The notes under the pieces were generated by a model. It was not told the DNA's origin. It searched no databases and was given only the letters and a program-made list of their open reading frames with translations. The position numbers and the translations under genes are program-made. Below, piece after piece: positions 1 to 64,000 of a stretch of 64,000 nucleotides of DNA; position 1 is the stretch's first letter, and the number at the start of each line of letters is the position of its first letter. Source of the DNA: Jannaschia pohangensis (GTDB lineage: Bacteria; Pseudomonadota; Alphaproteobacteria; Rhodobacterales; Rhodobacteraceae); contig NZ_FORA01000003.1 of the NCBI RefSeq assembly GCF_900113875.1, positions 186,001 through 250,000 of the forward strand, written 5' to 3'.

Positions 1-115
1 TCCCGATGACCGACCCGTCCACCGGGTTCGTCACGTCGATGGTGGCCCCGCCGTCCGCGCCGACCCATTTGCCGTCGATAAGATTTGCCTGCTTCATCCA
101 GTCGGTGAACGCCAT
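1..115 (-). CDS. Aldehyde dehydrogenase, N-terminal fragment (possible sulfolactaldehyde dehydrogenase)
   Basis: Only the first 38 codons are inside the window; the gene continues off the left edge. The visible protein starts MAFTDWMKQANLIDGKWVGA and continues with an NPVDGSVIG stretch, which is the usual N-terminus of NAD(P)-dependent aldehyde dehydrogenases of the succinate-semialdehyde dehydrogenase (GabD) type. The catalytic Cys and Glu lie outside. It starts 5 bases after the epimerase stop, so it is co-transcribed with the genes at 120-1985. In a sulfoquinovose pathway a GabD-like enzyme oxidises sulfolactaldehyde to sulfolactate. That role is inferred from context only. Confidence 0.7.
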   Translation of the reverse strand, partial: MAFTDWMKQANLIDGKWVGADGGATIDVTNPVDGSVIG

Positions 116-119
116 GGGT

Positions 120-1073
120 CTAGTCCTTTGAAAAGGTGAAAGTCGTGATTTGATGATAGGTCTCGCCGGGGCGCAGGCCACAGTCGGGAAAGTCGTCATG
201 GTTGGGCGCATCGGGCCAGACCTGCGGCTCCAGCGCGACGCCGGCATGAGGGCCATAGCGCCGCCCGTCCAGCCCCGGCACCGGCGTGTTCAGCTTGGCG
301 CCGTCATAGACCTGCAACCCCGGCTCGGTCGTGGCGATGGCCATCGACAGGCCCGGCGCATGCAGCACCGCCACATCGCGCAGCGGCCCGCGCGCGTCCG
401 ACAGGCAGAGGTTGTGATCCAGCAATCCCGCCCCCGGCAGGCTCCGCCCCGCGCGGAAATCGAACTCCGTCCCCGCCACATCGGCCACGCCCGTCGGGAT
501 CAGGTCGTCGTCCACGGGCACATAGCAGTCCGCCGCGACGGTCAGATAATGGTCCGACACGTCCGCCGACCCCGACAGGTTCCAATAGCTGTGATGCGCG
601 ATGTTGCAGAGCGTCGGCGCCTCGCAGGTCGCGGTATACTCGACCCGAAGGCAGGCCCCGGGCGCACAGGTGAACAGCGCCTCGATCCGCATCGCGCCGG
701 GAAACCCCATTTCGCCATCGTCCAGATCGATGCCGAAGCGGATGTGATCCGACCCGCGCTCCAGCACGTCCCAGACCCGCTTGCCGATGCCCGCCGATCC
801 GCCGTGCAGTGTGTGTCGGCCCAGGAAATTCGGGTCGGTGCGATGCTCCACCCCGTCCAGCGTGAAGCGCGCGTTGCCGATCCGGTTGGCCACCCGCCCC
901 GCCGTCGCGCCCATATAGCTGGAATGCCCGGCGGCATAGTCGCCCAGAACGGCTAGCCCCAGGACCAACGGATGCCCGACCCCGTCCAGTCGCAGGTCGA
1001 CCAGCGCGGCCCCCCACTCGGTAAAGGTCGCCGTCAGGCCGTGGCCCGAAATCACATGTCGGTTCAGATCCAT
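120..1073 (-). CDS. Aldose 1-epimerase (GalM family), possible sulfoquinovose mutarotase
   Basis: A 317-residue GalM-type mutarotase, normal in length, which interconverts alpha and beta anomers of a free aldose in the cytoplasm. Visible family marks are the GR-x3-NRIG segment (about residues 59-66), His90, the AHHSYWNLSG motif (159-168) carrying the catalytic His, and the general base Glu282 in GVALEPQ. It lies 9 bases after the upstream dehydrogenase and 4 before the aldehyde dehydrogenase start, so it belongs to that operon. Known sulfoglycolysis operons carry a GalM-like mutarotase (YihR type) acting on SQ. Given the kinase and aldolase upstream, SQ is the likeliest substrate, but galactose or glucose cannot be excluded. 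Confidence 0.85.
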   Translation of the reverse strand: MDLNRHVISGHGLTATFTEWGAALVDLRLDGVGHPLVLGLAVLGDYAAGHSSYMGATAGRVANRIGNARFTLDGVEHRTDPNFLGRHTLHGGSAGIGKRVWDVLERGSDHIRFGIDLDDGEMGFPGAMRIEALFTCAPGACLRVEYTATCEAPTLCNIAHHSYWNLSGSADVSDHYLTVAADCYVPVDDDLIPTGVADVAGTEFDFRAGRSLPGAGLLDHNLCLSDARGPLRDVAVLHAPGLSMAIATTEPGLQVYDGAKLNTPVPGLDGRRYGPHAGVALEPQVWPDAPNHDDFPDCGLRPGETYHQITTFTFSKD

Positions 1074-1082
1074 TCCGCGTCC

Positions 1083-1985
1083 CTAGTCCAAGCCGAGGTG
1101 CGCCGCCACGGTGCGCGCCGTCATTTCCGAAACACGGGCATTCGCCTCGACCGTGACGCCGCCGATATGCGGTGTCAGGATCAGGTTGGGAACGCCAGCA
1201 AAAGAATTGTCCGCGCCCAGAGGCTCCATCTCGAAGGTATCGAGCGCCGCCCCGGCCAGGTTGCCCGACCGCAGTGCCGCGCAGAGCGCCGCCTCGTTCA
1301 CCACGCCGCCCCGCGCCGCATTGATTACAACCGCCCCCTTTTTCATCGTGGCCAGCGCCCGCGCGTCCAGCATGTGCCGCGTCTCCTCGGTCAGCGGCAC
1401 ATGCAGCGACAGCACGTCCGCTGTCGCGATCACCTCGGCCAGCGGGCATTCGGTCGCGCCGGGAAACCCGCGCGTATAGGGGTCGTGGGCGATGCAGGTC
1501 ATGCCGAACGCCCGGGCCAGTTCCGCCGTCTTGCGCGCGATCTCGCCATAGCCGATCAGGCCAAGGGTCTTGCCCGCAATCTCCCGTCCCTTGCCCGCCG
1601 GCCCGCGCGGCCAGGTCCCCGCCTCCATCGCGGGCCGCATCATATACGCTCCGCGCAGCAGGACCGCCGCCGTCGTCACCACGTACTCCGCCACCGACAG
1701 CGTGTTGGCCCCGGTGGCCGGGAAGACGGTGATGTCGCGGGCGGCACAGCCCTCCATGTCGATATTGTCGAGGCCGACACCAAGCCGCCCGACACAGGTG
1801 AACCCCGCGTCCAAGAGGTCGCCGCGCACCTGCGTCCGGTTGCGCACGATGATCGCCTGCGCCGATCCGATCAGCCGCGCCAGGTCTTCGGGCCGATCCG
1901 GCAGGTCCGGCTCATAGGTCACCTCGCTGCGGGCGCGCAGCCAGTCGACCCAGGTGTCGTCCATGAATTCGGTGATCAGTATCAT
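1083..1985 (-). CDS. D-isomer 2-hydroxyacid dehydrogenase, probably (S)-sulfolactate dehydrogenase (SlcC-like)
   Basis: A 300-residue NAD-dependent dehydrogenase of the SerA/2-hydroxyacid family without a regulatory ACT domain. The nucleotide-binding loop is GLIGYGEIA (about 142-150), with Ala where many homologues have Gly. The catalytic set is Arg225 (NAARGG), Glu254 (DTFEMEP) and His273 (LTPHIGG). The known (S)-sulfolactate dehydrogenase SlcC belongs to this family, and its product is 3-sulfopyruvate. An aldehyde dehydrogenase that could make sulfolactate lies two genes downstream, so that role fits. It is the first gene of the 3' part of the locus, separated from the Gfo/Idh gene by 85 bases that hold two candidate operators. 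A phosphoglycerate or glyoxylate reductase role is the alternative. Confidence 0.8.
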   Translation of the reverse strand: MILITEFMDDTWVDWLRARSEVTYEPDLPDRPEDLARLIGSAQAIIVRNRTQVRGDLLDAGFTCVGRLGVGLDNIDMEGCAARDITVFPATGANTLSVAEYVVTTAAVLLRGAYMMRPAMEAGTWPRGPAGKGREIAGKTLGLIGYGEIARKTAELARAFGMTCIAHDPYTRGFPGATECPLAEVIATADVLSLHVPLTEETRHMLDARALATMKKGAVVINAARGGVVNEAALCAALRSGNLAGAALDTFEMEPLGADNSFAGVPNLILTPHIGGVTVEANARVSEMTARTVAAHLGLD

Positions 1986-1992
1986 CGCACAT

Positions 1993-2006
1993 ATCTTTCA
2001 CTTTTG
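1993..2006 (-). promoter_or_regulatory. Candidate DeoR-family half operator
   Basis: On the minus strand the sequence is CAAAAGTGAAAGAT, lying 8-21 bases upstream of the dehydrogenase start at 1985. It resembles CGAAATCGAAAGAT at 11225-11238 upstream of the TRAP genes (11 of 14 positions the same by eye). The GAAA-repeat pattern is what DeoR/GlpR-family repressors usually bind. The DeoR gene at 11271-12032 is the obvious candidate partner. Inferred. Confidence 0.35.
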
Positions 2007-2041
2007 ACCCGCAAGGGTGCGCAAATCGCGTCGGACGTATA

Positions 2042-2069
2042 TCCGACGTAGATCACCCGTGGATCACCC
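2042..2069 (-). repeat. Two 11-bp tandem units (GGGTGATCYAC), copy 1
   Basis: Read on the minus strand this is GGGTGATCC-AC followed by GGGTGATCTAC and then GTCGGA. The 17-base block GGGTGATCTACGTCGGA is an exact match to the end of the three-unit array at 12130-12162 plus its right flank. It lies in the 85-base gap between the Gfo/Idh gene and the 2-hydroxyacid dehydrogenase. It is immediately followed (still on the minus strand) by an inverted repeat, GTCGGA and TCCGAC six bases apart. It is probably a regulator-binding array; the binding protein is unknown. Confidence 0.6.
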
Positions 2070-2070
2070 A

Positions 2071-3162
2071 TCAAATCCCCCGTGCCTGCAGGTCGATGGC
2101 ATGGCCCGACCGCGCCGACTCCTCGGCCGCCTCGCCCACCAGAACGGACCAATATCCATCTTCCAGCGACACCTCGGGCCGCCCCTTTCCGGTCCGCACC
2201 AGATCGCAGAAACGCTGGTGCTGAAAGAAGGTCGAGCCGTGGTGGTCCCCCGCGATCAGCAAGGCCTCGGGGGTGTGGATCACCTCCCGCACCTCCTGCT
2301 TCAGGGCCCGGATCGAGGTCACGAATTCCGCTTCGCGCGGCTGCCCGTCCGGCGCGAACCGCGCAGGCCCCGGAATGAACGCCTCACAGCGCGCATTGGG
2401 CCCGGTGACCGCCACGCTCTCCTGCCAATAGGAGCCTTCGGCGAACATGCACAGGTCCAGCATCCCCCTGGTTCCATTGGCAAAATCCACCACGACATAG
2501 GCGTTGTCGATGATGTCCGGAATACCCCCGGCATAGCGTTCGTCCCGGTGGTTCACGTCCACGCCGGCACTGGCATAGACCCGGATCGGGTCGGATTGCA
2601 GCAGCAGGCGCATCAGGTCCCAGAAGTGACAGCACTTCTCGACCAGCGTCCCGCCGGTGCGCGCGTTGAAGCGGTTCCAGTCGTTGACCTTGGGCAGGAA
2701 CGGAAAGCGGTGTTCGCGGATCGACACCATGCGCGGTGCGCCCATCTCCTCGCCCGCCACGGCTTGCAGCAGCCGCTGGATCGGCGGCATGTAGCGGTAT
2801 TCCATCGCCACCCAGATCGGCGCGACCCGCCCCTGCGCCTGGCTCAGCAGGTCGCGGCAATCCGCCGTCGTCGTCGCCAGCGGTTTCTCCACCAGGATCG
2901 GCTTGTCCGTTGCCAGCAATCGCTGGACAATTCCCGCATGCAGGTCATTGGGCGCCGCGATCAGGAAGACATCGCACAGGTCCGCCGCGATCATCTCCTC
3001 GGGGTCGGCAAAGGCCCGCGCCCCCGACAGTCCGGCCGAGGCCTTGCGCATCCCCTCGTCCGGGTCGGCCACGGCGGACACCGTCGCCCCGTCCAGAAGG
3101 GCGATGTTGCGGATATGCTCCTGCCCCATCATCCCCGCGCCGATCAGGCCGTAGCGGATCAT
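2071..3162 (-). CDS. Gfo/Idh/MocA family NAD-dependent oxidoreductase, candidate NAD+-dependent sulfoquinovosidase (GH188-like)
   Basis: A 363-residue protein with an N-terminal Rossmann fold (GLIGAGMMG, residues 5-13), the family EKP motif (92-94) and a GGTLVEKCCHFWD segment in the C-terminal domain. The start at 3162 gives an ATGA overlap with the upstream isomerase. A longer open frame exists but would run through that gene. The family covers inositol and sugar dehydrogenases and also NAD+-dependent glycosidases of GH109 and GH188. GH188 enzymes release SQ from SQ glycosides and occur in sulfoglycolysis clusters. No GH31 sulfoquinovosidase is visible here, so this gene could supply that activity. 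The assignment is contextual; a plain sugar dehydrogenase is possible. Confidence 0.75.
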   Translation of the reverse strand: MIRYGLIGAGMMGQEHIRNIALLDGATVSAVADPDEGMRKASAGLSGARAFADPEEMIAADLCDVFLIAAPNDLHAGIVQRLLATDKPILVEKPLATTTADCRDLLSQAQGRVAPIWVAMEYRYMPPIQRLLQAVAGEEMGAPRMVSIREHRFPFLPKVNDWNRFNARTGGTLVEKCCHFWDLMRLLLQSDPIRVYASAGVDVNHRDERYAGGIPDIIDNAYVVVDFANGTRGMLDLCMFAEGSYWQESVAVTGPNARCEAFIPGPARFAPDGQPREAEFVTSIRALKQEVREVIHTPEALLIAGDHHGSTFFQHQRFCDLVRTGKGRPEVSLEDGYWSVLVGEAAEESARSGHAIDLQARGI

Positions 3163-4490
3163 CGCGCGGCTCCCAGTTCGACCACATCGATACCAAGACC
3201 CGCTGCTACCCCGCGCAGCGCCTCGGCATGGTCGCCGTAGGCCAGCGCCATGTGATGCTCCAGCCCCGTGGCCATCACGTCGTCGCAGACCGCCCCCGCC
3301 GGGTTGTCGAACTGCACGACGCCCGATGTGCCGGTGAAGGCCATGGGCCGGTCCAGCACCGCGCCCGTCGCGATGACGGCTTGGGGTCGGCCGTAGGCCT
3401 GACTGAGCCGGAAGAGCGTGACCCGCCCGGCTTTCAGCGGAAACTCCAGCAAGAGCGCCTGTTTGCGATTGGTGTGGATCGTCGCATCCGGCGCCTTGGC
3501 CGCCATCGACACGGGCGCCTGACCGCAATGCCAGACGACCCCGGTCTCGCCGTCCATGTCCACCAGATCGGCCAGGAAGACCGGCGCATCGGCCACGTCC
3601 TGAAGGATGGCCTGCGTCACCGCGCCGTAGACATCCGCCTCGCAGGCACAGGGCGTGCGCGCCTCGCCCAGCATCGACACCGGCCCGCAGACCGCGCCGC
3701 CGTATTCGGTGAAGGTCTCGGGCCAGCAGCGGATGGCCATGGCGTCGAAGCGAAATTCGGATTTCAGCGCATCGAGCGCCCCCGCCAGCCGCAGCGACCG
3801 GTCGAGTTCACCCTTGTCCAACGTCTCCACCCCGCCCAGACCGGCGGCCTTCGCGGCATAGGGCGCAACGGCGTCATCCGGAAGCGCCCGCGCCCGGTCG
3901 AACAGGTCGGGCAACTCGAGCTCGGTCACCTCGGCCCCGGTCAGATCGCGCAACGCCGCCTTGTCATAGGCGCAGGTGTCGAAGCCGCCGGGCCGCTCTC
4001 CGATCCGCGCGATTTTCAGGTCGCGGCGGATCGCACGCGGCGTCGCCGCGGAGGGGCTTCCGAACCTCGGCGCGACCTCGGCCCCGGACAGGAGCGCGTC
4101 GAGGTCGACGGCATCTCCGTAAGCGAACGCGAACCGACGGTCGTTCAGGCCCAGGGCATGGGACAGAAGGTTCAGGCCGCAGAACGCATTGAGCCGAAGG
4201 CGCCCGCCGGTGCGCGGCTCGGGCACGGCCCAGATCGCGACGCGGCCCCGATGCGCTGTCGCAGCCCGCGTGGCAAAGGCGGCATCGGTGAAGGTGACCT
4301 GAAGGATCAGCAGGACATCCGCCTCGGCCGTCGCGGTCAATGCCACATCGTCAGCCTCCATCAGCAAATGGCGCGGCCCGACGATCTGGTGACCGGACGC
4401 ATCCAGCGCGGCCAGCATCATGGCCAGTTTTTCCTCGGCATAGGCAACATCGAAGGTCGGACGCGCCAGCGGTAGCAACCCGATTTTCAT
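3159..4490 (-). CDS. L-fucose/L-arabinose isomerase-like protein, candidate sulfoquinovose isomerase
   Basis: A 443-residue protein of the fucose/arabinose isomerase superfamily. Recognisable C-terminal features are CWPETFTEYG (about 255-264), CEADVYGA (283-290) and VWHCG (319-323), the region that carries metal-binding Glu/Asp/His residues in this fold. Members interconvert aldoses and ketoses with a divalent metal. The start abuts the aldolase stop with no gap and the stop overlaps the Gfo/Idh start by four bases. SQ isomerases unrelated to YihS, of this general fold, are reported in some sulfoglycolysis pathways as far as I recall. Here it would make sulfofructose for the kinase. Substrate not provable from sequence. 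Confidence 0.75.
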   Translation of the reverse strand: MKIGLLPLARPTFDVAYAEEKLAMMLAALDASGHQIVGPRHLLMEADDVALTATAEADVLLILQVTFTDAAFATRAATAHRGRVAIWAVPEPRTGGRLRLNAFCGLNLLSHALGLNDRRFAFAYGDAVDLDALLSGAEVAPRFGSPSAATPRAIRRDLKIARIGERPGGFDTCAYDKAALRDLTGAEVTELELPDLFDRARALPDDAVAPYAAKAAGLGGVETLDKGELDRSLRLAGALDALKSEFRFDAMAIRCWPETFTEYGGAVCGPVSMLGEARTPCACEADVYGAVTQAILQDVADAPVFLADLVDMDGETGVVWHCGQAPVSMAAKAPDATIHTNRKQALLLEFPLKAGRVTLFRLSQAYGRPQAVIATGAVLDRPMAFTGTSGVVQFDNPAGAVCDDVMATGLEHHMALAYGDHAEALRGVAAGLGIDVVELGAAR

Positions 4491-5525
4491 TCAGAACCCC
4501 GCATAGCCGTGGCGGAAGCCTGCCGTGGGATCGACGAATGCCCCGCCGTCGCCGCCATAGCATTCATGCGCCTGCCAAGGCGTTGCCCGCGCATCGGTCA
4601 GCGCGTTGAGCTCGGCCATGTAGGGCACGCTGTCGCGCCGCAGCCCCGCCTCCATCGCGTCCCAGTCGGGATAGGACCGGAACGCATCCAGCCAGATCGC
4701 CCGCCCCGCCAGATAGCCCGAGGCCCCGGCGGCATAGGCGTATTCCAGCACCGTCTTGAAATCGGCCTTGCCCGCGCCCGCCGACAGCATGACCCAGGGC
4801 CGCCCGGCCAGACGCCCCATCTCGTCGAAGAGGGCCTGCACCGACGCATCACCGCCCGCAATCCCCTGGGCGGGCACCGGGCTTTCCAGCTTGAAGACAT
4901 CGACGCCGTAGTCCGCCCCGGCAAAAGCCTCCACGCTGGCGAGCACATGGTCGGAATGCTTGGTCGCCATCTCGGTGTATTCGCTGGTCTGTTCGGCATC
5001 GCTGTCGACCGGATGGACCAGCAGTTCGAACAGGAACGGGATGTCGAGCGCGGCGCATGCCTCGCCCGTGCGCTTGACGAAATCGTGCTGCGCGGCCTTC
5101 ACCTCGGCGCTGATGTCGGGGCGATACCAGGCCAGAACCTTGACCGCATCGCCGCCCATCCGCTTGATCTTGGCCACCGACCAGTCGTCGATCTCGGACG
5201 AATAGCGGCCTTGCCCGGTCTCGCGGAACAGGCTGTCTTCCAGCGTCACGATCAGGCCCTTGCGCGGGTCGAACGCCTGCCAGCCGTGGGGGATGGCATA
5301 GTGCGGGTCCAGAAGCATGGCCGTGGACGAAGGCTGCAACGCGGTCATCAACGTGGTCTTGGCGCGGGCCACATCCTCCCACGGGGCCTCGGGCGTGCCA
5401 TGGTGGGCGGCGATCGGTCCCTTGATCGGCGGGCGTTGATCCACGGCCGTCATCTTGAAGCGACCGGCGTCGTCGGCCATGCGGCGAAAGCCGAGTTGCT
5501 TGCCCGGGGTAAGGGTCAGGGGCAT
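4491..5525 (-). CDS. LacD/YihT-family class I aldolase (probable sulfofructose-1-phosphate aldolase)
   Basis: A 344-residue class I aldolase of the tagatose-1,6-bisphosphate aldolase (LacD) / sulfofructosephosphate aldolase (YihT) family. It shows DQR (29-31), LLDPHY (71-76), the Schiff-base Lys212 in DVFKLESP, LSAGAGK (247-253) and AGRAIW (273-278). It would split a ketose phosphate into DHAP and an aldehyde, sulfolactaldehyde if the substrate is sulfofructose 1-phosphate. The first ten codons overlap the end of the kinase by 10 bases and the stop touches the isomerase start. Tagatose bisphosphate cleavage is the alternative, but the YihV-like kinase favours the sulfosugar. Confidence 0.85.
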   Translation of the reverse strand: MPLTLTPGKQLGFRRMADDAGRFKMTAVDQRPPIKGPIAAHHGTPEAPWEDVARAKTTLMTALQPSSTAMLLDPHYAIPHGWQAFDPRKGLIVTLEDSLFRETGQGRYSSEIDDWSVAKIKRMGGDAVKVLAWYRPDISAEVKAAQHDFVKRTGEACAALDIPFLFELLVHPVDSDAEQTSEYTEMATKHSDHVLASVEAFAGADYGVDVFKLESPVPAQGIAGGDASVQALFDEMGRLAGRPWVMLSAGAGKADFKTVLEYAYAAGASGYLAGRAIWLDAFRSYPDWDAMEAGLRRDSVPYMAELNALTDARATPWQAHECYGGDGGAFVDPTAGFRHGYAGF

Positions 5526-6361
5526 GGGGTCTCCAGTTCGGAATGGGTCGGATAGGTGGTCCAGCCGCCCGCGCGGCTGCATTTGTGCGCGGCGGCGGTA
5601 TTGGCGAAGGCCGAGGCGGCGGTCAGGTCGGCCCCCCGGCCCAGAGCCAGCGCAAAGGCCCCGTGCCACAGGTCGCCTGCGCCAAGCGTGTCGACGGCAT
5701 GGACCTTGGGCGCGGGCACATGCGGGCCGTTCGCCCAATGCACGCCGTCTGGCCCGTCGGTATAGGCGACCTGCCCGGGCAGGCGCGCGGCGGCATCGGC
5801 CAGGGCGCGGGGCAGCGCATCGATCCCGGTGAAATCCCGCAGGCCGGGGGCCGAGAAGACCACATGCGTCGCCAGCGCGGCCAGGGGCGCGGGCGTGAAT
5901 TTCTCGCCATCCAGAACGGCGGGGCGACCCGCCTTTCGGGCCGCGCGCAAGACGGCTTCGGTCGCCTGCGGCCAGCGGCAATCGGCCAGCGCCACGTCGA
6001 ATTCGGGCACGGGGGGCGGCGTCTCGGGCAGGTCGCTGCCCGGGAAATTGACGATCATCCGCTCGCCGGCGCGGTCCACCATGACGGAACTCAGCGGCGT
6101 CGCCCCGCCCCGCGCAAAGGCCGGGCGCAGCCCCTGGGCCGTCAGCATCGCGGCCAGCTCGTCCCCTGTGGCATCGCGCCCGAGCCGGGTCATCAGCGTG
6201 ACCTCGCCCCCCAGACGTGCGGCCCCCACGGCGGCATTGGCGGCACAGCCGCCGCCGATCCGCTCGAAGGCGAACGACCGGTGCTTGGCCCCGCCCTGCG
6301 GCAAGGTCTCGACCCGGTGGACATAGTCCATGACCGCGATGCCGCAGACCAGAACCCTCAT
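5516..6361 (-). CDS. PfkB-family carbohydrate kinase, probable sulfofructose kinase (YihV-like)
   Basis: A 281-residue ribokinase-type sugar kinase. PfkB marks are GGGCAANAA (36-44) and the catalytic GAGD (227-230). It aligns by eye with E. coli YihV along its length: VMVDRAGERMIVNFP, FDVALADCRW, the VLDGE segment and the C-terminal KCSRAGG all have close YihV counterparts. Residues I recall as the YihV sulfonate-binding set (Lys27, Asn109, Arg138) are matched by Lys26, Asn105 and Arg129. It would phosphorylate sulfofructose at O1 with ATP. The start overlaps the peroxidase stop (ATGA), giving translational coupling. Confidence 0.85.
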   Translation of the reverse strand: MRVLVCGIAVMDYVHRVETLPQGGAKHRSFAFERIGGGCAANAAVGAARLGGEVTLMTRLGRDATGDELAAMLTAQGLRPAFARGGATPLSSVMVDRAGERMIVNFPGSDLPETPPPVPEFDVALADCRWPQATEAVLRAARKAGRPAVLDGEKFTPAPLAALATHVVFSAPGLRDFTGIDALPRALADAAARLPGQVAYTDGPDGVHWANGPHVPAPKVHAVDTLGAGDLWHGAFALALGRGADLTAASAFANTAAAHKCSRAGGWTTYPTHSELETPCP

Positions 6362-7656
6362 CTGTCCACCGCCAGTCCCGACGGCACGGCGTCGGGCACA
6401 CCCAGTCGTCCGCGCAGGCTTTCGGTCCCTTCCAGCGCGCCCAGAAACGCCACCAGATCCGCCACCTGACCCTCAGTCAGCGCCACCGGCGCGATGTCGA
6501 CCGCCGCCGCGACGCGGGCCATTTCGCGCGCGTCGTCGCGCACCACGAAGTCGATGGCCGCCAACCAATCCGCCCGCGGCAAGCGCGCCGCTTCGGGCGT
6601 CCAGGCGTCGAAAGCCGCCCGTGGGTCGGCGTGGTGACGGATAATTCCTTCGAGCGTCGGATAGGCCCCGTTGTGGCCGTAAGGCGCGGTCAGGGTCACG
6701 TTGCGCAGCGACGGTGTGCGGAAGCGATAGGCGTCGGCCAGATCGTCGGTCTCGGCCATGCGGCCCACGTCGCGGACCACGGGATCGAAGCGTCGCGTCC
6801 GCCCGGGTCCGAAGGGCGGCAGGGCGAGGGCGTGGAAGTCGTGGTCGGTGAACAGCGGGCCGGAATGGCAACTGGCGCAATTGGCCACACCAAAGAACAG
6901 GTCGCGCCCTCGCTCTTGCGCCGGTGATAATGCCCCGTCCCCCGCCAGCCAGCGATCGTAGGGCGCATCCAGCGAGCGCCATTCGGAGTTCATGAAATCC
7001 GCGAGCGCGATGGCGATATGGGAAATCGTCACCTCTTCGGCGCTGTCGATGGGAAAGGCCGCGACGAACATCGCGCCATAGGCGGGGATGGTGCGCACAC
7101 GCTTGGCCAGGATCGGCCAGCCCAGGTCGATCCGGTCGTTGACCGCCCCGATCACCTCGTTCTCGCCCACGTTGCCCGCCATCTCGAATTGCGCAGTCAG
7201 CGGGAAGATCGCCTGAACCGCCAGAAGGTTGGGCAGGTCGGCGGGCAGCCATTCCTCGGCCGGGCTGTCGTAGCCGGTGCCGTAGTGGTCCGACACCGAC
7301 ACGCGGCCATCGTGGAAGAACGTCTCGAACTCCACCGCGCCGATGTTCCACAGGCCCGGCGCGTTGCGCGGCACCCGCTTGGCGATCCGGTCGATCCCGG
7401 TGCCGGGCGTACGGCGCGGGCCCAGACCCACGCCCCCCTCGCCGATGCCAAGGCTGAGGCCGTCGGCGGTGCCCAGATCGGGATGGTGACAGGTGGCGCA
7501 GGCGATGTTGCGATTGCCCGACAGGATCGGGTCGTAGAACAGCAGCTGGCCGATCCGCGCCCGCGCCGCGTTGTAGTCGTGGAAAACCACCTCTTCCGCC
7601 TTGGCAGGCGTCATCGGCATCGCCAAACTCAGGCCGAGGAGGACCCCATGAAACAC
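6358..7656 (-). CDS. Di-heme cytochrome c peroxidase / MauG-like protein
   Basis: A 432-residue exported protein with two c-type heme sites, CATCH (53-57) and CASCH (260-264), the layout of bacterial cytochrome c peroxidases and MauG relatives, which act in the periplasm on H2O2 or on protein substrates. I chose the GTG at 7656 because it is preceded by AAGGG and gives a signal peptide ending around AMPMTPAKA. The ATG at 7620 would remove most of that peptide. The start overlaps the divergent Sel1 gene by 9 bases. It heads the sulfosugar operon (ATGA overlap with the kinase), an unusual partner whose role there is unclear. Confidence 0.8.
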   Translation of the reverse strand: MFHGVLLGLSLAMPMTPAKAEEVVFHDYNAARARIGQLLFYDPILSGNRNIACATCHHPDLGTADGLSLGIGEGGVGLGPRRTPGTGIDRIAKRVPRNAPGLWNIGAVEFETFFHDGRVSVSDHYGTGYDSPAEEWLPADLPNLLAVQAIFPLTAQFEMAGNVGENEVIGAVNDRIDLGWPILAKRVRTIPAYGAMFVAAFPIDSAEEVTISHIAIALADFMNSEWRSLDAPYDRWLAGDGALSPAQERGRDLFFGVANCASCHSGPLFTDHDFHALALPPFGPGRTRRFDPVVRDVGRMAETDDLADAYRFRTPSLRNVTLTAPYGHNGAYPTLEGIIRHHADPRAAFDAWTPEAARLPRADWLAAIDFVVRDDAREMARVAAAVDIAPVALTEGQVADLVAFLGALEGTESLRGRLGVPDAVPSGLAVDR

Positions 7657-8118
7657 CTTGCCCTTGCGCTCATGCTGAGTGCGACCCCGGCGCTGGCCGA
7701 TATCGAGGCCGCCCGCGACCTGATGGAGGCCAACCGTTTCGAGGAGGCACGCGCGGAGCTTTGGCCCGCCGCCCGGTCGGGCAACGCCGACGCCGAAGAG
7801 CTGATCGGGGTGATGTATGCCCTGGGTCTGGGCGTCGAAAAGGACGAGGTCCGCGCCTTCGAATGGTACCTGCGCAGCGCCATGAAGGGGCATCCGGGCG
7901 CGCAATCGGGGGTCGGCTGGTACTATGAGCTTGGCCTCGGGATGCCCGCGCCCGACCTGATCCGCGCCTACCTCTGGTATGCGCTCAGCACGATCGGAGG
8001 CGACCCCGACGCGGCGATGTCGCAGGAGGAGGTCATCAAGAAGATGACGCCTGAGGAAATCTCGAAAGCGCATGAGCTGATCGCGGACTACAAGGTCTGG
8101 ATGTATCCGTTCCGCTAA
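7648..8118 (+). CDS. Exported Sel1-repeat protein
   Basis: A 156-residue protein with a clear signal peptide (MKHLALALMLSATPALA) followed by two to three Sel1-like helical repeats, for example ADAEELIGVMYALGLGVEKD and GAQSGVGWYYELGLGM. Such repeats bind other proteins; no catalytic domain is present. The start is fixed by a strong GAGGAGGA ribosome site at 7636-7643. It is the only plus-strand gene in the first 14 kb and is divergent from the peroxidase, whose first codons it overlaps. Promoters for either direction must lie within the other gene, which is odd. Function not known. Confidence 0.8.
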   Translation: MKHLALALMLSATPALADIEAARDLMEANRFEEARAELWPAARSGNADAEELIGVMYALGLGVEKDEVRAFEWYLRSAMKGHPGAQSGVGWYYELGLGMPAPDLIRAYLWYALSTIGGDPDAAMSQEEVIKKMTPEEISKAHELIADYKVWMYPFR

Positions 8119-8207
8119 CGGGTCTTTTGCATCAAAAGGCCGACGGTCGCGACAACGGTCCGGATGGATGGCAGGGGGCGATGCACGACCGCCCCCCGCA
8201 CGAAGGA

Positions 8208-9275
8208 TCAGTTCAGTTCGGCGGCCCGACGGGCGTTCACACGCTCTTCGGCTTCGGCGATGGCGGCCCGGAACTCGGCCAGGATTTCGCCGCCGCCGTC
8301 GACATTGCTTTCGAACCATTCATAAACCGGCTGCGCGGCCTCCTGGAACGCCTGCTTTTCGGCGGGCGTCGGCACATAGACATCACCGCCGCCGGCCACG
8401 AAGGCCTCGTAGGCTTCGATCGACTTGCGCTTGGGGCTGGCGAAGGTCGCCTGCTGGAGCGCGGCGAAGCCGTCGACCACGACGCGCTTCATGTCGTCGT
8501 CCATCTCCTGGAACTTGGCGTTGTTCATCACCCAGATCGCGCCCATGTAACTGTGCCCGTCGAGGGTCAGGTATTGCAGCCCGGCCTCGGGGAACTTCAT
8601 GCCCATGATGTCGGTGATGCCGTTGGCCGTCCCTTCGACAACGCCGGTCTGGAGCGAGGTGAACAGCTCGGGCCAGGCAATCGGCGTGGCCGACGCGCCA
8701 AGCGCCTGCGTCAGCTCGACCGCGAGATCGGCCTGGATCGTGCGCAGTTTCAGACCGGCAAGGTCGGAGGGCTGCTGCACCCGGCGTTCGGTGTTGGCAA
8801 AGCTGCGCCAGCCGCCGGTGTTTCCGATGGTCATCAGCCGCACGGTGTCGCCCGAATCCGCCAGCATGCGACGGCGCAAGTTGTCGGTGAGGTTCGTGCC
8901 GGTCAGCACCTCTTCGGCGATCCGGTCATCGCTCATCAGATAGGGCAGATCGAAGATCTGGATGTAGGGGAAGGCGCTCGCCGCACCGCCGGAGGTCGTG
9001 ACATAGATGTCGATGGAGCCGTCGGCCACGCCCTGGATGCACTCCTCGCCGTTGCCGCAAAGCTGCGTGCCGATGAACAGCTCGACCGTGATCGCCCCGT
9101 TCGAGGCATTCTCGACATAGTTCTTGAACACCACAAGGCCGTCATAATCCTCGTCGTTCTCGTTCGAGTTGGCGGTCGCCCGCAGGTTGATGGCATGGGC
9201 GTCCGCCATGGCGAAGGTGGGAAGTGCTGTCACAGCGGCCAGCGCGCCTGCCTTGAGGATGTTGGTCAGTTTCAT
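8208..9275 (-). CDS. TRAP transporter substrate-binding protein (DctP family)
   Basis: A 355-residue periplasmic binding protein. The signal peptide covers about residues 1-24 (ending FAMA). DctP-family features include the segment LAGLKLRTIQ, whose Arg normally forms a salt bridge to an acidic group of the ligand, and the PELFTSLQTGVVEGTANG block. TRAP systems of this type import organic acids, including sulfonates such as taurine, isethionate and DHPS. Here it is the last gene of a deoR-dctQ-dctM-dctP group beside the sulfosugar enzymes, so SQ, its glyceride or a C3 sulfonate are plausible ligands. Not proven. Confidence 0.9.
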   Translation of the reverse strand: MKLTNILKAGALAAVTALPTFAMADAHAINLRATANSNENDEDYDGLVVFKNYVENASNGAITVELFIGTQLCGNGEECIQGVADGSIDIYVTTSGGAASAFPYIQIFDLPYLMSDDRIAEEVLTGTNLTDNLRRRMLADSGDTVRLMTIGNTGGWRSFANTERRVQQPSDLAGLKLRTIQADLAVELTQALGASATPIAWPELFTSLQTGVVEGTANGITDIMGMKFPEAGLQYLTLDGHSYMGAIWVMNNAKFQEMDDDMKRVVVDGFAALQQATFASPKRKSIEAYEAFVAGGGDVYVPTPAEKQAFQEAAQPVYEWFESNVDGGGEILAEFRAAIAEAEERVNARRAAELN

Positions 9276-9305
9276 TTTGGTCTCTCTCCCTTTTTGGACC
9301 GATAC

Positions 9306-10598
9306 TTATAGAAAGCCGAAAAAACGCGGCAATGTCAGTGATATGGCCGGAACGTAGGTGATCAGGAAGATCACGAATATCTCGACTGCGAGGAACGGCA
9401 GGATCGCGCGGGCGATGGTTTCCACCCGTTCGCCCGACACCGATGACGCCACGAACAGGACAAGCCCCATGGGCGGCGTGGCCAACCCCACGGTCAGGTT
9501 GACCGACATGATGATGGCGAAATGGACCGGATCGACGCCGAGCGACGTGAAGATCGGGCCCAGGATCGGGCCCAGGATGATGATCGCGGGTCCGGCATCG
9601 AGGAACATGCCGACCACGAACAGCAGCAGGTTGATCAAGAGCAGCAGGATCAGCGGATTGTCCGAAAGCGCCAGGATGAACGCGGCCAAGGCCTCGGGCG
9701 CATGGCTGAGCGCGACGACCGTCTTGAAGGCAAGCGCCGCGCCCACCAGCAGCAGCACGACAGAGGAAATCAGCGCCGCCTTGCCCAGCACCTCGGGCAG
9801 GTCACGGAACGTCATTTCCCTCAGGATGAAGATCGACACGATGGCCGCATAGGCGACGGCGATGGCGCTGGCCTCGGTCGGGGTAAAGATACCGCCAAGG
9901 ATACCGCCCAGGATGATGACAGGCGTCAGCAGCGGGAAGAACGCCTTGAGCGACGCCTGACCCTTTTCGCCCCAGGTCGCCCGGCGCTTGAGCCCCGGAA
10001 AGGCGTCCGGCCTGCGACGTGCCATGACGTTGGTCACCAGCATCAGACCAATGCCCACCAGAACGCCCGGAACGATTCCCGCCAGAAATAGCGCCGCGAC
10101 CGATTGCTCCATCACATAGGCATAGATGATCATGATGCCCGAGGGCGGGATGATCGGCCCGATGACCGACGACGCTGCGGTCACGGCGGCGGCGAACTTG
10201 CGGGTATAGCCCTCTTTCTGCATCGCGGGGATCAGCATCGACCCCAAGGCCGAGGTATCGGCCACCGCCGACCCCGACAGGCCCGCGAACAGCATCGACG
10301 ACAGGATATTGACCTGCGCCAGCCCCGCGCGGAAATGCCCGACGCAGGCCTGGCTGAATTCGACCAGGCGCATGGTGATGCCGCCCCGGTTCATCATCTC
10401 GCCCGCCAGCATGAAGAACGGGATCGCCATCAGCGGAAAGCTGTCCATCCCGTTGTAGGTGTTGCGATAGAGCAGGACGAAGTCCTTCTCCTGCCCGTTC
10501 AGCCAGAGCAGCAGCCCGGGCGCCGCGAGCAGGGCAAAGAACACCGGCAGGCCGATCATCAGCAAAACAAGGAAGACGGGAAGGAACCAGACGAGCAT
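9306..10598 (-). CDS. TRAP transporter large permease (DctM family)
   Basis: A 430-residue, very hydrophobic protein with about 12 membrane spans, the sodium-coupled transport subunit of a TRAP system. Typical segments include PFFMLAGEMMNRGGI and the GLATPPMGLVLF motif near the C-terminus. It starts two bases after the small permease stop and is followed by dctP after about 30 bases, so the three subunits are one operon. Length and composition are normal for the family. Confidence 0.93.
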   Translation of the reverse strand: MLVWFLPVFLVLLMIGLPVFFALLAAPGLLLWLNGQEKDFVLLYRNTYNGMDSFPLMAIPFFMLAGEMMNRGGITMRLVEFSQACVGHFRAGLAQVNILSSMLFAGLSGSAVADTSALGSMLIPAMQKEGYTRKFAAAVTAASSVIGPIIPPSGIMIIYAYVMEQSVAALFLAGIVPGVLVGIGLMLVTNVMARRRPDAFPGLKRRATWGEKGQASLKAFFPLLTPVIILGGILGGIFTPTEASAIAVAYAAIVSIFILREMTFRDLPEVLGKAALISSVVLLLVGAALAFKTVVALSHAPEALAAFILALSDNPLILLLLINLLLFVVGMFLDAGPAIIILGPILGPIFTSLGVDPVHFAIIMSVNLTVGLATPPMGLVLFVASSVSGERVETIARAILPFLAVEIFVIFLITYVPAISLTLPRFFGFL

Positions 10599-10600
10599 CG

Positions 10601-11179
10601 CTATTCCGCCCCCACCGTCGAGGCTTCGGGAATCAGCGGCAGGTCATCGCCCCGTCCCGCAAGCATCAAGATCTGGCGCAGGATCAGCTCGACCGCGACC
10701 GACACCATCATCGCAAGGCCGACGACCAGCGAGGCCATCATCCAGGATCTGGGCATCTTCTCCCATCCGTCCCCGGTCGGATAGTAGAGCGCATTGGCCT
10801 TGAACCGCCCCGAGAACCCCGTGATCTCGGCCCACCCGATCTGGACCCCAACGACCAGCACCACCAGCGACAGCAGAAGCAGCACAAGCGTCAGCGTGCC
10901 GCCGATCGCCCGGGGCAGGGCCAGCTGGATCATGTCGATCGCCACGAAGCCGCCCCGTCGCAAGGCCGTCGGTGCCACCACCATCAGCCAGAGCATCATG
11001 AAGCGCGCCGCCTCCTCGGGCCAGGGCAGCGGGTTCGACAGGACATAGCGCCAAAAGACCTGCACCAGGATGAACACGACCATCAGCGCCATGCAGGCCA
11101 CGCCGACCCACCGGCCAACCGCCAGCATGCCCGCATTCAGCGCGCCGAGGGATCGGGTTACGGACAGAAGTAAATTCAC
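10601..11179 (-). CDS. TRAP transporter small permease (DctQ family)
   Basis: With a GTG start at 11179 this is a 192-residue protein with four membrane spans, the DctQ partner of DctM. The start is chosen because GGGGAGGG lies just upstream. An in-frame ATG at 11254 would add a 25-residue charged extension with no ribosome site and would cover the candidate DeoR operator at 11225-11252. The family segment FWRYVLSNPLPWPEEAARF sits in the second span region. It assembles with the large subunit to receive substrate from the DctP protein. Confidence 0.88.
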   Translation of the reverse strand: MNLLLSVTRSLGALNAGMLAVGRWVGVACMALMVVFILVQVFWRYVLSNPLPWPEEAARFMMLWLMVVAPTALRRGGFVAIDMIQLALPRAIGGTLTLVLLLLSLVVLVVGVQIGWAEITGFSGRFKANALYYPTGDGWEKMPRSWMMASLVVGLAMMVSVAVELILRQILMLAGRGDDLPLIPEASTVGAE

Positions 11180-11224
11180 GTGCCCTCCCCTGCGCGTGAC
11201 CGACACGTGCGAAAGGACGCGCGT

Positions 11225-11252
11225 ATCTTTCGATTTCGCCTCAAACGAAATC
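11225..11252 (-). promoter_or_regulatory. Candidate DeoR operator upstream of the TRAP genes
   Basis: The plus strand shows ATCTTTCGATTTCG at 11225-11238 and CAAACGAAATC at 11242-11252. These are converging TTTCG/CGAAA blocks, lying between the deoR stop (11271) and the GTG start of dctQ (11179). GAAA/TTTC repeats are typical of DeoR-family binding sites. Related sequence occurs at 1993-2006 and 12069-12090. It suggests the TRAP genes have their own regulated promoter. Confidence 0.45.
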
Positions 11253-11270
11253 AACTGTCAACAGCAGACC

Positions 11271-12032
11271 TCAGCTATCCGCCAAAATCAACTCCACCTC
11301 GTGCTGCGCGCAGAGCGGTGCCACCCAGTCCTGCGACAGCCTTTCGGTCACCAGCGTATGGACCTGCCCCAGATGCCCCAGACGGACAGGCGCGCTCTGC
11401 CCGAACTTGCCACTGTCGAGCGCCAGCAGGACATGCCGCGCCTGCGCCATCATGGCGCGACAGACCTGCACCTCGGCCAGATCGTAGTCCAGCAGCGTTC
11501 CGTCATCGGCCAGCGCCGCCGCGCCGATGATGGCGAAATCGACCCGGAACTGACGAATGTAGTCCACCGCCTCGGCCCCCAGGATCGCGCCGTCCGACCG
11601 CCGCACGGCGCCGCCCGGCACAATCACCTCCAGCCCCGGAAAGCCCCGGATTTGTGCTGCAAGATCGACGTTGTCGGTGATCACCCGCACCTGTTTGTGG
11701 CCCGACAGCATCTGGCCCACCTGTGCCGTAGTGGTGCCCGCGTTCAGAAACAGCGCGCAGGTCTGCGGCACGCGCCCGGCGGTGGCGGCCCCGATGGCGC
11801 GCTTGGCGGCGACGGCCGTCGTCTCGCGCTGCGCGGGGGCGGTGTATTCGACCCCGCCGACCAGCGTCGCGCCGCCGTGAAAGCGCACCACATGGTGCAA
11901 CTGCTCCAGCGCCTGAAGGTCCTTGCGGATGGTCTGGGGCGAGGTGGCGAAATCGGCGGCTAGGTCGTCGACACGCACCCGCTGCTGCACCTCGATCAGA
12001 CTCAGGATCTTCTGCTGCCGCCGTGTGAGCAT
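11271..12032 (-). CDS. DeoR-family transcriptional repressor
   Basis: A 253-residue regulator with the standard DeoR layout. An N-terminal winged helix-turn-helix (about residues 6-57, including VDDLAADFATSPQTIRKDL) is followed by a sugar-phosphate-sensing DeoRC domain (NAGTTTAQV, ITDNVDLAAQI, GAVRRSDGAILG). These proteins usually sense a phosphorylated sugar and repress sugar catabolism. The sulfoglycolysis repressor CsqR (YihW) belongs to the same family. It lies upstream of the TRAP genes on the same strand. GAAA-rich operators occur in front of itself, the TRAP genes and the 2-hydroxyacid dehydrogenase, so it is the likely regulator of Region 1. Confidence 0.9.
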   Translation of the reverse strand: MLTRRQQKILSLIEVQQRVRVDDLAADFATSPQTIRKDLQALEQLHHVVRFHGGATLVGGVEYTAPAQRETTAVAAKRAIGAATAGRVPQTCALFLNAGTTTAQVGQMLSGHKQVRVITDNVDLAAQIRGFPGLEVIVPGGAVRRSDGAILGAEAVDYIRQFRVDFAIIGAAALADDGTLLDYDLAEVQVCRAMMAQARHVLLALDSGKFGQSAPVRLGHLGQVHTLVTERLSQDWVAPLCAQHEVELILADS

Positions 12033-12068
12033 CCGATTCCCCCCGATACCCTCGCCCCATCCAAGGGT

Positions 12069-12090
12069 AAAACGAAAGAAACGAAATCGA
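12069..12090. promoter_or_regulatory. Candidate DeoR autoregulatory operator
   Basis: The plus strand reads AACGAAAGAAACGAAATCG (12071-12089), with two ACGAAA units nine bases apart. On the coding strand of deoR this is a TTTCGTTT tandem, the classical DeoR/GlpR-type operator pattern. It lies 37-58 bases upstream of the deoR start, where a repressor would block its own promoter. Confidence 0.5.
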
Positions 12091-12129
12091 CAAGTCCGGA
12101 AACGGTTGCGAATTTCAGGTATTCAGAAC

Positions 12130-12162
12130 GGGTGATCTACGGGTGATCTACGGGTGATCTAC
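12130..12162 (+). repeat. Three perfect 11-bp tandem units (GGGTGATCTAC), copy 2
   Basis: Three exact copies of GGGTGATCTAC occupy 12130-12140, 12141-12151 and 12152-12162, followed by GTCGGACG and a second GTCGGA a few bases on. The period of one helical turn puts every unit on the same face of DNA, as in cooperative operators. The array is about 100 bases upstream of deoR. A two-unit copy is at 2042-2069 and a related three-unit array at 20514-20546. Confidence 0.75.
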
Positions 12163-12288
12163 GTCGGACGTTGGTCGGATACGGACCCGGCCACACCGCG
12201 CCGCAACAGCACCAGGGCCCGGTAGTGCCCGCCGGGGGACTCACGTAGGGGATGACCGCTGTGCGGGACGAAGCGACTGTATGGCGGG

Positions 12289-12588
12289 TCAAGTGTAGAC
12301 AAGAAAATGCGTCCGAATTTCTTCGAGTTGGGCATCTGGCGTATTCGGATCCCTGGCAAAGAACCAATAATCTCCATAAGGGTTGCTCACCGAAAATGGC
12401 CGTTTCCTATGGGTGAAATCAAACCATGTCTCATCATACGATGGTATGAATTTTGTTGGGAAGGCATGGGGCAGCCAAACTACACTAAACCAGAGCCTAA
12501 TTGGTGGATGTTTTTGTGGGAAAAACAAGAAATTGCGTGATCCGTCACGCATAGTCTCGTTCAGCAGAGGGATTTCTGTTCGAGACAT
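12289..12588 (-). CDS. Hypothetical protein, A/T-rich orphan
   Basis: A 99-residue frame starting MSRTEIPLLNETMRDGSRNF and ending EEIRTHFLVYT. I do not recognise it. It has a GAGG ribosome site seven to eight bases upstream of its ATG, is rich in aromatic residues (YDETWFDF, YGDYWFFARDP) and lacks a signal peptide or membrane span. Codon use differs sharply from neighbours: many codons end in A or T (AAA, ATT, TTT, CCA, ACA), and the surrounding 400 bases are visibly less GC-rich. That pattern suggests acquired DNA. Coding status is likely but unproven. Confidence 0.45.
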   Translation of the reverse strand: MSRTEIPLLNETMRDGSRNFLFFPQKHPPIRLWFSVVWLPHAFPTKFIPSYDETWFDFTHRKRPFSVSNPYGDYWFFARDPNTPDAQLEEIRTHFLVYT

Positions 12589-12836
12589 GCCAAGACCTCA
12601 CGTTCATAGTTCACTCGGACGCAAATCAACCGGCCATGGGATATGGCTTTGTGTTTTTGGAAGAGTTTGTGGCATTTGGAGAGCCAAGTACAGAGCCAAG
12701 TACATAGTGCGCCGATCTCGCGAAGTGACGGCAGGCAGAGCTATCTACAATGTGGGCTCCAAGCCGACCTTCACCGCCTCGCCATCCACCTTGCGTTCGG
12801 CGCCCTGCCCCACCGGCGGACAGGGACGGGTGCGCC
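12589..12836. other. Intergenic stretch between the orphan ORF and the ABC ATPase gene
   Basis: No convincing gene is seen. The left half continues the A/T-richer composition of the orphan ORF and would hold its promoter. It includes a 12-base direct repeat, GAGCCAAGTACA, at 12681-12692 and 12693-12704. The right part (from about 12750) returns to GC-rich sequence and could be a gene remnant. No terminator hairpin with a T-run is evident for the minus-strand ATPase gene. Confidence 0.4.
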
Positions 12837-13892
12837 CTAGCGGATGCGCATCTCCGTATTGGCGTCGAAGACCATGATGCGCGCGGGGTCGATGGTCAGG
12901 GCGATGCGGTCGCCCTCGTCGGACCGGATGTCGCCGCGTTCCTCCACGATGATCTTCTCGCCCGTGTCGGCCGTCAGGTAGGCATAGCTGACACCGCCCA
13001 GCGCCTCGGTCAGGTCCACGGTCAGCACGTCGCCGGTGCCGACCGACAGGTGTTCGGGGCGCAGGCCGACGATGACGTCGGTGCCCTCGGACGGCAATGT
13101 CACGGCGGGCGACAGGGTGGTCTTGAGGCCCGGCACCTCGACCGCGCCGCCCTTGACCGTGCCGCTCAGGAAATTCATCGAGGGCGAGCCGATGAAGCCC
13201 GCGACGAAGCGGTTGTCGGGGTCGCGGTAAAGCTCCAGCGGTGCGCCGACCTGTTCGATCCGCCCCGCGCGCAGCACCACGATCTTGTCGGCCATGGTCA
13301 TCGCCTCGACCTGATCGTGGGTCACATAGATCATGGTCGCGCCGATTTCCTTGTGCAGGCGCGCGATTTCCACCCGCATCTCGACCCGCAACTCGGCATC
13401 GAGGTTCGAGAGCGGTTCATCGAACAGGAACACATCCGGCCCGCGCACGATGGCGCGCCCGATGGCGACCCGCTGCCGCTGCCCACCCGACAAGGCGGCG
13501 GGCTTGCGCTTGAGGTAGTCGTCCAGCTTCAGGATGCGCGACGCCTCGGCCACCTTGCTGTTGATCTCGGACCGCGGGTGGCCGTTCATCTTGAGGCCGA
13601 AGCCCATGTTCTCGGCCACGGTCATATGCGGATAGAGCGCGTAGGTCTGGAACACCATGGCGACGCCGCGCTGCGACGGGTCTTCGCGGGTGACGTCGCG
13701 GGCGCCGATCCGCACGGTGCCCTCGGTCGTCTCTTCCAGCCCGGCGATCATCCGCAGAAGCGTGGACTTGCCGCAGCCCGACGGCCCGACGAAGACACAG
13801 AATTCCCCCTCTGCGATCTTCAGGTCGATCCCGTGGATCACCTGCACGTCGCCATAGCGCTTGACGACTTCGGTAAGCTCGACGCCTGCCAT
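12837..13892 (-). CDS. Sugar ABC transporter ATP-binding protein (UgpC/MsmK/SmoE type)
   Basis: A 351-residue ATPase of the carbohydrate-importer class. Walker A is GPSGCGKST (about 36-44), the signature LSGGQRQR, Walker B VFLFDEPLSNLD, and the H-loop VTHD. A C-terminal TOBE/MOP regulatory domain follows (GLRPEHL segment). It lies on the opposite strand from the binding protein and permeases at 14.8-18.3 kb, next to the IclR gene, two bases after its stop. It is the expected energy subunit of that importer and would associate with the two permeases at the inner membrane. Confidence 0.93.
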   Translation of the reverse strand: MAGVELTEVVKRYGDVQVIHGIDLKIAEGEFCVFVGPSGCGKSTLLRMIAGLEETTEGTVRIGARDVTREDPSQRGVAMVFQTYALYPHMTVAENMGFGLKMNGHPRSEINSKVAEASRILKLDDYLKRKPAALSGGQRQRVAIGRAIVRGPDVFLFDEPLSNLDAELRVEMRVEIARLHKEIGATMIYVTHDQVEAMTMADKIVVLRAGRIEQVGAPLELYRDPDNRFVAGFIGSPSMNFLSGTVKGGAVEVPGLKTTLSPAVTLPSEGTDVIVGLRPEHLSVGTGDVLTVDLTEALGGVSYAYLTADTGEKIIVEERGDIRSDEGDRIALTIDPARIMVFDANTEMRIR

Positions 13893-13894
13893 TC

Positions 13895-14689
13895 CTAACC
13901 CTCCCGTTGGTCGGGGAACCGCCAGTCATGGAGGTCCCCCGCGATATGTTCGACTGCCTGTTTCAGCTTGGGCAGATGGCGTTCCAGTTCGGCAAGCGGC
14001 CCGCGCTCCACCGACGAGGTGACCGACACCGCACCCAGCATCCGCCCCGTGGCCGACAGGACCGGCATGGCGATGCAGTGGATGCCCGGCTCATGCTCCT
14101 CCCGGTCGTAGGCGTGGCCCTGGGCGCGAATCGTCTCCAGCTCGGCGCGCATGGCCTCGGGCGTCGTTACGGTGTGGGGCGTAAAGCGGTGCCAGCTCTG
14201 GCGGGCCAGGGCCTTGTCGCAGGCCGCCTCGTCCAGATGGGCCAGCATCGCCTTGCCGACACCGGTGCAATAGGCCGGGCCGACCTTGCCCGCTTCGGAA
14301 AACATCGGCAGGGGGCGCACCGCGTTGCGCTTGTCGACATAGAGCACCTGCCCGCCGTCAAGCTGTGCCAGATGCACGGTTTCGCCCACGGCGCGGCTGA
14401 GTTCATCGAGATGCGGGCGCGCGATCGGGGCCAGGCTGGACTGCGCCCAGGCGGCATGGGCCATCCGCACCAGCCGCATGCCGGGCGCATAGGTGCCGCG
14501 GTCGTCGTCATAGGCCAGCATGCCCTGTTTCGCCAGCGTCTGGAGCAGGCGGTAGAGCGTCGCCTTGGGGAACGGCGCGTCCTCCAGCAGTTCCGAAAAG
14601 CGCACCGGACGCCCGAAGGCGGCCACACGGTCGAGCACGTCGAGCGCCTTGCCCACCGTGCCATCCGCACTGTCCCTTTGAATGTTCAA
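13895..14689 (-). CDS. IclR-family transcriptional regulator
   Basis: A 264-residue IclR regulator: N-terminal winged helix-turn-helix (about 10-75, with ATLYRLLQTLAKQGML) and a C-terminal effector domain (about 90-255). The latter includes GVGKAMLAHLDE and the EHEPGIHCIAMPVL segment that lines the ligand pocket in this family. It is divergent from the sugar-binding protein gene and precedes the ATPase gene. The likely operator is the inverted repeat at 14763-14781. Effector is probably galactose or a galactonate-type acid, by context only. Confidence 0.92.
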   Translation of the reverse strand: MNIQRDSADGTVGKALDVLDRVAAFGRPVRFSELLEDAPFPKATLYRLLQTLAKQGMLAYDDDRGTYAPGMRLVRMAHAAWAQSSLAPIARPHLDELSRAVGETVHLAQLDGGQVLYVDKRNAVRPLPMFSEAGKVGPAYCTGVGKAMLAHLDEAACDKALARQSWHRFTPHTVTTPEAMRAELETIRAQGHAYDREEHEPGIHCIAMPVLSATGRMLGAVSVTSSVERGPLAELERHLPKLKQAVEHIAGDLHDWRFPDQREG

Positions 14690-14762
14690 CTTGGGGCCTC
14701 CCGCCTCAAATCCTGTTGACAGCCTAGCCGGATCATACCAGAGTTTTCAATATAAGAAACTT

Positions 14763-14781
14763 GGTTTCATTAATTGGAACC
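14763..14781. promoter_or_regulatory. Palindromic operator in the IclR / sugar-importer divergent promoter
   Basis: GGTTTCA-TTAAT-TGGAACC is an inverted repeat with one mismatch, in an A/T-rich patch between the IclR gene (start 14689, leftward) and the binding-protein gene (start 14806, rightward). Upstream, a TTGACA is present at 14716-14721. On the minus strand TTGAAA and TAGGCT (14745-14750 and 14721-14726, 18 apart) could form the IclR promoter. A single site could control both directions. Confidence 0.5.
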
Positions 14782-14805
14782 ATCAGGACGCATCGGGAGG
14801 AAAAC

Positions 14806-16080
14806 ATGCGATCCATTCTGACGGCGCTTGCCGCCACCACACTCATGACCGGAGCTGCCTTTGCCGACGCGCATGCGCTGACCGGCGACATGCGCATCGT
14901 GTCGGATATGTCAAACCCCGCCCCCCGGGCCGTGATGGAGGGGCTGGTGGAGCAGTTCGGCGAATTGCATCCCGGCCTCAACATCGAGCTGGAGATCGTG
15001 GACCGCGACGGCTGGAAGGGCCAGATCCGCAACGCCCTGACCTCGAACCCGCCCGACGTCGTCAACTGGTACGCCGCCAACCGCATGGGCCCCTATGTCA
15101 ACGCGGGCCTGTTCGAGGACGTGTCGGACGTCTGGGGCGAGATCGAGGGACTGGACGCCGTCAAGGGCGCGCTGACCATCGACGGCAAGCAGTGGGGCGT
15201 GCCCTATACCTATTACAATTGGGGTCTCTATTACCGCGAGGACATCTTCGCCGAGCTCGGTATCGAAGAGCCCACGACCTTCGAACAGGAAATCGCCAAC
15301 TGCCAGGTGATCATCGACTCGGGCCGCAAGTGCTATGCCATCGGGACCAAGTTCCTGTGGACGGCCGGCGGCTGGTTCGACTACCTCAACATGCGCACCA
15401 ACGGCTTCGACTTTCACATGCAGCTGGCCCGCGGTGAAGTCGAATGGACCGACGACCGCGTCCGCGAGACCTTCGCCAATTGGCGCAAGCTGATCGACAT
15501 GGGTGCCTTCATCGACGACCACCAGAACTATTCCTGGCAGGAGGCGCTGCCCTTCATGGTCAACGGCGAGGCGACCCACTACCTGATCGGCAACTTCGCC
15601 GTGGCGCCGATGCGCGACGCGGGCCTGACGGACGAGCAGATCGACTTCTACCAGTTCCCGCTGATCGCCGACCTGCCGCAGGGCGAGGATGCCCCCATCG
15701 ACACGTTCCACATCCCGTCGGGTGCGGCGAACAAGGATGCCGCGCGCGAATTCCTGAAGTTCGTGACCTCCGCCGAGGTGCAGACCGCGATCAACGGCCC
15801 CGAGGTCAAGGAAGGCGACGAAGTCGTCAAGCCGGGTCTGGGCCAGCTGCCGGTCAACGCGGCCAGCGCGGTGGAAGATGACGAATTCCTCAACCAGGGC
15901 TTCGAGATGCTGACCACCAATGCCACGGGCGGCATCGCCCAGTTCTTCGACCGGGACTTCCCGGCCGAAATGGCGGCGGCCGGCATGGAAGGTCTGCAGG
16001 AATTCATGGTCTTCCCGGACAACCTGGACGACATCCTGGAGCGCCTGGAACAGACTCGTCAGCGCGTCTACCAGCAGTAA
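14806..16080 (+). CDS. Sugar ABC transporter substrate-binding protein
   Basis: A 424-residue extracellular solute-binding protein (family 1). The signal peptide covers about residues 1-20 (ending GAAFA). The mature protein shows Trp/Tyr-rich sugar-site segments (VVNWYAANRMG, GVPYTYYNWGLYYR, FLWTAGGWFDYLN). The start ATG follows GGGAGGAAAAC, a good ribosome site. It delivers a sugar or glycoside to the permeases downstream. With GH36 and GH42 enzymes in the same run, a galactoside is likely. SQ-glycerol-binding SmoF is a relative of this family, so a sulfosugar ligand is an alternative. Confidence 0.92.
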   Translation: MRSILTALAATTLMTGAAFADAHALTGDMRIVSDMSNPAPRAVMEGLVEQFGELHPGLNIELEIVDRDGWKGQIRNALTSNPPDVVNWYAANRMGPYVNAGLFEDVSDVWGEIEGLDAVKGALTIDGKQWGVPYTYYNWGLYYREDIFAELGIEEPTTFEQEIANCQVIIDSGRKCYAIGTKFLWTAGGWFDYLNMRTNGFDFHMQLARGEVEWTDDRVRETFANWRKLIDMGAFIDDHQNYSWQEALPFMVNGEATHYLIGNFAVAPMRDAGLTDEQIDFYQFPLIADLPQGEDAPIDTFHIPSGAANKDAAREFLKFVTSAEVQTAINGPEVKEGDEVVKPGLGQLPVNAASAVEDDEFLNQGFEMLTTNATGGIAQFFDRDFPAEMAAAGMEGLQEFMVFPDNLDDILERLEQTRQRVYQQ

Positions 16081-16096
16081 CCGCCATCACGACACC

Positions 16097-16120
16097 GGGG
16101 TCGGCCTTCGGGCCGATCCC
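16097..16120 (+). other. Stable UUCG hairpin between binding-protein and permease genes
   Basis: GGGGTCGGCC-TTCG-GGCCGATCCC forms a 10-bp stem (one G-U pair) with a tetraloop. It lies 17 bases after the binding-protein stop, with no T-run. Such hairpins after a binding-protein gene usually protect that message from 3' decay, so more binding protein than permease is made. Confidence 0.7.
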
Positions 16121-16204
16121 ACCGACCCATCCGCAAACGCCCCGCCCCGCGTTTGCGCATGTGCCGGACAGGATTTCGCGCAACCGCCACGCAGGAGACC
16201 CGCC

Positions 16205-17140
16205 ATGACAGCCGTCCCCGATATCCGCCCCCGGGCGGACACGCGCAGCTGGTACCGGCGGAATGAAATCGCGATAACCCCCTGGCTGTTCCTGGCCCCC
16301 GGTCTTCTGTTCTTCGCCTTCTATGTCATCTTTCCGATCTTTCAGTCCTTCCAGGTCAGCTTCTACGACTGGGACGGGTTGGGGGATCTGACCGAACAGG
16401 GCCGGTTCATCGGTCTCGACAACTACCGCGAACTGGCGGGCGACCGGAACTTCGAGATCAGCCTGTGGAACAACCTCAAATGGCTGCTGCTCTATTTGCT
16501 GGCCATTCCCATGGGCCTTGGCATCGCGCTTTTCCTCAACCAGACGGTGACGGGCATCCGCCTTTACAAATCGCTGTTCTTCTTTCCCTTCGTCATCAGT
16601 CAGGTCGTCGTGGGCCTTGTCTTTTCGTGGTTCTACCTGCCGGACGTAGGCCTTCTGAACGTGATGCTGGGATGGTTCGGCCTGTCGATCAACATCCTGG
16701 GCAGCCCTGATACCGCGACCTATGGCATCATTGCCGCAGGTCTGTGGCCGCAGACGGCGTACTGCATGATCCTCTATCTCACGGGCCTGAACGCCGTCGA
16801 TCCCGAACAGATCGAGGCGGCGCGTCTGGACGGGGCCAAGGGGCCGAAGATGCTCTGGTACGTCATCCTCCCGCAGCTCAAGCCCGCCACCTTCATCGCC
16901 TTCGTGGTGACGATCATCGGCGCGCTGCGGTCCTTCGACCTGGTGTCGATCATGACCAACGGCGGCCCCTTCGGCTCCACCCGCGTGCTGTCGTTCTACA
17001 TGTTCGAAAAGGCGCTCGCGGAATTCGGCTTCCGCATGGGCTATGGCGCGGCCATCGCGGTCGTCCTGTTCCTGATCATGCTGGTCTTCATCGCCTACTT
17101 CCTCTGGTCCATGTGGCGCGACGAAAGGGCGGCGCGGTGA
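16205..17140 (+). CDS. Sugar ABC transporter permease (MalF/UgpA type)
   Basis: A 311-residue inner-membrane permease with six predicted spans. The EAA loop that docks the ATPase is EAARLDGAKGPKMLWYVILPQL (about 215-236). It starts at ATG 16205 after AGGAGACC. The stop shares one base with the ATG of the MmcQ/YjbR gene. It pairs with the second permease at 17485 and the ATPase at 12837 to form the importer. Confidence 0.92.
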   Translation: MTAVPDIRPRADTRSWYRRNEIAITPWLFLAPGLLFFAFYVIFPIFQSFQVSFYDWDGLGDLTEQGRFIGLDNYRELAGDRNFEISLWNNLKWLLLYLLAIPMGLGIALFLNQTVTGIRLYKSLFFFPFVISQVVVGLVFSWFYLPDVGLLNVMLGWFGLSINILGSPDTATYGIIAAGLWPQTAYCMILYLTGLNAVDPEQIEAARLDGAKGPKMLWYVILPQLKPATFIAFVVTIIGALRSFDLVSIMTNGGPFGSTRVLSFYMFEKALAEFGFRMGYGAAIAVVLFLIMLVFIAYFLWSMWRDERAAR

Positions 17141-17484
17141 TGACCCGCGCCGACATCGACACGATCTGCGCCGCCCTGCCCGGTGCTACCCCCGCCGGTG
17201 CGGGCGAACTCGACAGCTGGAAAGTCGGCGGCAAGATGTTCGCCTGCATGGCGGGCGGCGACACCCGCGGGTCCGAGGATGGCGTGTCGGTCAAATGCCC
17301 CGACGTGGAGACCGCCACCATGCTCATCGACGCGGGCGCGGCGCGGAAGGCGAAGTATTTCCACCGCTCCTGGGTCCGCCTGCCCTATGCCGACACCGAC
17401 CGAGACGAGGCCGAGCACCGTATCCGCGTCAGCTATGACACCGTCCGGGCCAGCCTGCCCAAAGCCACCCGCGAGGCGCTCTGA
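17140..17484 (+). CDS. MmcQ/YjbR (DUF419) family protein
   Basis: A 114-residue small soluble protein of the MmcQ/YjbR fold, recognised by DSWKVGGKMFACM, the SVKCPD segment and the FHRSWVRLPY block. The family resembles a CyaY-like double-wing DNA-binding fold, but its role is not established. It lies between the two permease genes, overlapping the first by one base and ending directly before the ATG of the second, so it is translated with the transporter. Its presence inside an ABC operon is unusual. Confidence 0.8.
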   Translation: MTRADIDTICAALPGATPAGAGELDSWKVGGKMFACMAGGDTRGSEDGVSVKCPDVETATMLIDAGAARKAKYFHRSWVRLPYADTDRDEAEHRIRVSYDTVRASLPKATREAL

Positions 17485-18333
17485 ATGTTCCCCACCCCGA
17501 TCGCCAAATCCTCCCGCCAGTGGCAGTTGACCTATCAGGCCCTGCTCCCCGTCGCGCTGATCCTGTGGCTGCTGCCGCTGATCGCGGTCATGCTCTTCTC
17601 GATCAAACCCGACAGCGATTTCACCTCCGGCAACTACTGGGGCGTCCCCGGGTCCTTCGACCTGATCTCGAACTACGGCAAGGTCTTCTTCGAAAGCGAA
17701 ATGCCGCGCTACCTTCTGAACTCGGCTTTCATCACCATCCCCACGGTCATCGGCACCGTGGCCCTGTCCTGCATGACGGGCTTTGCGCTCGGCATCTATC
17801 GGTTCAAGGGCAACCTTCTGATCTTCTTCATGTTCATCGCGGGAAACTTCGTGCCGTTCCAGATCCTGATGGTGCCGGTCCGCGACTTCACCATCGCGCT
17901 CGACCTCTATGACACCAAGACGGGCCTCGTCCTGTTCCACATCGCCTTCCAGACCGGCTTCTGCACCCTCTTCATGCGCAACTTCATCCGCGCCCTCCCC
18001 TTCCCGCTGATCGAAGCGGCGCGGGTCGAAGGCGTCAGCGAATGGCGCATCTTCGTCTATGTCGTCCTGCCGTTGATGAAGCCCGCCATCGCAGCGCTTT
18101 CGGTGCTGATCTTCACCTTCATCTGGAACGACTACTTCTGGGCCATCGTCCTGACCCAGGGCCCCGACAGCCAGCCGGTGACGGCGGGCATCACCGCCTT
18201 CAACTCGCAATACCGCGCCGCCTATCACCTGATGAGCGCGGGCAGCATCGTCGCCGCCCTGCCGCCGGTGGCGATGTTCTTCCTGATGCAGAAACACTTC
18301 ATCGCGGGCCTCACCCTCGGCGCCGTGAAATAA
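17485..18333 (+). CDS. Sugar ABC transporter permease (MalG/UgpE type)
   Basis: A 282-residue second permease with six spans and the EAA loop EAARVEGVSEWRIFVYVVLPLM. It starts at ATG 17485 immediately after the MmcQ/YjbR stop. It completes the importer with the permease at 16205. The alpha-galactosidase gene follows after 14 bases, placing hydrolase and transporter in one transcript. Confidence 0.92.
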   Translation: MFPTPIAKSSRQWQLTYQALLPVALILWLLPLIAVMLFSIKPDSDFTSGNYWGVPGSFDLISNYGKVFFESEMPRYLLNSAFITIPTVIGTVALSCMTGFALGIYRFKGNLLIFFMFIAGNFVPFQILMVPVRDFTIALDLYDTKTGLVLFHIAFQTGFCTLFMRNFIRALPFPLIEAARVEGVSEWRIFVYVVLPLMKPAIAALSVLIFTFIWNDYFWAIVLTQGPDSQPVTAGITAFNSQYRAAYHLMSAGSIVAALPPVAMFFLMQKHFIAGLTLGAVK

Positions 18334-18347
18334 CCCCGGATCTTCCG

Positions 18348-20447
18348 ATGCCTCCTTCCCTTCCGATCCGCAGCTGGCGGCTCGACGATCCCGCGCAGAC
18401 CATGGTCCTTGCCGCGACGGGCGACCGTCTGCCGCAGGTCGTCTATTGGGGCGCGCCCCTGCCCGTGTCCGAAGATCTGGGCACGCTCGCCCGCGCCCAT
18501 GTCCTCGACGTGACCGGCGGCATGCTGGACGAGAACCCGGACCTCAGCCTCTGCCCCGAAGCCATCCGCAGCTTTCCGGGCCAACCCGGCCTCACCCTGC
18601 GCGACGCGGGCGGCACATCGGTCCTGCCCCGTTGCACCCGTGTCGACGACACGCAGGACGGCGACACCCTCGCCCTGACCTACGGCGATGCCGCGAACGG
18701 CCTGACCCTGACCTTCCGCTTCACCACCGACCCCGCGACGCGGATCATCACCGCGCAGACGACGCTCGCCTGCGACCGCCCGACCCACGTGACCTGGCTT
18801 GTGGCCCCCGTCCTCCCCGCACCGCAGCACAGCGACGGGATGATCGACGTCTCGGGCCGCTGGTGCGGGGAATTCCAGCTCAACCGCACCCCCTGGTCCC
18901 ACGGCATCCACGCCCGCGAAAGCCGGTCGGGCCGCACGGGCCACGAGAATTTCCCAGGCCTGATCGTCCCCTGCATCGGCGCGACCAATACCCAGGGAGA
19001 AGCCTACGGATTCCACTACGGCTGGTCTGGCGGGCACAAGATGATCGCCGAGGAACTCCCCGATGGCCGCCGACAGATCCAATGGGGCCACACCAACGGC
19101 AGCGAGCGGGGCCCGGCCACGTTCTTCGAGAGCGCGCCACTTTACGTCACCTACAGCCAGACAGGCCTGAACGGCTGCGCCACCGCCTTCCAGCGTCACG
19201 CCCGCGACCGCATCGTCACCTGGCCCCGCCCCGATACCCCGCGCCCCGTCCACTACAACTGCTGGGAGGCGGTCTATTTCGACCACGACCTCGCCACCCT
19301 GACCGAGATCGCCAGCCGCGCCGCATCGCTTGGCGCCGAACGCTTCGTCCTTGACGACGGCTGGTTCGGACAGCGCGACGACGACACCTCCTCGCTCGGC
19401 GACTGGGACATCGACCGCCGCAAATGGCCCGACGGCCTGACCCCGCTCATCGACCACGTCCACGGGGCGGGCATGACCTTCGGCCTCTGGTTCGAACCCG
19501 AGATGGTCAACACCGACAGCGACCTCGCCCGCGCCCATCCAGACTGGATCCTCGGCCCCGTCGATCAGGTGGAGGGGCGACAGCAGCGCGTCCTCGACAT
19601 GGCCAACGGCGATGTCCGCGACCACCTCCACGGCAAGATCGCCGCGATCCTGTCGACCCACGCCATCGACTACATCAAATGGGATCATAACCGCGTCCTG
19701 CCCCTGCCCGACGCGGCGCAGACGCGCGGCACCTATGCCCTTCTCGACCGGCTCCGCGCCGATTTCCCGCAGGTGGAGATCGAAAGCTGCGCCTCGGGCG
19801 GCGGCCGCATCGACTTCGGCATCCTGAAGCGCACGCAACGCGTCTGGCTCTCGGATAGCAACGACGCGCACGAACGTCTGCGCATCCAGCACGACGCCGC
19901 GCTCTTCCTGCCGCTGGCTATCACCGGCAGCCACGTTGGCCCCCGCCATTGCCACACGTCAGGCCGAGTGTTCGGCATCCGCTTTCGCGCCTGGGTCGCA
20001 GCGCAACGGCACATGGGGTTCGAGATGGACCCCCGCGAATTGACCGAAGACGAAGCGACCGTGCTGCGCGACGTCACGACCTGGTGGAAGGCCAACCGCG
20101 ACTGGCGCACCGACGCCGACATACTGCGCCTCGACAGCAGCGATCCGGCGGTCCTGGCCGAACAACAGATGGCGAGTGACGGCCACCGCTTCGTGGTCTT
20201 CGCGGGCAAATCCGCCACCTCGACCCAGATCGCGCCGCGCCCCTTGCGCCTCACCGCCCTCGACCCGGCGGCACGGTACCGTGTCGGCCTTCTGAACCGC
20301 GCCGACGCCCCCCGCCTCAGCCGCGGCAGCCCCGCGCTCAAGCGCGGGCCAATCGAGGTGTCGGGCGCCTGGCTCATGACCCACGGCCTGACCCTGCCCT
20401 GGAGCTTCCCGGACACGATGTGGGTCATCGAAGGCCACCGCCTGTGA
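18348..20447 (+). CDS. Alpha-galactosidase, glycoside hydrolase family 36
   Basis: A 699-residue GH36 enzyme without a signal peptide, so cytoplasmic. The catalytic nucleophile is Asp446 in YIKWDHNR and the acid/base Asp503 in WLSDSND. Substrate-site segments include LDDGWFGQRDDD, GLWFEPEMVN and ESCASGGGRIDFG. It removes terminal alpha-galactose by a retaining mechanism. It follows the importer permeases by 14 bases. Possible substrates are melibiose or raffinose, the digalactosyl-glycerol headgroup of DGDG, or alpha-galactosyl-glycerol (floridoside). Released galactose would enter the oxidative pathway encoded immediately downstream. Confidence 0.93.
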   Translation: MPPSLPIRSWRLDDPAQTMVLAATGDRLPQVVYWGAPLPVSEDLGTLARAHVLDVTGGMLDENPDLSLCPEAIRSFPGQPGLTLRDAGGTSVLPRCTRVDDTQDGDTLALTYGDAANGLTLTFRFTTDPATRIITAQTTLACDRPTHVTWLVAPVLPAPQHSDGMIDVSGRWCGEFQLNRTPWSHGIHARESRSGRTGHENFPGLIVPCIGATNTQGEAYGFHYGWSGGHKMIAEELPDGRRQIQWGHTNGSERGPATFFESAPLYVTYSQTGLNGCATAFQRHARDRIVTWPRPDTPRPVHYNCWEAVYFDHDLATLTEIASRAASLGAERFVLDDGWFGQRDDDTSSLGDWDIDRRKWPDGLTPLIDHVHGAGMTFGLWFEPEMVNTDSDLARAHPDWILGPVDQVEGRQQRVLDMANGDVRDHLHGKIAAILSTHAIDYIKWDHNRVLPLPDAAQTRGTYALLDRLRADFPQVEIESCASGGGRIDFGILKRTQRVWLSDSNDAHERLRIQHDAALFLPLAITGSHVGPRHCHTSGRVFGIRFRAWVAAQRHMGFEMDPRELTEDEATVLRDVTTWWKANRDWRTDADILRLDSSDPAVLAEQQMASDGHRFVVFAGKSATSTQIAPRPLRLTALDPAARYRVGLLNRADAPRLSRGSPALKRGPIEVSGAWLMTHGLTLPWSFPDTMWVIEGHRL

Positions 20448-20513
20448 TCTGGCATTTTCCTCCGGGGGCCGTGACATTGACCCCGAACGCGCCCGCAATC
20501 AACCCGTCTGCAC

Positions 20514-20546
20514 AGGGGGTGTACGGGGGGTGTACGCGGGGTGCAC
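20514..20546 (+). repeat. Three imperfect 11-bp tandem units (GGGGGGTGTAC-like)
   Basis: Units AGGGGGTGTAC (20514-20524), GGGGGGTGTAC (20525-20535) and GCGGGGTGCAC (20536-20546) sit 22 bases before the ATG of the sugar dehydrogenase. The period and the GGG...TAC frame match the GGGTGATCTAC arrays at 2042 and 12130 (8 of 11 positions identical between the GGGGGGTGTAC unit and GGGTGATCTAC). They probably form an operator for the dehydrogenase-dgoKA segment; the protein is unknown. Confidence 0.6.
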
Positions 20547-20568
20547 AACTTAGCAGAAGGACTGCGGC

Positions 20569-21339
20569 ATGACCGACACAGCAACCTATCCCGACCTCTC
20601 CGGCGCCTCGGTCTTCATCACCGGGGGCGGGTCGGGCATCGGCGCGGCCCTGACCGAAGGCTTCCTGCGGCAGGGGTCGAAGGTCGCCTTCATCGGGCGC
20701 TCCGATGCCTCGGCCTTCGCCTCCGAGATGGAGCAAGCCACGGGGAACAAACCGCTTTTCATCCAGGGCGACATCACCGACATCGCCACGCTGCGCGCCG
20801 CGATGGACCGGGCCGCCGCCGCCCATGGCCCCATCACCCGGCTGGTGAACAACGCCGCCAACGATCAGCGGCACGCCACGCTGGACGTCGACGAGGACTT
20901 CTATGACTGGTCCCAGTCGATCAATCTCAAATCCTACTTCTTTTCCTGCCAGCACGCCATTCGTGGCATGAAATCCGTGGGTTACGGCCACATCGTGAAC
21001 TTCTCCTCGATCAGCTACATGATGGGCAACGCGGGCTACGCCATCTACACTGCCGCCAACGGCGCCATCACCGCCATGACCCGCAGCCTCGCCCGGGAAT
21101 TCGGCCCCGACCACATCCGCGTAAACGCCCTCGCCCCCGGTTGGGTGCTGACCCAGAAGCAGCTCGACAAATGGGCCGACCCCCAAAGCGTCGCGGCCCA
21201 TGTCGAACGGCAGTGCCTCAAAGAGACGCTTGCCCCCGAAGATATTGTGAACCCCACGCTTTTCCTGTCGTCCAACGCCTCGCGCATGATGACCGGACAG
21301 GCCATGGTCGTCGACGGCGGTGTCGTGGTAACAGGCTGA
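20569..21339 (+). CDS. SDR-family sugar dehydrogenase, probable D-galactose 1-dehydrogenase
   Basis: A 256-residue short-chain dehydrogenase with cofactor loop TGGGSGIG, NNAAN, the Ser147 of NFSSIS and Tyr160. The usual YxxxK reads Y-T-A-A-N: the catalytic lysine position is Asn164, confirmed in the DNA (AAC at 21058-21060). It starts the dgoK-dgoA-lactonase-GH42 run. As a De Ley-Doudoroff galactose dehydrogenase it would give galactonolactone for the SMP-30 enzyme. The missing lysine makes either a modified mechanism or a different reaction possible. Ribosome site AAGGA precedes the ATG. Confidence 0.75.
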   Translation: MTDTATYPDLSGASVFITGGGSGIGAALTEGFLRQGSKVAFIGRSDASAFASEMEQATGNKPLFIQGDITDIATLRAAMDRAAAAHGPITRLVNNAANDQRHATLDVDEDFYDWSQSINLKSYFFSCQHAIRGMKSVGYGHIVNFSSISYMMGNAGYAIYTAANGAITAMTRSLAREFGPDHIRVNALAPGWVLTQKQLDKWADPQSVAAHVERQCLKETLAPEDIVNPTLFLSSNASRMMTGQAMVVDGGVVVTG

Positions 21340-21340
21340 C

Positions 21341-22234
21341 ATGACCCGCTGGATCGCCGCAGACTGGGGCACGACCGCCCTGCGCATCACCCTGATGGAG
21401 GGGGATCGCCCGCTGGACACCCGCGCCAGCGGCGACGGCATGAACAGCTTGACCCGTGACATGTTCGAGGCCAGTTTCCTGAGCCTCGCCGGAGATTGGA
21501 TCGACGACAAGAGCCACGGCCCGACACAGGTTTTCGCCTGCGGCATGGTCGGCGCGCGCCAGGGGTGGGCCGAGGCGGCCTATCGCACGACGCCCTGCAC
21601 CCCGCTCGACGGCGGGCTGACGCGGGTGGTGACCGCCGACCCGCGCCTCGACGTGCGGATCGTGCCCGGCGTGCGGCAATTGACGCCCCATCCGGACGTC
21701 ATGCGCGGAGAAGAGACACAGATCGCGGGCATCCTGCGCGCCCTGCCCGATTTTGACGGCGTCGCCTGCCTGCCGGGAACCCACACCAAATGGGTCCATC
21801 TGTCCGCCGGCGAAATCGTCAGTTTCCGCACTGCGATGACCGGCGAGTTGTTTGCAACCATCTGTTCCCAAACCGTTCTTCGCCATTCCCTGGTCGGCGA
21901 CGCCTGGCAGGAAGAGACCTTCCTCGCCGCCGTGTCGGACGCCCTCTCACGCCCCGAGGTGCTCACCGCGCGCATGTTCGAATTGCGCGCCGCCGACCTT
22001 CTGCATGGGCAAGAGGCCGCCGTTGCGCGCAGCACCCTCTCGGGCCTCTTGATCGGCGCGGAACTCGCGGCCACCAAACCGTGGTGGCTGGGGCGTGACG
22101 TGGTCATCACCGGCTCACCCAAGACCACCCGCGCCTATGATGTCGCCCTGAAATCCCAGGGGCTTGCCCCCCGCATCCTGCCCGCCGACGCCATGACGCA
22201 GGCCGGTCTGATCGCCGCAAAGGACGCCGCATGA
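21341..22234 (+). CDS. dgoK: 2-dehydro-3-deoxygalactonokinase
   Basis: A 297-residue KDGal kinase. The N-terminus [13 protein letters not shown] is the phosphate-binding loop of this small family, and [12 protein letters not shown] (about 147-158) is a second signature. It phosphorylates 2-keto-3-deoxygalactonate at O6 with ATP. It starts one base after the dehydrogenase stop and overlaps dgoA by four bases, so the two consecutive pathway steps are translationally coupled. Confidence 0.92.
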
Positions 22235-22836
22235 CCCGACCCCTGATTGCCATCCTGCGAGGCATCACCCCCGACGAGGCCGTGCCCGCCTGCGCCGCCC
22301 TGATCGCCGCCGGGATCACCACGATCGAGGTGCCGCTGAACTCGCCCGACCCGTTCCATTCCATCGCCGCCATGTCCGCCGCTCACGGCACCGGAGCGCT
22401 GATCGGCGCGGGCACGGTGCTGAGCGTCGCGGATGTCGAGGCGGTCAAGGACGCGGGCGGCAAGCTGGTCGTGTCGCCCAACACCGACGCCGAAGTCATT
22501 GCCCACACACGCAAACTCGGGATGGAAAGCTGGCCGGGGGTGTTCACCCCGACCGAGTGTTTCGCCGCCCTCAAGGCTGGCGCCACGGGACTCAAGCTGT
22601 TCCCCGGCGCGATGGCCGGGCCTGCGGGCCTGCGGGCGATGCGGGCCATCCTGCCCCCCGGAACGCAGGTCTACGCCGTGGGCGGGGCGGGCCCCGACAA
22701 CTTCGGCGACTGGATCGCCGCCGGGGCCGACGGATTTGGCCTTGGCACGGCCTGCTATACCCCGGGCCTTTCGGTCGACGACATCGCTACCCGCGCCAAG
22801 GCCATCGTCGCCGCCTATGACAAGGCCGTCGCATGA
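22231..22836 (+). CDS. dgoA: 2-dehydro-3-deoxy-6-phosphogalactonate aldolase
   Basis: A 201-residue KDPG/KDPGal-type class I aldolase. [10 protein letters not shown] at the N-terminus holds the Arg and Glu region, GAGTVLS follows, and the Schiff-base Lys is in GLKLFPGA (about 128-135). It splits KDPGal into pyruvate and glyceraldehyde 3-phosphate. Neighbouring dgoK identifies it as the galactonate rather than gluconate version. Overlaps by four bases on both sides bind it into the operon. Confidence 0.92.
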
Positions 22837-23693
22837 CCGACGCGCGCGTCTTCGACGACCGCGCCTGTGTCCTGGGCGAAGGGCCGCTCTGGCATCCGGG
22901 GCGGCGGCAGCTCTTCTGGTTCGACATCCTGGGCCGCAAGCTTCTGAGCCGCGACGCCAGCGGCCCGCTCGACTGGGATTGGGATTATCCGGTCAGCGCC
23001 GCCGCCTGGGTCGATGCCGATACGCTGATGGTCGCGGGCGCCGATGCGCTCTGGCGCTTCGACATCGCGACAGGCGCACGCAGCCGGATCGTCGCCCTCG
23101 AGGCGGACATCCCCGCGAACCGCTCCAACGATGGCCGCGCCGACCCTCTGGGCGGCTTCTGGATCGGGACGATGGCCCTGGACGCGACACCGGGAGCAGG
23201 CGCGATCTATCGCTATTTCCGGGGCGAGTTGCGCAAGCTTTACAAGGACATCACGATCCCGAACTCGATCTGCTTCTCGCCCGAAGGTGACACGGCCTAT
23301 TTCGCCGACACCGCCAAGGGCGCGATCTGGAAGCAGCATATCGACCGGGCCGGCTGGCCGTCGGGACGGGCCGAGATCTTCGTCGATTTCTCGCATGTAG
23401 GCCTCGCCCCCGACGGCGCGGTCTGCGACGCCGATGGCAATGTCTGGGTCGCGCAATGGGGCGGCTGGCGCGTGGCTTGTCACGGACCGGACGGAAGGTT
23501 CCGCGCGGCGCTGGCTTGCGGCGCAGGTCAGGCGACCTGCCCGGCCTTCGGTGGACCCGACATGAACCAGATGTTCATCACCTCCGCTGGCGACGGCCTG
23601 ACGGGGTCAGCCGCCCATCACGTGGGCGCGGGCCAGACCTTCGTCGCGGACATGCCGGTCAAGGGCCTGGCGGAACATCGGGTCATCCTGTGA
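22833..23693 (+). CDS. SMP-30/gluconolactonase-like sugar lactonase
   Basis: A 286-residue six-bladed propeller of the SMP-30/regucalcin family. Metal-site segments are [10 protein letters not shown] (Glu near residue 14), [17 protein letters not shown] (Asn/Asp) and the VAQWGGWRV region. It would hydrolyse galactono-lactone, the product of the sugar dehydrogenase, to galactonate. The start overlaps dgoA and the stop overlaps the GTG of the beta-galactosidase by four bases. L-arabinono- or gluconolactone are alternatives. Confidence 0.88.
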
Positions 23694-25588
23694 AACGCAC
23701 GCTCGGCACCTGCTATTATCCCGAACATTGGCCCGAGGAGATCTGGGCCGACGACGCCCGCCGCATGGCGGATCTGGGGCTGACCTGGGTCCGCATCGGG
23801 GAGTTCGCCTGGTCGCGGCTGGAGCCCGCCCCGGGCCGCTTCGACTGGGGCTGGCTCGACCGGGCCATCGACGTTCTGACCGGCGCGGGCCTGTCTGTGG
23901 TCTTGGGCACCCCCTCGGCCACGCCGCCGCGCTGGATGCTGGACCGGCACCCGGACATGCTGGCCGTCGATGCGACGGGCCGTCCGCGCAAATTCGGATC
24001 GCGCCGCCACTACTGCTTCAGCCATGCCGCCTATCGCGCCGATGCCGCCCGTATGGCGGGCCTGATGGCCGAACGCTACGGCGACCGGGTGGCCGCCTGG
24101 CAGACAGACAACGAATACGGCTGCCATGATACGGTCATCAGCTACTCCGCCGCCGCCCGCGATGCCTTCCGCCTGTGGCTGGTCGAGCGCTATGGGACGG
24201 TCGACCGTCTCAACCAAGCCTGGGGCAACGTCTTCTGGTCGATGGACTACGACAGCTTCGACCAGATCGACCTGCCGAACCTGACCGTGACCGAGCCGAA
24301 CCCCGCCCATCTCATGGCCTTCCGGCGCTTCTCGTCCGATCAGGTGGTGGCCTGGAACGCGGCGCAAGTCGCGGCGATCCGGGCCCATTCAAAGGCTCCG
24401 ATTTCGCACAATTACATGGGCCGCGTGACCGAGTTCGACCACTATGCCACCGGCCGCCAGATGGAGATCGCGACCTGGGACAGCTATCCCCTGGGCTTCC
24501 TGCTGGACCGGGTCCCGGGCGGCGACAAGGCGGCCTACCTGCGGCAGGGCGACCCGGATTTTCAGGCGTTCCACCATGATCTCTATCGCGCCTGCGGACA
24601 GGATGGCCGCTGGTGGATCATGGAGCAGCAACCCGGCCCGGTGAACTGGGCGCCCTGGAACCCCGCGCCCCTGCCCGGCATGGTCCGGCTCTGGTCGTGG
24701 GAGGCTTTCGCCCACGGGGCCGAGGCCGTCTGCTGGTTCCGCTGGCGGCAATTCCCGCAGGCGCAGGAGCAGCAACATGCGGGTCTTCTGCGCTCCGATT
24801 CGACCGAGGCCCCGGGATTTGCCGAAGCCGCCGAAGTCGCCGCCGAACTGCGCGACGCGCCCGATGTCGCGCCCATGCAGGCGCCCGTCGCGCTGGTCTT
24901 CGACTATGCCTCGCAATGGGCCTGGGAGGTGCAGCCGCAGGGCCAGGGCTTCGACCATTTCGCGCTCTGCTTCGACCTCTACCGCGCGCTGCGCAGTCTC
25001 GGGCTATCCATCGACATCCTGCCACCCGAGACCGCCACCCTCGACGGCTATGCGATGGTTCTGGTGCCGGGTCTGCTGACGATCCCCGCCGCGCTTCGCA
25101 CCGCGATGGAGCGGGCCGAGGGGATCGTGGTGACCGGCCCCCGCACCGACCTCAAGACCGACGAGCTGGCCATGCCGATGCCCCTTGGTCCGAACCTTCC
25201 GGGGCTGGCCGCGACATCAGTGATGGAGGAAACCTTTCCACCCGACGCCCCCCGTGGCCTGCAGAACGGTGGCGGCATCGACCTCTGGCTCGAACACCTG
25301 AAGACCGATGCGGAGGTGACCGAGCGGACGACCGACGGGACGGCCGTCCTGCTGCGGCAGGGTCGGCGCGCCCATCTGGCCGGTTGGCCGAACAAGCCCT
25401 CCGCACAGCGCATTCTGGGTGATCTGGCGCGCGAAGCGGGGCTGGCGGTGACGCCTCTTCCCGAAGGGCTGCGCCTGCGCGACACGGCGACGGAACGGTT
25501 TGTATTCAACTACGCCAGCCACCCGCTCGATTATGCGGGGCAGATCATTCCGCCGGCGGGCCTGCTCCGCCTCAGCCGCCCATCCTGA
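23690..25588 (+). CDS. Beta-galactosidase, glycoside hydrolase family 42
   Basis: A 632-residue GH42 enzyme starting at GTG 23690 (GTGA overlap). The N-terminus RTLGTCYYPEHWPEE is typical. The acid/base is Glu142 in TDNEYG and the nucleophile Glu312 in WWIMEQQPG. The A (barrel), B and C domains are all present, and there is no signal peptide. It cleaves terminal beta-galactose in the cytoplasm. Together with the GH36 enzyme it could degrade alpha-Gal-beta-Gal-glycerol completely. Its last 17 bases overlap the convergent GAPDH gene. Confidence 0.93.
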   Translation: MKRTLGTCYYPEHWPEEIWADDARRMADLGLTWVRIGEFAWSRLEPAPGRFDWGWLDRAIDVLTGAGLSVVLGTPSATPPRWMLDRHPDMLAVDATGRPRKFGSRRHYCFSHAAYRADAARMAGLMAERYGDRVAAWQTDNEYGCHDTVISYSAAARDAFRLWLVERYGTVDRLNQAWGNVFWSMDYDSFDQIDLPNLTVTEPNPAHLMAFRRFSSDQVVAWNAAQVAAIRAHSKAPISHNYMGRVTEFDHYATGRQMEIATWDSYPLGFLLDRVPGGDKAAYLRQGDPDFQAFHHDLYRACGQDGRWWIMEQQPGPVNWAPWNPAPLPGMVRLWSWEAFAHGAEAVCWFRWRQFPQAQEQQHAGLLRSDSTEAPGFAEAAEVAAELRDAPDVAPMQAPVALVFDYASQWAWEVQPQGQGFDHFALCFDLYRALRSLGLSIDILPPETATLDGYAMVLVPGLLTIPAALRTAMERAEGIVVTGPRTDLKTDELAMPMPLGPNLPGLAATSVMEETFPPDAPRGLQNGGGIDLWLEHLKTDAEVTERTTDGTAVLLRQGRRAHLAGWPNKPSAQRILGDLAREAGLAVTPLPEGLRLRDTATERFVFNYASHPLDYAGQIIPPAGLLRLSRPS

Positions 25589-26549
25589 GGGCCAGGTCCA
25601 GCATCCGGTTGGCAAAGCCCCATTCGTTGTCATACCAGCCGAAGACCCGGATCAGCCCACCCTCGGCCACCCGCGTCTCGCCGCTGGCATGGATATAGCT
25701 TTCGGGCCGCCCGCGCAGATCGGAACTGACCAAGGGGCCATCTTCCACTCCGATCACGCCGCCCGCGTCGCGCAGGGCCGCGTTCACCGCCTCTGCCGTG
25801 GCGGGACGCGCGGGCAGGAAGGACAGGTCGACCGCCGAGACGCTGGCCACCGGAACGCGCACCGACTGACATGGCACGCGGCCCGCCAGATGGGGCAACA
25901 CCTCGTCCACCAACCGTCCGGCGCTGGTGGTGGTCGGCACCATCGACAGGGCCGCCGCCCGGCTGCGCGCCAGCGGCCCACCCCGCGCCATGTCCACGGT
26001 CGGCTGACTTCCGGTGTAGCAATGGATCGTCGTCATCGATCCCGCAACCACGCCAAAGGCCGCGTCCAGAACCGCGAGCAGGGGGGCGACCGCATTGGTG
26101 GTGCAGGAGGCATTGGAGACGACCCGGTGCCCCGGCCGCAAGGTCGCGTCATTGGCCCCCAGAACGATGGTCGCATCCGCCACCGCGGACGGCCCCGACA
26201 TCAGGACCTTGCCCGCCCCGGCCAGCAATCCGCGCTCCACCTCGGGGCGGGTGTCGGCGTGGCCGGTGCATTCCAGGACCAGATCGACGCCGCCGAGGGA
26301 GAGCGTGCGCAGGTCGGGCGTCCGGTAAAACGGGATGGCCCGCCCGTCGATCACAAGCGCCGCGTCTTCGCCAGACACCTCCCCGGCCCAGGGGCCGAAG
26401 ACACTGTCGTATTTGAAGAGATAGGCACAGGCATCGAGGGGGGCGATGTCGTTGATCCCCACGACTTCGATCCCGGCACCCGCGCCGCGCAGATGCGCGC
26501 GCAGGATGGAGCGTCCGATGCGGCCGAAACCGTTGATGAAGACCTTCAT
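25572..26549 (-). CDS. Glyceraldehyde-3-phosphate dehydrogenase family protein
   Basis: A 325-residue GAPDH-type enzyme. NAD-binding NGFGRIGR (6-13) and Asp34 in GINDI favour NAD. Catalytic Cys149 is in SNASCTTN and His176 in TIHCYTG. The segment after it (ALSMVPTTTSAGR) is the usual phosphate-site region with Thr in place of the common Ser. It would oxidise the GAP produced by DgoA. It is convergent with the beta-galactosidase and has its own promoter region. It may be a pathway-specific copy rather than the main glycolytic enzyme. An erythrose-4-phosphate dehydrogenase role is less likely. Confidence 0.88.
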   Translation of the reverse strand: MKVFINGFGRIGRSILRAHLRGAGAGIEVVGINDIAPLDACAYLFKYDSVFGPWAGEVSGEDAALVIDGRAIPFYRTPDLRTLSLGGVDLVLECTGHADTRPEVERGLLAGAGKVLMSGPSAVADATIVLGANDATLRPGHRVVSNASCTTNAVAPLLAVLDAAFGVVAGSMTTIHCYTGSQPTVDMARGGPLARSRAAALSMVPTTTSAGRLVDEVLPHLAGRVPCQSVRVPVASVSAVDLSFLPARPATAEAVNAALRDAGGVIGVEDGPLVSSDLRGRPESYIHASGETRVAEGGLIRVFGWYDNEWGFANRMLDLALRMGG

Positions 26550-26553
26550 CGGT

Positions 26554-26576
26554 GCACCCCGTCAGGAATGGGGTGC
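26554..26576 (-). promoter_or_regulatory. Hairpin covering the GAPDH ribosome site
   Basis: GCACCCC at 26554-26560 and GGGGTGC at 26570-26576 form a perfect 7-bp stem with a nine-base loop, ending four bases before the GAPDH ATG on the minus strand. One arm contains the only Shine-Dalgarno-like GGGG, so folding would lower translation. Confidence 0.4.
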
Positions 26577-26695
26577 CGTGTCGGTCGGGGTGTCTTGGGC
26601 GGCATCCTGTCTCCTTCGCGCGAAGACTGGCGCGGTGCGTCCGCAAAAGTCAAAGAGGGATGCGTGTCGATACAATGCCCCTGCGGCGCCAGGCC

Positions 26696-27046
26696 CTAGT
26701 CGAGGTCCCACTCGTCCTCGGCCTTCACCTCGCCGATGGCGGTCCAGTCGGCGCGGACCCGGGCGACGCGGGTGTCGCCCCAGGTGCGGAAGATCAGGTC
26801 GAAGCCGGTTTCGGTGACATTGCCATGGCTCAGGTCGGCGCGCTGGTTCGTGCTTTCGTCGATGTCGAACATCGAGAGGGTGGTCAGGACGGCAGGCACC
26901 GTCTTGAAGGGTTCGTCGAACTCGACGACCACGCGCACTTCTCGGGGGCCCGTGCTCGTCCACATGGCGCCCCCGTCCTCGAAATCCGAGAACATGACCC
27001 GGCTGCCCTGTTCGACACCGATCAGATGATTGCGAAACTTTCGCAT
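26696..27046 (-). CDS. H-type lectin domain protein
   Basis: A 116-residue protein with a single H-type lectin domain (about 30-105), recognised by the FDEPFKTVPAVLTTLSMFDID block and the FRTWGDTRVARVRADWTAIG strand pair. The family binds N-acetylgalactosamine-like sugars in eukaryotes and is of unknown purpose in bacteria. There is no signal peptide, so it is either cytoplasmic or exported by another route. It lies downstream of the atp operon on the same strand, behind the terminator at 27130-27149. Confidence 0.75.
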   Translation of the reverse strand: MRKFRNHLIGVEQGSRVMFSDFEDGGAMWTSTGPREVRVVVEFDEPFKTVPAVLTTLSMFDIDESTNQRADLSHGNVTETGFDLIFRTWGDTRVARVRADWTAIGEVKAEDEWDLD

Positions 27047-27129
27047 GAAAACGTACCCTGCCGACCGTCTGTCGATCGTCGGGGCAGCTTAAGCGAAGTT
27101 TCCGGCGAAAGGATGCCCGAAAAAAGAAA

Positions 27130-27149
27130 GCCCCGGAAAAATCCGGGGC
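27130..27149 (-). terminator. Intrinsic terminator of the atp operon
   Basis: GCCCCGG (27130-27136) and CCGGGGC (27143-27149) pair around a six-base loop. On the minus strand the stem is followed by TTTCTTTTTT. It lies 23 bases after the atpC stop, so it ends the atpHAGDC transcript before the lectin gene. Confidence 0.88.
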
Positions 27150-27172
27150 CTTCTGTCACTTGGACCGGGCGA

Positions 27173-27561
27173 TCAGGCCGAAAGGCCGATGGTGTCGCCC
27201 ATGGCCACCATATCGGCGAGCAGCTTGGCCGCGGCATCGGCCACATCGTCAACCGCCTCGTCCGAGGCTTTGCGTGCCTCTGCGACCCAACCGCTGAACA
27301 CCTCCTGGGTGACGTCAGCAACAGGCAGGGCCCGCTCGGCCAGAACGGTGACCCCGGCCCCGATTTCGGCGAAACCGCCGGTCACGGCAAAGTTGCGCTC
27401 GCCGCCCGACATCTCGATGGTGAGGATGCCGGGACGCAGGCTGGTGATCGTCGGCGCGTGATCGGCCATGGCCGTCAAATCCCCGTCCGCGCCGGGGATG
27501 CGGACCGCGTCGACCTCCTCGGAGGCGAGCTTGCGCTCGGGTGAGACGAGTTCGAACTGCA

Positions 27562-27562
<1 letters not shown>
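27173..27562 (-). CDS. atpC: ATP synthase F1 subunit epsilon
   Basis: A 129-residue epsilon subunit beginning [20 protein letters not shown], the standard N-terminal beta-sandwich, with [22 protein letters not shown] following. It links the gamma rotor to the catalytic head and can inhibit ATP hydrolysis. The start shares one base with the atpD stop (TGATG on the coding strand). It is the last gene of the operon. Confidence 0.96.
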
Positions 27563-29902
<2,340 letters not shown>

Positions 29903-29923
29903 TCGGTATCTCCCGTCAGACGA

Positions 29924-31461
<1,538 letters not shown>

Positions 31462-31462
<1 letters not shown>

Positions 31463-32022
31463 TACCGGACCTCTTTCATCGTGTTCTGGAGCGCGTTGAG
31501 TTTCGCGCGGATACTTGTGTCGATCATCTGCGACCCGACCTTGACCACCAGACCGCCAATCAGGCTGTCATCGACGGTCACGTCGAGGTTAACATCCTTG
31601 CCGGTCGAGGCCTTGAGCGCCTTGGCCAACTTGTCGGATTGCGTCTTGGTCAGGGCCTTGGCGGCACGCACTTCGGCGGTCACCTCGCCCCGGTCCGCCG
31701 CCATCCGGTCCTTGAGCGCGGCCAGCATCTGCGGAACCACGAACAGGCGCCGCTTGGTCGCCATCAGCGCCAGGGTGTTCGCGACAGTCGCGCCCAGTCC
31801 CATCTTCTTGGCCAGCGCGTCCAGGGCTGCGCCCTGTTCGTCGCGCGTGATCACCGGCGACGTCAGCATGGCGCGCAGGTCCGAAGAGACCTTCATGGCC
31901 TCATCCAGCGCCGCCACGTCGGACTCGAGCTTTTTCAAATCACCGCTGTCGCGGCTCAGGTCGAAGACGGCCTGCGCATAGCGTTCGGCAATCCCCATCG
32001 AGATCGAAGCTGGTTCGGACAC
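31462..32022 (-). CDS. atpH: ATP synthase F1 subunit delta
   Basis: A 186-residue OSCP/delta subunit, which joins F1 to the peripheral stalk. I chose the GTG at 32022 ([20 protein letters not shown]), preceded by AAAGGG. This matches the usual SEPASIS-type alphaproteobacterial N-terminus, whereas the first internal ATG would lose eight conserved residues and the upstream frame is unlike the family. The C-terminal [20 protein letters not shown] is typical. Confidence 0.95.
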
Positions 32023-32374
32023 GTCCACCCTTTCGACAGTCTGTCGGATCGCCCGGCTTACCCCCCGACGCAATCCGCTAAAGACCCGGTCCAACACGGC
32101 CGGATCACCAAATCGCGCTCCCTCTAGCAGAGGGGTTCGGACCCTGCAACCGCCCCTGAGGGCGTCAATTCGCACCACCGGGCGGATTGTTCCGGTCCGG
32201 TCGACAGGACCCGCGCAGCCCCTTGCCAAACAGGCCTTTCGGACTATGCCGACCGCATTCGCCCCCCGCAGAACCCGCCGCAACGTAAGGATTCCCTTAC
32301 TCGCGGGGTCAAATGCCTTCCGCTAGGTCAGGTTCACCGACGACAGCCATCCTCGCAACCGGAGACCCGGAGCC
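32023..32374. other. Divergent leader region between atpH and the CBU_0592-like gene
   Basis: A 352-base gap with no credible gene. It must hold the atp operon promoter on the minus strand and the promoter of the small membrane protein on the plus strand. Visible structure includes two short perfect hairpins, CCCTCT-AGC-AGAGGG (32120-32134) and CGCCC-CTGA-GGGCG (32151-32164), which would lie in the atp leader. I could not place a convincing -35/-10 pair. Confidence 0.5.
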
Positions 32375-32707
32375 ATGATTCACGCCTTTCTGACGGACAC
32401 GCCGCCTCTGCAAATCCTCGGACTGGTCGGCGCGGGTCTCTATGTCATGAATTACGTCCTTCTGACGTGTAGGCGCATCGATCCCGGTCGGACACCCTAT
32501 TTCGTCGTGAACCTGGTTGCGGCCAGTTTCGTGCTCCTGAGCCTCAGCCATGCATTCAACGCGGCTGCGATGGTCATCCAGAGTTTCTGGATCACCATCA
32601 GCATTTACGGAATCGCCATCCGCCTGCGGCGCAGCCCGCCGTCGGCCACGGGCGCCAGACTGCGGCCGCTGCCGGGCACCGGCCCTAGAGTCGCCGGGCA
32701 AAAGTGA
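32375..32707 (+). CDS. Small membrane protein, CBU_0592-like
   Basis: A 110-residue protein with two to three membrane spans: LGLVGAGLYVMNYVLL, FVVNLVAASFVLLSLSHAF and VIQSFWITISIYGIAI. The pattern is that of the CBU_0592-type small membrane proteins seen in Proteobacteria; no function is established. A GGAG site precedes the ATG. The C-terminal tail is basic and the last 23 bases overlap the convergent acetyltransferase gene. Confidence 0.75.
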   Translation: MIHAFLTDTPPLQILGLVGAGLYVMNYVLLTCRRIDPGRTPYFVVNLVAASFVLLSLSHAFNAAAMVIQSFWITISIYGIAIRLRRSPPSATGARLRPLPGTGPRVAGQK

Positions 32708-33140
32708 CCCGCGCGACGCCGTCGCCGTAGAAATCGCGGACGCAGGCTTCCTCCTGGTATCCGGCCGCCAGGTAGAACGCCCGGGCCGGGGCCATGTCGG
32801 GCAAGGACGCCGTGTCGATCAACAGGAGCCGCCCTCCGGCGCGGCGCACCGCTGTCTCCGCCGCGGCAAGCAGAAGTCGCCCGACACCGCCCCGCCGCGC
32901 CCCGGCCAGCACGCCGATGAAGCGCAGGTTCCAGACGTTGTCCGACATGGCTTCCGGTTCCAGAAAGGCCGCCCCATCACCAGAACCCGCGATCAGCCAG
33001 AGGCGGTCTCCGGCGCTGTCGTGGCCGTCGAAGGTGGCGATGAAATGGGTCAGGTCTTCGGGCGAGAAAAGGCCCGAGCCTTCGCCCACGGCCAGAATTG
33101 CGGAGCGGTCAGCAGGGACGGCTGGTCTGATATGTGTCAT
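32685..33140 (-). CDS. GNAT-family N-acetyltransferase
   Basis: A 151-residue acyl-CoA-dependent acetyltransferase with the single GNAT domain. The acetyl-CoA loop is GARRGGVGRLLLAAAE (about 90-105), preceded by the strand RFIGVLA and followed by the ARAFYLAAGYQEE helix-strand. The substrate cannot be inferred. It is convergent with the small membrane protein and separated by about 100 bases from the methyltransferase. Confidence 0.88.
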   Translation of the reverse strand: MTHIRPAVPADRSAILAVGEGSGLFSPEDLTHFIATFDGHDSAGDRLWLIAGSGDGAAFLEPEAMSDNVWNLRFIGVLAGARRGGVGRLLLAAAETAVRRAGGRLLLIDTASLPDMAPARAFYLAAGYQEEACVRDFYGDGVARVTFARRL

Positions 33141-33245
33141 GTGATGTCTTTCAGTCGCTGAAAATTTGCGCGCGAATTGCGCGTCAGGGCGGGGAGCAGC
33201 CGCAGACCGAAACAGGGAAAGATGTGCGGGACCGACGCGTTGCTG

Positions 33246-34007
33246 TCAACGCGTCCCGCGAAGTCGCCCGGCGGCGGTCGGTTCAGGCACGCCTTCGAGA
33301 ACCCGCAGCGGCCGCCGCACCCGTTCGGCAAGACCGGGGCGGGGCCGGGCCGGAACCTGCTTGGACACCTCGAGCAGAATCACGCCGCCGCCGCCCGAGC
33401 GCGACAGTTTCTGCCCCATGCCCTCGGTGAATCCCGAGGCCCGGAGCCAGAAATTCGCGTCCGACGGCGGCGCGAACAGCGCGGCGGCATGGCGTTCGGG
33501 CACAAGGCCCGCGCGTTTCACCTGCGCCTCGAGCTGGCCCAGGGAATAGGGTCGCCCGAAACCGAAGGGCGTCTTGTCGCGGCGCGCCCAGAGGCCCGAC
33601 CGGTTCGGCACGATGAAGACGGCGCGTCCGCCGGGGCCAAGCACCCGGCTGCATTCGTCCAGCACCGCCGTCGGGTTTTCCGACGTCTCGAGCCCGTGGA
33701 GCAGGACGAGCTTGTCCACGGCCCCCGTCTCGATCGGCCAGAGCGTCTCTTCGACAAGGACCGACACGTTTTCCATGCCGGCGGGCCAGTGCATCACCCC
33801 CTGAGGCGCGGGCATCAACCCGATCACACGCCGCGCATCCGCCAGGAACGGACGCAAGAGGGGGACCGCAAAGCCGAACCCCGCGACGGTCTGCCCCTTG
33901 GCCTCGGGCCACATCGCCAGAAGCCGGTCGCGCACGGCCTTCTGCGCCGCCCGACCCAGACGGGTGCGATAGTAGAATTGCCGCAGGTCGAGGACGTCGA
34001 GATGCAT
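33246..34007 (-). CDS. Class I SAM-dependent methyltransferase-like protein
   Basis: A 253-residue protein with a Rossmann-type methyltransferase core (about 35-165). The glycine-rich motif I is degenerate ([11 protein letters not shown]), while motif segments [15 protein letters not shown] and [21 protein letters not shown] are clear. The C-terminal 80 residues are basic and specific to the group. It is divergent from the glyoxalase II gene with a 57-base gap, an arrangement common in roseobacters. Substrate unknown. Confidence 0.8.
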
Positions 34008-34064
34008 TCCGCCGTTGCCCTTCCGTTTCGTCCTGCCATGCTAGCGGCGAATCCGGAGATTGCC

Positions 34065-34847
34065 ATGACCCTTGCGGACACCCTTGTCACCATCCCGATG
34101 CTGCAGGACAGATTTCCGGATCTGCTCGACAACTACGGATTTCTGTGGCGGGCGGGCGACCGGGTCGTCACCGTCGATGCCGCCAAGGGCGACCCGATCC
34201 TCGCGGCGGCGGCAGAGCGCGGCTGGACGATCACCGACATCCTTCTGACGCATCACCATCCCGACCACGTGGCGGGCGTCGCCGATATCGTGGCGGCCAC
34301 CGGGGCGAAGGTCTGGGGCAATCGCGCGGATGCGTACCGCCTGCCGCCACTGGACCATCCGCTCTCCCCCGGCGACCGCATCGACATCGGCGGCGAAACG
34401 GGCGTGGTCTGGGATGTCTCGGGGCACACCATCGGGCATGTCGCCTATATCTTCGACGGCATCGCCTTCACCGGCGACAGTCTGATGGTCGGCGGTTGCG
34501 GTCGCCTGTTCGAGGGCACGCCCGAGCAGATGCACGCCAGCCTGGGGCAATTTGCCGCCCTGCCCGGCGACACGCTGATCGCGTCGGGTCACGAATATAC
34601 CGCGGCCAACATCGCCTTTGCCCGCGACCTTGAACCCGACAACCCGGCGCTTACGTCTAGGCAGGAAGAGGTCGCCCGACTGCGGGCGACGGACACGCCC
34701 ACCGTACCGTCCCTCTTGTCGACGGAACGGGATACAAACCCTTACCTTCGCGTCAACGATCCGGCGCTGAAGCACGCGACGAAAACACGCGGTCGACCCG
34801 ACAGTGCCACCTTTGCGGCCATTCGCCGTGCTAAAGATGCCTTTTGA
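34065..34847 (+). CDS. gloB: Hydroxyacylglutathione hydrolase (glyoxalase II)
   Basis: A 260-residue metallo-beta-lactamase-fold hydrolase. The metal motif THHHPDH is at 62-68, further ligands lie in SGHTIGH, GDSL and SGHEYT, and a C-terminal HAGH domain covers about 175-260. It hydrolyses S-lactoylglutathione to lactate and glutathione. I chose ATG 34065 because GGAG lies eight bases upstream; an in-frame ATG at 34038 is weaker. Confidence 0.93.
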   Translation: MTLADTLVTIPMLQDRFPDLLDNYGFLWRAGDRVVTVDAAKGDPILAAAAERGWTITDILLTHHHPDHVAGVADIVAATGAKVWGNRADAYRLPPLDHPLSPGDRIDIGGETGVVWDVSGHTIGHVAYIFDGIAFTGDSLMVGGCGRLFEGTPEQMHASLGQFAALPGDTLIASGHEYTAANIAFARDLEPDNPALTSRQEEVARLRATDTPTVPSLLSTERDTNPYLRVNDPALKHATKTRGRPDSATFAAIRRAKDAF

Positions 34848-34966
34848 AGGCGCATGTGAGTCCTTTCCACATCACCTCGGGGTCACGGAACTGCGACCGG
34901 ACAATAAAAAGGGTTGAAGCGCGACGCGTGACAACCAAAACTTAAAGAAAGGCGGGTCATACTCCC

Positions 34967-34987
34967 ATGATCCCCGCTGGCGGCTGA
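34967..34987 (+). other. Six-codon upstream ORF before clpA
   Basis: ATG-ATC-CCC-GCT-GGC-GGC-TGA encodes MIPAGG and its stop codon abuts the AAGGAGAA ribosome site of clpA, 12 bases before the clpA ATG. Translation of it would occupy the clpA initiation region. It may be chance. Confidence 0.25.
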
Positions 34988-34998
34988 AGGAGAACATC

Positions 34999-37335
34999 AT
35001 GCCCTCGTTCTCGAATACCCTCGAACAGGCGATCCACGCAGCTTTGGCTCAGGCCAACGCGCGTCGTCATGAACTTGCCACCCTCGAACATCTCCTTCTG
35101 GTGCTGATCGACGAACCCGATGCCGCCCGCGTCATGAAGGCCTGCGGCGTCAATCTCGACGAGCTGCGCACGACGGTCGAAGACTTCATCGAAGACGACC
35201 TGAGCACCCTGGTCACCGACGTCGAAGGCTCCGAAGCGGTGCCGACGGCGGCCTTCCAGCGCGTGATTCAGCGCGCGGCCATTCATGTGCAATCCTCGGG
35301 CCGGACCGAAGTGACCGGTGCCAACGTGCTGGTCGCGATCTTTGCCGAACGCGAATCCAACGCGGCCTATTTCCTGCAGGAGCAGGACATGACCCGCTAC
35401 GATGCAGTAAACTTCATCGCCCACGGCGTCGCCAAGGATCCCGAATTCGGTGAAAACCGTCCCGTGCAGGGGGCCGACGACGACAACGATGGTTTCGGCG
35501 AGACCGAGCAATCGGGTCCGAACCCCTCCGAAAACCGCGAAAGCGCCTTGGCCAAATACACCGTCGACCTCAACAAGAAGTCGGCCAAGGGGGACATCGA
35601 CCCCCTGATCGGACGCGAGCAGGAGGTGGAGCGCGCGATCCAGGTGCTTTGCCGTCGCCGCAAGAACAACCCGCTTCTGGTGGGCGACCCCGGCGTGGGC
35701 AAGACCGCCATCGCCGAGGGGCTGGCGCGCAAGATCGTGCAGGGTGAAGTGCCCGCCGTTCTGTCCGGCGCCACGATCTACAGCCTCGACATGGGCGCGC
35801 TTCTGGCGGGCACCCGCTATCGCGGCGATTTCGAGGAGCGGCTGAAGGCCGTCGTCACCGAACTGGAAGAGCATCCCGATGCCGTCCTTTTCATCGACGA
35901 GATCCACACCGTCATCGGTGCGGGGGCCACGTCGGGCGGTGCAATGGATGCGTCCAACCTCCTCAAGCCCGCGCTGGCCGGTGGCAAGCTGCGGACCATG
36001 GGATCGACCACCTACAAGGAATTTCGTCAGCACTTCGAAAAGGACCGCGCCCTGTCGCGCCGGTTCCAGAAGATCGATGTGAACGAGCCTTCGGTCGATG
36101 ACACCGTGAAGATCCTGAAGGGTGTAAAAACCTATTTCGAGGATCACCACTCGATCAAATACACCGCCGAGGCGATCAAGACCGCCGTCGAACTGTCGGC
36201 GCGCTACATCAACGACCGCAAGCTGCCCGACAAGGCGATCGACGTCATCGACGAGGCGGGCGCGGCTCAGGCCCTCCTGCCCGACAGCAAGCGTCGCAAG
36301 ACCATCGGCACCAAGGAGATCGAGGCCGTGGTGGCCAAGATCGCGCGGATCCCGCCCAAGAACGTGTCCAAGAACGATGCGCAGGTCCTCAAGGATCTCG
36401 AAGCCTCGCTCAAGCGGGTGGTCTTTGGTCAGGATGCCGCCATCGAGGCGTTGGCCTCCGCGATCAAGCTGGCCCGCGCGGGCCTGCGCGAGCCGGAAAA
36501 GCCCATCGGCAACTACCTGTTCGCCGGACCCACGGGCGTCGGCAAGACCGAGGTGGCCAAGCAGTTGGCCGACACCCTGGGCGTGGAAATGCTGCGCTTC
36601 GACATGTCGGAATACATGGAGAAGCACGCTGTCAGCCGCCTGATCGGCGCGCCTCCGGGCTATGTCGGCTTTGACCAGGGCGGGATGCTCACCGACGGAA
36701 TCGACCAGCATCCGCATTGCGTGCTGCTCCTCGACGAGATCGAAAAAGCGCATCCCGATGTGTTCAACATCCTGCTTCAGGTCATGGACCACGGCAAACT
36801 GACCGACCACAACGGGCGGGCGGTCGACTTCCGGAACGTCATCCTGATCATGACGTCGAACGCCGGGGCCTCCGATGCCGCGCGCGCGCCCTTGGGCTTT
36901 GGCCGGGATCGCCGCGAGGGTGAGGATACCGCCGCCATCGAGCGGACGTTCACGCCGGAATTCCGCAACCGTCTGGATGCCGTCATCAGCTTCGGCGCAC
37001 TGCCGAAAGAGACGATCCTGCAGGTGGTCGAGAAGTTCGTGCTGCAACTGGAAGCGCAGCTTCTGGACCGTGGCGTGACGATCGAGCTGACCAAGGCAGC
37101 GGCCGAATGGATCGCGGACAAGGGCTATGACGACAAGATGGGTGCGCGCCCCCTGGGCCGCGTCATTCAGGAATACGTCAAGAAGCCCCTGGCCGAAGAG
37201 CTGCTGTTCGGCAAGTTGGCCAAGGGCGGCCTGGTGAAGGTCGGCGTGAAAGCCGGCGCTCTCGATCTGCGGATCGAGGAGCCGGGCGCGCCCAAGATCA
37301 CCAACAAGAAGCCTCCGCTTCTGACGGCTGACTGA
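34999..37335 (+). CDS. clpA: ATP-dependent Clp protease ATP-binding subunit ClpA
   Basis: A 778-residue double AAA+ unfoldase: N-terminal ClpN repeat domain (about 1-145), AAA-1 with GDPGVGKT, AAA-2 with GPTGVGKT, and the Clp C-terminal domain (about 675-760). It delivers substrates, including N-degron proteins via ClpS, to ClpP. An acidic linker (GADDDNDGFGETEQSG) follows the N domain. clpS is not adjacent. It is monocistronic, ending at the terminator at 37350. Confidence 0.97.
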   Translation: MPSFSNTLEQAIHAALAQANARRHELATLEHLLLVLIDEPDAARVMKACGVNLDELRTTVEDFIEDDLSTLVTDVEGSEAVPTAAFQRVIQRAAIHVQSSGRTEVTGANVLVAIFAERESNAAYFLQEQDMTRYDAVNFIAHGVAKDPEFGENRPVQGADDDNDGFGETEQSGPNPSENRESALAKYTVDLNKKSAKGDIDPLIGREQEVERAIQVLCRRRKNNPLLVGDPGVGKTAIAEGLARKIVQGEVPAVLSGATIYSLDMGALLAGTRYRGDFEERLKAVVTELEEHPDAVLFIDEIHTVIGAGATSGGAMDASNLLKPALAGGKLRTMGSTTYKEFRQHFEKDRALSRRFQKIDVNEPSVDDTVKILKGVKTYFEDHHSIKYTAEAIKTAVELSARYINDRKLPDKAIDVIDEAGAAQALLPDSKRRKTIGTKEIEAVVAKIARIPPKNVSKNDAQVLKDLEASLKRVVFGQDAAIEALASAIKLARAGLREPEKPIGNYLFAGPTGVGKTEVAKQLADTLGVEMLRFDMSEYMEKHAVSRLIGAPPGYVGFDQGGMLTDGIDQHPHCVLLLDEIEKAHPDVFNILLQVMDHGKLTDHNGRAVDFRNVILIMTSNAGASDAARAPLGFGRDRREGEDTAAIERTFTPEFRNRLDAVISFGALPKETILQVVEKFVLQLEAQLLDRGVTIELTKAAAEWIADKGYDDKMGARPLGRVIQEYVKKPLAEELLFGKLAKGGLVKVGVKAGALDLRIEEPGAPKITNKKPPLLTAD

Positions 37336-37349
37336 CGCGCATCGATTTC

Positions 37350-37382
37350 AGGCCCCCGCCCGACCCGGCGGGGGCCTTTTTT
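37350..37382 (+). terminator. Intrinsic terminator of clpA
   Basis: AGGCCCCCGCC (37350-37360) pairs perfectly with GGCGGGGGCCT (37367-37377) around a six-base loop and runs into TTTTTT. It begins 14 bases after the clpA stop. Confidence 0.93.
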
Positions 37383-37484
37383 CATGCGCGGCACCCGCCG
37401 ATGGTGCGCCGGTGTTCCGCGCCCCCTTGACCGCCAATCGCAAAGGCGGCGACCCTCGCGAAACCCGCAGACGGAGTGTCGGCC

Positions 37485-38417
37485 ATGAACAGGTTCGCCC
37501 TGACCATCCTCGCCGTGATCGTCGCCGCGACCGGGGCCACGGCCCAGGATCTGTCGCTGCGCCTGCCGCTCGATTGCACCCTGGGCGAGACCTGCTTCAT
37601 CCAGCAATATGTCGACGCCGACCCCGGCCCCGGCGCGCGCGACCACACCGGTGGCCCGCTGAGCTATGACGGCCACAAGGGCACCGATTTCCGGGTGGCA
37701 GACGTCGAAGCGATGACCGCTGGTGTCCCGGTCCTTGCCCCGGCGGACGGCATGGTGCGGGCATTGCGCGACGGGATGGACGACCGCGCCATCACCGACC
37801 TGGCAGAGGTGGAGGGGCGCGAATGCGGCAACGGCATCGTCCTCGACCACGGCAATGGCTGGGAGACGCAGCTGTGTCACCTGGCACGCGGGTCGCTGCG
37901 CGTGACACAGGGGGACCGGGTGCGGCAGGGGCAACCACTGGCCGAGATCGGCCTGTCCGGTGCGACACAATTCCCCCATGTCCATATCGCCGTCCGCCGG
38001 AATGGCGATGTGGTGGACCCCTTCGTGGCCGACCTTTGGGCGGACGAACCGGACTATGAACCCGGCGGCCTCCTGTCGGCGGGCTTTGCCTCCGACATCC
38101 CGGACTTCCAGGCGGTCAAGGCGGGCACGGCGGATGCAGCCACCCTCGCCGTCGATGCGCCCGCGCTGGTCGTCTGGGGCGCGATGTTCGGGGCGCGGGC
38201 GGGCGATGTCATGACCCTGACCATCGACGGCCCCGACGGGCGCGAGGTCTTTGCCAACGACGTGACGCTGGAACGGACCCAGGCAGAGGTCTTCCGCGCG
38301 GCGGGGCGCAGGCTCAATGCGGCACGCTGGCGGGGCGGGCGCTATATCGGCACGGTGATCCTGAGCCGCGACGGCGCGGAACTGGACCGGATTACCACCG
38401 AGGTCACTTTGGAATAG
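37485..38417 (+). CDS. Exported M23-family metallopeptidase
   Basis: A 310-residue periplasmic LytM-type protein. The signal peptide is MNRFALTILAVIVAATGATA. The zinc site is complete: HKGTD (about 65-69) and HVH (about 162-164). A further C-terminal domain (about 185-310) of beta-strand character is unassigned. It probably cuts or senses peptidoglycan cross-links. ATG 37485 is chosen because GGAG (37473-37476) is correctly spaced; a GTG at 37476 would add three residues. Confidence 0.88.
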   Translation: MNRFALTILAVIVAATGATAQDLSLRLPLDCTLGETCFIQQYVDADPGPGARDHTGGPLSYDGHKGTDFRVADVEAMTAGVPVLAPADGMVRALRDGMDDRAITDLAEVEGRECGNGIVLDHGNGWETQLCHLARGSLRVTQGDRVRQGQPLAEIGLSGATQFPHVHIAVRRNGDVVDPFVADLWADEPDYEPGGLLSAGFASDIPDFQAVKAGTADAATLAVDAPALVVWGAMFGARAGDVMTLTIDGPDGREVFANDVTLERTQAEVFRAAGRRLNAARWRGGRYIGTVILSRDGAELDRITTEVTLE

Positions 38418-38423
38418 ACCGGA

Positions 38424-38801
38424 TCAGTCCCGCGGTTTGGGCATCTCGACGGCCCCGTCGGCGGCGGTCCAGGCCTCGAACCCGCCGTCCAGATGGGCAA
38501 CCTCGAACCCCATGTCGGTCAGCGTCGCCGCCGCCAGCGCCGACCGCCAGCCCATGGCGCAATGCAGAACGTAGGGGCCGGGCCCGGCGAACACCTCCCG
38601 GTGATAGGGGCTGTCCGGGTCCCACCAGAATTCCAGCATCCCACGCGGCGCGTGGACCGACCCGGGGATGAACCCCTTGGCCCGTTCGCGCACGTCGCGG
38701 ATGTCCACGACCACGGCGTCGGGCGTGGCCATCAGGCGGGCCACGTCCCATTCCTCGATCCGGGCGCGCGCCTCGGTCACCATGTCTGCGACTTTCTTCA
38801 T
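38424..38801 (-). CDS. Rhodanese-domain protein
   Basis: A 125-residue single-domain rhodanese. The active-site Cys81 lies in LHCAMGWRSA, a six-residue loop compatible with thiosulfate or persulfide transfer. The start at 38801 (MKKVADMVTEARARIEEWD) is the family N-terminus; the open frame extends further but without similarity. It is divergent from the SDR gene at 38871 by 69 bases. Confidence 0.9.
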   Translation of the reverse strand: MKKVADMVTEARARIEEWDVARLMATPDAVVVDIRDVRERAKGFIPGSVHAPRGMLEFWWDPDSPYHREVFAGPGPYVLHCAMGWRSALAAATLTDMGFEVAHLDGGFEAWTAADGAVEMPKPRD

Positions 38802-38870
38802 GCCGCCACGTTGACGTGCCCGGCCCCGGGGTTCAATCCTCGCGGCAGGAAATAATCGACGGAGGCCATC

Positions 38871-39608
38871 ATGGACCGCATCGCACTCATCACTGGCGGC
38901 GCACAGGGGATCGGGCTGGCCTGCGCAGAGGCCCTCGCCGAAGATGGCTGCCGGATCGTGCTGGCCGACATCAAGGACAGCGTGCACGACGCCGCCGCCA
39001 CCCTGGGCGGCACGGGCTACGTCTGTGATATGGGCGACCCGGCGCAGATCGCAGAGCTCTTCGACAAGATCGAGGCCGAGGTCGGGCCGGTCCAGACCTT
39101 GGTGAACAACGCCGGTGTCGCCATCGCGGCGGACTTTCTCCAGATGTCGCTAGCCGATTTCCAGAAGGTCATCGACATCAACCTGACAGGCGTTTTCCTG
39201 GCGACACAGCGCGCCGCCCGCACCATGGTCGACCAGAAGATCGCCGGGGCCATCGTCAACATGTCGTCGATCAACGCCCAGGTCGCGATCCCGGCCATCG
39301 CGGGCTATTGCGCGTCCAAGGGCGGGGTGATGCAGTTGACCAAGGTCGCGTCGCTGGCGCTTGCGCCCCATGGCATCCGGGTGAACGCGGTAGGCCCCGG
39401 CTCCATCGACACGGAGATGATGGCCGCCGTCAACGCCGACCCCGCCGCCATGGCCCGCGCAATGTCGCGCACACCCCTGAAACGCCCGGGGACGGCGCGC
39501 GAAATCGGCGATGTCGTGGCCTTCCTTGCCAGCGCGAAAGCCAGCTATATCACGGGCGAAACCATCTATGTCGACGGCGGACGCCTCGGCCTCAACTACA
39601 CGGTGTAG
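38871..39608 (+). CDS. SDR-family NAD(P)-dependent oxidoreductase
   Basis: A 245-residue classical short-chain dehydrogenase: TGGAQGIG, NNAG, Ser of MSSIN, and the intact YCASK active site, plus GETIYVDGG near the C-terminus. The substrate is unknown. It is followed after three bases by a RidA-family gene, so the two are co-transcribed, perhaps in amine or keto-acid turnover. Confidence 0.9.
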   Translation: MDRIALITGGAQGIGLACAEALAEDGCRIVLADIKDSVHDAAATLGGTGYVCDMGDPAQIAELFDKIEAEVGPVQTLVNNAGVAIAADFLQMSLADFQKVIDINLTGVFLATQRAARTMVDQKIAGAIVNMSSINAQVAIPAIAGYCASKGGVMQLTKVASLALAPHGIRVNAVGPGSIDTEMMAAVNADPAAMARAMSRTPLKRPGTAREIGDVVAFLASAKASYITGETIYVDGGRLGLNYTV

Positions 39609-39611
39609 GAC

Positions 39612-39956
39612 ATGATCGAACGACATCACACGAACGACCGGATGAGCCAGATCGTCATCCACGGCGACACGGTCTATCTGGCGGGGCAAGTGGGCGAAGG
39701 CGACACGGTCGCGGCCCAGACCCAATCCTGTCTCGATCAGGTGGCATCCCTTCTGGCAGAGGCCGGATCGTCGAAGGACCACATACTGCAGGCGACCATC
39801 TGGCTGGCCGACATGGCCGACTTCGCCGAGATGAACGCCGTCTGGGATGCCTGGGTGCCCAAGGGCCAGGCCCCCGCCCGCGCCACCGGCGAGGCCAAGC
39901 TGGCCGCTCCGAAGTTCCGCGTGGAAATCATCGTGATCGCCGCCAAGGGGACCTGA
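39612..39956 (+). CDS. RidA/YjgF-family protein
   Basis: A 114-residue Rid protein. The family core AGQVGEGDTVAAQTQSCLDQV, the PARATGEAKL segment with the Arg that holds the imine carboxylate, and the terminal VEIIVIA strand are all present. It probably hydrolyses reactive enamine/imine intermediates. It is coupled to the SDR gene upstream. Confidence 0.88.
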   Translation: MIERHHTNDRMSQIVIHGDTVYLAGQVGEGDTVAAQTQSCLDQVASLLAEAGSSKDHILQATIWLADMADFAEMNAVWDAWVPKGQAPARATGEAKLAAPKFRVEIIVIAAKGT

Positions 39957-39993
39957 ACGTCAGGGCAGGCTGCGAGCCCTGCGAACGATCGGC

Positions 39994-40920
39994 TCAGCGC
40001 CCGTGCGGATGGGCCCTGGCATAGGTTTCCATCAGATGCACCGTGTCGACCGCCGTGTAAGCCTGCGTCGTCGACAGCGAGGCGTGGCCGAGCAACTCCT
40101 GAATGGAGCGCAGATCGCCCCCGGCCTCAAGGAGATGTGTCGCAAAGGAATGGCGCAGGGCATGGGGCGTGGCCGACGACGGCAGGCCCAGTTGCATCCG
40201 GGCGCGCGCCATGACCCCCGCGACGATCCGGGGGTTCAGCGCACCGCCCCTTGCGCCCCGAAACAGCGGCTCCGACCGCCCCAGGTCGAACGGACAGGCC
40301 GCGACATATCGGTCGACGGCGGCCCGCGCGGCGGGGAGCACCGGCACCAGACGTTCCTTGCCGCCCTTGCCGCGAATGCGCAGAACGTCGGCCAGCGGCG
40401 CATCCGCCCCGGTCAGGCCCAGTCCCTCGGATATCCGCAATCCGCAGCCATAAAGCACCGTGACGACGGCCACATCGCGCAGGGCGATCCAGGGCGTTTC
40501 GTGTTGCAGGCCGACGGTCGCGATCAGATCCTTGGCCGCCGACTGGGCCAATGGACGCGGCAGGGGTTTGCGGAACTTGGGCGCGCGCGTCGACAGGATC
40601 GCCGTCGGGTCGAAGCCTTCGCGCTCGCACAACCAGCGCACGAAGGACTTCACCGCCGACAGCCGCCGGGCGACCGACCGGGGCCCTGCCCCGCGCAGCC
40701 GCTCACCCGCCATCCAGGCGCGCATGTCGGAACTTGTCAGCGTCGCGATCTGCGCAAGGCCCATGGGGCCGCCCCGGTGCGACGCCTGAAACGCCAGAAA
40801 CGCCGAAAGGTCGCCCGCATAGGCCGTCAGCGTGTTCTCCGCCGCCCCGTCGAGCGCGCGCAGATGCGCCACCCACGCCTCCAGCGCGTCGCGTGCGCCG
40901 GGGCTGATCTGTGTTGTCAT
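39994..40920 (-). CDS. xerC: Tyrosine recombinase XerC
   Basis: A 308-residue site-specific recombinase. The N-terminal SAM-like core-binding domain covers about 10-95. The catalytic Arg is in GCGLRISE, and the HALRHSFATHLL, LLGHASLSTTQAYT motifs hold the second Arg, His and nucleophile Tyr. Start 40920 overlaps the DUF484 gene (ATGA). The DUF484-xerC pair is the normal chromosomal arrangement for dimer resolution, not a mobile integrase. Confidence 0.93.
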   Translation of the reverse strand: MTTQISPGARDALEAWVAHLRALDGAAENTLTAYAGDLSAFLAFQASHRGGPMGLAQIATLTSSDMRAWMAGERLRGAGPRSVARRLSAVKSFVRWLCEREGFDPTAILSTRAPKFRKPLPRPLAQSAAKDLIATVGLQHETPWIALRDVAVVTVLYGCGLRISEGLGLTGADAPLADVLRIRGKGGKERLVPVLPAARAAVDRYVAACPFDLGRSEPLFRGARGGALNPRIVAGVMARARMQLGLPSSATPHALRHSFATHLLEAGGDLRSIQELLGHASLSTTQAYTAVDTVHLMETYARAHPHGR

Positions 40921-41621
40921 CCCGCCTGGGCCAGATGGCGACGCAGCACCATCTCGAACACCTGCGCGAAGAATTCCAGAAGCTCGGTCCCCTGATTGGC
41001 GCGGAACTGATGCGGGTCTTCGGCCCCGAAGACCAGCATGCCCGACAGGGTCCCGTCGCCTAGGTCGAGCTGCAACAGCGCCTCGGACCGGATCCAGGTC
41101 GCCGCCTCGCCAAAGATCGTCTCGGACGCGGGGGCGCATTGGCGCAGTGTGACCGTCCGGATCGGAACTTCGCGGCCCTGGGTGACATAGCTGCGGGCGA
41201 ACCCCGGCTCGACCGGCACGATCGCCACATGCGGGGCATCGGTCGGATCGGCGCTTTCCAGCACCAGCCGGACACGATCGACCCGGACGATATCGCTCAG
41301 GTCGCCGACCAGAAGGTCCAGCAGGGCGGGCAGAGTGTCCGCCTCCAGAAGGCGCAGAACACAGCGATGGATCTGGTTCGTCCCGGCAAGGTTCTCATAG
41401 GCGGCGGCGATGACATTGCGGTGCGTGTCTTCCAGCCGGTCCAGCCGGGCCTCCAGCCGCTCCATGGCGATGCCGCGCAGGTCGACGATGTTCTTGCCCA
41501 TCTGCCGCTCGTTCGCGGCGATCAGCGCGCGCATCAGGTCGCGGTCTTCCAGGATCATGTCGGGATCGTTCAGGACGCGGTCACGCCAATCCTGCGCCGC
41601 GCGTGCGGTATTTTCTGCCAT
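40917..41621 (-). CDS. DUF484 family protein
   Basis: A 234-residue GAF-like DUF484 protein, with an N-terminal helical part (WRDRVLNDPDMILEDRDLMRALIAAN) and a C-terminal GAF-type domain ending in the RHLAQAG tail. It usually sits beside xerC in Proteobacteria; its function is unknown. The ATG at 41621 is the family start. Confidence 0.88.
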   Translation of the reverse strand: MAENTARAAQDWRDRVLNDPDMILEDRDLMRALIAANERQMGKNIVDLRGIAMERLEARLDRLEDTHRNVIAAAYENLAGTNQIHRCVLRLLEADTLPALLDLLVGDLSDIVRVDRVRLVLESADPTDAPHVAIVPVEPGFARSYVTQGREVPIRTVTLRQCAPASETIFGEAATWIRSEALLQLDLGDGTLSGMLVFGAEDPHQFRANQGTELLEFFAQVFEMVLRRHLAQAG

Positions 41622-41683
41622 CTGCCTCTGCTCCGGTCTGTGCCGATTTTTTTCAGGGGGTAGCATGGCAAACGACGGTGCGG

Positions 41684-41983
41684 TCAAAAAACGGCGCCGT
41701 CTTTCGAATTTCTCGGAAACTGTGGCGACGGGTCCGCGCCCTGAAGGGCAAGGCGTTCGGACGTGGCGAACAGATGTTCGATCAGGTTCAGGGTCCAATC
41801 CGCGCCAATGGACGGTTCGGGGACCGGGACATCGAAGATCCGCCCAACCCCGACGATCTCCAGCTCCATCCAGGAACTTGTATCGAACACGATGCGACGG
41901 GTCCCGCGTCTCAGGACCCAGGCCGAGCCGTCATCGACATAGCCGACCGCCCGAAGACGGTCGGCAAATGCGTCAGCGTTCAA
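41684..41983 (-). CDS. Hypothetical protein
   Basis: A 99-residue soluble protein, [22 protein letters not shown] at its start and rich in beta-strand segments ([27 protein letters not shown]). I do not recognise a family. It overlaps the transaldolase stop by four bases on the same strand, so it is expressed after it. No signal peptide or membrane span is seen. Confidence 0.65.
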
Positions 41984-42633
41984 ACGATCTTGATGCCGGC
42001 GCTTTCGGCATCCTTGACGAATTGCGCAAGACCGCTGGCCGTGAGGGGATGGTTGATCATCGCCTTGATGACGGCCGGAGGCGCGGTGGCCACGTCGGCC
42101 CCGATCAGGGCGGCGTCCTTCATGTGGTTGGCCGACCGGATCGACGCGGCGAGGATCTCGGTCTCGAACCCGTAGTTGTCATAGATCGTGCGGATGTCCT
42201 GGATCAGGTCCATGCCGTCGATGTTGATGTCGTCCAGACGCCCGATGAAGGGGCTGATGAAGGTCGCGCCCGCCTTGGCGGCCAGCAGGGCCTGATTGGC
42301 GCTGAAACAGAGGGTGACGTTCACCTTGGTGCCCTCGCCCGTCAGGATCTTGCAGACCTTCAGGCCTTCCCATGTCAGCGGGACCTTGACGCAAACGTTC
42401 GGCGCCAGCGTCGCGAGGTGCTTGCCCTCTTTCAGCATCTGGTCGAAGTCGGTCGCCACCACTTCGGCGCTGACCGGGCCTTCGACCATATCGCAGATCT
42501 CGCGGGTGACTTCCTGGATATCGCGCCCGGATTTCAGGATCAGCGAGGGGTTCGTGGTGACCCCGTCGACCATGCCCAGATCGTTGAGCTCCCGGATGGC
42601 GTCGATTTCGGCGGTGTCTACGAAGAATTTCAT
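41980..42633 (-). CDS. Transaldolase / fructose-6-phosphate aldolase family (TalC type)
   Basis: A 217-residue short transaldolase. [13 protein letters not shown], the GVTTNPSLI motif and the Schiff-base Lys in VCVKVPLT are typical of the TalC/Fsa subfamily, used as transaldolase in the pentose phosphate pathway by many bacteria. It starts at 42633; longer frames have no similarity. Sulfoglycolytic transaldolases are related, but this gene is far from Region 1 and in a housekeeping setting. Confidence 0.93.
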
Positions 42634-42699
42634 GGTGACCTCGGGCGTGGGTGTGATTTGGTCGCTGTGTAACGCCAACATCATCGCAGGACCATCCCC

Positions 42700-43329
42700 A
42701 TGGATTTCACGCTCTGGCTGACCTTCGTTGCCGCCTCGACCGCCCTTCTGATGATTCCGGGGCCCACGATCCTTCTGGTGATGAGCTATGCGCTGTCCCA
42801 GGGGCGGCGCGTCGCGGTGGCGTCGGCGGGCGGGGTGGCCCTGGGCGACGCGGTGGCGATGACGGCGTCGCTGGCGGGTCTGGGGGCGCTGGTGCTGGCC
42901 TCGGCCACGCTGTTCACGATCCTCAAATGGGTCGGCGCGGCCTATCTGATCTGGATGGGGATCAAGCTCTGGCGGTCGGCCGGATCGGCCCGGCTTGGCG
43001 ACATCGGCACGGCCGACGACGTGACGGCCCGCGCGGTCTTTGGCCATGCCGCCGTGGTCACCGCTCTCAATCCCAAGAGCATCGTCTTCTTCATCGCCTT
43101 CGTGCCGCAGTTCATCCGCCCCGAGGCGGCCCTGCTGCCGCAATTCGCCATCCTGATCGCGACCTTCGTCACCCTCGCGACGCTGAACGCGCTGGCCTAT
43201 GCGCTTCTGGCCGACCGGTTGCGGGTCGGGTTGAAGCGGCCCGCCGTGCTGCGCCGAATGACCCAAGGGGGCGGGGCCGCGCTGATCGCCATGGGGGCCG
43301 TGACCGCCTTGACCCGACGGACGGCCTGA
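42700..43329 (+). CDS. LysE-family translocator
   Basis: A 209-residue exporter with about six membrane spans. The N-terminal [19 protein letters not shown] carries the family PGP motif, and [17 protein letters not shown] is a second signature. It is likely an amino-acid or homoserine-lactone exporter; the substrate is unknown. It is followed by priA after 35 bases and is divergent from the transaldolase. Confidence 0.9.
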
Positions 43330-43364
43330 CGCGCCCACTGGCATCCAATCGGTTCAGGGGCGAT

Positions 43365-45563
43365 ATGGGGCCCATGACCCGCTTTCATCCCCCCGGTGCC
43401 CCCGTCGCGGTGCTCACGACGCAGCCGCTTGATCGGGCGCTCGACTATCGCGCGCCGACCGGCGGGGTCGAAGATGGCGCCTTCGTCGAGGTGCCGCTTG
43501 GGCCCCGCAAGGTTCTGGGCGTGGTCTGGGGCGAGGCGGCGGGCGATTGGCCGGTCGAGAAACTGCGGCCCATCCTGCGCGTCCTCGAGGTGCCCGCCAT
43601 GGGTTCGCCGTTCCGCGATTTCATCGAACGCGCCGCAGCCTATACGCTGACGCCCCTGCCCGCGATGCTGCGCCTCGGTCTGCGCGCGCCCGGTCTGGGC
43701 GAGGTGCCGGGCAAGCGGCGGGTCTACGGCCTGGGCACCGGCACACCCGACCGTGCGACCCCGGCGCGCCAGAAAGTCATCGACGCGCTGCGGGACCGAC
43801 CAACCGACCTGTTTGCATTGTCGGAACTGGCCGATCTGGCCGGGGTGTCGACCAGCGTGGTCAAGGGGCTCTGCGCCTCGGGCGCGGTGCTGGAACAGGC
43901 GATGCCGCGCGACGCCGACTTCCCGCCGCTCGATCCCGCCCGCGCGGGCAAGCCCCTTGCCCCCGACCAGGCCGAGGCCGCCGATGCACTGCGGGCCGAA
44001 ATCGCGACCGGCGACTATGGCACAACGCTCCTGCGCGGCGTCACCGGGTCGGGCAAGACCGAGGTCTATCTGGAGGCCGTCGCCGAATGCATGGCGCGGG
44101 GGCGGCAGGCTTTGGTCCTGTTGCCGGAAATCGCGCTGACGGCTGAATTCCTGACCCGGGTGCAGGCGCGGTTCGGGGCGCGGCCCGCCGAATGGCACTC
44201 GGGCGTCACCCAGGCCGAACGCCGCCGGACCTGGGCCAAGACCGCCGAGGGTCAGGCACGCCTGATCGTCGGCGCGCGCTCGGCCCTGTTCCTGCCCTAC
44301 CGCGACCTGGGCCTGATCGTCGTCGACGAGGAACACGACACCTCCTACAAGCAGGAGGACGGCGTCCTTTATTCCGCCCGCGACATGGCGGTTCTGCGGG
44401 CCAGCTGCGAAGGCGCGCAGGTCGTTCTGGCGACCGCCACGCCCAGCCTCGAAAGCTGGGCCAACGCGGAACTGGGCAAATACAAGCGGCTCGACCTGAC
44501 CTCCCGCTTCGGCGAGGCTGTGCTGCCGAAACTGGCGACCATCGACATGCGCGACGAGGCGGTGGCGGGCGGACGTTGGATTTCCCCGACCCTGAAGCGC
44601 GCGGTCGAGGCGCGGATCATCGCGGGCGAGCAGAGCCTGATCTTCCTCAACCGGCGCGGCTATGCCCCGGTGACGCTCTGCCGGGCCTGCGGGCAGCAGG
44701 TCGCCTGCCACCAATGCGACGCGCGGATGGTCGAACACCGCTTCCTCAAACGTTTGATGTGCCACCAATGCGGCGAAACCGCGCCGATGCCCGAGGTCTG
44801 CCCGTCCTGCGGGGTGGAGGGCAAGCTGGCCGCCGTCGGCCCGGGTGTCGAGCGGATGGCCGAAGAGGTCACGGCCCTGTTCCCCGAGGCGCGGGTGGCG
44901 ATCCTGTCGTCGGACCTGTTCGGGTCGGCCCGCGCGCTCAAGGCCAAGGTCGAGGAGATCGCCTCGGGCGGGGCGGACATCATCGTCGGCACCCAATTGG
45001 TCGCCAAGGGCCACAACTTCCCCAAGCTCACCCTCGTGGGCGTGATCGACGCGGATCTGGGATTGCAGGGCTCGGACCTGCGCGCCGCCGAACGCACGTT
45101 TCAGCTGATGCGACAGGTCTCGGGCCGGGCCGGACGCGCCGACAAACCCGGTCAGGCCCTGCTCCAGACCTATCAACCCGACCATCCCGTGATCCGCGCG
45201 ATCCTGACTGGGGACGAGGAGGCGTTCCTGCGCGAAGAGGCGGCGCAGCGTCGCGCCGCCGGGGTGCCGCCCTATGGCCGCATGGCGGGAATCGTTATTT
45301 CCGACCCGGATGCTGGCGTCGCCTTCGACGTGGGCAATGCTCTGGCCCGCAATACCGCCGGACTGGATGAAATCGGGGCCGAGGTCTATGGCCCCGCCCC
45401 CGCCCCCATTGCGCGCATCCGGGGGCGTCACCGCGTGCGCCTTCTGGTCAAGGCCCCGCGCCAAGCCCCGATTCAGCCCGCATTGGCCGCCTGGGTCGCG
45501 GGCATCGACCTGCCGCGCAGCACGCGGCTGAGCATCGACATCGACCCCCAGAGCTTCCTGTGA
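43365..45563 (+). CDS. priA: Primosomal protein N' (replication restart helicase)
   Basis: A 732-residue PriA. The N-terminal 3'-DNA-binding domain is followed by the helicase core with GVTGSGKTEVY (Walker A) and VVDEEHDTSYKQ (Walker B), then eight Cys residues in CxxC pairs (CRACGQQVACHQC, CHQC, CPSC) that bind zinc, then the C-terminal helicase lobe with QLVAKGHNFPKL and QVSGRAGR. It reloads the replisome at stalled forks. ATG 43365 is chosen (AGGGG upstream); ATG 43374 is possible. Confidence 0.95.
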   Translation: MGPMTRFHPPGAPVAVLTTQPLDRALDYRAPTGGVEDGAFVEVPLGPRKVLGVVWGEAAGDWPVEKLRPILRVLEVPAMGSPFRDFIERAAAYTLTPLPAMLRLGLRAPGLGEVPGKRRVYGLGTGTPDRATPARQKVIDALRDRPTDLFALSELADLAGVSTSVVKGLCASGAVLEQAMPRDADFPPLDPARAGKPLAPDQAEAADALRAEIATGDYGTTLLRGVTGSGKTEVYLEAVAECMARGRQALVLLPEIALTAEFLTRVQARFGARPAEWHSGVTQAERRRTWAKTAEGQARLIVGARSALFLPYRDLGLIVVDEEHDTSYKQEDGVLYSARDMAVLRASCEGAQVVLATATPSLESWANAELGKYKRLDLTSRFGEAVLPKLATIDMRDEAVAGGRWISPTLKRAVEARIIAGEQSLIFLNRRGYAPVTLCRACGQQVACHQCDARMVEHRFLKRLMCHQCGETAPMPEVCPSCGVEGKLAAVGPGVERMAEEVTALFPEARVAILSSDLFGSARALKAKVEEIASGGADIIVGTQLVAKGHNFPKLTLVGVIDADLGLQGSDLRAAERTFQLMRQVSGRAGRADKPGQALLQTYQPDHPVIRAILTGDEEAFLREEAAQRRAAGVPPYGRMAGIVISDPDAGVAFDVGNALARNTAGLDEIGAEVYGPAPAPIARIRGRHRVRLLVKAPRQAPIQPALAAWVAGIDLPRSTRLSIDIDPQSFL

Positions 45564-45631
45564 CGTCGCACGCGATTGATGTGCCCTGCCGTGCCCGCTA
45601 GAACGGCGCGAACCCGAAGGGAAAGACAGAC

Positions 45632-46714
45632 ATGCAGGCCGCGCCGAAACCCCAGCCGGGGATCATGGAGATCGCGCTCTATCAGGGCGGGGCGTCCAGG
45701 GTCGCGGGCGTGGATGACATCCTCAAGCTCAGCTCGAACGAGAACCCCCACGGCGCGCCGCAATCGGCGCAGGAGGCCGCGCGGGAGGCCGCCGGGGCCA
45801 TGCATCTCTATCCGAACACCGACCACGCGGGCCTGCGCGCCGCCATCGGCGAGGTCCACGGCCTGGACCCCGAGCGGATCATCTGCGGCGTGGGATCGGA
45901 CGAGATCATCCACCTTCTGTGTCAGGCCTATGCCGGGCCTGGGGACGAGGTGCTGCACCCTGAATACGGTTTCCTGATGTATGCCATCAGCGCGCGCGGT
46001 GCCGGCGCCACCCCCGTCGTCGCGCCCGAACGGGACCGCACCGTTGATGTCGACGCCCTGCTGCGGGCCGCAACCGACCGGACGCGGCTGGTGTTCCTGG
46101 CCAACCCCGCCAACCCGACCGGCACGATGATCGGCGGGCAGGATGTCGTGCGGCTGGCCGACGGGTTGCCCGACGGCTGTCTTCTGGTGCTGGACGGGGC
46201 CTATGCCGAATACGTGGCCGATTTCGACGGCGGACTGGGTTTAGCCCAGGCGCGCGAGAATGTCTTCGTCACGCGCACCTTCTCCAAGATGTACGGTCTG
46301 GGCGGGATGCGTGTCGGTTGGGGATACGGTGCGCAATCGGTGATCGACGTGCTGAACCGCCTGCGCGGGCCGTTCAACCTGTCGAATGTGGCGCTGGCAG
46401 CCGCCGAAGCCGCGATGCGCGACCGTGATTTCGCCGCCGCCTGCCTCGCCGACAACACCGCGCAGCGCGCCCGCCTGCTGGCCGGTCTGGCGGATCTGGG
46501 CCTTGCCGCCGACCCGTCCGAGGCGAATTTCGTGCTGGCCCGCTTTGCCGACGCGACCGAGGCTGCGGACTGCGACGCCTTCCTGAAATCGCGCGGCATC
46601 ATCGTGCGGCACCCCGTCGGCTATGGCTTGCCCGATTGCCTGCGCATGACCGTCGGCACCGCAACCGGGGTGGACCGCCTGCTGGAGGGGTTGGCCGCAT
46701 GGCGGGACCGGTGA
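45632..46714 (+). CDS. hisC: Histidinol-phosphate aminotransferase
   Basis: A 360-residue class II aminotransferase. The PLP lysine is Lys219 in [27 protein letters not shown] at the N-terminus and NPANPTGT in the cofactor site are characteristic. With tyrA directly downstream it may serve both histidine and aromatic amino acid synthesis. The 3' end overlaps tyrA by 16 bases. Confidence 0.93.
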
Positions 46715-47619
46715 TCTTCGAGCGCATCGCCCTGATCGGCCTGGGCCTCATCGCAGGCTCCATGGGCCTGCGCATTCAGCAGGACGGTCTGGCCCGCGAG
46801 GTCGTGGGAACTTCCCGCTCGGCCCCCACCCGCGAGGCAGCCGAGGCGCTTGGCCTCTGCCATCGGATCACCGCCACCGCCGCCGAGGCCGTCAGGGACG
46901 CCGATCTGGTCGTGCTCTGCGTGCCCATCGGCGCCATGGAGGCCGTCGCCCGCGAAATCGCCCCGCACCTGAAACCCGGTGCCGTGGTCAGCGATGTCGG
47001 CTCGGTCAAGCGCGCCGTGATCGAGGCCGTCCAGCCGCATCTGCCCGAGGGCACCCATTTCGTGCCCGCACACCCCCTTGCCGGGACCGAACACTCCGGC
47101 CCGCACGCGGGCTTTCCGGAACTCTTCGAGAATCGTTGGTGCCTTCTGACCCCGGTGACGACCGATGCCGATGCCATCGACCGGGTGACCCGCCTGTGGC
47201 AGGCGCTCGGCTCGAACGTCGAGGCGATGGACCCCGATCACCATGACCGCGTTCTGGCCGTGACAAGCCATGCGCCCCACCTCATCGCCTATACGATGGT
47301 CGGCGTGGCCGACGACCTGCGGCGGGTGACCGACAGCGAGGTCATCAAGTATTCCGCTGCCGGTTTCCGCGATTTCACCCGCATCGCGGCCTCTGACCCG
47401 GTGATGTGGCGGGATGTGTTCCTGAACAACCGCGAGGCGACGCTGGAAATCCTGGGGCGCTTCACCGAAGAATTGTTCGCGTTGCAACGCGCTATCCGCA
47501 CGGGAGACGGCGAGATGCTGCACGATTACTTCACCCGCACCCGCGCGATCCGGCGCGGCATCATCGAGGCGGGGCAGGACACCGCCGCCCCGGATTTCGG
47601 TCGGGGGAAGCCGCGATGA
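46699..47619 (+). CDS. Prephenate/arogenate dehydrogenase family protein
   Basis: A 306-residue TyrA enzyme with NAD loop [10 protein letters not shown], the SDVGSVK and [11 protein letters not shown] catalytic-site motifs, and a C-terminal helical dimer domain. It oxidatively decarboxylates prephenate or arogenate in tyrosine synthesis. The ATG at 46699 lies inside hisC, giving coupled translation. The stop overlaps the next gene by four bases. Confidence 0.93.
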
Positions 47620-48473
47620 TGCGCGCGCTCGCTCTTTTGCTGGCCGCCTGCCTTGCCGGTCCGGTCGCCGCCGACATCCGGCCCATGCCGCGTCCGACAC
47701 CTGATATCGTCATCATGTCGTCGCGCGGCACCACGGAACTGCCCGACAGCACCACGCCCGACGCCTCGGTGCGCCCGGTCGTGCGCCGCACCGAGGCAGA
47801 CCGGCAAGCCCTGCGCGTCGCCGCAGCGCTTCGCGCGCCCGAGCCCGTGATCGACGCCCTGGGTTTCGTGCGCCTGTCGGACCGACCCCTGTCGCGCCCC
47901 GCCGACCTGATCACCGTGGCCGCCGGGCGTCCGCGCCCCGACCGGGGCGGTGGCGGCGGTCTGTGCGGGCGGTCGTCGATTCAGGGCGCTTCGATCCCGA
48001 CCGTCACCGGAGCCGGGGCCTGCGGCATCCCGGACCCCGTTCGCATCACCCGCGTCTCGGGCGTGGACCTGATCCAGCCCGCGCGGATGGATTGCGGCAC
48101 CGCGCAGGCGCTCGATGACTGGGTCCGCACCGGCCTTCTGCCCACGGTCGGCAACACCGGCGGCGGCGCGGTCGCGCTGCGGGTCGCGGCGGGCTATGCC
48201 TGCCGGGGGCGCAACAACCAGTCGGGCGCCAAGCTCAGCGAGCACGCAAAGGGCCGCGCCATCGACATCAGCGCGATCCAGCTGGCCAACGGCAGCCGGA
48301 TCACCGTGCTGACCGACTGGGGACAAGGCCGCAACGGTCAGATCCTGCGCGCCCTCTGGCAAGCGGCCTGCGGCCCGTTCGGCACAGTTCTGGGGCCCGA
48401 AAGCGACCGCTATCACCGCGACCATTTCCACTTCGACACGGCCCGCTATCGCTCGGGCAGCTACTGTCGCTAG
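47616..48473 (+). CDS. Exported extensin-like C-terminal domain protein
   Basis: A 285-residue protein with signal peptide [19 protein letters not shown] and an extensin-like_C domain (about 110-285). The domain is recognised by MDCGTAQALDDWV, LSEHAKGRAIDISAI and YHRDHFHFD, a metal-binding pattern like that of D,D-peptidases of the LAS group. It is likely a periplasmic cell-wall enzyme. The start overlaps tyrA (ATGA); the last four bases overlap the convergent OmpA-like gene. Confidence 0.88.
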   Translation: MMRALALLLAACLAGPVAADIRPMPRPTPDIVIMSSRGTTELPDSTTPDASVRPVVRRTEADRQALRVAAALRAPEPVIDALGFVRLSDRPLSRPADLITVAAGRPRPDRGGGGGLCGRSSIQGASIPTVTGAGACGIPDPVRITRVSGVDLIQPARMDCGTAQALDDWVRTGLLPTVGNTGGGAVALRVAAGYACRGRNNQSGAKLSEHAKGRAIDISAIQLANGSRITVLTDWGQGRNGQILRALWQAACGPFGTVLGPESDRYHRDHFHFDTARYRSGSYCR

Positions 48474-50374
48474 CGCTCGGTCAGCTTGAGTTCGATCCGG
48501 CGGTTGCGTTGCCGCGCCTCGGGCGTCGAGGCCGGATCGACGGGGCGGAATTCGCCAAAGCCCGTCGCGGCCAGACGGCGCGGCGGCACGCCAAGCTCCT
48601 CGATCATGTAGAGCACGACCGACAGCGCGCGCGCCTGGCTCAGCTCCCAGTTGCTGCGATAGCGGCCCTGCCCGCTCAGCGGCAGATCGTCGGTATGTCC
48701 GTCGACCCGAAGGATCCAGTCGAGGTCTGACGGGATCTCGTCAGCCACTTCCAGGATCAGACGGGCCACCTGCGCGATCTGTCTGCGCCCTTCAGGTTGC
48801 AGCGTGACGTCGCCCGCCGCGAACAGAACCTCGGACGAGAAGACGAAGCGGTCGCCCACGATCTCGACCCCCTCCCGATCGCCCAGGACATCCCGCAACT
48901 CACCGAAGAACGCCGATTGGAAACGCTCCAGCCGACGACGCTCGGCCTCTTCCAGATCGGCGCGGGCCCGCTGTTCGGAAGCGACCTGCGCCAAGGCGGC
49001 GTTCAGGCGGTTGCCAAGGGAATCGAGTTGCACCCGCGCCTCGGAGTCGCGATCGGCGGCGGCGTCCAGAAGGTTCTGCAACCCCGACAGCTGGCTGCGC
49101 AATTCGGCGACCTGCTGGTTGAGCACGGCGGCCTCGCGCTGCGCGACAAGGCGGCTCTCCTCGACCTGCGCCAGTTCGACCCGGGCCTGATCGAGCAGGA
49201 TGCTGCGCTGCTGCGCCTCGGTCAGCGCGGTGGAGCCGATGTTCTCGGCGGCGACCTTGGCGGCCAGGGCGGCGGCAAGCTGGTCGCGCAACTCGGTCTC
49301 GGTCCGGGCGCGGTCTTCGAGGGCGGCTAGCGCCTCCGACAACTGCTGCTCCGGGCTGCCTTCGGCGTTCAGATTGGTCAGCGCCGCCGCCAGTCGGGCG
49401 TTCAGGTCATCGCGGCTCGCCTCGGTCGCGGCCAGAAGGGTGAGCGTCTCTTCGGCCTCGCGGCGCTGCTCTTCCAGGGCCAGGGTCATCGCGGTCAGTT
49501 CGGCGTCCGAATTGGCCAGCCGTTCGCGCAGGGCCTCGGCGGCGGCGGCATCGGCCAGACGGCGCGACTCCTCTTCGCTCAAGGTTGTCTCCGCCTCGGC
49601 CAGACGGGTGCGCAATGCCTCGGCGGCGGCGAGTTCGGCAAGACGCGCGGCCTCGGCGGCATCAAGGTTGTTCTGGAGGTCCGCCACCTGATCCTCCAGC
49701 GTGGCCGCCTGCGCCTGTTGCCCTTCGAGCGCGGCAAGGGTCTGGGCCAGCGTCGCCTCGCGGGTGCGGGCCTCGGCGCGCAAGTCGGCCATCAGGGCCT
49801 CGACCGCATCGCGCTGTGCTGCCGCAAGACGCGCGGCCTCGGCCTGGGCATCGACCTCGTCGCGCGCGGTGGCGAGCGCCAGTTGCAGCGCCTCGCGCTC
49901 GTCGATGACGCGGGTCAGTTCGCCCGCCGTGGTTTCAAGCTGCGCGGCCAGCGCGCTGCGCTCCCCCTCGGTCGTCTCGAGCGAGGCGCTCAGCCGGTCG
50001 CGGGTGGCGATCAGGCTGGCGACCTGTTCCTCGAAACTGGCGACACGGCTGGTCAACTCGTCGCGCTGCGCGTTCAGCGTGGCGATCAGCACGGCCTGGG
50101 CGTCCCGCTCCGACCCGAGCGTCGCGACCTCGCTTTCCAGAGCCGACGCCCGCGCCGTCTCGAGGCCGAGCGCATCGGCCAGCGACGCGACTTCCTGACC
50201 CAGGGCGTCCAGTTCCAGCCCCTGGTCCGAAATCGTCTCAGAGAGGACGAATTGCACGATCATGAAGATCGACAGCACGAACATCAGCACCAGTAAAAGC
50301 GCCGTCATCGCATCGACGAAACCGGGCCAGACGTTCGCGGTGAACCGCTGCCCGCTGCGGCGGACGAAGGCCAT
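48470..50374 (-). CDS. MotB/OmpA-like protein with a long coiled coil
   Basis: A 634-residue inner-membrane-anchored protein. One membrane span (about 20-46, FVDAMTALLLVLMF) carries Asp21, placed like the proton-carrying Asp of MotB. An alanine/glutamate-rich coiled coil covers about 50-500. A C-terminal OmpA-like peptidoglycan-binding domain (about 505-634) has VDGHTDDLPLSG and RQRNRRIEL. It starts one base after the ExbB-like gene stop, so the two form a proton-driven pair of unknown task, probably in the envelope. Confidence 0.88.
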   Translation of the reverse strand: MAFVRRSGQRFTANVWPGFVDAMTALLLVLMFVLSIFMIVQFVLSETISDQGLELDALGQEVASLADALGLETARASALESEVATLGSERDAQAVLIATLNAQRDELTSRVASFEEQVASLIATRDRLSASLETTEGERSALAAQLETTAGELTRVIDEREALQLALATARDEVDAQAEAARLAAAQRDAVEALMADLRAEARTREATLAQTLAALEGQQAQAATLEDQVADLQNNLDAAEAARLAELAAAEALRTRLAEAETTLSEEESRRLADAAAAEALRERLANSDAELTAMTLALEEQRREAEETLTLLAATEASRDDLNARLAAALTNLNAEGSPEQQLSEALAALEDRARTETELRDQLAAALAAKVAAENIGSTALTEAQQRSILLDQARVELAQVEESRLVAQREAAVLNQQVAELRSQLSGLQNLLDAAADRDSEARVQLDSLGNRLNAALAQVASEQRARADLEEAERRRLERFQSAFFGELRDVLGDREGVEIVGDRFVFSSEVLFAAGDVTLQPEGRRQIAQVARLILEVADEIPSDLDWILRVDGHTDDLPLSGQGRYRSNWELSQARALSVVLYMIEELGVPPRRLAATGFGEFRPVDPASTPEARQRNRRIELKLTER

Positions 50375-50375
50375 C

Positions 50376-51590
50376 TCAGCCGTCCCCTTCGTCGGTCTGT
50401 CCCTGCGAGGCCTGAACCTGACGCGTCAGGTGGCGCAGGGTGCGGGTCAGCGCGCCGATGTCGCCGCGCAGATCGTCGATGGAGCTTTGGCGTCCCTGCT
50501 GCATCTCTTCGAACACCTTCAGAAGCTGCACGTCGATGGACCGCAGGCGCATACGGCTTTCGGCATCCAGACCGTCGCCGCCCATGCCGCCCGACCCCAT
50601 CGTCCCGCTGAGCACTTCGATGATCTGTTCCTGCCCCGTGGCGATCCGGTCGAGGGCCTGCGTCGTCGCGCCGCCGGATTCCATGTTCATGGCCATCGCG
50701 GCCACGGCGTCGCCAAGGGCACCCATCTTGGTGTCGGCGGCCAGACGCCCGGATTCCGCCTTCTGGAACATCTCCTGCAGGCTCTCCATCTGGTAGTTCA
50801 TGTGGTCGAGGACCGCGGCCAGCGAATACTGGTCGATGGTCTCTTCGCCACCGTCGCCCACCAGACCCACGCGGGTGATCGAGGACAGCCAATCCTCCAT
50901 CTCGCGGTAGAAGCGGTTCTGGCCATGGCCCGCGAACAGCTCCAGAAGGCCCACGACAAGCGACCCGGCCAGACCCAGAAGCGAGGAGGCGAAGGCCGTG
51001 CCCATGCCGGCCAATTGCTCTTCCAGACCGCCGATCAGGCGCGAGAAGACGGCCACGCCGCCCTCGCCGTTTTCGGGGTTCAGGTTGCGGATGGTATCGA
51101 CCACCGCCGGAACCGTCGTCGCAAGGCCCCAGAACGTCCCCAGAAGGCCCAGGAAAATCAACGTGTTGACGATATAGCGCGTGATGTCCCGCGCCTCCTC
51201 CATCCGCGCGCCCACGGAATCGAGGATCGAGCGGGAGGAGGTCGATGAAATCTGGCTCTTGGCCGACCGCTGCCGCAGCATGGAGGCCAGCGGCGCCAAG
51301 AGGCCGGGCGGGCGCGTCAGGTCATGGCCGTCGCGGCTTTCGGCGAAGCCTTCGATCCAGCTGACCGAGGAGAAAAGCTGAAAGACCTGCGCGAAACAGG
51401 CCATCACGCCCAGAACGAAGACCAGGATGATCGTACCGTTCAGCCACGGATTGGCCGAAAAGATCGGGGCCACGGTCGGATAGGCCAGGAAGGTCGCCCC
51501 GCCCACAGCCACGAGAACCGCCATCATGTAGACGATCTGACGGATTGGTTGCGAAAACTGCGTTTCCGTCTGTAGCGGTGCGCGTGCCAT
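50376..51590 (-). CDS. MotA/TolQ/ExbB-like proton channel protein
   Basis: A 404-residue membrane protein with spans near 20-40, 52-72, 140-160 and 205-230. The segment FLGLLGTFWGLATTV and the GMGTAFASSLLGLAGSLVVG block are the ExbB/MotA core that forms the ion channel. A soluble C-terminal helical tail (about 240-404) is longer than in ExbB. AAGGG precedes the ATG. It is cotranscribed with the MotB/OmpA-like gene and conserved as a pair in alphaproteobacteria as far as I know. Confidence 0.88.
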   Translation of the reverse strand: MARAPLQTETQFSQPIRQIVYMMAVLVAVGGATFLAYPTVAPIFSANPWLNGTIILVFVLGVMACFAQVFQLFSSVSWIEGFAESRDGHDLTRPPGLLAPLASMLRQRSAKSQISSTSSRSILDSVGARMEEARDITRYIVNTLIFLGLLGTFWGLATTVPAVVDTIRNLNPENGEGGVAVFSRLIGGLEEQLAGMGTAFASSLLGLAGSLVVGLLELFAGHGQNRFYREMEDWLSSITRVGLVGDGGEETIDQYSLAAVLDHMNYQMESLQEMFQKAESGRLAADTKMGALGDAVAAMAMNMESGGATTQALDRIATGQEQIIEVLSGTMGSGGMGGDGLDAESRMRLRSIDVQLLKVFEEMQQGRQSSIDDLRGDIGALTRTLRHLTRQVQASQGQTDEGDG

Positions 51591-51675
51591 CTGCCCTTGA
51601 CCCCTTTCGGGTCTTTTTGTTCTGCCTGCGGCGGACTCTAGACGTGGCCCGCCCCCCGAAACAAGCGGTGCCGCA

Positions 51676-52224
51676 TCACGATGTGCCCTCCGCCATGATC
51701 TGTTGCACGCGGGCGACCAAATAGGACATGTCGGGGTCTTCGATGTCGATCTGGCGCAGGCCCGCCACGGTATTCGTCAGATATTCGTGGTTCGGCCCCC
51801 GCCCGCCATGGGCCCGCGCGATGATCGCCGCCTGCGCGTCCAGCGACAGGTCGGGCACATACTGCACGTGGTTGGTGTTGATGACATAGGCCAGCACCTC
51901 GATCGGCTTGCCCGCGTCGCAGGCCACCGTCACCGATTGCTCTTCGTAGGCCGAAGAGATCAGCTCCCGCGCGCGCAGTTCGGCCAGGGCCGCGACCGGG
52001 TCGGCGGCGCGCATGGCGACCCCGGTGCAGGTTGCGCCCGGATGCGGCTCAAGCGCCAGGACAAGCCCCGGATCGCTCTCGGAGCCGCGATGGTGGATCG
52101 ACCACATGCAGAACCGGCGGCGAAAACCGGTCAGGGTCGCGCGGCGCGTCTCGGCCACGTCGATCCCCGGGTTCCACAGAAGGGAGCCATAGGCAAAGAC
52201 CCACAAGTCGTCCTGATCCGGCAT
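51676..52224 (-). CDS. Glutathione-specific gamma-glutamylcyclotransferase (ChaC family)
   Basis: A 182-residue ChaC-type enzyme. The signature VFAYGSLLWNPG is at 9-20, and the catalytic Glu lies in the LRARELISSAYEE region. It converts glutathione to 5-oxoproline and Cys-Gly. Start 52224 follows AAAGGAGGCAGCG, a strong ribosome site; the frame extends upstream without similarity. It is divergent from the DUF2125 gene. Confidence 0.92.
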   Translation of the reverse strand: MPDQDDLWVFAYGSLLWNPGIDVAETRRATLTGFRRRFCMWSIHHRGSESDPGLVLALEPHPGATCTGVAMRAADPVAALAELRARELISSAYEEQSVTVACDAGKPIEVLAYVINTNHVQYVPDLSLDAQAAIIARAHGGRGPNHEYLTNTVAGLRQIDIEDPDMSYLVARVQQIMAEGTS

Positions 52225-52291
52225 CGCTGCCTCCTTTCCCCCGTCTGCCGCCCCGGATAGACGGGGGCGACCGAAATCGAAAGGGGTGACG

Positions 52292-53245
52292 ATGGCGCGT
52301 TGGCTGACGATCCTTGTGGCTGTTCTGGCAGCCTTGTGGAGCGGGTACTGGTTCGCCGGGCGCACCGCCGTGACCCGGGGCGCGGATGCCGCCATCGCGG
52401 ACTTGCGCGCCCAGGGCTGGACGCTGACCTATGACGACCTGTCGGTCGGGGGCTTTCCGAACCGGTTCGACACCACCGTCACCGCACCCCGTCTGGTGAC
52501 CCCGGACGGGGCCTTCGGCTGGACCGCGCCCTTCGTTCAGGTCTTTGCCTTGTCCTATCGCCCGAACCAGATCATCGCCGTCGCCCCGCCGCAGATGACC
52601 TTCGATCTGGCGGGCCGCATGGTCGAGGCGACGTCAGAGGATCTGCGCGCCTCGGCCATGATCTCCGTCTCGTCCGAGCCGGAGTTGCAGCGCGCGACGC
52701 TGGTTGCCCAATCCCTGAACGTGGATGACCCGGAGTTCGGCGTCACAGTGGCCGCCGGGCAGATCGCCCTTCGCCAGACCGAGGGGCGGGCCGACACCTA
52801 CGATCTGGCCGCGACCCTGACGACGCTGCGGATGCAGCCCTTTCTGCATGGCCTCCTGGACCCCGACCGCCAGCTGCCGGACACCTTCGAGCTGATCGAA
52901 GTGGATGCGACCGCGACCCTGCCCCCGGATTCGCAACTTGGCGCCCTCGACCTGCGGCAGGCGACGCTCGTCTGGGGCGACATGCGCATCGACCTGAACG
53001 GCGCGATGCAGGTCGGTCCGGACCGCCGCCCCGAAGGTAGGCTGACACTGGACCTGACGGGGTGGGAGACGGCCTTCGACTTCGCGATGCGCCTTGGGCT
53101 GGTGCCTGCCGACCGGGCCCCGCTGATCCGGGCGGGTCTGGCGGGAATGGCCGCTGGCGACGGCAAGGTCAGCGCGGAGCTGCTGTTCGAGAATGGACAG
53201 ATGCGGCTTGGCGCGATCCCCCTTGGCCCCGCGCCGCAGCTATAG
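52292..53245 (+). CDS. DUF2125 family envelope protein
   Basis: A 317-residue protein with an N-terminal signal anchor (ARWLTILVAVLAALWSGYWF) followed by beta-rich sequence (YDDLSVGGFPNRFDTTVTAPRL, a DUF2125 hallmark). AsmA-like lipid-transport folds have been suggested for such proteins; the function is unknown. ATG 52292 is preceded by AAGGGG; a GTG six bases earlier is also open. The last six bases overlap the convergent hypothetical gene. Confidence 0.85.
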   Translation: MARWLTILVAVLAALWSGYWFAGRTAVTRGADAAIADLRAQGWTLTYDDLSVGGFPNRFDTTVTAPRLVTPDGAFGWTAPFVQVFALSYRPNQIIAVAPPQMTFDLAGRMVEATSEDLRASAMISVSSEPELQRATLVAQSLNVDDPEFGVTVAAGQIALRQTEGRADTYDLAATLTTLRMQPFLHGLLDPDRQLPDTFELIEVDATATLPPDSQLGALDLRQATLVWGDMRIDLNGAMQVGPDRRPEGRLTLDLTGWETAFDFAMRLGLVPADRAPLIRAGLAGMAAGDGKVSAELLFENGQMRLGAIPLGPAPQL

Positions 53246-53809
53246 TCCGCGCAGGATCCCGGGCCAGGGCGGCTGCGGTGTCCACAGGCGCGGGCGCCAG
53301 ACGTCAACGCTCTCCTGCACGTCGCATTTCGTGATCTTCCAGCCCTCGTCGCGCCATTGCAGCCAGATTTCCTGCACGATGCACGACAGCAGATACTCCG
53401 GGATCGGTTCGCCCCGGTCCAGCATCGACCCCGCCCCATGCGCGCCCATGTCGATGAACAACACCTTGGTCATCCCGTTGAGCGACGGCCGACGCAGCAG
53501 GACCACGGGTGCCTCCCCGTTGCAGGCCACACCGCACAGGCGGCGCAGATCGGTCAGCCCGTCGAGGTTCTGCCAGCGGCGCAGCGCGATGACCTGCATG
53601 TCGGCAAAGGCCGGGTCGGCTGCGCGGTCCGGCCCGCGCCAGACGAACAGCCCCTCGGCCAACTGATCCGCGCCATCCCCGCTGATATGCAGGGTCTGAG
53701 GCACGGCGGGCACGAAAGCCCCCCGGACCACGAGGCCCGCCGCAAAGGCCAGCCCGAGGAAGACCGCAGCCCTAGCCGTCCTGACGAATCCGCGCGTTGG
53801 TGGGGTCAT
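53240..53809 (-). CDS. Hypothetical protein with N-terminal signal or anchor
   Basis: A 189-residue protein with a basic N-terminus and one hydrophobic segment (AAVFLGLAFAAGLVVRGAFV, about 14-33), so exported or membrane-anchored. The rest has a Cys pair (RRLCGVAC) and a Trp-rich C-terminus (EIWLQWRDEGWKITKC). I do not recognise the family. The first 38 bases overlap the end of the FAD/GcvT dehydrogenase on the same strand, an unusually long overlap; a later start would cut into the hydrophobic segment. Confidence 0.65.
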   Translation of the reverse strand: MTPPTRGFVRTARAAVFLGLAFAAGLVVRGAFVPAVPQTLHISGDGADQLAEGLFVWRGPDRAADPAFADMQVIALRRWQNLDGLTDLRRLCGVACNGEAPVVLLRRPSLNGMTKVLFIDMGAHGAGSMLDRGEPIPEYLLSCIVQEIWLQWRDEGWKITKCDVQESVDVWRPRLWTPQPPWPGILRGL

Positions 53810-56270
53810 AGGGGCTGTCCTCGGTCACTTCGGCATCCCACAGCTTGCGCTGCATCCTGACCTTCACCCTGGTGCCCGGCACCGCGAGGTCAGGGCGGAC
53901 ATAGCCCATGCCGATGCTTTTCCCAAATGCGACGGAATAGCCGCCCGAGGTCAGCCGCCCGATCTTCGTGTCCCCGTCATAGAGTGCCTCGCGCCCCCAG
54001 GGGTCGGCATCCGACGGCCCGTCGATCAGGAGCGTCACGCATTTCGAACGGATGCCGATCTTCTCCATCGCCGCCTTGCCGCGGAAGTCCTTGGACAGGT
54101 CAACGAAACGGTCCAGCCCGGCTTCGAGCGGAGTGGCGTCGCGGCCCAGTTCCGTGCCGAAGGCGCGATAGGATTTCTCCTGCCGGAGCCAGTTCTGCGC
54201 CCGCGCCCCGACCAGTTTCAGGCCATGCCCCTCGCCCGCTTCCATCAGCCGGTCGAACAGGTAGTTCTGCATCTCCATCGGGTGATGCAGTTCCCACCCG
54301 AGTTCGCCGGTATAGGCCACGCGGATCGCGTTGACCGGACACATCAGCAACTCCAGCCGCCGCGCGGACAACCAAGGGAACCGCTTGTTGGACAGGACCG
54401 TCGCCGGGTCGGCATCGCGCACGATCTCGTTCAGGATCGCGCGGGAATTGGGGCCGGCCAGCGCGAACACGCCGTGCTGCCCCGTGCAATCATCCAGCCA
54501 CATCGGCCCGAAGCGGTCCACATTGTCATTGATCGCCTGCGCCAGGTAATCGCTGTCATAGCTCTGCCAGGCACCGGCCGACACGAGGTAGAACGTATCC
54601 TCGGCCAGCCGCACAATCGTGTATTCCGTCCGCGTCGTCCCCGCATCGGTCAGCGCATAGGTCAGGTTGATGCGGCCCACCTTGGGCAGCTTGTTGGTCG
54701 TGAACCAGTCGAGGAAGGCCGCCGCCCCCGGACCGCGCAGCATGTGCTTGGTGAAGGCCGTGGCGTCGATCATGCCCGCCGTCTCGCGGATGGCCTTGGT
54801 CTCGTCCACGGCATGCTGCCACCAGCCGCCGCGCCGGAACGACCGCGCATCGTGGTCGAAACTGTCGGGGGCATCGAGGGGGCCGAAATAGTTGGGCCGT
54901 TCCCATCCGTTCACCTGCCCGAACTGCGCGCCCCGTGCCTTCATGCGGTCATAGCAGGGCGCGGTCTTCAGGGGGCGGCAGGCGGGACGTTCTTCATCGG
55001 GGTGGTGCAGGATGAAGACGTGGTCATAGGCCTCCTCGTTCTTGCGGGCGGCATATTCGGTGGTCATCCAGCGCCCGAACCGGCGCGGGTCGAGCGAGGC
55101 CATGTCGATCTCGGCCTCGCCCTCCACCATCATCTGGGCGAGGTAATACCCAGTGCCACCAGCCGCCGTGATGCCGAAGCTGAACCCCTCGGCCAGCCAC
55201 ATGTTGCGCAGGCCCGGCACCGGCCCGACCAGAGGATTGCCGTCGGGCGTATAGCAGATCGGCCCGTTGTAATCGTCCTTGAGGCCCGTGGTCTCGGATG
55301 ACGGAATGCGGTGGATGAAGGACATGTATTCCGCCTCGATCCGCTCCAGGTCGAGCGGGAAGAGGTCGGCGCGGAAACTGTCCGGCACGCCGTATTCGAA
55401 CCGGGCGGGCGCGTTCTTCTCATAGGGGCCGAGGATCCAGCCGCCCCGCTCCTCGCGCACATACCACTTGGCGTCGGCGTCGCGCAGGACGGGATGCTGC
55501 GGATTGGTCTTGCGGTATTCGACCAGCGCCGGATCGGGCTCGGTCACGATGTACTGATGTTCCACCACCACAGCCGGGGTCCGGATGCCCAGAAGCCGCG
55601 CCGTCCGCTGCGCATGGTTGCCCGTCGCGGTGACCACGTGTTCGGCGTGGATCACCATCTGTTCGTCAGTCGCGACCAGATTGCCGCCCTTTTCGGCCAT
55701 CTTGGTCACGGTGACGTCCCAGTGGTCGCCCGTCCAGGCATAGCCATCGACCTGCCAGCGCCGTTCGATCGTCACGCCGCGCTGCCGCGCGCCCTTGGCC
55801 ATGGCCATCGTGACGTCGGCGGGGTTGATATAGCCGTCCGTCGGGTGAAACAGCGCGCCCTTCAGGTCTTCGGTCCGCACCAGCGGCCAACGATCCTTGA
55901 TCTGGGCGGGGGTCATCCACTCATGGGGAATGCCGACGGTTTCGGCGGTCGAGGCATAGAGCTCGTATTCGTCCATCCGGTCCTGCGTCTGCGCCATCCG
56001 CAGGTTGCCCACGACCGAAAAGCCGGGGTTGAGACCCGTCTCCTCCTCCAGCGTCTTGTAGAACTTGACCGAATAGTCGTGAATGTGACTTGTCGCATAC
56101 CCCATGTTGAACAACGGCAGCAGACCCGCCGCGTGCCAGGTCGAGCCGGAGGTCAGCTCATCCCGCTCCAGCAGGACAACATCGGACCAGCCCGCTTTCG
56201 CCAGATGATAGGCGATCCCCGTCCCGACGGCGCCGCCGCCGACGACAAGGGCTTTGACATGGGTCTTCAT
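53772..56270 (-). CDS. FAD-dependent dehydrogenase with GcvT domains (dimethylglycine/sarcosine dehydrogenase-like)
   Basis: An 832-residue two-part enzyme. The N-terminal DAO domain has the FAD loop VVGGGAVGTG (9-18) and GSTWHAAGLL with His46, the covalent FAD attachment site in this family. The C-terminal half (about 430-832) is a GcvT/aminomethyltransferase folate domain (YTGELGWELHHP, DLSKDFRGK). It demethylates an N-methyl amine and passes the carbon to tetrahydrofolate. The exact substrate (dimethylglycine, sarcosine or another methylamine) is open. The start at 56270 (MKTHVKALVVGG) is the natural N-terminus. Confidence 0.88.
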   Translation of the reverse strand: MKTHVKALVVGGGAVGTGIAYHLAKAGWSDVVLLERDELTSGSTWHAAGLLPLFNMGYATSHIHDYSVKFYKTLEEETGLNPGFSVVGNLRMAQTQDRMDEYELYASTAETVGIPHEWMTPAQIKDRWPLVRTEDLKGALFHPTDGYINPADVTMAMAKGARQRGVTIERRWQVDGYAWTGDHWDVTVTKMAEKGGNLVATDEQMVIHAEHVVTATGNHAQRTARLLGIRTPAVVVEHQYIVTEPDPALVEYRKTNPQHPVLRDADAKWYVREERGGWILGPYEKNAPARFEYGVPDSFRADLFPLDLERIEAEYMSFIHRIPSSETTGLKDDYNGPICYTPDGNPLVGPVPGLRNMWLAEGFSFGITAAGGTGYYLAQMMVEGEAEIDMASLDPRRFGRWMTTEYAARKNEEAYDHVFILHHPDEERPACRPLKTAPCYDRMKARGAQFGQVNGWERPNYFGPLDAPDSFDHDARSFRRGGWWQHAVDETKAIRETAGMIDATAFTKHMLRGPGAAAFLDWFTTNKLPKVGRINLTYALTDAGTTRTEYTIVRLAEDTFYLVSAGAWQSYDSDYLAQAINDNVDRFGPMWLDDCTGQHGVFALAGPNSRAILNEIVRDADPATVLSNKRFPWLSARRLELLMCPVNAIRVAYTGELGWELHHPMEMQNYLFDRLMEAGEGHGLKLVGARAQNWLRQEKSYRAFGTELGRDATPLEAGLDRFVDLSKDFRGKAAMEKIGIRSKCVTLLIDGPSDADPWGREALYDGDTKIGRLTSGGYSVAFGKSIGMGYVRPDLAVPGTRVKVRMQRKLWDAEVTEDSPYDPTNARIRQDG

Positions 56271-56438
56271 GGGGCGCTCTCCGGTCCGATTTCCGCCTTT
56301 GTGCCGCCGCAATCCTGCCAATGGCGAAACGCGCGCGACACGGCGCGAAGCGAAAGCGACCTATGCGCCGGATTCCCCCTTGACCGGTTGCAAACAGGGC
56401 CCTCACCGTCGCTGGCAATGGAAAAAAGGAACCATCCC

Positions 56439-56627
56439 ATGTTTAGAAACGGCATTCTCCTCATCGTCCTGGGCACCGCCCTGTTCGCACTTCGCACCAT
56501 CATGGCCCGTGGCGGCATCCCCGCTGAAAGCGCGACCATGTTCCAGGCCATGCTCTTCGGCGCGGTCGCCCTGGGCATCCTGGGCGCAGCCCTGGCTCTC
56601 TTTGCCTACTCCAAGCGCGAGTCCTGA
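56439..56627 (+). CDS. Small hydrophobic membrane protein
   Basis: A 62-residue protein with two membrane spans (GILLIVLGTALFALRTIM and AMLFGAVALGILGAALALFAY). An AAAAAAGGA site lies upstream of the ATG. The family is not recognised. It lies alone between the FAD/GcvT gene (divergent) and the DUF1489 gene (convergent, 10-base gap). Confidence 0.65.
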   Translation: MFRNGILLIVLGTALFALRTIMARGGIPAESATMFQAMLFGAVALGILGAALALFAYSKRES

Positions 56628-56637
56628 GGGCCCGCGT

Positions 56638-57063
56638 CTAGAGCACGCCGATTTCCGCCAGGGCGACCGAAAGCTCTGGCGGCAACGCGCCTTCGGTGGC
56701 GCGCTCCGGATCCATGTCGATGGGCGCGTCCTCGGGCCGCAGATAGCGCCACCCCTGGAACGGTCGCTTGAGAGACGGGACGACCGGCACCAGCTCCGGG
56801 TCCAGCACGAAGGCACAGCGCAGGATGCCATCGTCGCCCAGTGCCTCGTCGAAGCGGAGCACTTTCTGGCGGCATTGGACCGCGCCCTTGATCACCCAAA
56901 AGATCGACCCTCCCGCCAACACCTCTTCGGCCCGTTTGGGCCACATCCGTGTGACGTGGCGTGGCAAACCGTCCTGATATCGGGCCCGAACCGTCCTCTG
57001 CCAATTGGCCAGGGTGTCGACAGATTCGGATCCGACGCTCAATTTGATGAGGTTCAGGGGCAT
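56638..57063 (-). CDS. DUF1489 family protein
   Basis: A 141-residue alphaproteobacterial protein starting MPLNLIKLSVGSESVDTLANW and containing RMWPKRAEEVLAGGSIFWVIKG and RPFQGWRYLRPEDAP, the recognisable DUF1489 blocks. The function is not known. It is divergent from nrdJ with a 78-base shared promoter region. Confidence 0.9.
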   Translation of the reverse strand: MPLNLIKLSVGSESVDTLANWQRTVRARYQDGLPRHVTRMWPKRAEEVLAGGSIFWVIKGAVQCRQKVLRFDEALGDDGILRCAFVLDPELVPVVPSLKRPFQGWRYLRPEDAPIDMDPERATEGALPPELSVALAEIGVL

Positions 57064-57141
57064 GTGATGACTCTCCGGCGTTGAGGGTATATCTAGAGCC
57101 TCTGACCCGTCGCGCAACCAACCCTTGGGGGTTCTCCACAG

Positions 57142-59406
57142 ATGTCTGACTTCGCCGCACCCATTGCCGAACAGATCTGGGACATGAAATACCGCCTGAA
57201 GGCGCAGGACGGGGCCGTCATCGACGCCACGATCGAGGCGACCTGGGACCGCATCGCCAAGGCCCTCGCCGCCCCCGAAGCGAACCCCGCCGAATGGGAG
57301 CCGCGATTCCGCGCCGCCCTCCAGGATTTCCGTTTCCTGCCCGCCGGGCGTATCGTCGCAGGGGCGGGCACGGGGCGCAGCGTCACGCTCTTCAACTGCT
57401 TCGTCATGGGCACCATCGAAGACAGCATGTCGGGCATCTTCGCTGCCCTGCGGGAAGCGGCCCTGACCCTTCAGCAGGGCGGCGGGATCGGCTATGACTT
57501 CTCGACCATCCGGCCCAGGGGCGCGGGGGTCAGCGGCGTGGCCGCCGATGCCTCGGGGCCCTTGTCGTTCATGGATGTGTGGGACGCGATGTGCCGCACG
57601 ATCATGTCCGCCGGGTCGCGGCGCGGCGCGATGATGGCAACCCTGCGCTGCGACCACCCCGATATCGAGGAGTTCATCGCCGCCAAGCGCGACCCGGCCA
57701 GGCTGCGTATGTTCAACCTGTCCGTCCTGATCACCGACCCCTTCATGGAGGCCGTGGCGGCGAATGCCGATTGGCACCTCGTGTTCGGCGGCCAGACGCG
57801 GCGGACGATCCGGGCGCGCGACCTCTGGGATGCGATCATGCGGGCGACCTACGACTATGCCGAACCGGGCGTGATCTTCATCGACCGCATCAACGCGACC
57901 AACAACCTGGCCTATGCCGAGACCATCGCCGCCACGAACCCCTGCGGCGAACAACCCCTGCCGCCCTATGGCGCATGTCTTCTGGGGTCGGTCAACCTGG
58001 CGCAGCTGGTCGCCGATCCGTTCACCGACGACGCCACGCTCGACACCGATGCCCTGGCCGATCTGACGGCGACCGCCATCCGGATGATGGATAACGTCGT
58101 CGACGCCAGCCGCTTCCCGCTCGAGGCGCAGGCCGAGGAGGCCCGCGCGAAACGCCGCATCGGTCTGGGTGTCACGGGTCTGGCCGATGCGCTGGCCATG
58201 ACCGGGCTGCGCTATGGCGCGCCCGAGGCGGCGGCGCAGACGGGCGAATGGCTGGAAGTGATGGCCAACGCCGCCTATGGCACCTCGGCCCGGCTGGCCG
58301 CCGAAAAGGGGGCGTTCCCGCTCTTTGATCGCGAGGCGATCCTCGCCGCGCCGATGGTCCAGCGCCTGTCCGATGTGACCCGCGCGGCCATCGCGGAACA
58401 CGGGTTGCGCAACGCGCTCCTGACCTCCATCGCGCCGACCGGCACCATCAGCCTTCTGGCGGGCAACGTCAGTTCGGGGATCGAGCCGATCTTCGCGCAG
58501 GAATACACTCGCAAGGTCCTGCAACCCGACGGCAGCCGCACCGAGGAGGTGGTCCGCGATTTCGCCGTCTCCGAATGGCGGCGTCTGCACGGCGATGCCC
58601 CCCTGCCTGACGCCTTCGTGTCGGTCGCCGACCTCGCCCCCGAAGATCACGTTCGGATGCAGGCGGCGGCGCAGGAGTGGATCGACAGCTCCATCTCCAA
58701 GACGATCAACGTGCCCGAAGACATCGACTTCGATGCCTTCAAGGACGTCTATCTGTCGGCCTGGGCGCAGGGCTGCAAGGGCTGCACGACCTATCGCCCC
58801 AATGCGATCACCGGCAGCGTGCTGAGCACCGAAGACCGCCCCAGACCCGCCGAAACCGAGGCCAAGGTCGTGCAGCTCTTCGCGCCCCTCGACCGGCCCG
58901 CGACGCTGACCGGCGAGACCTACAAGATCAAATGGCCGCAGTCCGAACACGCCCTCTACATCACGATCAACGATCTGGAAGTGGACGGCCAGCGCCGCCC
59001 CTTCGAGATCTTCGTGAACTCGAAGAACATGGAGCATTTCGCCTGGACCGTCGCCCTGACGCGGATGATTTCGGCGGTGTTCCGGCGCGGCGGCGACGTG
59101 TCCTTCGTGGTCGAGGAGTTGAAGGCCGTCTTCGATCCGCGCGGCGGAGCCTGGGTGCAGGGCAAATACGTGCCGTCCATCCTTGCGGCCATCGGCGGCG
59201 TGATCGAGCGGCACATGGTCGCCACCGGCTTTCTTGCGGGCGAAGGTCTGGGGCTCAAGACCGACCCGGTCGATCCGCGCGACCAGACCGATGTCGCCGC
59301 CGTCACCCTGCCGGGCCCGACCTGTCCCAGTTGCGGCAGCTTCGACGTCCACATGGCCGAGGGCTGTGCCACCTGCGCCAACTGCGGCTTCTCGAAATGC
59401 GGCTGA
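57142..59406 (+). CDS. nrdJ: Adenosylcobalamin-dependent ribonucleotide reductase (class II)
   Basis: A 754-residue B12-dependent ribonucleoside-diphosphate reductase. Active-site Cys residues lie in LFNCFVMGT and NPCGEQPLPPYGACLLGSVNL, the latter holding the thiyl Cys and Glu. The QQGGGIGYDFS and APTGTISLLAGN loops are typical, and the C-terminus has CxxC pairs (CPSC, CATCANC) for re-reduction. It makes deoxyribonucleotides with or without oxygen. No cobalamin riboswitch fits in the 78-base upstream gap. Confidence 0.95.
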   Translation: MSDFAAPIAEQIWDMKYRLKAQDGAVIDATIEATWDRIAKALAAPEANPAEWEPRFRAALQDFRFLPAGRIVAGAGTGRSVTLFNCFVMGTIEDSMSGIFAALREAALTLQQGGGIGYDFSTIRPRGAGVSGVAADASGPLSFMDVWDAMCRTIMSAGSRRGAMMATLRCDHPDIEEFIAAKRDPARLRMFNLSVLITDPFMEAVAANADWHLVFGGQTRRTIRARDLWDAIMRATYDYAEPGVIFIDRINATNNLAYAETIAATNPCGEQPLPPYGACLLGSVNLAQLVADPFTDDATLDTDALADLTATAIRMMDNVVDASRFPLEAQAEEARAKRRIGLGVTGLADALAMTGLRYGAPEAAAQTGEWLEVMANAAYGTSARLAAEKGAFPLFDREAILAAPMVQRLSDVTRAAIAEHGLRNALLTSIAPTGTISLLAGNVSSGIEPIFAQEYTRKVLQPDGSRTEEVVRDFAVSEWRRLHGDAPLPDAFVSVADLAPEDHVRMQAAAQEWIDSSISKTINVPEDIDFDAFKDVYLSAWAQGCKGCTTYRPNAITGSVLSTEDRPRPAETEAKVVQLFAPLDRPATLTGETYKIKWPQSEHALYITINDLEVDGQRRPFEIFVNSKNMEHFAWTVALTRMISAVFRRGGDVSFVVEELKAVFDPRGGAWVQGKYVPSILAAIGGVIERHMVATGFLAGEGLGLKTDPVDPRDQTDVAAVTLPGPTCPSCGSFDVHMAEGCATCANCGFSKCG

Positions 59407-59418
59407 GGGGCTGACCCC

Positions 59419-60324
59419 TCAGTCACGCAGCAACAGCAGCAGCGCCAGAACGGTCAATGCCACGCCGGCCAGCACGCCCAAGGGCGGGGCAGATGCCCCC
59501 AGGGCCATGTCCCAGACCGTCACCCAGGCGGGCACGAGGTAGGTATAGGCCATCACCTTCGACGCGGGCAGGCGCAGCGTAGCGAACTGCAACAGGGTGA
59601 AGGTCGCGGCCGAGGCGAAGACCGCCGTATAGACGACCGCCACCCAGACGCGCGGCGGCAGGTTGCCCCAATCGGTCGCCCCGATCGCGGGCGCGCCCAC
59701 CACGACCAACACGGCTGTCCCCGCCACCAGCGTGCCGAAGGTGAAGACCAGCGCGCTTTCGCCCCGGTTCAGCCGTCGCACCAGCGGCGTATAGATCGCG
59801 TGGGCCACGCAGCCGACAAAGAAGATCCGCTCTCCGAGGCCAATGTCGAAGGCCAGCAGCGCCGCTATATCAGCGCGAAAGATGACCCAGAGCGCGCCCG
59901 TGGCCCCCAGGGCCAGCGCCCCCGCCACCCGCAGGCCCGTGCGTTGTCGCAACAGAAGCCAGCCGAAGCCCGCCGCCATGATCGGGGTCAGGGTGAAGAC
60001 CGCCGCCGACGACACCGGGGCCGCCGTCTTCAGCCCCTCGAACATCAGGACGAAATAGATGGCGAAGATGCCGCCCAGAACCGCGTAGCGCCAGGGTGCG
60101 GCCAGCGCCGCCCGCGACCCCGCCCCGCGCCAGATCACGACGCCCCCGATCACGACCGAGGCCAGCGCGAACCGCACGGCGTTCAGGGCCAACGGCGCGA
60201 TATCGTTGGCCGCCGCCGCGCCAAGCGGAAACGACCCGGCGACCAGCGCCGAGAACAGAAGCATCGCCAGATGCCCCTGACGGGTCGGCGTCAGGCTTCC
60301 TGCGCCGGCCAGCGTTTTGCCCAT
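59419..60324 (-). CDS. EamA-family (DMT) transporter
   Basis: A 301-residue membrane protein with ten spans arranged as two EamA repeats (about 20-145 and 160-300), a drug/metabolite exporter of unknown substrate. The annotated ATG at 60324 lies inside the LysR gene (34-base overlap). An ATG at 60264 (MLLFSALVAGSF) with AGGGG upstream would give 281 residues and is equally possible. Confidence 0.85.
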   Translation of the reverse strand: MGKTLAGAGSLTPTRQGHLAMLLFSALVAGSFPLGAAAANDIAPLALNAVRFALASVVIGGVVIWRGAGSRAALAAPWRYAVLGGIFAIYFVLMFEGLKTAAPVSSAAVFTLTPIMAAGFGWLLLRQRTGLRVAGALALGATGALWVIFRADIAALLAFDIGLGERIFFVGCVAHAIYTPLVRRLNRGESALVFTFGTLVAGTAVLVVVGAPAIGATDWGNLPPRVWVAVVYTAVFASAATFTLLQFATLRLPASKVMAYTYLVPAWVTVWDMALGASAPPLGVLAGVALTVLALLLLLRD

Positions 60325-61184
60325 TCCTTCAGGAAGCTCAGACAGGTCTGGACCTTGGCCGTGCGGTGCAGATCAACGTGGGTCACCAGCCAGAGCTGGC
60401 TGTTCCACTCGGGGCGCGGCGCGAAGACCTGCACCACATCGTCGCGTCCGGCCTCGGCCCAGGTGGTCGAAAATCCGATGCCGATGCCCGCATGGATCGC
60501 CGGGGCGATCGCCGTCACCTGATTGACCTGAAACCCGATGTTCGCCGCCGGGACGTTGGCCTTGAGCCAGGCAAAGAATGGCGCGCGGGGCGTGTCGTCG
60601 GCCGATCCGATGAAGACATGGTTGCCGACATCCTCCAGGCTTTCGGGCATGCCGTGGCGCTCCACGTAATCCTTGGAAGCGTAAAGCGCGAACCCCTGAT
60701 TATAGAACTTCTGCGCCACGTTGTCGGGTTGATCCGGGGGGGAGCCCGCGCGCACGGCCACATGCGCCTCGCCGTATTCCAGCCGGAACACCCGCTCGTC
60801 GGTCAGGAACTTGACCCGCAGATCGGGATGCTCCTCCCGGAAGGCGGCCAGTGCCGGGGACAGCAGCGGGGCCAGCACGGCAATGGAGGTGATGATCAAC
60901 TCGCCCGTCACCTCGTTGCCGCGACCCTTGATGCGGTTGGCCAATTGCGCCAGCTGATCGTCGGTCGACTGCGCGACCTGCAACAGGTCGTTGCCCGCTT
61001 CGGTCGGCGTATAGCCCCGGGCATGTCGCTGAAACAGCTTGGTTTCCAGCTTCTGTTCCAGACTGTCGATGTGGCGGATCACCGTGGCATGATGCACGCC
61101 GAGGGCCTGGGCCGCGCCCGAAACCGTTCCCAGTCGGGCCACCTGAAACGCCGTCCGGACCTCGTCCCAATCATTGAATGCCAT
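60291..61184 (-). CDS. LysR-family transcriptional regulator
   Basis: A 297-residue LysR protein. The N-terminal helix-turn-helix (about 5-62: FQVARLGTVSGAAQALGVHHATVIRHI) is followed by a periplasmic-binding-like effector domain. Start 61184 has GGAG eight bases upstream. It is divergent from the azoreductase gene with a 213-base gap holding likely operators, so it probably controls that gene and is cotranscribed with the EamA transporter. Confidence 0.92.
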   Translation of the reverse strand: MAFNDWDEVRTAFQVARLGTVSGAAQALGVHHATVIRHIDSLEQKLETKLFQRHARGYTPTEAGNDLLQVAQSTDDQLAQLANRIKGRGNEVTGELIITSIAVLAPLLSPALAAFREEHPDLRVKFLTDERVFRLEYGEAHVAVRAGSPPDQPDNVAQKFYNQGFALYASKDYVERHGMPESLEDVGNHVFIGSADDTPRAPFFAWLKANVPAANIGFQVNQVTAIAPAIHAGIGIGFSTTWAEAGRDDVVQVFAPRPEWNSQLWLVTHVDLHRTAKVQTCLSFLKEWAKRWPAQEA

Positions 61185-61304
61185 CTGTGCATTTCTCCAC
61201 CAAACACCTGTCCTGTCGCTATCATCTGCGCGGCAGGCTTTCCAGTCCGCTATCGGAAATCGGCGCGCTTCCATCCCGCGGGGACGTCAAGGGTTTGGAA
61301 TCTG

Positions 61305-61356
61305 CAATTGCGCACAGAGACTCTGAGATCTGGCTCAATTGCGTTCGCAAACGCAA
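61305..61356. promoter_or_regulatory. LysR / azoreductase operator region
   Basis: Two CAATTGCG copies (61305-61312 and 61336-61343) are 31 bases apart, three helical turns. The second runs into a perfect inverted repeat, TTGCGTT-CGCA-AACGCAA (61339-61356). This is the multi-site layout LysR tetramers use in a divergent promoter, ending 41 bases before the azoreductase ATG. Confidence 0.45.
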
Positions 61357-61397
61357 AGGACACATTGGTTGGGCAACCCGTTCAAAGGACCGATCCC

Positions 61398-61976
61398 ATG
61401 CCCCACATCCTCCGTATCGACACGTCCGCCAAACCCGAAGGCTCCGTCACCGCGTCCCTTCTCGACCAGATCGAGGCGAGGATCGGCAAGGCGACCAACC
61501 GCCGCGACCTTGGCCGCGCCGCCGTCCCGCAGATCGATGGAACCTGGGTCGGCTCGAATTTCACACCCAGTGACCAGCGGACCGAGGCGCAGAAGGCCGC
61601 ATTGGCCCTGTCCGACGAACTGGTGGCCGAATTGCAGGCCGCCGATACGATCCTGATCGCCGTGCCGATCTACAACTTCACCGTTCCGGGCAGCCTCAAG
61701 GCCTGGATCGACCTGGTCTGCCGCGTCGGTGTCACGTTCAAATACACCGAAACGGGCCCCGTCGGCCTGCTGGAGGGCAAGCGCGCCATCGTGGCCGTCG
61801 CCTCGGGCGGCACGAAGGTCGGGTCGGAGATCGACTTCGCGACCCCCTACATGCGCCACATCCTCGGCTTCATCGGCATCACCGATGTGACCTTCATCGC
61901 CGCCGATCAGCTTGCGGTTCTTGGCGACGAATCGAAGACGCAGGCGGAGTCGCAGATCGAGACGCTTGCCGCCTGA
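61398..61976 (+). CDS. FMN-dependent NADH-azoreductase / quinone reductase
   Basis: A 192-residue flavodoxin-fold AzoR-type enzyme. RIDTSAKPEGSVT binds FMN phosphate. PIYNFTVPGSLKAWIDLVCR and VASGGTKVGSEIDF are the family active-site blocks. It reduces quinones or azo compounds with NADH and is usually induced by electrophiles. The divergent LysR gene supports such control. Confidence 0.92.
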   Translation: MPHILRIDTSAKPEGSVTASLLDQIEARIGKATNRRDLGRAAVPQIDGTWVGSNFTPSDQRTEAQKAALALSDELVAELQAADTILIAVPIYNFTVPGSLKAWIDLVCRVGVTFKYTETGPVGLLEGKRAIVAVASGGTKVGSEIDFATPYMRHILGFIGITDVTFIAADQLAVLGDESKTQAESQIETLAA

Positions 61977-62733
61977 CATTGCACCGACCGATCGCGTCCG
62001 GTCACCGTGACGCGCTTGGTGCAAGGCCGGATTGCCGCGCCCGTCCCGGAGGCGCGGCAGGATAGATAAATGCTCAACTGTTCCGCCGGTCGCGCCGAGG
62101 CACCGGCGGGCAGGCTGCCCGCCCCGCCTCCGGATCGACGACCGGAGATCGGTGTCGACGATGTCCACGCGAGCGGAAAACTGTGGCCCGTCACGGGGCG
62201 CCAGGTTGGCCCGGCCTCTCTCTGAGGGCCTTGCGAACCGGACGCCCGGGGCGAAGGTTCTTTCGCGCCGATATCCATGTCGGTTTTGCCATCGCGCACC
62301 ATCGTCCCGGTGGCCCTGTCCGAAGCGATGACCTTCCAGATGCGCCCGACGGCGTGGCGAAAATGCTTGAAAACGTCTGGCACATGGCCCGACATCGTCC
62401 GGTCGGTCGTCATGCCGCAACCCGTGGCAGGTGACCGCAACACGGCCCTGCACGTCCCCCCTCAGCTTGACCAAAGTTTCGTGACAAGGGTGCAACGGGC
62501 CGACACCGGCGAACCGGGCGACGTCTGACCGGGTCGGACGTCCCGTCCGCGAGGCAGACCGCCTTGACTCGGCGTCTCGCCCTGCGTATCCGCGTCGCAA
62601 TTCCGGAAGCTCGGCCTTCCGGTCCCCGCCGGTGCGGGGATCGCCCTCCGTCAGCGCATCGCGCCCACGGGGGCGTTTGTGCATTTCGCCGCGCGACCCC
62701 ACATCGGGGTCTCGCAACCCGAGGAGAGACGCG
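61977..62733. other. Long intergenic region before ffh
   Basis: About 757 bases without a convincing gene. Open frames exist on both strands (for example a 178-codon minus frame from 62443) but lack family features and look like GC-driven frames; a decayed gene is possible. At the left end TTGCACC (61979-61985) and GGTGCAA (62018-62024) enclose a smaller GCGTC/GACGC stem, perhaps the 3' structure of the azoreductase message. At the right end lies the ffh leader with its hairpins. Confidence 0.5.
62603..62711 (+). other. Four consecutive perfect hairpins in the ffh leader
   Basis: The stems are CCGGAAG/CTTCCGG (62603-62622), TCCCCGC/GCGGGGA (62623-62640), CGCCC/GGGCG (62662-62675) and GACCCC/GGGGTC (62695-62711). 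The first two are directly adjacent. They end 22 bases before the ffh ATG, leaving the GAGGAGAG ribosome site free. They may be an RNA leader with regulatory or stability function; none has a T-run. Confidence 0.5.
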
Positions 62734-64000
62734 ATGTTCGAGAGCCTGTCAGACCGCCTTGGCGGCGTCTTTGACCGCCTGACCAAACAGGGCGCCCTGT
62801 CCGAGGATGACGTCCGCACCGCCATGCGCGAGGTCCGCGTGGCCCTGCTCGAGGCGGATGTCTCGCTGGAAGTCGCGCGCGATTTCGTCAAGCGCGTCAC
62901 CGCCAAGGCCACCGGCGCCGCCGTCACCAAGTCGATCACCCCGGGCCAGCAGGTCATCAAGATCGTCCACGACGAACTCCAGAACGTCCTGGCCGGGGAG
63001 GAAGGGCTGCCCCCCCTCAAGATCGACAACCCGCCGTCCCCCATCCTGATGGTCGGCCTTCAGGGGTCGGGCAAGACGACCACCACCGGCAAACTGGCCA
63101 AGCGCCTGACCGAGAAGGAGGGCAAGCGCGTCCTCATGGCGTCGCTCGACGTGAACCGCCCGGCCGCCATGGAACAGCTGGCGATCCTCGGCACCCAGAT
63201 CGGCGTCGACACCCTGCCCATCGTTCCGGGCCAGCGTCCCGTCGACATCGCCAAGCGCGCCAAGACGCAGGCGGCCCTGGGTGGCTATGACGTCTACCTT
63301 CTTGACACCGCCGGTCGGCTCCAGATCGATCAGGTGCTGATGGACGAGGTGGCGCAGGTCCATGCCGCCGTCCAGCCGCGCGAGACGCTGCTGGTGGTCG
63401 ACGGCCTGACCGGCCAGGTCGCCGTCGAGGTGGCGCAGGAATTCGACGCCAAGGTCGGTGTGACCGGTGTGGTGCTCACCCGGATGGACGGCGACGGACG
63501 CGGCGGTGCCGCCCTGTCCATGCGCGCCGTCACCGGCAAGCCCATCCGCTTCGTCGGCATGGGCGAAAAGATGGACGCCCTCGAAACCTTCGAGCCGAGC
63601 CGCATCGCCGGCCGCATCCTCGGCATGGGCGACATCGTCAGCCTGGTCGAGAAGGCCCAGGAAGTCATGGAGGTCGAGGCCCAGGAGCGCATGATGAAGC
63701 GCTTCCAGAAGGGGCTCTTCAACATGAACGACCTCAAGGCTCAGCTGCAGCAGATGCAGAAGATGGGCGGCATGGAAGGGATGATGGGCATGATGCCCGG
63801 CATGGGCAAGATGAAGAAGGCCATCGACGGCGCGGGTCTGGATGACAGCATCCTCAAGCGTCAGATCGCCCTCATCGACTCCATGACCAAGAAGGAACGC
63901 GCCAACCCCGCACTCTTGCAGGCCAGCCGCAAGAAACGCATCGCCAAGGGCGCGGGCCTCGAGGTCAGCGAATTGAACCAGCTTCTCAAGATGCAGCGCC
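62734..64000 (+). CDS. ffh: Signal recognition particle protein Ffh, 3' end outside window
   Basis: The first 422 codons of the SRP GTPase; the gene runs off the right edge. The N domain starts MFESLSDRLGGVFDRL. The G domain has GLQGSGKTTT (P-loop, about 109-118), DVNRPAAMEQL, LLDTAGRLQ and TRMDGDGRGGAA (TKxD-type motif). The methionine-rich M domain, which binds signal peptides and 4.5S RNA, begins near residue 325. GAGGAGAG precedes the ATG. Confidence 0.97.
   Translation, partial: MFESLSDRLGGVFDRLTKQGALSEDDVRTAMREVRVALLEADVSLEVARDFVKRVTAKATGAAVTKSITPGQQVIKIVHDELQNVLAGEEGLPPLKIDNPPSPILMVGLQGSGKTTTTGKLAKRLTEKEGKRVLMASLDVNRPAAMEQLAILGTQIGVDTLPIVPGQRPVDIAKRAKTQAALGGYDVYLLDTAGRLQIDQVLMDEVAQVHAAVQPRETLLVVDGLTGQVAVEVAQEFDAKVGVTGVVLTRMDGDGRGGAALSMRAVTGKPIRFVGMGEKMDALETFEPSRIAGRILGMGDIVSLVEKAQEVMEVEAQERMMKRFQKGLFNMNDLKAQLQQMQKMGGMEGMMGMMPGMGKMKKAIDGAGLDDSILKRQIALIDSMTKKERANPALLQASRKKRIAKGAGLEVSELNQLLKMQR

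Follow-up and report, generated by a model that had tools for sequence, protein, structure and literature searches.

A sulfoquinovose operon beside an alpha/beta-galactoside operon in Jannaschia pohangensis: predicted functions and recurrent linkage in Alphaproteobacteria

The window analysed here is a stretch of 64,000 nucleotides from Jannaschia pohangensis, of which positions 1-25588 hold two adjoining regions, region 1 (sulfoquinovose, SQ) and region 2 (alpha/beta-galactosides), the latter ending at 25588. Region 1 and the features up to region 2 are as follows.

1-115, minus strand: 5' end of an SSADH/GabD-like aldehyde dehydrogenase, candidate sulfolactaldehyde (SLA) dehydrogenase (start approximate)
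120-1073, minus strand: aldose 1-epimerase, candidate SQ mutarotase (PF01263, 219 bits; 47 of 80 related loci)
1083-1985, minus strand: D-2-hydroxyacid dehydrogenase (PF02826; 50 of 80 related loci)
2034-2069: 11-bp tandem repeat of the GGGTGATCYACG type, dispersed over this genome
2071-3162, minus strand: SqgA, GH188 NAD+-dependent sulfoquinovosidase by similarity (366 bits to 8qc3, ArSqgA)
3159-4490, minus strand: SftI-like candidate SQ isomerase, AraA/FucI-type fold (NF048012, 244 bits)
4491-5525, minus strand: class-I LacD/YihT-type aldolase, candidate sulfofructose-1-phosphate (SFP) aldolase (NF009498, 315 bits, cut-off 184)
5516-6361, minus strand: PfkB-family kinase, candidate sulfofructose (SF) kinase (PF00294, 121 bits)
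6358-7660, minus strand: MauG-like di-haem cytochrome (start approximate; PF03150; TIGR03981, 243 bits, below cut-off; 61 of 80 related loci)
8208-9275, minus strand: TRAP binding protein DctP (PF03480, 185 bits)
9306-10598, minus strand: TRAP large permease DctM (PF06808, 393 bits)
10601-11254, minus strand: TRAP small permease DctQ (PF04290; start uncertain)
11271-12032, minus strand: DeoR-family regulator, presumed for the SQ operon (PF00455/PF08220)
12069-12086, minus strand: predicted DeoR operator TTTCGTTTCTTTCGTTTT, the single match in the window at up to 3 mismatches
12128-12163: 11-bp tandem array of the GGGTGATCYACG type, same family as 2034-2069, dispersed

The initial annotation had read region 1 as SQ catabolism, and its gene content bears this out; by its genes the region is a complete-looking SQ-glycoside operon. 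It extends beyond the left edge of the window: the aldehyde dehydrogenase, encoded on the minus strand, begins near position 115 and carries on into the 20 kb beyond that edge, where its remaining part scores 603 bits with TIGR01780, under the cut-off of 646; the enzyme matches the aldehyde dehydrogenase of another cluster (G193) at 69-70%. The D-2-hydroxyacid dehydrogenase perhaps acts on sulfolactate. SqgA is a NAD-binding protein of the Gfo/Idh/MocA fold (355 bits to 8qc2) and a candidate SQ-glycoside hydrolase. Of the published substrate contacts it keeps the equivalents of eight (K107, Y136, R166, L170, K172, E189, H193 and H321, ArSqgA numbers), among them the sulfonate contacts R166, L170 (backbone) and K172. 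These residues were read by eye from the alignment with a chain offset of 13, using the contact list in the available part of PMC10755693, whose Glu163 is displaced by one residue from the conserved Glu of the alignment under the numbering used here.

The isomerase has SQ isomerase SftI as its sole NCBIfam match, at 244 bits, which is below the equivalog cut-off of 700; two partial related proteins reach 80 and 92 bits. Its structural model (pLDDT 90) folds best like L-arabinose isomerase (E 4e-22, TM 0.58), a type of enzyme that can also act on galactose. The aldolase gives 62.7 bits to YihT (7ag1) and is of the class-I LacD/DeoC type, not the SqiA type of the sulfo-EMP2 variant, SqiA being assigned to class II in the available text of PMC12890257. 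Genes for SF kinase, SFP aldolase and SLA dehydrogenase co-occur at the level of families (PfkB, LacD/YihT-type, ALDH), with predicted specificities. Among 80 isomerase loci we found SqgA in 72, the kinase in 72, the aldolase in 71 and DctP in 67; no aldolase was found in 9 of these 80, including the linked loci L112 and L130.

Region 2 consists of the following features.

12837-13892, minus strand: UgpC/MalK-type ATPase of the galactoside ABC importer (NF008653, 471 bits, cut-off 432)
13895-14689, minus strand: IclR-family regulator, presumed for the galactoside operon (PF01614)
14764-14780, plus strand: predicted IclR operator GTTTCATTAATTGGAAC, the only exact GTTYCRN5YGRAAC match in the window
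14806-16080, plus strand: AcbH-like ABC sugar-binding protein (PF01547; nearest solved structure AcbH, 3oo6, 139 bits)
16265-17140, plus strand: ABC permease 1 (PF00528; start approximate)
17485-18333, plus strand: ABC permease 2 (PF00528)
18333-20447, plus strand: GH36 alpha-galactosidase (start approximate; PF02065, 347 bits; AgaB 4fnq, 311 bits)
20515-20543: 11-bp tandem array GGGGGTGTACG, unlike those at 2034-2069 and 12128-12163, with the same period
20569-21339, plus strand: SDR sugar 1-dehydrogenase, candidate galactose dehydrogenase (NF053674, 249 bits, below the cut-off of 400)
21341-22234, plus strand: 2-keto-3-deoxygalactonokinase (PF05035, 312 bits)
22231-22836, plus strand: 2-keto-3-deoxy-6-phosphogalactonate aldolase (NF006600, 276 bits, cut-off 207)
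22833-23693, plus strand: SMP-30/gluconolactonase-type lactonase (PF08450, 218 bits)
23690-25588, plus strand: GH42 beta-galactosidase (PF02449, 473 bits; nearest 1kwg, 691 bits)

The sugar ABC importer, GH36 and GH42 that the initial annotation had seen here are present together with galactose-oxidation enzymes, and its two binding proteins are the ABC protein from 14806 onward and the TRAP protein DctP at 8208-9275. As judged by enzyme family, region 2 is an operon for alpha- and beta-galactosides that also encodes galactose enzymes of the De Ley-Doudoroff pathway: dehydrogenase (below its model cut-off), lactonase, KDGal kinase and KDPGal aldolase. No galactonate dehydratase was found within the locus; an IlvD/EDD homologue at 46% lies elsewhere in this genome, and the G193 cluster includes an IlvD/EDD gene. 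GH36 is closest to AgaA/AgaB. No lipase or glycerol gene was found among the window genes scanned by profile search.

The halves had also been tied together through 11-bp arrays said to be common to both. This does not hold: the region-2 array is another sequence of like period, and the region-1 repeat occurs at 26 sites in the genome at up to 3 mismatches (reversed control, 0). Its exact form was found in 11 of 222 fetched loci (stretches, not whole genomes), all 11 from this genome, and it was absent in the stretches fetched from relatives. We therefore rejected the repeat both as a locus-specific operator and as a link between the halves. In the window a separate regulator and a distinct predicted operator go with each half; no operator common to both was found in the window, where the predicted DeoR-type and IclR-type operators occur once each, one per half. 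Inspection by eye showed repeats like TTTCGTTTCTTTCGTTTT upstream of the DeoR gene in relatives too, and GTTYCRN5YGRAAC lies within 160 nt upstream of the binding-protein gene in 22 of 32 rows (20 of 30 distinct loci).

A lack of conserved linkage in related genomes had been named as one result that would refute the pairing. The search gave no such refutation: it found the two halves linked in several genera, in four or more different arrangements. Jannaschia and Litoreibacter have a conserved linkage, which may represent one event, and other arrangements recur in a Rhodobacteraceae lineage, in Ahrensia and in a Hyphomicrobiales MAG.

Arrangement (a): Jannaschia and Litoreibacter
Arrangement (b): Alg231_04 (L164) and a MAG (L172/L217)
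Arrangement (c): Ahrensia SB9154 (L130/L215)
Arrangement (d): Rhizobiaceae PL25a, only via matching contig ends (L146, L199)
Arrangement (e): Hyphomicrobiales Bse_9 (L135/L191)

Within the family, the isomerase (at least 45% identity) was found in 32 of 394 genomes and GH42 in 195 of 394; GH42 is only slightly commoner in SQ-positive genomes (21/32) than in the others (174/362; Fisher P 0.066). Four of the 21 family genomes holding isomerase and GH42 have the two halves linked, the other 17 being unlinked within the stretches read, some of them on short contigs. Among 42 named genomes with isomerase and galactoside permease, linkage was established in 20 (three also in the family sample) and not established in 22. 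A rough uniform-placement null gave P ~1e-4 for linkage in 5 of 33 lineages, more than predicted. The alpha-galactosidase of linked clusters is either GH36 or GH4 (633 bits to NF011657), so that enzymes of unrelated families maintain the alpha plus beta pair. What the sequence itself shows is the gene content, the contact residues of GH188, the separate predicted operators and the recurrence of linkage.

We favour, at a probability of roughly 0.47, two neighbouring, separately regulated catabolic units that were united on more than one occasion, owing to the joint arrival of their substrates; the recurrent joint occurrence in distant relatives hints at a possible shared food source. Substrates, transporter specificity and the reason for the linkage we infer as follows. 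The TRAP transporter would import a sulfonate, probably SQ or SQ-glycerol, from which SqgA would release SQ. The mutarotase, the isomerase, the kinase and the class-I aldolase would then process SQ as far as dihydroxyacetone phosphate and sulfolactaldehyde. The aldehyde dehydrogenase would oxidise the sulfolactaldehyde to sulfolactate, the whole being a sulfo-EMP variant. The ABC importer would bring in galactosides of both the alpha and the beta type, from which GH36 and GH42 would release galactose, and the SDR enzyme, lactonase, an off-locus dehydratase, kinase and aldolase would carry it to pyruvate and glyceraldehyde 3-phosphate by the De Ley-Doudoroff route. Points that weigh against this reading are the isomerase score under its equivalog cut-off, the 9 loci in which no aldolase was found, the missing lipase and glycerol genes among those scanned, and the lack of a common operator in the window.

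A somewhat less than even chance belongs to a generic galactoside operon (melibiose, raffinose, lactose, floridoside or galactan fragments) that lies beside the SQ operon by chance, with no common source, because sugar-catabolic genes would gather in the same flexible chromosomal regions. The galactoside cluster is indeed generic, common in the family, usually unlinked to SQ genes and with many carriers that have no SQ cluster; of the 42 genomes in which GH4 lies no more than 15 kb from GH42, 37 are of this kind. In the genomes G210, G057 and G143 the SQ cluster also has another ABC operon, with a UgpC-like ATPase, in its vicinity, and the separate predicted operators fit this explanation. The same is true of DeoR loss, which is not tied to linkage: no match beside the TRAP genes was found in 4 of 18 linked against 8 of 40 other loci. 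However, Rhodobacteraceae and other Alphaproteobacteria bring the pair together in four or more arrangements, above the uniform-placement expectation.

Transfer of the pair as a single block, with later rearrangement, is unlikely in our estimate and would be compatible with either a shared source or a generic operon; the several arrangements would then not be independent events. The patchy distribution of the isomerase and the likeness of arrangement (d) in Rhizobiaceae to (a) in Jannaschia fit such a transfer, but the SQ-adjacent galactoside clusters differ in their enzymes (GH36 at ~70% or more, GH36 at ~40%, GH4), and therefore different versions joined the SQ operon. Very improbable is a galactose/tagatose route in region 1, fed by region-2 galactose through isomerase, kinase and tagatose-bisphosphate-aldolase-like enzyme: the arabinose-isomerase-like fold, the tagatose-1,6-bisphosphate aldolase family and the rise of E. 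coli yih genes on lactose (available part of PMC5816610) agree with it, but GH188 is present with mapped sulfonate contacts, SftI is the isomerase's sole NCBIfam match, the isomerase has SqgA next to it in 26 of the 32 neighbourhoods from the family but the galactoside cluster in only 4 of 32, and a galactose pathway is already encoded within the galactoside operon.

SQDG, DGDG and MGDG are among the main lipids of photosynthetic membranes. For the two units favoured above, their headgroups from lysed phototrophs would be the most natural common source, and DGDG and MGDG are plausible in that role; for the galactoside half, galactolipid headgroups are a plausible candidate substrate beside floridoside, melibiose/raffinose, lactose and galactan fragments. 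It is rather doubtful that the locus is a thylakoid-glycolipid headgroup island, in which marine Alphaproteobacteria repeatedly joined both operons for joint use of SQ-glycerol, galactosyl-glycerol and digalactosyl-glycerol, and the galactoside regulator of Jannaschia helgolandensis and Litoreibacter roseus took control of SQ genes that have no DeoR regulator of their own. In two loci (L104, L110) the TRAP/SQ genes follow close behind UgpC on the same strand with no DeoR gene. If headgroups were recycled via one linked locus, the marine turnover of sulfolipids would be coupled to that of galactolipids at the gene level, and galactosyl-glycerol would be a concrete candidate natural substrate for widespread GH36/GH4 plus GH42 clusters otherwise read as melibiose/lactose operons. 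The headgroup idea is testable in cultured J. helgolandensis, J. faecimaris and L. roseus.

Each half is already known; no earlier report of the recurrent pairing was found in the literature searched. Alpha-galactoside operons with De Ley-Doudoroff galactose oxidation, such as the rhizobial agp/aga genes, share the ABC importer, GH36 and galactose-oxidising enzymes, whereas here GH42 and the SQ operon are added. The GH188 sulfo-EMP clusters of Kaur et al. 2023 (PMC10755693) are alike, as far as the available text goes, in SqgA, SF kinase, SFP aldolase and SLA dehydrogenase, with the SftI-like candidate here in the place of their SQ isomerase, and the available Figure 5c legend names Jannaschia faecimaris, of the same genus as the window. 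In contrast to the TRAP importer and galactoside operon found here, the word TRAP is absent from the main text of that paper and its available parts mention no adjacent galactoside operon. In the accessible part of PMC11465081, actinobacterial GH188 Tyr-variant clusters share a fucose-isomerase gene, a D-3-phosphoglycerate-dehydrogenase gene, SLA dehydrogenase, SF kinase and SFP aldolase, but carry ABC transporters as well as genes for sulfolactate sulfo-lyase and show a changed sulfonate residue, where we find TRAP and an unaltered sulfonate site. An earlier link of SQ genes to a beta-galactoside, via a DeoR regulator, is described for the E. coli yih cassette in the portion available of Kaznadzey et al. 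2018 (PMC5816610); there one gene set answers both sugars, whereas here there are two sets with separate predicted operators.

Genes were called from codon-position GC plus family searches, and the two units of this 3.73 Mb genome and their predicted operators are arranged as follows.

Gene content and predicted operators (window coordinates)
From 12032 leftward beyond the start of the window, minus strand: sulfoquinovose (SQ) unit, in the order DeoR, DctQ, DctM, DctP, MauG-like di-haem protein, PfkB kinase, LacD/YihT-type aldolase, isomerase, Gfo/Idh/MocA protein, D-2-hydroxyacid dehydrogenase, aldose epimerase, aldehyde dehydrogenase (the last mostly in L101, the 20 kb left of the window)
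Within 12837-25588, minus strand: UgpC and IclR of the galactoside unit (family searches)
To 25588, plus strand: SBP, two permeases, GH36, SDR, 2-keto-3-deoxygalactonokinase, KDPGal aldolase, lactonase, GH42
12069-12086: predicted DeoR-type operator, single occurrence in the window
14764-14780: predicted IclR-type operator, single occurrence in the window

The SQ unit had initially been annotated as sulfoquinovose catabolism, and the conserved GH188 contact residues bear this out. The solved structures nearest to the Gfo/Idh/MocA protein are 8zn9, 8qc3 and 8qc2; PMC10755693 assigns entries 8QC2/3/5/6/8 to SqgA, the founding GH188 sulfoquinovosidases, and names the SQ-contacting residues. Placed by eye on the structure alignment (chain number minus 13), K107, Y136, E189, H193 and H321 are conserved in the window SqgA, as are the sulfonate contacts R166, L170 and K172, and Glu163 of that paper is displaced by one residue from a conserved Glu. 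The sole NCBIfam match of the isomerase is the SQ isomerase SftI, at 244 bits and thus below the cut-off of 700; the same model gives 80 and 92 bits for two partial related proteins of the same bacterial family. A PDB sequence search with the isomerase returned no meaningful relatives, and its predicted structure (pLDDT 90) matched best L-arabinose and L-fucose isomerases (E 4e-22, TM 0.58, large rmsd). Judged from the sequence, the identity of the SQ half is near certain.

The aldolase of this unit belongs to class I (LacD/YihT), in contrast to the class-II SqiA of the Firmicutes sulfo-EMP2 set as described in the available portion of PMC12890257, and region 1 is therefore not that set. Elsewhere in this genome a sulfoacetaldehyde acetyltransferase scores over cut-off (0 of 14 control genomes have one that does), which would make further sulfonate breakdown possible in this organism. 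The named collection comprises 198 loci with an isomerase relative, of which the best 80 were kept; the MauG-like di-haem cytochrome (6358-7660) occurs in 61 of these 80 SQ loci, and in genomes G351, G197 and G099 it lies downstream of divergent TRAP genes. We know of no role for it in SQ catabolism. Present in 50 of the same best 80 loci, the D-2-hydroxyacid dehydrogenase (1083-1985) may oxidise sulfolactate and resembles the D-3-phosphoglycerate-dehydrogenase gene of actinobacterial GH188 clusters, as far as the accessible part of PMC11465081 describes them.

For region 2 (12837-25588), family searches recovered the importer, the GH36 and the GH42 proposed in the initial annotation. At the level of families the galactoside half is hardly open to doubt. 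GH36 is nearest to the AgaA/AgaB alpha-galactosidases, GH42 to 1kwg and the binding protein to AcbH, a galactose receptor. No dehydratase of the galactose route was found in the locus. In the galactoside cluster of genome G193 (L067:6226-9302), a GH4 alpha-galactosidase and an IlvD/EDD dehydratase occupy the slot of the Jannaschia GH36; the closest homologue of that dehydratase in the present genome (46% identity) is encoded outside the locus. A YjbR-family domain lies between both ABC permease genes (17150-17484) and was matched in four further Jannaschia loci (L196, L219, L220, L221). Convergent with GH42 is a GapDH-type gene (25572-26549), whose position is kept in loci L216, L220 and L221; in Thalassobacter G237 such a gene stands near a DGOK-like gene, with no other galactoside gene matched nearby on that side, and is possibly a remnant.

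Conservation of the linkage was read in two samples. Among the 394 genomes of the family sample, 49 contain the isomerase at a threshold of E 1e-10, and 32, this genome included, contain it at 45% identity or more. SqgA adjoins it in 26 of these 32, and 15 of them hold GH36. Within about 20 kb on each side of the isomerase, where contigs allowed, a galactoside cluster was present in 4 of the 32 (G000, G310, G171, G193). In the named collection, which was ranked by isomerase similarity and is therefore biased to Jannaschia and Litoreibacter, and which overlaps the family sample in G310, G171 and G193, the galactoside permease was searched in 49 genomes and found in 42 (58-95% identity). We accepted linkage when both genes lay on an equal-sized contig or when UgpC/IclR lay in the locus at matching coordinates. 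Linkage was established in 20 of the 42 (eight Jannaschia, eight Litoreibacter, Alg231_04, the MAG of locus L172, Ahrensia SB9154 and Hyphomicrobiales Bse_9), but not established in the other 22, where the two genes are carried by separate long contigs, are widely spaced, or sit on contigs of insufficient length for a decision. Coordinates suggested linkage in Ahrensia R2A130 as well, but the contigs differ (138 kb vs 121 kb); the same check removed loci L136, L160, L175, L122 and L177, and L117 was left out of the count. Rhizobiaceae PL25a, linked by matching contig ends only, is outside the 20. The units occur in the following arrangements.

Arrangements of the galactoside unit relative to the SQ unit
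(a) Jannaschia/Litoreibacter: at the DeoR end
(b) Alg231_04 and the L172 MAG: at the opposite end
(c) Ahrensia SB9154: facing SqgA across about 3 kb that includes other genes; no aldolase or DeoR match in the locus
(d) Rhizobiaceae PL25a: as (a), split over two contigs
(e) Hyphomicrobiales Bse_9: upstream, same direction

The position of GH36 in (a) is occupied by a GH4 alpha-galactosidase in (b), (d) and (e), and the GH4 protein of (b) scores 633 bits to NF011657. Under a rough binomial null of 60 kb in 4 Mb, which ignores the clustering of catabolic genes, linkage in 2 of 20 family genera (three linked genera counted as two arrangements) has P 0.036, 3 of 13 resolved genomes outside the family (the 13 being our choice) P 8.6e-4, and 5 of 33, with (d) included by our choice, P 1.3e-4. 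The recurrence probably exceeds chance.

Mere co-occurrence is weak evidence for coupling: GH42 is found in 195 of the 394 family genomes, in 21/32 SQ-positive vs 174/362 others (Fisher P 0.066). Among the matches listed, GH4 lies within 15 kb of GH42 in 42 of 63 genomes with both, and 37 of these 42 have no SQ cluster, which rules out the GH4-type galactoside cluster as an SQ-specific subtype. In G210, G057 and G143 the SQ genes have different ABC operons nearby, which encode UgpC-like ATPases.

The two halves had also been thought to share 11-bp arrays, and this did not survive. The tandem repeat family GGGTGATCYRCG, with arrays at 2034-2069 and 12128-12163, occurs at 26 places genome-wide with up to three mismatches (none with a reversed-pattern control). 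The region-1 repeat was present in 11 of 222 fetched loci, all from this genome, and was seen in none of the stretches fetched from other genomes. It is a dispersed repeat of this genome, and the region-2 array is another sequence, which excludes a common operator of this kind. By eye, upstream regions compared among relatives have TTTCGTT repeats preceding DeoR, and a GTTYCRN5YGRAAC palindrome stands ahead of SBP in 22 of 32 rows, or 20 of 30 distinct loci as two rows repeat genomes. The predicted DeoR-type and IclR-type operators differ in sequence, one to each half, and the two units of this genome appear to be separately controlled.

The DeoR orthologue was checked in nine distinct genomes (ten chosen handles). 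It was found at 71% identity or more in four, this genome among them, and is absent (best 42% or none) from L. roseus, J. helgolandensis, J. faecimaris, Jannaschia LMIT008 and Thalassobacter stenotrophicus; the last (G410) has no galactoside permease match either. J. marina carries DeoR. The genomes of loci L104, L106, L110, L112 and L118 retain SQ genes and miss the orthologue. SQ genes of full length are encoded in L104, L106 and L110 (a stop at column 280/282 of the L104 kinase alignment is the gene end), and the predicted DeoR operator was not found in these three loci; the IclR-type operator was not found in the L104 stretch, which ends near the IclR start, with the IclR-SBP spacer outside. 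The LMIT008 locus (L112) has no aldolase match. UgpC and DctQ share a strand in L104 and L110, where UgpC ends about 105 nt before the first aligned residue of DctQ, and L104 1700-2400, spanning this junction, contains no consensus promoter or terminator. This layout is compatible with transcription of the SQ genes with the galactoside regulator's unit. Among loci with enough sequence, however, DeoR is unmatched in 4 of 18 linked vs 8 of 40 others, which rules out its loss as a mark of linkage.

We therefore lowered slightly, from 0.5 to a rough probability of 0.47, the explanation that SQ and galactoside units are joined because their substrates arrive together. That galactolipid headgroups are the reason for the linkage would be a tentative proposal, ranging from doubtful to somewhat short of even. 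A glycolipid-headgroup island in which the galactoside regulator captured the SQ genes, as the DeoR-less J. helgolandensis and L. roseus might suggest, was already doubtful and, with DeoR absence not tied to linkage, is now unlikely. Ties of SQ genes to beta-galactosides were known earlier from E. coli, where yihT, yihS and yihV rise on lactose according to the accessible part of PMC5816610; lactose as effector was not borne out by a gel-shift cited in the available text of PMC10991401. No title or abstract in the partial set of literature searched describes one locus for both SQ and galactolipid headgroups. Elsewhere in the window, 62630-62681 matches the Rfam ffh sRNA (RF01793) at 60 bits.
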